In this document: positions 1-21,361 of the stretch, piece by piece | Layout: every line of letters begins with the position of its first letter | How positions within the stretch are numbered: the stretch's first letter is position 1 | Source: Nocardioidaceae bacterium | GTDB taxonomy: Bacteria; Actinomycetota; Actinomycetes; Propionibacteriales; Nocardioidaceae | Assembly (NCBI GenBank): GCA_013693815.1 | Contig: CP059259.1 | Span: forward strand, 2,744,550 to 2,765,910 | Length of the DNA stretch: 21,361 nucleotides | Reading direction: 5' to 3' | Made by a program: the position numbers and the translations under genes | The notes under the pieces: generated by a model | Databases searched by the model: none | What the model was told of the DNA's origin: nothing | The model's input: only the letters and a program-made list of their open reading frames with translations

Positions 1-108
1 CTAGTTGCCGTTACTGCCGCATGGTGGCTGCTGAACCAAAGACCTGAGGCCGAGAAGCCACCGCCGGCCGTGCATGCGTGGCCCACTGAGCTGCTCCAGG
101 AGGCGTGA
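1..108 (+). CDS. C-terminal part of an unknown small protein (truncated by window edge)
   Basis: The first frame is open from base 1 to a TGA at 106-108 and encodes 35 residues. It begins with a hydrophobic stretch (LVAVTAAWWLLN) that looks like the end of a membrane segment, followed by a Pro/Glu-rich tail ending TELLQEA. Its stop overlaps the ATG of the next gene (TGATG), so it probably belongs to the same late operon. The true start lies outside the window. I do not recognise the family. Confidence 0.45.
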   Translation, partial: LVAVTAAWWLLNQRPEAEKPPPAVHAWPTELLQEA

Positions 109-257
109 TGCGTTCGTTCGTCTCCGATGCCCTAGAAGTCGTGGGCGCACTAGTGTTTCTCGCCTGCCTCGCAGTGTTGTCGCTGTGGGTCGCAGGCATG
201 ACGCTGGGGCTGGCGCTCGTCGTGGCGGGGTTCTTGTTGGGGCGGTCTGACTCGTGA
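108..257 (+). CDS. Small two-helix membrane protein upstream of portal
   Basis: This 49-residue gene starts at ATG 108, with AGGAGG at 98-103 four bases upstream, and ends in a TGA overlapping the portal GTG (GTGA, 254-257). After a short N-terminus (MRSFVSDALEV) there are two hydrophobic segments, about residues 11-29 and 30-45, joined by a Gly-containing turn, with a polar end (GRSDS). The overlaps on both sides and the good ribosome-binding site argue it is real despite its size. Small membrane proteins of unknown role are common between terminase and portal in actinophages. No function can be given from sequence. Confidence 0.6.
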   Translation: MRSFVSDALEVVGALVFLACLAVLSLWVAGMTLGLALVVAGFLLGRSDS

Positions 258-1468
258 GCATTGTGCGCCGCCTGGCTCAGGTGGGAGAGCGCCGGGGATT
301 GACGCCCGAGAGTGTGCCCGCATTTGCTGGGATTCCTTCGAATGGCGAGCAGTTCGATGCAGGTACGGGCGAGATTGTTTCGGATCGCACTGCATTGCAG
401 CTCATTGCTGTGCAGGCGTGCGTGGGGCTTCTCGCGGATCAGGTTGCGTCGTTGCCGTTGACGGCGTACCGCAAGGGTCCGGACGGGTTGCGGATTCCGT
501 TGGACCCGCAGCCCTCGCTGGTGGTGAACCCGTTCGCGAACGCGGACTACTTCGAGGGCATGTTCGCGATGATGTCGCCGCTGGCGATGCGCGGCGAGGC
601 GTTGAACGTCGTAACAGGCTTGGACGCGTTGGAGCGGGTCACCTCGTTCGAGACCATCCACCCGGACGACTGGACAGTCCGCAAGGACAGGTCGACCGGC
701 AAGGTGACCTATCGAGTCGCCGGAGTGAAGCTCGACCCCGGCGAGGTCTTCCACATTCGCCGGTTCCGGCTCCCCGGCTCGCTGCATGGCCTGTCCCCGA
801 TCGGTGCCGCCCAGCGCGGCATCGGAATCGGCCTCGCGGCCGAGCGGTACGGGGCGCGCTACTTCGCAGATGCTTCCGACCCGCGCTCGACCCTGACCAC
901 CGATGCCGCGCTGACCGACGATCAGGTCAAGCAGACGCAGGCGCAATGGGTCAACACCCACGGCGGCCGGCGACTCCCGGCTGTGCTGACGGGCGGCTTC
1001 GAGTACAAGGCGATCAGCATCAACCCCGATGAGGCTCAGTTCCTGGAGACTCGGAAGTTTCAGCGGTCTGAGATCGCGATGCTGTTCCGGGTGCCGCCGC
1101 ACATGATCGGCGACACCGAGAAGGCAACCTCCTGGGGCACCGGGATCGAGCAACAGTCCATCGGATTCGTGACCTACACGCTTCGGCCCTGGCTGACCTG
1201 CATCGAGTCGGCGATCTCGTCACTACTGCCTCGCGGCCAGTTCGCGAAGTTCAACGTCGACGCGCTACTGCGCGGCGACACCAAATCCCGCAACGACGCC
1301 TACACCCAAGCCCGAAACGCGGGCTGGATGAGCGTCAACGAAATCCGGTCCCTAGAAGACATGCCCCCGATCCCGGACGGCGACAACTACCTACAACCGT
1401 TGAATATGGGGCCTTTGGGCTCTGATCCTCTCGCTGCCAAGGAGGCCCCGAGTGATCCCCAAAAGTGA
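254..1468 (+). CDS. HK97-type portal protein
   Basis: This 404-residue protein would form the dodecameric portal ring at the unique capsid vertex, through which DNA is packaged and to which the connectors attach. It has the HK97/phi-type portal pattern: an N-terminal segment with LQLIAVQACVGLLADQVASL (about 55-74), the central WGTGIEQQSIGFV segment (about 296-308) and a C-terminal region with RNDAYTQARNAGWMSVNEIR and DNYLQPLN. Length is typical. The start is GTG 254, overlapping the previous stop by four bases, which suggests translational coupling. The C-terminus overlaps the protease start at 1452. The frame is intact. Confidence 0.93.
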   Translation: MSIVRRLAQVGERRGLTPESVPAFAGIPSNGEQFDAGTGEIVSDRTALQLIAVQACVGLLADQVASLPLTAYRKGPDGLRIPLDPQPSLVVNPFANADYFEGMFAMMSPLAMRGEALNVVTGLDALERVTSFETIHPDDWTVRKDRSTGKVTYRVAGVKLDPGEVFHIRRFRLPGSLHGLSPIGAAQRGIGIGLAAERYGARYFADASDPRSTLTTDAALTDDQVKQTQAQWVNTHGGRRLPAVLTGGFEYKAISINPDEAQFLETRKFQRSEIAMLFRVPPHMIGDTEKATSWGTGIEQQSIGFVTYTLRPWLTCIESAISSLLPRGQFAKFNVDALLRGDTKSRNDAYTQARNAGWMSVNEIRSLEDMPPIPDGDNYLQPLNMGPLGSDPLAAKEAPSDPQK

Positions 1469-2161
1469 TCTGATCGACGTGCCCGAACGTCGCGCCGTCG
1501 CAGTCTCCGACTTCGAGATCCGCAAGTCCGGCGACCTGCTGTCCCTGCGCGGCTACGCATCGGTCTTCGACGCCCCCTACGACATCTACGGCGGCCCCGA
1601 AAAGGGCGGCTGGACCGAGATAGTCGACAAACGCGCCTTCGACGTGACGTTGCGGGAAAAGCCCGACCTCCACCTGCTCATCAACCACGAGGGCATGCCA
1701 CTGGCGCGCACCAAGTCCGGCACCCTCAAGCTCTCGACCGACAGCACCGGCCTGCTCGTAGATGCCCCCGACCTGGACCGCCGCGACCCCGACGTGCAGC
1801 GGCTCGAAGTCAAGATGGAGCGCGGCGACATGGACGAGATGTCGTTCGCGTTCCGGGTCAAGAAGCAGGAATGGGAAGACGACGAGACACTCCGTCGCCT
1901 GACCGAGGTCTCCTCCACAAGGGCGACGTGTCGGTCGTCAACTTCGGCGCCAACCCGGCGACCTCGGTCGGCCTGCGCGGCCTGCTGTCCCAGCTCGACG
2001 ACCTCGACGACACCGTGGCGCTTGCTGAGGCCAGGGCGCTAGGGACCCTGGATGACCTGATCGCCGCACGCGACCTACTGACCCGCCTCGTCCGCGAGGC
2101 CACCCCGGCCGAGAAACGCACCCTCACGGTTGCGCAAGCTCTCGCCGCCCAAGAGGTCTAA
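1452..2161 (+). CDS. HK97 prohead protease (S78/U35 family), frameshifted as read
   Basis: The GTG start at 1452 has AAGGAGG at 1439-1445. Residues 1-154 are in one frame: LRGYASVFDAPYD (about 32-44), LLINHEGMPLARTKSGTLKL with putative catalytic His79, and DMDEMSFAFRV with putative catalytic Ser131. The family's conserved continuation (LHKGDVSVVNFGANPATSVG) lies one frame back, from about 1913, and runs to TAA 2161. A single missing C near 1910-1915 (GTCTCCTCC) explains this exactly and restores EVSLHKGDVS. The reconstructed length is about 236 residues, normal for the family. The protease processes the capsid protein and other prohead components before expansion. No slippery heptamer is seen, so programmed frameshifting is unlikely. 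Identity is secure; whether the break is biological is not. Confidence 0.88.
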
Positions 2162-2299
2162 CCACCTCACCCATTCTTCGACCGCCGTCCTGGCACTGGA
2201 CGCGGGCGATGGACCTGGCACTGGTCCGGCTCACCACGCACAAGCGCAGTGACGCCACCCATCCATCCATCACCCCGATCCATTGCCAGGAGGCAAATC

Positions 2300-3715
2300 A
2301 TGGACGAGCGTCTCAAGCGGCTTATCAAGCGCCGCGAGGAGAAAGCTGAAGAGCGCCAGAAGCTCTTCGATCAGCGCAAGGCGATCACCGACCTTGCCAC
2401 TGAGGAGGCCCGCGAGGACCTCTCCGAGGAAGAGGACAGCGAGTTCCGTTCGCTGACCGACCAGATCAAGGCGTGCGACCTCGCGCTCAGCGAGTTCGAC
2501 GAGCGGATCAAGGAACTGTCTGACGAGGAGGCTCGCGCCAACGAGCTGACCGCCGGCGCCGAAGCTGTGCGTCGTGCTCAGGCGCGTGCTCAGGTCACTG
2601 AGGGCCGCACTTACGACAAGGGCAACGGCCAGTCCTACTTCCGCGACCTGATGCGGCACAGCTTGCGCATCGACGGCAGCGAGGAGTCCAGCGAGCGGCT
2701 TCGTCGGCACGCCATCGACGTGCAGACTGCTGCGGAGTACCGCGACCTGTCCCGCGTGGACGGAGCGGGCGGGTACTTTGTGCCCCCGGCCTGGCTGATG
2801 TCGGACTGGGTCGAGCTGCCCCGCGGCGGGCGTGTCACGGCCGACCTGGCCAACCCGCAGCCTCTCCCGGGTGGTACGGACTCGATCAACATCCCCAAGG
2901 TCGCCACCGGCACCGCTACGGCGGTCCAGTGGACTGCCTCGTACTCGGACAACGCTCCGGTGCAGGAGACCGACCTGACTGACACCTACATCACTGCCCC
3001 GGTGCGTACCATCGCCGGCCAGCAGGATGTGGCGATCCAGCTGCTCGACCAGTCCCCGGTCCCGTTCGATCAGGTCATCTTCCAGGACCTGATGGCCGAC
3101 TACGACACCAAGGTCGACGTGCAGGTGCTCTCCGGCTCCGGCTCGGCTGGCCAGGTGACCGGCATCCGGAACACAGGCAGCATCGAGACGGTCAGCCTGA
3201 CCGACACTCGCGCCTCAGCGCTGTACGCGAAGATCGCTGATGCGATCCAGCGCGTGCACACCCTGCGGCACGATGTCGCCACGGCAATCGTGATGCACCC
3301 GCGTCGCTGGGCTGCCTACAACGCATCGTTCGACACCACCGGCCGACCGCTGTCGGTGCCGAACTCACAGGCCCCGCAGAACGCGATCGCCCAGCTCGGT
3401 CCGGTGGCCGCACGCGGTGTCGTCGGGAACATCCAGGGCCTCCCGGTCCTGACGGACCCGAACCTGCCGACCAACGTGTCCAGCACCCAAGACGTCGTTT
3501 TGGTGCTGCGGGCCTCGGATCTGCGCCTGTACGAATCGGCACTGCGGACTCGGGTCCTGCCCGAGGTCGGGTCTGGGACGCTCACGGTCCGGCTCCAGGT
3601 GTATGGCTACCTGGCCTTCACCGCGGGCCGCTACCCGAAGTCCATCGTGTCCATCGGCGGCGCGGGCCTGACCACTCCGAGCTTCGACGGCCCGGACGAG
3701 TCCAGCTCTAGCTAA
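2300..3715 (+). CDS. Major capsid protein, HK97 fold
   Basis: I choose ATG 2300 (471 residues) because AGGAGG at 2288-2293 sits six bases upstream. A start at 2249 in the same frame has no such site. Residues 1-85 are highly charged and helical (MDERLKRLIKRREEKAEER onward), the usual delta or scaffold domain removed by the prohead protease. The rest is HK97-like: GGYFVPPAWLMSDW near the N-arm/E-loop region, then TWQ-type beta strands, a QDVAIQLLDQSP segment and IVMHPRRWAAY. It forms the icosahedral shell. The C-terminus ends in an acidic/serine tail (DESSSS), a smaller echo of the tail tube protein's end. The frame is intact and a long hairpin follows at 3726-3770. Confidence 0.93.
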   Translation: MDERLKRLIKRREEKAEERQKLFDQRKAITDLATEEAREDLSEEEDSEFRSLTDQIKACDLALSEFDERIKELSDEEARANELTAGAEAVRRAQARAQVTEGRTYDKGNGQSYFRDLMRHSLRIDGSEESSERLRRHAIDVQTAAEYRDLSRVDGAGGYFVPPAWLMSDWVELPRGGRVTADLANPQPLPGGTDSINIPKVATGTATAVQWTASYSDNAPVQETDLTDTYITAPVRTIAGQQDVAIQLLDQSPVPFDQVIFQDLMADYDTKVDVQVLSGSGSAGQVTGIRNTGSIETVSLTDTRASALYAKIADAIQRVHTLRHDVATAIVMHPRRWAAYNASFDTTGRPLSVPNSQAPQNAIAQLGPVAARGVVGNIQGLPVLTDPNLPTNVSSTQDVVLVLRASDLRLYESALRTRVLPEVGSGTLTVRLQVYGYLAFTAGRYPKSIVSIGGAGLTTPSFDGPDESSSS

Positions 3716-3725
3716 CCGAACGGGT

Positions 3726-3770
3726 GCTGCGCGGCGTGACCTTCTGCTCGGTCGTGTCACGTCGCGCAGC
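3726..3770 (+). promoter_or_regulatory. Long hairpin just after the capsid gene
   Basis: Arms 3726-3740 (GCTGCGCGGCGTGAC) and 3756-3770 (GTCACGTCGCGCAGC) pair over 15 bp with one G-T wobble, around a 15-base loop. CGGGT (3721-3725) and ACCCG (3773-3777) extend it past a small bulge. There is no T-run after it, so it is not a classic terminator. It may attenuate transcription after the abundant capsid gene or protect the 3' end of its message. Confidence 0.6.
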
Positions 3771-3798
3771 CAACCCGGCCAACCGAAAGGAGCCTGCG

Positions 3799-4050
3799 AT
3801 GGCTGAGATACGTGACGAGCAGGCCGACCTCGTGGCTGCCTATCGTCTGGAGTACGACCTAGCGGTCGAGCAGGGAAACCAGCGCAAAGCGGCCCGCGTC
3901 GCGGCGATCCTCCTCGCCGACCACGGCATCGAGGTCACCGCACCTGTTGAGCGGGCTATCCCCACCGATGACCTGGAGACACGCCCCGCCGACCCGCGCT
4001 CCACGAAGCGGACTCGCACCAAGGCATCCAAGGCCACCGACTCCAAGTAG
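3799..4050 (+). CDS. Small unknown head-region protein
   Basis: ATG 3799 is preceded by AAAGGAG at 3786-3792, which fixes the start and gives 83 residues. The N-terminal half is acidic and helical (AEIRDEQADLVAAYRLEYD; QRKAARVAAILLADHGIEV). The C-terminal third is Pro/Thr/Lys-rich and probably disordered (TRPADPRSTKRTRTKASK). Position directly after the capsid gene and before the MuF-like gene is where actinophages often carry a small virion or assembly protein. I do not recognise a family. Confidence 0.7.
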   Translation: MAEIRDEQADLVAAYRLEYDLAVEQGNQRKAARVAAILLADHGIEVTAPVERAIPTDDLETRPADPRSTKRTRTKASKATDSK

Positions 4051-4053
4051 CCA

Positions 4054-4710
4054 ATGGCCCACACCTCAACGCGCAACGAGCTACTACGCAAACGGCGCGT
4101 CGATGCCACGGTCGCAGAACTCGTCAAGGTACTGACCGATCAACGCCAGGACGTGCAGGCGCGGCTCGACTCCCACGCAACCACGTTGCTGTCCAAAGCA
4201 TGGGACCAGCGCCTGGCTGAGGTGATCGGGCCGGTGAATCTCGCCACCGCCCGCGAGGTCGCGCTCCGCGTGGCCCGCGCGCTGGCCGGGAAAGGCCACG
4301 GCTACGACCCCGACGTGATGACCAACTGGCTGACCCTCAACGCAGGTATCGCGGCCGAGTCAGTCAACGACTCCACCCGAGCAAGCCTCGCTGCGGCACA
4401 GGAAACAGACGACCCCGACCCGGTGGGCAGCGTGTTCGACCTACTACTCACCAGCGGTGTCGCCTCTCTGGCGGTATCGATGGTCACCACAGCGGTCAAC
4501 TTCGCTGCCCACGACGCCGCCCAAGCAGTCGGCGCGCAATACAAGACCTGGAACACCGGACGCAACCCACGCCCCCGGCACGCCGCACTCAACGGGCAAG
4601 TCGTGGCACTCGACTCCACGTTCTCCAACGGTGCCCGCTACCCCGGCGACCCGACCCTCGGTCCCGCCGACCTCGCCCGCTGCAACTGCTCGATGACGAT
4701 CTCCACCTAA
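4054..4710 (+). CDS. MuF-like minor head (head morphogenesis) protein
   Basis: This 218-residue protein has a helical N-terminal two thirds and a C-terminal domain of the phage Mu gpF (MuF) type. That domain is seen at about 169-218: a Trp-containing lead-in (TWNTGRNPRPRHAALNGQ), a strand ending in FSNGARYPGDP, and the closing LADLARCNCSM-type Cys motif (here ADLARCNCSMTI). MuF proteins are minor capsid components linked to the portal, and the fold sometimes carries toxin or ADP-ribosyltransferase partners; none is fused here. It starts three bases after the previous stop (ATG 4054) without a strong ribosome-binding site, so coupling is likely. The frame is intact. Confidence 0.75.
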   Translation: MAHTSTRNELLRKRRVDATVAELVKVLTDQRQDVQARLDSHATTLLSKAWDQRLAEVIGPVNLATAREVALRVARALAGKGHGYDPDVMTNWLTLNAGIAAESVNDSTRASLAAAQETDDPDPVGSVFDLLLTSGVASLAVSMVTTAVNFAAHDAAQAVGAQYKTWNTGRNPRPRHAALNGQVVALDSTFSNGARYPGDPTLGPADLARCNCSMTIST

Positions 4711-4724
4711 AGGCGGTGACCCCG

Positions 4725-5198
4725 ATGCCGACAGCCCCGACAGCAAGCGCGTTCGCCGCAGTCCGCCGCTTCTGCCGCTGGCATGTGTTCCCCTCCCAAC
4801 AAGAGACGGCCACTGTTGACGGAACCGGCACCAACAAACTGGTCCTCAAGACCCTGCACCTCACCGACATCACGTCCGTGACCATCAACGACCAGGCCAT
4901 CGAGGACTACACCTGGGACACAGGCGGCATCGTGACCCGCAGCCGTGGCCGCTGGCCCCGTGGCATCAAGAACATCACCATCGACTTCACCCACGGATAC
5001 CCCAACGTCCCCGATGACCTCGATGCCGTCCTCGAATCCATCGCAGCCCGAGCGGGCGCGTTCCCCATCGCCGGGGCCGAACAACAGAACGCAGGACCGT
5101 TCGGCGTGCGGTTCACCAAGGGATACAGCGGCGGCCTCGCGCTCCTGGAGTCCGAGAAACAAGCCCTCGCCGACTACCGAGTCCCGGTGGGGTTCTGA
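4725..5198 (+). CDS. Head-tail connector (adaptor) protein, gp6/gp15-like
   Basis: I prefer ATG 4725 (157 residues), which has AAAGGCGG at 4709-4716 eight bases upstream. An in-frame GTG at 4716 lies inside that site. The N-terminus contains FAAVRRFCRWHVFP, a pattern common in actinophage head-to-tail adaptors. It is followed by beta strands (LVLKTLHLTDITSVTIN; YTWDTGGIVTRS), then FTHGYPNVPDDL and a helical C-terminus. It would bind under the portal ring and extend the DNA channel. It lies in the expected order between the MuF-like and stopper genes. Confidence 0.75.
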   Translation: MPTAPTASAFAAVRRFCRWHVFPSQQETATVDGTGTNKLVLKTLHLTDITSVTINDQAIEDYTWDTGGIVTRSRGRWPRGIKNITIDFTHGYPNVPDDLDAVLESIAARAGAFPIAGAEQQNAGPFGVRFTKGYSGGLALLESEKQALADYRVPVGF

Positions 5199-5200
5199 CG

Positions 5201-5518
5201 ATGCAGCCCGTTGTACACACCGTCAGGACCACGACTAGAAACGCGGACGGCGACGGAATCGAAACGGCCGAGGTTGTATCCCGCTCGGCCCTGATAGCGC
5301 CGGGAGCATCCCCTGAGAGCAACGTGGCGAGCGCACCGAATGTGATCGTGGACTACACCCTCTACTTTCCCGGCCAAGAGTTCGAGGCCGACTCTGATGA
5401 CGCCTTCACCTTCTACGGCCAGGATCACCGAGTGGTGGGCCACTCCAAGACATGGCCGTGGATGTCGGGCGGCATCGCGGGGACCGTGGTCGAAGTCGTG
5501 AGAGCGGGCAAGGTCTGA
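5201..5518 (+). CDS. Head closure / head-tail stopper-like protein
   Basis: This is a 105-residue, beta-rich protein starting two bases after the connector stop and ending in a TGATG overlap with the next gene. It has strands such as VIVDYTLYFPG, the conserved-looking FYGQDHRVVGHSKTWPW, and GGIAGTVVEVVR. Size, fold type and place in the order (connector, stopper, neck, terminator) support a neck protein that seals the packaged capsid. Assignment rests mainly on synteny and a weak family impression. Confidence 0.62.
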   Translation: MQPVVHTVRTTTRNADGDGIETAEVVSRSALIAPGASPESNVASAPNVIVDYTLYFPGQEFEADSDDAFTFYGQDHRVVGHSKTWPWMSGGIAGTVVEVVRAGKV

Positions 5519-5832
5519 TGGCGCGCAAGGGCGTCACTCTCGACCACGCGGGCATCGCGTCGATCCTCAAGTCCGCGGGCGTCGCGTCCGTGATTCAGTC
5601 GGCAGCCGAGACCATGAAGGCCGACATCGAGGCCGCTGGTGTCACCGTTGGCGACCGTGACGGTGGGCCGCGTGAGATCGCGCTACCCGTCACCGTCACG
5701 ATGTTGACCACCGACCGGGCGAAGGCCCGCGTCTCCCTGGCGCACGCAGCAGGCGAGGCAGTGCAGGTGAAGCACGGTCTGCTTACCAAGGCTGCCGGTG
5801 CTGCTGGTCTCGATGTGAGGGCCAAGAAGTGA
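5518..5832 (+). CDS. Neck / minor head-tail joining protein (HK97 gp10-like position)
   Basis: ATG 5518 overlaps the previous TGA and gives 104 residues; a longer in-frame start at 5452 would lie inside the upstream gene. The N-terminus is helical (HAGIASILKSAGVASVIQSAA), followed by a two-strand element with basic residues (REIALPVTVTMLTTDRAKARVSL) and a helical end (KHGLLTKAAGAAGLDV). This helix-beta-helix size class at this place in actinophages is usually called a neck or head-tail joining protein. The stop overlaps the next start (GTGA, 5829-5832). Confidence 0.6.
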   Translation: MARKGVTLDHAGIASILKSAGVASVIQSAAETMKADIEAAGVTVGDRDGGPREIALPVTVTMLTTDRAKARVSLAHAAGEAVQVKHGLLTKAAGAAGLDVRAKK

Positions 5833-6245
5833 AGCCACTCGTTGAGTTCGGGGACCCCGAGACGCTCCTACGGTCCTACCTCGAAGCCGTCCTCGCCGAT
5901 GAGACGCCAGTCCCCAGTGTCTCGACCGAGTTCCCCGACCAGCTCCGCGACAACCAGCGGCGCGTCCAGATTCAACTCGAAACCAGTGATGCCGCGGACT
6001 GGCCCGTGACCGAGCGTGCCCAAGTCCGGGTAACCGTCCACGCCCCGAGCACGAGGCGTTCGGAGGTCAAGTCGCTGGCGTCCCGGGTTCAGGGGCACCT
6101 GTACCGGCATCCCGGCAGCGCCGAGCTAGCCGCCTGTATCCCAATGTTGGGCAGGTCGTCGGTCGTAACCGATCCGACCACGCACAACCTCATGGTCTGG
6201 TTCCTGTGCCGGGCCATTCTCAAGCCGATACCCGTGTCGGCCTAA
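5829..6245 (+). CDS. Tail terminator-like protein
   Basis: This 138-residue protein starts at GTG 5829 inside the overlap with the neck gene. It has an N-terminal helix (DPETLLRSYLEAVL), a conserved-looking run RRVQIQLETSD, strands (RAQVRVTVHAPS), a central helix with basic residues (SEVKSLASRVQGHLYRHPG) and a C-terminal beta strand pair (LMVWFLCRAIL). This is the alpha/beta plan of tail terminators (lambda gpU / HK97 gp10 class), which cap the tail tube and join it to the head. Position directly before the tube gene supports the call. Confidence 0.65.
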   Translation: MKPLVEFGDPETLLRSYLEAVLADETPVPSVSTEFPDQLRDNQRRVQIQLETSDAADWPVTERAQVRVTVHAPSTRRSEVKSLASRVQGHLYRHPGSAELAACIPMLGRSSVVTDPTTHNLMVWFLCRAILKPIPVSA

Positions 6246-6250
6246 GTCGT

Positions 6251-6269
6251 CTGCCGCCCCACGCGGCAG
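6251..6269 (+). promoter_or_regulatory. Hairpin upstream of the tail tube gene
   Basis: CTGCCGC (6251-6257) and GCGGCAG (6263-6269) form a perfect 7-bp stem with loop CCCAC. It lies between the tail terminator stop and the ribosome-binding site of the tube gene, in the untranslated leader. It may protect or isolate the tube message. No T-run follows. Confidence 0.45.
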
Positions 6270-6317
6270 AGCAACCGCGCGCATTCACCCTTCACAACTC
6301 TCTTGAGGAGCCTTGTC

Positions 6318-6920
6318 ATGTCTGGACATGGAGACACCAAAAAGACCGCGGTGTGGGGCGGCGCGGACGTATTGATCGCGCCCGCCTCCGCGACCATTCC
6401 CACTGGCCTTGCTGCATTCAGCGGCGACTGGAAGTTCGTCGGCTTGCTCGACGGCGGCCAGGGTTTTGAGGAAGCTATCGAGGTCGAGTCCACCGACTTC
6501 AATGCCTGGGGCTTCGGCGTCGTGGCCACCACCTATCGGGGCCAGAAAACCACCAAGACCTTCACGGCACTGGAGGAGAACGCCACCGTCATGGGGCTCG
6601 TGTACGACACGGCGGGCATGACGTTCAGCGACGAGGACGGCACCTACATCGGTGACCTGGCGGTCAAGGACTTCACCGAGAAGGTCCGGATCGCGTTCGT
6701 CACCTACTCCGGTAGCACGGAGAAGCGCTTCATCTCGAAGAACTACGCGACCATCGCACCCTCTGCGGCGGGCACCGAGTCGGAGGAGGCCCTGCAGTCC
6801 AAGGGCTTTACCGCCACCGTCTTCCCGACCGAGGGCCGGGTGCTCTGGTACGCCGTCAAGGACACCAACGACGACTCGTCGTCGTCTTCGTCCTCCGAGT
6901 CTTCCTCGTCTTCGTCCTGA
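6318..6920 (+). CDS. Major tail (tube) protein with serine-rich C-terminal tail
   Basis: ATG 6318 has GAGGAG at 6305-6310 and gives 200 residues. An in-frame ATG-like start at 6303 lies upstream of that site and is less likely. The body is a beta-rich tube subunit: VWGGADVLIAPASA, KFVGLLDGGQGFEEA, STDFNAWG, YRGQKTTKTFTALEEN, DFTEKVRIAFVTYSG. The repeated subunit polymerises into the tail tube around the tape measure. Residues about 185-200 are almost all serine with a few acidic residues (NDDSSSSSSSESSSSSS), written with TCG/TCC/TCT codons. This probably disordered, surface-exposed end is unusual. Hairpins lie on both sides of the gene. Confidence 0.85.
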   Translation: MSGHGDTKKTAVWGGADVLIAPASATIPTGLAAFSGDWKFVGLLDGGQGFEEAIEVESTDFNAWGFGVVATTYRGQKTTKTFTALEENATVMGLVYDTAGMTFSDEDGTYIGDLAVKDFTEKVRIAFVTYSGSTEKRFISKNYATIAPSAAGTESEEALQSKGFTATVFPTEGRVLWYAVKDTNDDSSSSSSSESSSSSS

Positions 6921-6929
6921 CCCCTGATC

Positions 6930-6967
6930 GGCCGGCCCGGAGTTCCGCGCGGTTCGCCGGGCCGGCC
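6930..6967 (+). terminator. GC-rich hairpin after the tail tube gene (possible attenuator)
   Basis: GGCCGGCCCGG (6930-6940) and CCGGGCCGGCC (6957-6967) are a perfect 11-bp inverted repeat with a 16-base loop. There is no T-run. The loop holds GCGCGGTTC (6948-6956), which is complementary to GAACCGCGC occurring twice downstream (6976-6984 and 6995-7003). The second copy lies at the ribosome-binding site of the next gene. An alternative fold could therefore hide that site. Confidence 0.55.
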
Positions 6968-7004
6968 TCACACCTGAACCGCGCTACCTGGAAGGAACCG
7001 CGCA

Positions 7005-7316
7005 ATGACCGAGAAAACTAAGATCGAGAAGCTCAAAGACGAAGCCGAGGGCAACGACACTGCCACCTTCTTCTGGCGCGACATCGAATTCACAGTGCCG
7101 ACCAATGCCGACGACTGGTCCACCGACTTCTTGGAATCGCTCGAGGAGGGCAAGGCAGTCGGCATCGTCCGCGGCGCTCTCGGCCCAGCTCAGTGGCGCA
7201 GGGTCAAGGCCATGAACCTCAAGGTCCGCGACCTCAGCGAACTCAGCGAGCAAGTGGCCAAGGCGATGGGCTTCGGCAGCACGGGGAATAGCCAGCCTCG
7301 TCTGGGTCCTCAATGA
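7005..7316 (+). CDS. Tail assembly chaperone, upstream product (gpG analogue)
   Basis: ATG 7005 follows GGAAGGA at 6990-6996 and gives 103 residues. The N-terminus is charged and helical (TEKTKIEKLKDEAEG), followed by FFWRDIEFTVPTNADDWSTDFLESLEEGK and a helix-rich second half (RVKAMNLKVRDLSELSEQVAKAMG). This is the usual character of the lambda gpG analogue, which coats the tape measure during tail assembly. It ends at TGA 7314-7316, but a fraction of ribosomes should shift into the downstream frame to make the longer gpGT product. Confidence 0.8.
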   Translation: MTEKTKIEKLKDEAEGNDTATFFWRDIEFTVPTNADDWSTDFLESLEEGKAVGIVRGALGPAQWRRVKAMNLKVRDLSELSEQVAKAMGFGSTGNSQPRLGPQ

Positions 7317-7539
7317 GCATGGGGACGTAGCCGAGGCGTCGTTGGCCTATCAGGGTATTGACCTACTCGATGCGTTCCGGGGCCGCATCAGTGCCCGCAA
7401 GCTGTACGTACTACTCAAAGCACTGCCAGCGGATGCGCCGCTCTGGGGTGCGATCAAAGCCGCTGAAGAAGCCGCGCTTAAGCCGCAGGCAGATCAGATC
7501 CGGGACCGGACGAAGTACTGGGCAGATCGCGGGAACTAG
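7005..7539 (+). CDS. Tail assembly chaperone fusion (gpGT analogue) made by ribosomal frameshift
   Basis: The second frame runs from upstream of 7261 to TAG 7539. It contains LVWVLNEHGDVAEASLAYQG, LLDAFRGRISARKLYVLLKALP and a charged end (AEEAALKPQADQIRDRTKYW), typical of the T part. Frame 0 must become frame 1, a +1 or -2 shift; a plain -1 shift meets TAG at 7289. The best slip site is ACG GGG AAT (7281-7289), where GGG could re-pair on GGA, giving about 177 residues. If one base is missing here as elsewhere in the window, an ordinary -1 shift is also possible. The region has no separate start with a ribosome-binding site for the T part. Confidence 0.68.
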
Positions 7540-7783
7540 GCGTCACCAGATAGGTGACGAACGCACTCAGTATCGCGGCAGCCCCCAGCACGATCAGTGC
7601 ACCGGGGATGGGTCGGGCGTTTGCCCGCACGTACCCGCACTCGCTGTTGCTATCGCTCAGTAGCGAGTCCGGGCCACTGAACACGCTGCCGCAATCGAGG
7701 CCGACTGGCAGTAGCCCGAGGGTCAGTCCGCCGATTAAAAGCACGACGCCAGTCGTGATCAGGCACGCAAGCAAGGTTCTCAT
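7478..7783 (-). CDS. Antisense two-helix membrane protein between tail chaperone and tape measure
   Basis: This 101-residue gene reads leftward from ATG 7783 and overlaps the last 62 bases of the chaperone fusion antisense. It has two strong membrane segments (about 3-27 and 59-80) separated by a 30-residue loop with Cys31 and Cys49 that could form a disulfide outside the cell. The C-terminal tail (TPSSRDLPSTSSGPGSDLPAA) is polar and disordered. The sequence CGSVF...C resembles a class of small actinobacterial membrane proteins I have seen, but I cannot name a family. Opposite strand and separation from the late operon suggest a moron, expressed in the lysogen, possibly altering the envelope or superinfection. 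Only a weak GAGCGG precedes the start. Confidence 0.6.
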   Translation of the reverse strand: MRTLLACLITTGVVLLIGGLTLGLLPVGLDCGSVFSGPDSLLSDSNSECGYVRANARPIPGALIVLGAAAILSAFVTYLVTPSSRDLPSTSSGPGSDLPAA

Positions 7784-7831
7784 CCGCTCAATCTGCCACG
7801 GCTTATCCCAATGTCGCCAGAGGGTGCGCGC

Positions 7832-10263
7832 ATGTCCTCTGTCGGTTACGCCACCCTCGATGTGATCCCCTCGCTCAAGGGGCTGCAGAAGCGCCTTGAC
7901 GCGGAGGTCGTTCCGGCTGCGAAAGCCGCTGGCAAGAATGCCGGTTCACAGATGGGTGAGGCTGCCTCGAAAGAGGCGGGCGGCAAGATCCGGTCCCACT
8001 TCTCCAAGGAGCTTAAGCAGCTCGGGGCAGTGGCCGCTGGTGCGTTTGCGGGCCGGGCGATCGTCGGGTATTTCTCCGGCGCGATCCGAGGTGCCTCTGA
8101 TGCCGAGCAGGCCATCGGTGGTGTCCACGCGGTGTTCGGCAAGTACGCCGATGAGGTGGAGGCACGTTCTAAGACCGCTGCCCAGTCCCTCGGGTTGACT
8201 TCGACGGCCTACCAGCAGTTGGTCACTGTCTCCGGTGCCCTGTTGAAGAACAAGGGCCTCGAGGACTTCGCGGCCCAGGCCGAGCAGCTCGTGCAGACGG
8301 GCGCGGACCTGGCGGCCCAGTTTGGTGGCTCGACCAAGCAAGCGGTTGAGGCGTTGAACGCGGCCATGCGCGGTGAGTCGGACCCGATCGAGCGGTACGC
8401 GATCAGCCTCAACGAAACCAGTGTCCAGGCTGAGCTGGCGGCTCGTGGGCAGAAGAAGCTCACCGGCGCGGCGTTGGAGCAGGCCAAGGCCCAGGCCCGG
8501 TTGGCGATCATCCAGAAGCAGTCCGCCGACGCGCAGGGCACCTTCGCCCGAGAAGCAGACACGCTGGCGGGCCAGCAGCAGCGGCTGTCGGCGCAGTGGC
8601 AGGAGATGCAGACCACGCTGGGCATGAATCTCTTGCCCGTGGTGACCCAGTTCGTGGGCGCCATGAACAACGGGGTTCTTCCGGCGATCGAGTCAGTGGG
8701 TGGCGGTGCCGCCGACATGGTGAGGTGGTTTAACGAGCTGCCGCCGCCGGTTAAATCTGCTGCCGCGGCGTTGGTTGCGTTCAAGGTTGCGGCCCGGTTC
8801 GATCTCGGCGGCAAGATGTACTCGACCCTTTCGGGGTCGGAGGGGTCCTCGGGACCGTGCGCACGCGGGCATTGTTCGCCGCTGACGCTTTCCGGATTGC
8901 TGGCGGTAGTGCGAACCGCATGGCGGCTGGCCTCGCAGCAGCACGGGTGGCCGCGTCGGGTACAGGAACTGTGCTGCGGGGCGCACTCGGGCTCGTCGGC
9001 GGACCCTGGGGCGCTGCGTTCATTGGCGGCACGGCGATCCTGACCCACTTCTGGCAAGAGCACCGCAAGGCCAAAGCGCGAGTCCAAGAGCTGACCGACA
9101 CCCTGGACAAGCAGACCGGGGCCGCGACCGAGAACACCCGGGCGCTAGTCGCCAAGCGCCTCGAAGATCAAGGGCTCCTTGAAGTCGCCGAGCGACTGGG
9201 CTTGAAGACCGCTGACGTGACGACCGCGGTCATTGAGCAGGGCAGCGCACTCGATGACATCGTGGACAAACTCCGCAATATAGAGGCCGCGAACCGTGTT
9301 CACACTGGACAGGGCGCGATCCTGTTTTCGATGGGCCGTGATGCTATCGACCTGCGCGAGGAGCTGACCCAGACCGATAGTGAGCTGAACAAGGCAACCG
9401 CGTCCTTCTACGCCAACGCCGAGGCGGCCCGGCGCGTCGAAGAGGCAACCGGGGGCGCTGCTGCTGCGACGGGCAAGAGCGGCAAGGCCTATGACGATCT
9501 GACCACGAAGGTCAACAAGGCGCGGGACGCGATCTTCAAGCTGATCGATGCCGAGAATAAGAAGCGCAACAACGCCTTGGCTGTGCGTGGTGACCAGATC
9601 GCGCTCAATCAGGCCATGCTCGACCTGAAGAAGCAGGCCACTGAGGGCGCCAAGGGCTTGAAGCTGAACACTCAGGCAGGGCTCGACAACAACAGGGCAC
9701 TGCAGGACTTGGCCAGCCAGTGGGCGAACTCCGAGCAGAAGGTCAAGAACGCAGACGGTGCCTACCGCCGTATTCGCGCCTCCTTCATTGACGCCGCGAC
9801 CGAGATGGGCGCGACCAAGAAGCAAGCCAAAGAGCTGGCCGACAGGCTGTTGGAAACACCGAGGAAAGTGGAAATCAAGACCTCTGTTCCCGGGCTTGAG
9901 GCCGCTATCGAGGCTTATGAGCGGCTCGCGGCTGCCGCGAGACGCGCGTATGAGGCGAGGCGCGGCGGTGTGGTGAGGAACGCAGGCGGGCTGCAAGCTC
10001 GTGCTGACGGTGGCCCGGTGTCACGGTTCACGCCCTATGTGGTGGGTGAGCGCGGACCCGAGATCTTCATGCCGAAGTCTGATGGGCAGATCATTCCGAA
10101 CCATCAGATCCGCACCGGCAATGGCGGCGGGACGCCTGTCGGCGGTGGCCTCACTGAGGCCGACGCGAAGATGCTCGCCAAGGCGATGGCACCGACCCTC
10201 TATGACGCGGTCTACCGCGGCATGGCGCAGCAGCAGGACATCTCTATCGGAAGGGGTCGTTGA
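7832..10263 (+). CDS. Tape measure protein, frameshifted as read
   Basis: ATG 7832 (MSSVGYATLDVIPSLKG, the common actinophage tape measure opening) has CAGAGGG about seven bases upstream; ATG 7811 is in frame but has no such site. The first part runs in frame to about 8830, then the same protein continues one frame back (VGGVLGTVRTRALFAADAF onward) to TGA 10263. A missing G in GGGG at 8832-8835 restores SGVGGVLGT. The reconstructed protein is about 810 residues: long Ala-rich helices, a hydrophobic stretch (TVLRGALGLVGGPWGAAF), more coiled coil and a Gly-rich C-terminus with FTPYVVGERGPEIFMP. It sets tail length and is delivered with the DNA. The C-terminal GERGPEIFMP segment is a common tape measure tail motif. 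Confidence 0.86.
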
Positions 10264-11594
10264 TGCCGAATCCGCCGTTCCCGTTGCTGCGGTTCGTGGC
10301 GGCCCCGTCGCTGGATGCTGAAGTGTTCTTCGACTTCAACCCGCACGGCATCAAGCCCGACAGCTTCTCTCTCGGCTCCCCGTCGTACTTGGGTGATGTG
10401 GATGCGATCGCGCCGTCGCTGGGTTTCCGGTCGGTGTCGTTCACGGCGCATTTCGCGTCGTCGAAGTTCGATAACGCCCGTGATGCGGTGCGGTTGTCGC
10501 GGGAGATGGCGCGGGACCGGAACTGGTTGTTGTGGTGGTCGGACGACAAGGTCCCCCGGTGTGGTTCCGGACCTATCCCAGTGCGCCGGGTGCGGTGTCG
10601 TGGGACTGGTGGCGGCCCTTCGGGGAGTCCGACATGCTCGCGTTGCCGCTGGTGATTGATGCAGATGCGGCCATGCTCGGCGAACGCGCCGATCTGGGTG
10701 AGTACGCGATCGCGAACGACCCGCAGGGTGTCGCAGAGTCTGACCCGGCGAATGCTTACACGCGGTTGCCGGAGATTAAGGGTGATCTTCCTGCGCCGTT
10801 GCATGTGCGGGTCGGGGACACGGGGTCGTTGCAGCCGCTGTTGGTGACGGCGTCGAGTTGGCCGCGGCGGATGTGGGCGCAGACCTCGACGGTCACGGGT
10901 GGTTCGACAGGCTCGGATGCTACGGCGTCGGCTGGGTCGTATGTGACGCGGACGCTGACCTCGAGTTATCAGCAGGTGGCGCGGGCGACGATCGACAACA
11001 TTTGGCACGCGGGCCGGTACCGGGTGTTGGCGCGGGTCCGGACCTCGGGTGCGGGCGGGGAGAACATCAGGTTCCGCCTGGTCAATGGCGAGGCCCGGAA
11101 GCTCGCGACCGGCGAGTGGACTGTGGTGGATCTGGGTGTGATCGCGGTCCCCGGAGCAACCTGCCGCCGCCGGGCGCGACGCAGATCTGGTCGCAGGAGA
11201 TCTATCTGGAGGCGCTGCGGACTAGTGGGTCGGCGGCGTTGCATGTGGACTATATGGCGTTGGCGCCGGCGTCGATCCCGGGCGAGCAGGTGACCACCTT
11301 TGATGCGCGGGTGGCATCGCCTGTGTTGGACCCGGGCGGTGCGCAGGATTGGATCTGGATCGACGGCGAGTCCCGGTTGTGCGGGGTCTTGGATCGGGTG
11401 CACGGGGTCGGGGACTTCTATCCCTCTCGGCCCGCGGCGATTGGGTTTGCGGGCGGGTTCCCGCATGTCTTCCCGGCTCGGTCAACGCGATGGCGATGTA
11501 TCCACGGCAAGCGCTGGGTGGTGACGCGCTGACGTTTACCCCGAAGGTGCAATTGTCCTATCACCCGCGCTATCTGATTCTTCCGGGCGCATGA
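10263..11594 (+). CDS. Minor tail protein, Dit-like, with inserted beta-sandwich domain; three frame breaks
   Basis: ATG 10263 overlaps the tape measure stop. The protein is read in three frames joined by single missing bases: near 10550 (AAGGT), near 11149-11152 (CCCC) and near 11472-11476 (CCCGG). Reconstructed length is about 444 residues. The N-terminal part (FNPHGIKPDSFSLGSPSYLGDVD; FTAHFASSKFDNARDAVRLSRE; VWFRTYPSAPG) and the end (LGGDALTFTPKVQLSYHPRYLILPG) are Dit-like. Between them, about 10850-11275, lies a jelly-roll-like segment (SYVTRTLTSSYQQVARATI; HAGRYRVLARVR; IRFRLVNGEAR) that looks like a carbohydrate-binding insertion. It would sit at the hub between tube and baseplate. The domain call is inferred from strand pattern. 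Confidence 0.72.
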
Positions 11595-13253
11595 CCGGCC
11601 CGTTGTCGGTCCGGGTCCGTGACAGTGCCGGTGGCGATCGGCACCCGAGGTTTAGCGGCCTGCGGTTCACCTGGTCGGCTTACGGTGGCCCGGTCGAAGC
11701 CGCTGCGACGTTGACGGCACCCTTAACCGACTTCCATGACCTGGGGCCGAATGCGCCGTTGACAGTGTACGACACGGGCACAGGCGAGGCGCTGTTTGAG
11801 GGTTTTTGACGATCCCTGGCCAAACCTCGGGGCGTGCGGGTCAGTCGTTTGAGGTCAAGGTCGCCGGCGTGGGGACGCTGGCATCGGATTCGTCACGGCC
11901 CTACATCCTGGTGACCAACGACCTGGGCGGCTGGCAGCGGTACCGGACCTCGAAACCCAACGCCACCACGGGCACTGACGAGGACCCGACCACCGCTGAA
12001 CCGTGTTTGCAGGTCTCTGCCGATGAGGGCAAGACCGTGGGCACGACCTGGTGGGGCGACTGGGCCAACGAAACGTTGGCGGATGCGGGCATGATCCTGG
12101 GCCGAATCCGGGCGCGTGCACTCGCGGGAGTGACGACGGGTTGGCAGATGTCGATCCGCACCAAACCCAGTGCCGTGGTGTTCGGTGATGGGACCGCGCG
12201 CCGCACCATCACAGCCCCAGCTACACAAGCGTGGCTGATCAGCGAACGGGGCGGCAGTAATCCGATCACTGATGGTGACGATGTGCCGATTCTGCGGGCC
12301 GCTCGCTCGGGGTCCGCGACCACGGGTGTTGAAGCTGCGTGGTTCGACTTCTCCGAGATCTATCTGACTGCTGAACGGTTGGGGATCGACGGGACCCGGA
12401 TACAGACCGGGTATGGGACCAGTGCTGTGTTGCCGCATCAGGTGGTGGCCGACATGGTCGGGCGCGGGATGCTGCCGATGGTCGATGTGGATCGGTGCGT
12501 GATCGATGAGTCCACCGCCGAGATCTGGCAGCTCGCGTCCCCTGAGGGTATTAGCGGGTCGTCGGTGCTGGACATGTTGCAACTGTGGGAGTCGGACTTC
12601 CACTGGGGCTACGGACCTAGTGGCAGCGTGAGTGGTTATCCGTTTTGGTACCGGCGTTGGGATGACACCAACCCGGTCTACGAACTCGATGACGCCACGG
12701 ATCAGGTGCAGATCGAGGGGTCGGGGGACGACCTGTGCAACCGGATCGTGGTCGGTTACACCGATGCCCAGGGCCGCGCTCGCACTGAGACGGTGACCAG
12801 TGTTGTCCCTGCCCTGGGGTCGCGGGTCCGGGATGCTGAACCGTTGACGTTGCCTGCCGGGTACGGCACCCAACTCGACGCCCAGCTGATCGGCACCCAA
12901 CTCCTGGCCTCGAAAGCACATCCCCACTGGCCGGCAAGGCAGTGATCCGACGCAAGATCCGCAACCTGCAGACCGGGGATCGACTGAATCCGTGGGAGAT
13001 CCGGCCCGGTGTCTCGATCGTGCGCCGCTCCACAGGCGACGTGATCCGGTTAGCCGAGGTCACCTACGACCACGACGCCCGCGCCGCCTCTCTGACGCTG
13101 GGGTCGCCGCCACTGAACAGCCGGCAACTCATTGAGCGGCTAGCGAAACGTGCACCCGTATCCAAGGCGATCAACGTGACCGCGGTGTATGCGACCTATC
13201 ACGCCAAGGGCAACAAGAAGACCAAACAGAAGTACGGGATAGAGGAGGTCTAG
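11591..13253 (+). CDS. Minor tail protein, Tal-like baseplate hub; two frame breaks
   Basis: ATG 11591 overlaps the previous TGA (ATGA). The frame breaks at a T-run (11803-11807, GAGGGTTTTTGACG) and at CCCC (12922-12925); one added base at each gives a continuous protein of about 554 residues ending at TAG 13251-13253. It opens with beta strands (LSVRVRDSAGGDRHPRFSG), has a hub-like core with FFSEIYLTAERLGIDGTRI-type helices (DFSEIYLTAERLGIDG), an ESDFHWGYGPSG segment, and a C-terminal part with NRIVVGYTDAQGR and LGSPPLNSRQLIERL. Length and place directly after Dit fit a tail-associated hub protein. No peptidase motif is seen. Confidence 0.7.
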
Positions 13254-13255
13254 GC

Positions 13256-13801
13256 ATGGGGTTCGATGACCTATTGGAGTTCAACGGCACCGACATTGGC
13301 ACGATCGTCGGATACACCTACGACCTCAAAGTCGGCACCACGTGGCAGCTGACCTGGACCGTGGTCGATGGCGACGACGCCAACGTTGACCTTTCGACCG
13401 GGTTCACGGCCTCCGCGAACCTCTGCACCAACGACGGTGTATCCCGGCTAGCTTTCACCCACGAGGAGACATCAGGTCGCGAGATCGATCTGTCGGAGCC
13501 GGGGTCGATCGTGCTGCGCTCCACTCCCGCAGGTAATGCCGGGATGTCGTCCTACTACCTGCAGCCGTTGCGGTTCGACCTGACCGTGACCCGGACCTCC
13601 GATGGCGCGAAAGTCCCGATGATCCGGGACTGCTTCATCGTCCCCGCCGACTCGACGCCGCCTGACATGACCGACGACTGGGACACCCCGAAATCGTCCG
13701 GGCACTCAAGCGGCTCGAAGAGGGCCAGGCACGCACCGAGGGCAAGGTGGACAACATCGCCTCGGGGTTTGTGCCGCGTAGCGAGTTCGAGGCACGGATG
13801 A
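13256..13801 (+). CDS. Small beta-rich tail-region protein; 3' end uncertain
   Basis: ATG 13256 has GAGGAGG at 13242-13248 overlapping the end of the preceding gene. About 135 residues look like a beta sandwich (IGTIVGYTYDLKVGTTWQLTW; DLSTGFTASANL; SIVLRSTPAG; FDLTVTRTSDGAKVPMIRDC), a type often found after the baseplate genes in actinophages. The frame as read stays open to TAG 13801, but after about 13690 its sequence turns to nonsense (SSGHSSGSKRAR) while the real continuation is the next gene in another frame. The true stop is therefore probably near 13663-13670, where an ATGA overlap with the next gene would be expected. Function unknown. Confidence 0.55.
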   Translation: MGFDDLLEFNGTDIGTIVGYTYDLKVGTTWQLTWTVVDGDDANVDLSTGFTASANLCTNDGVSRLAFTHEETSGREIDLSEPGSIVLRSTPAGNAGMSSYYLQPLRFDLTVTRTSDGAKVPMIRDCFIVPADSTPPDMTDDWDTPKSSGHSSGSKRARHAPRARWTTSPRGLCRVASSRHG

Positions 13802-13941
13802 CAGCGCAGGACCGCGAGATCCGTGACATCAAGGCCGCTGCGTCGTCCTCGCGGCTTTCGCCACTGGCGGTGGCTTCCACGATCATCAGCTTCCTCACCT
13901 TGATTCTGGCGCTGGTTATCGCGGTCGCAGTCAAGCCATGA
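13667..13941 (+). CDS. Coiled-coil protein with C-terminal membrane anchor, frameshifted as read
   Basis: ATG 13667 begins MTDDWDTP; the frame then breaks at CCCC (13686-13689), and one added C gives EIVRALKRLEEGQARTEGKV onward to TGA 13941. The roughly 91-residue product has an N-terminal helix and coiled coil (DNIASGFVPRSEFEARM; QDREIRDIKAAASSSR) and a single strong membrane segment near the end (LAVASTIISFLTLILALVIAV). This coiled-coil plus C-terminal TM plan is common beside lysis genes in actinophages and may act as a holin or lysis-timing protein. Its stop overlaps the next ATG (13938). Confidence 0.62.
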
Positions 13942-14642
13942 GCCTCGACCTGTGCACATGGAACGTGGGCAATGCGTCCAATGCCAAGGTACTCAAGGAT
14001 CTGCTTGCCCTGCTCGACCAGTGCGATGTGCTTGCGCTGCAAGAGGTTGGTGACCGGGGCGCTGTCCTGCATCAGGTGTGCGTACAGACGGGCGCGCGGC
14101 TCGTGCGTTTCTCCGGCGAGGGCCGATCCTCGGGGCACGTCGCGCTGCTTGTCACCAAGGGCATCAAGGTCACGTCCTCGGACATCACCCTGATCAGCCC
14201 CAAGACCTATGTCGGCCGCCTCGTCGCTGGCAGCCGCAAGACCGGCTACGCGGAGCCGAAGTACATCGTGCGGGCCACGGTGCGCAAGGCCGGCGACCGT
14301 AAGCCGTACCCGGTCGGTGTCACGCACTTGGTACCCAGCACGTCGAACCCGGCCAACGGCAAGGCACGGTCCTTGTACCGCCGCCAGGTCGATGGCTGTG
14401 TGCGCTGGATGCTCACCCGCAAAGCAGGCAGGCCCGTGGTCTTGTGCATGGACGCCAACGCTGGGCCAATGCGGAAACTCCTTGCAGGGCTGAGGAAAAT
14501 CGCCGCCTACATCGCGCCACGGTCACACGGGCGCAGACGCATCGATCACATGTGGCTACGCAACTGCGCCGCGTCGAACGTGCGCGCCGTCAAGACAAGC
14601 AGCGATCACCGCGCAGTCCTAGCGACCATCACGCCCGCTTAA
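13938..14642 (+). CDS. Endonuclease/exonuclease/phosphatase (DNase I-fold) family enzyme
   Basis: The 234-residue frame is intact, starting at ATG 13938 in an ATGA overlap. All usual EEP motifs are present: TWNVGN (Asn9), LQEVGD (Glu36), GVTH (His130), MDANAG (Asp172 and Asn174), RIDHMW (Asp203) and SSDHRAV (Asp223, His224). These are the metal-binding and catalytic residues of the DNase I fold, so a divalent-metal-dependent phosphodiesterase is likely. The substrate cannot be read from sequence: host or phage DNA, RNA or a small phosphoester are all possible. It lies between the membrane anchor gene and the endolysin. Its presence in a lysis cassette is unusual; degrading released DNA or defence against it are guesses. 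Confidence 0.85.
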   Translation: MSLDLCTWNVGNASNAKVLKDLLALLDQCDVLALQEVGDRGAVLHQVCVQTGARLVRFSGEGRSSGHVALLVTKGIKVTSSDITLISPKTYVGRLVAGSRKTGYAEPKYIVRATVRKAGDRKPYPVGVTHLVPSTSNPANGKARSLYRRQVDGCVRWMLTRKAGRPVVLCMDANAGPMRKLLAGLRKIAAYIAPRSHGRRRIDHMWLRNCAASNVRAVKTSSDHRAVLATITPA

Positions 14643-14655
14643 TCCCTTCAATCTG

Positions 14656-14727
14656 CTCGGCCTAGCTGCCGAGACGCCGGTGGCCTTTGTCAGGGAACTA
14701 GGCCCTCTCTGCCCGTCCCCTTCGGGG
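14656..14727 (+). ncRNA. Structured intergenic region before the endolysin gene (possible RNA element)
   Basis: The 178 bases between 14643 and 14820 hold no gene. They contain three stems: CTCGGC/GCCGAG (14656-14661, 14668-14673), GGCCT/AGGCC (14682-14686, 14700-14704) and CCCC-TTC-GGGG (14717-14727). No T-run and no clear promoter are seen. A leader, attenuator or small RNA is possible; I cannot place it in a known family. Confidence 0.3.
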
Positions 14728-14820
14728 TAGCCCGCCTCGCGCGGTGCCTGTGACGCACGGATATAGGGCGCGACCGGCACTTACTCATCGACCCGACTTC
14801 TAACGCATGGAGGTCGACTC

Positions 14821-15362
14821 ATGCCCCGAACTCCCCAGCAGGCAATCGCCGCCGCTGCACAGCAAGCCAGTGATGGGCCGCGTTTCGAGGTCGGTACCTG
14901 TCTCATGCAGGTTCGCGAGTGCTACGACGTCGCCGCCCGCTACCCCGACGCTGCGACCGCCTGGGAGCACGCCCGCCAGCAGGTCACCCGCGACCCGAAC
15001 GAGATCCCGCGCGGAGTGCCGGTGTGGTGGACCGGCGGCGCGAAGGGTCACGGACACGTAGCTATCTCGCTTGGCAAGGGCATGTGCTGGTCCACCGATA
15101 TCAAACGCCCCGGCTACTTCGACCGCGTACCCATCGCCGACATCGGCAAGCGGTGGGGCTGACGCTGGTCGGCTACAGCCCGGACATCAACGGCGTCACG
15201 GTGTGGACCAAACCCGTCAAGCGCCGCCCCAACGCTGACGCGATGCTCGCCGCCGCCCTCAAAGGGCAGGCCTGGCACACCCGAAAGCAGCACCCGAAAC
15301 GCGCTGCCCTCTTTGCCCAAGCCGCCAAGATCGCTCGCCAACTCGGCGGGAAGGAGAAGTGA
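14821..15362 (+). CDS. Endolysin, cysteine peptidase (CHAP/NlpC-like), frameshifted as read
   Basis: ATG 14821 has GGAGG at 14809-14813. The frame breaks at GGGG (15155-15158); one added G restores RWGLTLVGYSPDINGVTVW and continues to TGA 15362, about 180 residues in all. A likely catalytic Cys27 (GTCLMQVREC), His77/His79 (GHGHVAI) and Asp93 (STDIK) fit a papain-fold CHAP or NlpC/P60 peptidase acting on peptidoglycan. The C-terminal 50 residues are basic (KPVKRRPNADAM onward) and may bind the wall. The holin follows three bases later. No mycolate esterase (LysB) is seen in the window, which would be expected if the host is mycolic-acid-bearing and it is not encoded elsewhere. The peptidase subclass is uncertain. 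Confidence 0.7.
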
Positions 15363-15364
15363 CC

Positions 15365-15553
15365 ATGTCCAACCCACTCAACGAGGCCCTGCCCGCCAGG
15401 CACCGCAAGGCCGTCTACGCCGTGCTGTTTGTGGTCGGCGTGATCGTCGCTGCCGTACAAGCCTCCGATGGTGACTGGTTGACCGCACTTGCGGTCATCG
15501 TCGCCGCGCTCGGTGGCCCCGGTATGGCCGCCTCCAACGTCAACAAGAGCTGA
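15365..15553 (+). CDS. Holin-like small membrane protein
   Basis: ATG 15365 has AAGGAGA at 15351-15357 and gives 62 residues; GTG 15359 is an in-frame alternative. It has a short basic N-terminus (SNPLNEALPARHRK), two membrane segments (AVYAVLFVVGVIVAAVQA and LTALAVIVAALGGPGM), a short loop and a polar tail (SNVNKS). Two-helix proteins of this size next to the endolysin are usually class II holins, which open the membrane for the endolysin. Confidence 0.78.
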   Translation: MSNPLNEALPARHRKAVYAVLFVVGVIVAAVQASDGDWLTALAVIVAALGGPGMAASNVNKS

Positions 15554-15560
15554 GGTAGTC

Positions 15561-17074
15561 ATGGCTCGTCGTGGTGGTATGCACCCCGGACGCCGGGGAC
15601 TGACCGGACCTGCTGGCCCAGCCGGTGCCGCAGGCGCTACGGGACCCACAGGTGCCGCTGGACCCACAGGTCCCCAAGGTCCCGCTGGTTCGGGCATCAA
15701 CTACAAGGGCACAGTCGCATCCTCTAGCGAGTTGCCCACCTCGGGTAACACGCTGGGCGACGCCTGGTCATCGACCGCTGACGGCGACGATGTGTATATC
15801 TGCATCGGCCTACCGGGCACCTGGGACGGACCTAAAGACTGGGCCGGCCCTACGGGACCCACGGGGCCAGCTGGTCCTACGGGGTCGACGGGCGCGAAGG
15901 GCGACAAGGGAGACCAGGGCGACCCCGGGTCGACAGGCCCCACGGGTGCGGCTGGTCAAGGTGTCCCCACGGGCGGCACCACGGGCCAGATCCTCGCGAA
16001 GAAGACCGGCACGAACTATGACACGGAGTGGGTTACGGGGACCGCGGTCACTGACGGCGACAAGGGCGATGTGACCGTCTCGGAGTCGGGGTCGGTGTGG
16101 ACGGTAGATGCCGGTGCCGTGGTGAAGCTGACGGGCAATCAGTCCGTCGCGGGGGTGAAGACTTTCAGCGATGCGCCGGTGGTGCCGACCCTGGAAGCTG
16201 AGACCGATACCGATGAGGTGGCGTCGACGGCGTTTGTGCAGGAGGCGATTGCTGCTGCTGCGATCGCGGAGGGTTTCAAGCGGTGGGTTTCAGGCAGGGA
16301 CGCTGACCCGGAGGAGCCACTACCAGAGGGCGTCTCGTGGGAGGTGTGGCTGGACGAGGCTGAGCCGGTCCCGGACTGGGTGCCTCCGTACACGAGCATT
16401 ATTCGTTTGGTTGAGGAGACGGACCCGACCCCGGTCCCGGTAACCGCGAACTTCGTCGGCGAGTTCAAGTCGACGGGCAATGTCACTACCTCGGGTTCGA
16501 TCAGTATCGGGTCGGTTCCGATCGGCACCCCGATCCTGGTACTCGCCGCAGCGGGATCAGCTAGCGCTGGCCTGGGTGTCACCAATACCAATAGCAATAC
16601 CTGGTCCCTGCTGGCATCCCATACCGTCACCGCGTCGGCTGCTACGGTGTCGGCCTTTTTGACGGTCGCTACGTCGGCGACCTCGGATTCGGTGACGGTG
16701 ACCCGGTCTCCTTCGGGTGGGCTCGCGGTCGCTGTCTACACCCTGGATGGCTCCGATGGGACGCTCGCGAACTCCGGGTCGGTACCCCAAGGCAAGTCCG
16801 AATCGAACGTCACTTCGGCCACGTCGGCGGCGGTGACCGCGCTGCAGGACGGCCTCGTGATTTTCGCGGTCGCCACCAGCCACGACGTGACCTCGGTGAC
16901 CGCGACCGGGTCGACCGACACCGCTACCCAGTACGCCGGATCAGGGACAGGCAACCCCGCTCGCTGCTGGTCGGCCTGGATCAAGCCGCGTCGGCTGGGT
17001 CCTCCACGCCGGGCATGTCGTGGACCAGCTCCCGGACGTGGACCGGGATCACGCTCGTGTTCAACCCGAGCTAA
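15561..17074 (+). CDS. Collagen-like tail fibre protein, frameshifted as read
   Basis: ATG 15561 (MARRGGMHPGRRGL) begins seven bases after the holin stop; a longer frame start at 15489 lies inside the holin gene. Two collagen-like G-x-y blocks occur, about residues 13-46 and 95-136 (for example KGDKGDQGDPGS). A spacer lies between them, followed by a globular/beta-rich region with repeated Ser/Thr strands. The end breaks frame at CCCC (16955-16958); one added C gives PRSLLVGLDQAASAGS onward to TAA 17072-17074. Reconstructed length is about 504 residues. Collagen-like repeats form trimeric shafts in phage fibres. This is likely a receptor-binding fibre. C-terminal receptor domain type is unknown. 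Confidence 0.78.
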
Positions 17075-17089
17075 AAGGAGAGGCTGTAG

Positions 17090-18611
17090 ATGACAACGTT
17101 GGGGATCATCGGGGACTCTCTCACCGACCGGGCCGAGGACCATCCCTCGCCCCCGACGCGGGAGATGCTGACCCGCGCCGTCATGGTCGGGGTCGGGTAC
17201 CGGGACAGTGATGTCGGGTGGAAGGCCCGCGGCGGAAAATCGCTGACCGGGGTCGATAGTGCGGGCAAGACCACGATGCAAGACATCGCTGATCTCCGCT
17301 CTCAGCTCGGGGTGTCGGTCGGTGGGTGATCGCACTCGGCACCAACAACGGCGCCGACGACAACCCGACTTTCGCGGGCCGCGTTAACACCGTCCTGGAC
17401 GCGATCTACCCGACCGGAGACGAACCCGACCGGGTGTATTGGGTCAACATGGCGGCCCTCAACCCCGCCAATGCGACCTATGCGCGCCTGAATCCCGTCT
17501 TGGCGTCCACGCTCGCTGGGCGCCCCGAGGGCAACCGGATTACCTTGCTCGACTGGCACACCCACATCCACTCGCCGGGCATCTTCGACGTGGACGATTG
17601 GCTCCCTGCTGATATCCCGCACATGACCGCCCAGGGATACGCCAAACGGGATGCCTTTATCGCGGAGGCAGTACGACCGGGATTAGTGGCGACACCGCTT
17701 CCCTGCACGTCGTGGACGGCGACGGGGACGAGCGGGCCACCACCCTCGCGCTCTGGGTCGACGATGTGGAGCACCCCGCGTATGTGACCACCGCCGCACC
17801 CGACATCGACGTCGAAGAACCCGACGACGACTATCCCGAATACCCCACCATGCTGGCCGGGTACCAGCTGCAGGCGCAGCAGATCGATACCTCCTACAAC
17901 CAAGGCTGGACCCAAACCAACGGCGTGAGGACCACCGACCAGGCGATCAACCGGGCCGCCAACACTGCCTTCGGGCAAGGCCCCGACAACGACGCGATGG
18001 TGGTCACCGTCACCTACGACGGCACCAACTACTACAGCTCCGATGCGCAAGCGCGGTTCTGTCCCATGCCCCCGGTCGGGGTGGTCGAATGGTACGGACG
18101 GATGGGGCCACTCGGGTCCGGGTCCTTCCCCGCCGTGTGGGCTCGGCCGTCTGGTGCCGGGGATGGGGAGATGGATTTCTTCGAGTGGAAGGGCAAATTC
18201 TGGCTCCAGGACCCCAACCACATCAGCCGGTTCGTGATGAACTACATCACCACCTACAACGGCAGCTACACGAATCAGAAGATCAAGGTGATCAACCTCG
18301 GGAGCGGGCTCAACGCCAACAGCATCGATCTGACCGAGTGGCACCACTACCGCTTCCGGTGGACCAGCACCTCCGGCACCTTCTGGATGGACGGCATCCA
18401 GCTCGGGCAGATCACCCGCGCCAACTCGGTCAACCAGATCGGGAACACCGACTTCGACTCCCAGTTTGGTGGCACCCACGATTGGTATCTCCGGGTCACC
18501 TATCAATTCGGGCTCGGTACCAAAGGCACCGCCGGTGGACCCGCCGACCCCAACATCTGCCCGACACAGCTGTGGGTCCGCGACATCAAAATCTGGGAAC
18601 CCGAACCCTAA
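17090..18611 (+). CDS. Tail fibre with SGNH esterase and GH16-like domains; two frame breaks
   Basis: ATG 17090 has AAAGGAG at 17074-17080. The first domain is an SGNH/GDSL hydrolase: GIIGDSLTD (Ser10), ALGTNNGADD and DIPHM (Asp/His of block V at 17611-17622). Frame breaks near 17309-17325 (GGGG) and 17665-17690 (CCGGGA) are repaired by one added base each. The chain continues without stop through a linker (SGDTASLHVVDGDGDERATT) into a jelly-roll domain at about 17990-18600. That domain has FPAVWARPSGAGDGEMDFFEW; Glu, Asp and Glu at codons 18168, 18174 and 18183 match the GH16 catalytic pattern ExDxxE. Reconstructed length is about 507 residues. An esterase plus endoglycanase on a fibre suggests degradation of a decorated surface polysaccharide. 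It could also be two genes if a start was lost. Confidence 0.75.
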
Positions 18612-19063
18612 ACAAGCCCCCGCCACCAGCGCCCCCACTCAGCCTCCGGGCCGAGTGGGGGCCTGTCGCTGTTAGCGACAAACACCACGCTGATACCCAG
18701 CTCGTCGCGCACCCCGGCAGCCGCCCGCGCGACCGCAACCCGATGCAATACAGCCGGAGCCCGAGCTTTCTTAGCGCGCGCGTCCATCGCCCACCACGCC
18801 TCATCAGTCGCATAGGTGCGGACCTCGATCGCCGGCGAGTCCTGCACCGCGGGCGCGTGCTCCACCGCCTCGACGGCCTCGTCCTCCACTTGCATCGCGA
18901 GGTCTTCCCACTCACACAGCAGTACATGGATTCCGGGCCAGTTCTCCGGGGACCGCTCGCCCTTCTCCCACCGGGAGATGGTCGCCTGGGTGACTCCGAG
19001 CAGGTCCGCGAGCTGCGGCTGCGACAGGCCCAGGGCCTCGCGGCGGGCACGCAACTCGATCAT
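18608..19063 (-). CDS. Xre-family HTH regulator, Aca/YdiL-like
   Basis: ATG 19063 is preceded by GGGGAG (19069-19074 on this strand), giving 151 residues; GTG 19069 lies inside that site. The N-terminal HTH is clear: residues 4-35 read LRARREALGLSQPQLADLL and GVTQATISRWEKGE, with the recognition helix about 26-34. The middle is acidic and helical (MQVEDEAVEAVEHA) and the C-terminal half may be a dimer or ligand domain (EAWWAMDARAKKARAPAVL; VRDELGISVVFVAN). Its stop overlaps the convergent late-operon stop (18608-18611). With the small gene just upstream it looks like an autorepressed operon, in the manner of Aca regulators. The resemblance to Aca2/DUF1870 is an impression, not a search result. 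Confidence 0.8.
   Translation of the reverse strand: MIELRARREALGLSQPQLADLLGVTQATISRWEKGERSPENWPGIHVLLCEWEDLAMQVEDEAVEAVEHAPAVQDSPAIEVRTYATDEAWWAMDARAKKARAPAVLHRVAVARAAAGVRDELGISVVFVANSDRPPLGPEAEWGRWWRGLV
18631..18662. terminator. Bidirectional hairpin at the convergent end of the late operon
   Basis: GCCCCCACTC (18631-18640) and GAGTGGGGGC (18653-18662) form a perfect 10-bp stem with a 12-base loop. A second stem, TGTCGCT/AGCGACA (18664-18670, 18674-18680), follows. They lie just past the fibre stop and inside the last codons of the opposing HTH gene. They probably stop or slow the late transcript before it runs antisense into the regulator. There is no T-run. Confidence 0.6.
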
Positions 19064-19103
19064 GCCCACTCCCCGTTAATCAGGTGCTCCAGGTGGGTCT
19101 GGG

Positions 19104-19241
19104 CTAGCCCTTGTGCCGGTAGGCCGCGACCTCGACGCCGCGCTTCATCACGCGGTAGGGCTGCGGGTTGCCGGTGCGGGTCTCGATCGCGTACAGCGGC
19201 TTGGTCTGGCCCTTGCTGTTGGTGTAGGTCTGCTCGTTCAT
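19104..19241 (-). CDS. 45-residue basic protein, first gene of HTH operon (anti-CRISPR-type candidate)
   Basis: ATG at 19241 (reading leftward) is preceded by AGGGAG six bases upstream, and TAG lies at 19104-19106. The 45 residues run MNEQTYTNSKGQTKPLYAIE and TRTGNPQPYRVMKRGVEVAA then YRHKG. It is basic, with no membrane segment and no cysteine; a small beta-rich fold is plausible. The HTH gene starts 40 bases downstream on the same strand, and a predicted promoter with a palindrome lies about 60 bases upstream. It is too short to be found easily. I do not recognise the family; small proteins in front of an HTH gene in prophages include anti-CRISPRs, anti-repressors and antitoxins. Confidence 0.62.
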   Translation of the reverse strand: MNEQTYTNSKGQTKPLYAIETRTGNPQPYRVMKRGVEVAAYRHKG

Positions 19242-19292
19242 GGTCTGCTCCCTCTGCGGGTCCCAGGCTTAGCCGGTGCTGTCCTGGTCGTT

Positions 19293-19308
19293 GGTATTAA
19301 TCTATACC
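19293..19308. promoter_or_regulatory. 16-bp palindromic operator over the small-gene/HTH promoter
   Basis: GGTATTAATCTATACC has perfect 5-bp arms (GGTAT/ATACC) around a 6-base centre. It covers the predicted -10 element of the leftward promoter. This is the size and placement expected for binding by a homodimeric Xre/Aca regulator, most likely the HTH protein encoded by the same operon. Confidence 0.5.
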
Positions 19309-19327
19309 AGTCAAGTAGGGCACGCAA
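19299..19327 (-). promoter_or_regulatory. Predicted promoter of the small-gene/HTH operon
   Basis: On the leftward strand TTGCGT (19327-19322) and TAGATT (19304-19299) are 17 bases apart. The -10 fits the actinobacterial TAnnnT pattern; the -35 matches TTGACA at four of six positions. The start codon of the 45-residue gene is about 58 bases further on. A second -35-like TTGACT at 19314-19309 has no matching -10. Confidence 0.45.
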
Positions 19328-19346
19328 GAGGTTGGGCAAAGAAATC

Positions 19347-19589
19347 TCACGAATCTCCCAGCACCGGCCGCAAGTGATGCTGCATCACCCACTCCTGATA
19401 CACCCGCACCTCATCCTCAGCCGGCCGATACGCAGCAAACACCACCCACCCGAACCACTCCACCCGATTCGTCGGTGCCCTGCGTTGCGCCCAAAACAGC
19501 AACAATCCCGGACGCTGCCCAGCGCCCCACTCCGCCGACATATCCACCCACACATGCCGCGGGCCACCACGAGGCTCAATCAACGTCAT
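19347..19589 (-). CDS. Unknown 80-residue protein
   Basis: ATG 19589 reading leftward gives 80 residues to a TGA ending at 19347. It contains HVWVDMSAEW, RPGLLLFWAQRR, RVEWFGWVVFAAY and a final RVYQEWVMQHHLRPVL. The Trp-rich strands with a WV...LRP end resemble small actinobacterial proteins that I recognise only as a type, with no known function. There is no clear ribosome-binding site, and a strong terminator hairpin lies only 38 bases upstream. Expression may therefore depend on readthrough or attenuation. Codon use fits the rest of the prophage. It lies beyond the HTH operon promoter and is probably a separate transcript. Confidence 0.55.
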   Translation of the reverse strand: MTLIEPRGGPRHVWVDMSAEWGAGQRPGLLLFWAQRRAPTNRVEWFGWVVFAAYRPAEDEVRVYQEWVMQHHLRPVLGDS

Positions 19590-19627
19590 CTGGCGAGTGT
19601 GGCAGGGAGGGGCGACACAGGGCCGTC

Positions 19628-19672
19628 AAAGAAAGACGGCGGGCACTCTCAGATGAGAGATGTCCCGCCGTC
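19628..19672 (-). terminator. Intrinsic terminator on the leftward strand
   Basis: Reading leftward, GACGGCGGG (19672-19664) pairs with CCCGCCGTC (19643-19635), with an inner 4-5 bp stem (TCTCATC..GAGAG), and is followed by TTTCTTT (19634-19628). This is the best terminator-like signal in the window. It sits between a structured leader and the 80-residue gene, so it could be an attenuator or the end of an RNA starting near the DUF3800 stop. Confidence 0.65.
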
Positions 19673-19751
19673 CCTTGATCTAGGTGGGGAAGATTTTCAC
19701 TTCGCCACGACCCTCATACAGCATGTTGGAGGGCATATAGCCCTTGGCTCG

Positions 19752-19806
19752 ACTCAGAGCCCATAGCTCTCATCGAGTGCGAAACTCAGAGCCCACAGCT
19801 CTCATC
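19752..19806. repeat. Two 23-bp direct repeats with internal dyads
   Basis: ACTCAGAGCCCATAGCTCTC with ATC (19752-19774) recurs at 19784-19806 with one base changed (CAT to CAC), 9 bases apart, period 32. Each copy has AGAGC/GCTCT arms about a 5-base centre. A third, related hairpin, AGGGC-TATAT-GCCCT, follows at about 19730-19745 on the leftward strand. They could be regulator-binding sites or stem-loops of a leader RNA. Two copies and a 9-base gap exclude a CRISPR array. Confidence 0.6.
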
Positions 19807-19832
19807 CCGCACTTCTAATGTAGCCAATCATG

Positions 19833-20624
19833 TCAACCCCGCGCTGGTTCGGCAGTTTTCACGCGGAAGCGAGTCTGCGACTGGTCCTCGAACGAGTGAG
19901 CCCCAAACCCAGCAGCGAGCCGCAACGCGATCCGCGACTTGGGATCATCGCCCATCGACTCCGGCTCAAACCGAGCGCGTCGTATGGCCCCTGCTGTCAG
20001 GTCCGCCAGTTGAAGCAGGTCATTGGTCTTTGAGTTCAGCGAGACCGCCGAGACGACCTTCCCGCCGCCGATCTCATAGTTTGACTTGCGCTTCACGAGC
20101 TGCCCGAGCGAGGTGTTATCCGGCGTCGTGATCCCGTCCATATAGACCGACATCACCTCGAAGTGGTTGATCGCCGAGACAACCAACCGGCTCAACATCG
20201 CCGCCTGGACCGACCAGTGTTGCCCACCCTTGAACGGATTCCAGATACGCGCATCGACCACCAGAGCGTGAATCTGCACGTCGCTATCACTCAGGAGATC
20301 AACAAGATCCCGGTAGCGATGCTCGTTGCTGCCATCGACCCTGGTGAACTTGAACTCATCCGCACAGTGGCCATGCTTCTCCCTGACCCGGTGGATCGAC
20401 CGCAGTAGGTCATCAGGGTGGCGCGTCTTGATCCCGGCTATCACCAAGCCCTCATGCCGCGACCCACGAGAACCACTCTCGTCAATCCATAGCGTCGCCG
20501 TCTGTACATTCCTCGGCAAACCGCGAAACGGCTGCGGACGATTCGACGACTTGTTACTCGGCCGCGTCACGGCATCATCCTGGCGACCAGAGTCATGGCG
20601 GGATTTGACACAACCCCACGGCAC
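19833..20624 (-). CDS. DUF3800 protein (RNase H-like fold)
   Basis: The frame is open from GTG 20624 (263 residues) to TGA 19833; a later GTG at 20570 would give 245 and is also possible, as there is no ATG. The DUF3800 signatures are present: LWIDESG (Asp48, Glu49), FKFTRVDG, YMDG (Asp163) and LLQLADLTAGAI (Asp208). The acidic residues match those expected for an RNase H-like metal site. DUF3800 genes are frequent in prophages and mobile elements and have been linked to defence contexts, but the substrate is unknown. It lies at the extreme right end of the prophage, next to the putative attR, on the strand opposite the late genes. The N-terminal 40 residues are not conserved-looking. Confidence 0.82.
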   Translation of the reverse strand: MPWGCVKSRHDSGRQDDAVTRPSNKSSNRPQPFRGLPRNVQTATLWIDESGSRGSRHEGLVIAGIKTRHPDDLLRSIHRVREKHGHCADEFKFTRVDGSNEHRYRDLVDLLSDSDVQIHALVVDARIWNPFKGGQHWSVQAAMLSRLVVSAINHFEVMSVYMDGITTPDNTSLGQLVKRKSNYEIGGGKVVSAVSLNSKTNDLLQLADLTAGAIRRARFEPESMGDDPKSRIALRLAAGFGAHSFEDQSQTRFRVKTAEPARG

Positions 20625-21059
20625 CCCGTCCCGAGAACCCTCCCGCGCGTGGGGCAGAACGCGGGGTGGGGGTTAGATTTCAATGTGCGTTTTTGCACGT
20701 AAAGCCGCTGAGAACCACCCTCAGACACCGACCATCACTGATGGAAACATGCTCTGACCTGCACTTTCTTGATTCTACGCCCGATGATGCACGGATTCGA
20801 GCCCCGTCATTCACCCCAAGTTGTTGATCGTTGTCGCCCTGATCAGTTCAGAGATCGGGACGGCAACGACGCGCGTTCATCGAGGTCGTAGCGCACCTCC
20901 CCGGGTAGATCGCTCTGATCCGATCCAGTCGCAGCTGCAGATCTTCGAGCGCGAATGGATGCAGTCATTCGGGGTGCGTCTGCTCCACGCATCGATGATC
21001 AACACCACCGGGCTGCACCGCAGCGCCTCCCGCAGCTCAACTTCGGTAGTCTCGAATCG
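20625..21059. other. Prophage right end and gene-poor junction region
   Basis: No convincing gene lies here. 20625-20790 contains a GTGC-GTTTTT-GCAC inverted repeat (about 20683-20697) and AT-richer sequence that may hold the DUF3800 promoter. 20791-20818 resembles a tRNA 3' end. 20821-21059 has short open frames on both strands (20821-21063 and 20877-21143) with no recognisable domain; they may be remnants of an interrupted host gene. Confidence 0.5.
20791..20818 (+). repeat. Putative attR: 3' end of a tRNA gene (tRNA-His-like)
   Basis: ACGGA-TTCGAGC-CCCGT (20791-20807) has the shape of a T-arm, with the TTCGA loop and one A-C mismatch at the stem top. It is followed by a 7-base acceptor strand CATTCAC, then C and CCA (20808-20818). 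A C before CCA is a hallmark of tRNA-His. No matching anticodon arm or 5' half lies upstream, as expected when a prophage separates a 3' fragment from the gene. Integration of actinophages into tRNA 3' ends is common. Confidence 0.45.
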
Positions 21060-21361
21060 ATGACGAACCACGAGACCAGGACTCCGGTGCACCCTCAGTA
21101 CTCCCACCTGTGGGACAAACTCCGCGCCGAGAATCCCGAGCACTCCGCACAGTACGCACAGCGCTGGCGGAACTTGGCGGCCGAGGGAATGGACCTCAAT
21201 GGTGAGGCGAGATTCGTCAGTGCACTCGTCGCACCCGGCGCGAAGGTTCTCGATGCCGGCTGCGGTCAGGGCCGAGTAGGTGGCTACCTCGCGGATCAGG
21301 GTTATGTCGTGGCAGGCGTCGATCTCGACGACTACCTCGTAGCTGAGGCTGCCGCGAACTT
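21060..21361 (+). CDS. Class I SAM-dependent methyltransferase (N-terminal part)
   Basis: The frame opens at ATG 21060 and runs off the window after 100 residues. It has a charged N-terminal helix region (HLWDKLRAENPEHSAQYAQR) and the SAM-binding motif I, VLDAGCGQGRVGGYLADQG, at about 70-88, followed by motif II, VVAGVDLDDYLV. That is the Rossmann-fold methyltransferase signature; the substrate cannot be read from this part. It lies beyond the putative attR and is probably a host chromosomal gene. No clear ribosome-binding site is seen. Confidence 0.8.
   Translation, partial: MTNHETRTPVHPQYSHLWDKLRAENPEHSAQYAQRWRNLAAEGMDLNGEARFVSALVAPGAKVLDAGCGQGRVGGYLADQGYVVAGVDLDDYLVAEAAAN

Follow-up and report, generated by a model that had tools for sequence, protein, structure and literature searches.

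The late genes of a siphophage-type prophage in the contig CP059259.1 appear to change reading frame twelve times, always in the same direction, which raises the question of whether the breaks are a property of the phage or of the sequence that was deposited. The stretch analyzed here (the window; 21,361 nucleotides, bases 2,744,550-2,765,910 of a single-contig genome of 3,302,829 bases) was assigned its content by comparison with Pfam and PHROGs. The portal (PF04860), prohead protease (1452-2161, plus strand, PF04586), capsid (PF05065) and a collagen-like fibre (15561-17074, plus strand) have Pfam matches, a tail assembly chaperone and a tape measure protein are matched in PHROGs, and a GH16-like domain scores just below the Pfam cut-off. 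Relatives of the capsid are present in eight GTDB contigs (from Streptomyces, Nocardia, Isoptericola, Mycobacterium and one MAG), and 90 were found in IMG/VR, of which 80 were kept. An intact open reading frame (ORF) at 13938-14642, in the interval between the tail genes and the endolysin, has no PHROGs match in its frame; judged by eye, its motif suggests a putative member of the endonuclease/exonuclease/phosphatase family.

The chromosome was sampled as 20 stretches outside the window, amounting to 400 kb or about 12% of the genome, and the comparison sets were 400 kb from five relatives, 88 phage-bearing loci and, for counts of single-base runs, 57 relatives. The window has a 20-kb flank on each side. 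One (L003) is poor in Ns, with six sites, and has few long ORFs; the other (L004) has a gap between Ns at 1695-8171 that contains four deletion-type steps of the hidden Markov model (HMM) used below and a collagen-like ORF.

Twelve frame steps in the late genes

A sequence-only reading of the window had reported twelve frame breaks of one sign, mostly at homopolymers, and had attributed them to consensus deletions in long-read sequencing. All twelve are -1 steps (3>2, 2>1 or 1>3, plus strand). Log-odds from a codon model, for which 20 other stretches of the chromosome served as training data, place the claimed frame first in each of the 20 pieces that flank the steps; the lowest values are those of the 5' part of the SGNH gene (3.9, the weakest of the 20), the 3' part of the fibre gene (5.7) and the 5' part of the Tal-like gene (6.1). 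A frameshift-aware HMM, run without homology, recovers ten of the twelve steps at a loose penalty and six at a strict one, all as deletions, and at the loose penalty it reads the step at 11803 as a gene overlap and that at 17309 as a gene start. The loose run also calls one extra -1 step near 10243, before the junction of the tape measure and Dit-like genes (10243-10263), and this was tentatively taken for the overlap or junction of the two genes.

Alignment of the late proteins to homologues, which had been proposed as a check, shows continuity across five of the twelve steps. Of 69 loci that include the 5' part of the prohead protease gene, some of them near-duplicates, 65 cross the step at 1910-1915 (called at both penalties) with a single ORF, and the exceptions are four (L053, L056, L058 and L101). 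The tape measure gene (about 7832-10263) has tape measure PHROGs matches on both flanks of the step at 8832-8835 (both penalties), and the database proteins P0003 and P0015 are continuous across it. The Tal-like gene (11591-13253) has two steps, the first at 11803-11807, where P0001 (100% identical) and P0002 continue, and the second at 12922-12925 (loose penalty), where P0002 is again continuous and P0001 terminates at the window's own stop. Across the step at 15155-15158 (loose penalty), both pieces of the endolysin-like gene (14821-15362) are matched in one frame by a viral locus, L139.

For the remaining seven steps, which have no homologue for comparison, the basis is coding statistics alone. 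Three lie in the Dit-like gene (10263-11593), at 10550 and 11472-11476 (both loose penalty) and at 11149-11152 (both penalties); one is at 13686-13689 in the gene at 13256-13941 and one at 16955-16958, shortly before the collagen-like fibre gene ends, each called at both penalties. The last two are in the SGNH/GH16 fibre gene (17090-18611), at 17309-17325, which has coding log-odds and no HMM call, and at 17665-17690, which is called at both penalties. Viral scans found two loci for the endolysin piece and no relative of the 3' tape measure piece or of the Tal, Dit and GH16 pieces, and protein searches returned two entries for Tal and one for Dit; at the step at 10550 the homologue searches had no match. 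The SGNH pieces gave nothing significant in Pfam, PHROGs or PDB sequences, and the names SGNH, Dit-like and Tal-like are those of the sequence-only reading.

The association with homopolymers holds as well. A run of at least four identical bases lies within 12 nt of nine of the twelve steps, where 2.7 would be expected at random places, and nine was reached in 0.0002 of 5000 draws; at the steps at 1910, 11472 and 17665 the runs are of three bases at most.

The HMM calls a single step of the opposite sign in the window, near 7279 (insertion type, loose penalty), and this lies outside the twelve. It is located in the pair of tail assembly chaperone ORFs at 7005-7539, in which phrog_5813 is matched at 55-139 in one frame and at 140-200 in the other. 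Programmed frameshifting is known in tail assembly chaperone genes, and this pair likely uses it, its apparent sign perhaps altered by one more consensus error.

N and NN insertions across the chromosome

The 20 sampled stretches contain 307 isolated N sites, 274 of a single N and 33 of NN, with no other lengths, and such sites are absent from the 400 kb of the five relatives and from the 88 phage-bearing loci. Two sites too close to the end of a stretch were left out of a test of reading frame. At 285 of the other 305 the frame is kept across the N inside coding sequence when the N is counted; the remaining 20 have noncoding sequence on both sides (seven) or on one side (six), a difference in frame (six) or a difference in strand (one). 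Runs of at least four bases occur within 12 nt of 176 of the 305 sites, compared with 13% at random. Among the 285, the single N occupies the third codon position at 131 of 132 plus-strand sites and the first at 122 of 125 minus-strand sites, so that in plus coordinates 253 of 257 keep to one side of the triplet, while NN fills the other two codon bases in 27 of 28. This constancy of side is the mark of a program.

Passages of PMC7966762 identify CP059259.1 as PAO3A-tig00000209, a contig of 3,302,829 bases in the GTDB family Nocardioidaceae, obtained from an activated-sludge enrichment with MinION sequencing and Canu assembly. The CheckM completeness given there rises from 87.00 for the uncorrected contig to 95.38 after MEGAN-LR; the genome completeness of 91.18% differs from the latter value. 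The rule of MEGAN-LR, as described in passages of PMC6469205, is that the sign of a frame change in a DIAMOND alignment decides whether N or NN is inserted there. Lengths of N and NN only and insertions that keep the frame, the two marks of a MEGAN-LR-corrected nanopore genome, are both found here, and the frame-preserving single N and NN insertions are shared with the genomes in the passages of Arumugam et al. 2019 (PMC6469205) and 2021 (PMC7966762). The window differs from these in being a patch-free tract, and unpatched prophages are not discussed in those passages. Homopolymers are named as the origin of nanopore indels in the abstract of PMC9262707, and the word 'homopolymer' does not appear in the main text of PMC6469205 or PMC7966762. 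Our literature search returned no paper joining MEGAN frame-shift correction, phage or prophage, nanopore and homopolymer.

The chromosome also has a ceiling on the length of single-base runs. No run of six or more occurs in the 400-kb sample, and GGGGGG or CCCCCC is matched six times in the whole genome, compared with 270-1635 times in each of the 57 relatives (where overlapping matches were counted); AAAAAA or TTTTTT has 14 overlapping matches genome-wide. Shuffling of synonymous codons predicts 153 G/C runs of at least six in 200 sampled ORFs, and none is observed, with observed-to-expected ratios of 0.17-0.35 in the five relatives and 0.26 in the 88 loci. The ceiling exceeds what codon use alone explains.

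Within the stretches neighbouring Ns are spaced 1.24 kb apart on average and 11.6 kb at most, which makes an N-free window of 21.4 kb unusual. An N stands directly before base 1 (position 20000 of L003) and another directly after base 21361 (position 1 of L004), and because the window was thus cut between two successive Ns, only bare errors are visible in it.

Break rates in the window and in the chromosome

By the HMM, deletion-type steps number 59 per 100 kb of coding sequence in the window versus 11.6 in the rest at the loose penalty, and 32.4 versus 2.8 at the strict one. A true concentration of breaks in the prophage was considered and dropped, since the excess is gone once the N patches are counted. 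The chromosome sample has 7.87 in-frame patches for every 10 kb of coding sequence, a rate that predicts 14.7 breaks in the 18,629 coding bases of the window, where 12 were reported (P of 12 or fewer, 0.30). The patch rate elsewhere is therefore about the same as the break rate in the window, and the prophage tract is not more broken but merely unpatched. Nor is the uniform sign remarkable: single Ns make up 89% of the patches (274/307), and 0.89^12 is about 0.26, on the assumption that N and NN mark opposite signs.

Some breaks remain in the patched chromosome, where deletion-type HMM steps occur at 1.25 per 10 kb in N-poor gaps of at least 3 kb and at 1.11 elsewhere. The HMM made 42 deletion-type calls at the loose penalty in the 20 chromosomal stretches, and eleven of these (21 distinct pieces) were compared with family libraries. 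Two are clear profile splits, with a thymidine kinase profile divided into 2-69 and 66-213 between two frames of L015, and a mannose-1-phosphate guanylyltransferase profile divided into 1-197 and 195-339 between two frames of L020; two others coincide with normal borders between genes (a pair of fumarases; SepH with its neighbour), and seven are ambiguous. In the five relatives the HMM made many calls of either sign (loose penalty, 90 and 72; strict penalty, 44 and 24), but the pooled model is uncalibrated for these GC-rich genomes and the counts carry no weight here. A count of chromosomal steps against ORFs of the five relatives yielded 27 events (16 deletions and 11 insertions) and was set aside, consisting mostly of loose alignments with paralogue noise.

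Unpatched consensus deletions and the alternatives

We conclude with high confidence that the twelve breaks are deletions in a nanopore consensus that were left without correction, and the feature is almost certainly a sequencing artefact of an already published kind, for which no biology is needed. The attribution to long-read consensus deletions made from the sequence alone is thus borne out, by the MinION source, the N and NN patches, the scarcity of runs of six, the matching rate and the residual chromosomal breaks. Beyond that reading, the rest of the chromosome is patched and the prophage tract was left unpatched.

In this account, bases would be lost from the MinION consensus, mainly where one base is repeated a few times, and such losses would leave frame steps of a single base, usually in the same direction, about once in every 1.3 kb of coding sequence; deletions in MinION consensus sequences are described in the papers cited above. 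The depositors would next have compared the contig with known proteins and marked each change of frame with N or NN depending on its sign, a pattern observed here and a rule described in passages of those papers. The prophage tract received no patch, which would have left its errors bare, and it was presumably skipped at least partly for lack of alignable reference proteins. The few protein-search entries for Tal and Dit fit such a shortage. The protease break, however, stayed unpatched despite its homologues, some of which are in named genomes; these homologues are abundant, and missing reference proteins would therefore be only part of the reason. Two further observations tell against the account: at three of the twelve steps the runs are of three bases at most, and deletion-type HMM steps in the chromosome show no excess in N-poor gaps.

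There is a slim chance that at least one break is a true frameshift in the phage population of the reactor, with an altered tail gene, and the most likely candidate is the step at 12922 in the Tal-like gene. P0001, which is identical to the Tal pieces of the window and belongs to a contig of 5834 bases with six member sequences, runs through 11803 and stops at the window's stop after 12922. P0001 thus lacks the first break, whereas its shared stop after the second counts against the consensus-deletion reading; our guess is that P0001 derives from another assembly of the same community.

That stop after 12922 would also suit real decay, in which a dead prophage gathers frameshifts in its late genes, as at first sight would the density of HMM steps, far above that of the rest of the chromosome. 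We nevertheless consider decay very improbable, since the excess vanishes when the chromosomal patches are counted and P0001 is intact at 11803. Decay would also be expected to leave steps of both signs, extra stops and larger indels, whereas all twelve steps have one sign and the 20 flanking pieces, taken from frames open between stops, still score as coding. Programmed frameshifting at single-base runs, with genes read across two or more frames, could account for twelve steps of one sign mostly at such runs and has a parallel in the frame change between the two chaperone ORFs, but we give it next to no credence, as the chaperone step is of the opposite sign, the protease is a single ORF in 65 of 69 loci, the tape measure, Tal and endolysin homologues cited above are also single ORFs, and P0001 again reads through 11803.

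Reading the breaks as unpatched consensus deletions has consequences for the use of such genomes. Where a genome is corrected by alignment to proteins, its mobile and little-known genes can retain raw errors, with the result that a prophage seems dead and its tail genes seem split, and scans of N-free windows favour the unpatched tracts. One split call, P0123, has already entered a protein database; it is the window's own 219-residue piece, apparently from CP059259.1, and its source contig is listed as 3,302,929 bases, 100 more than the 3,302,829 of the genome and of the published contig. As biology the finding means nothing, and its use is as a warning.
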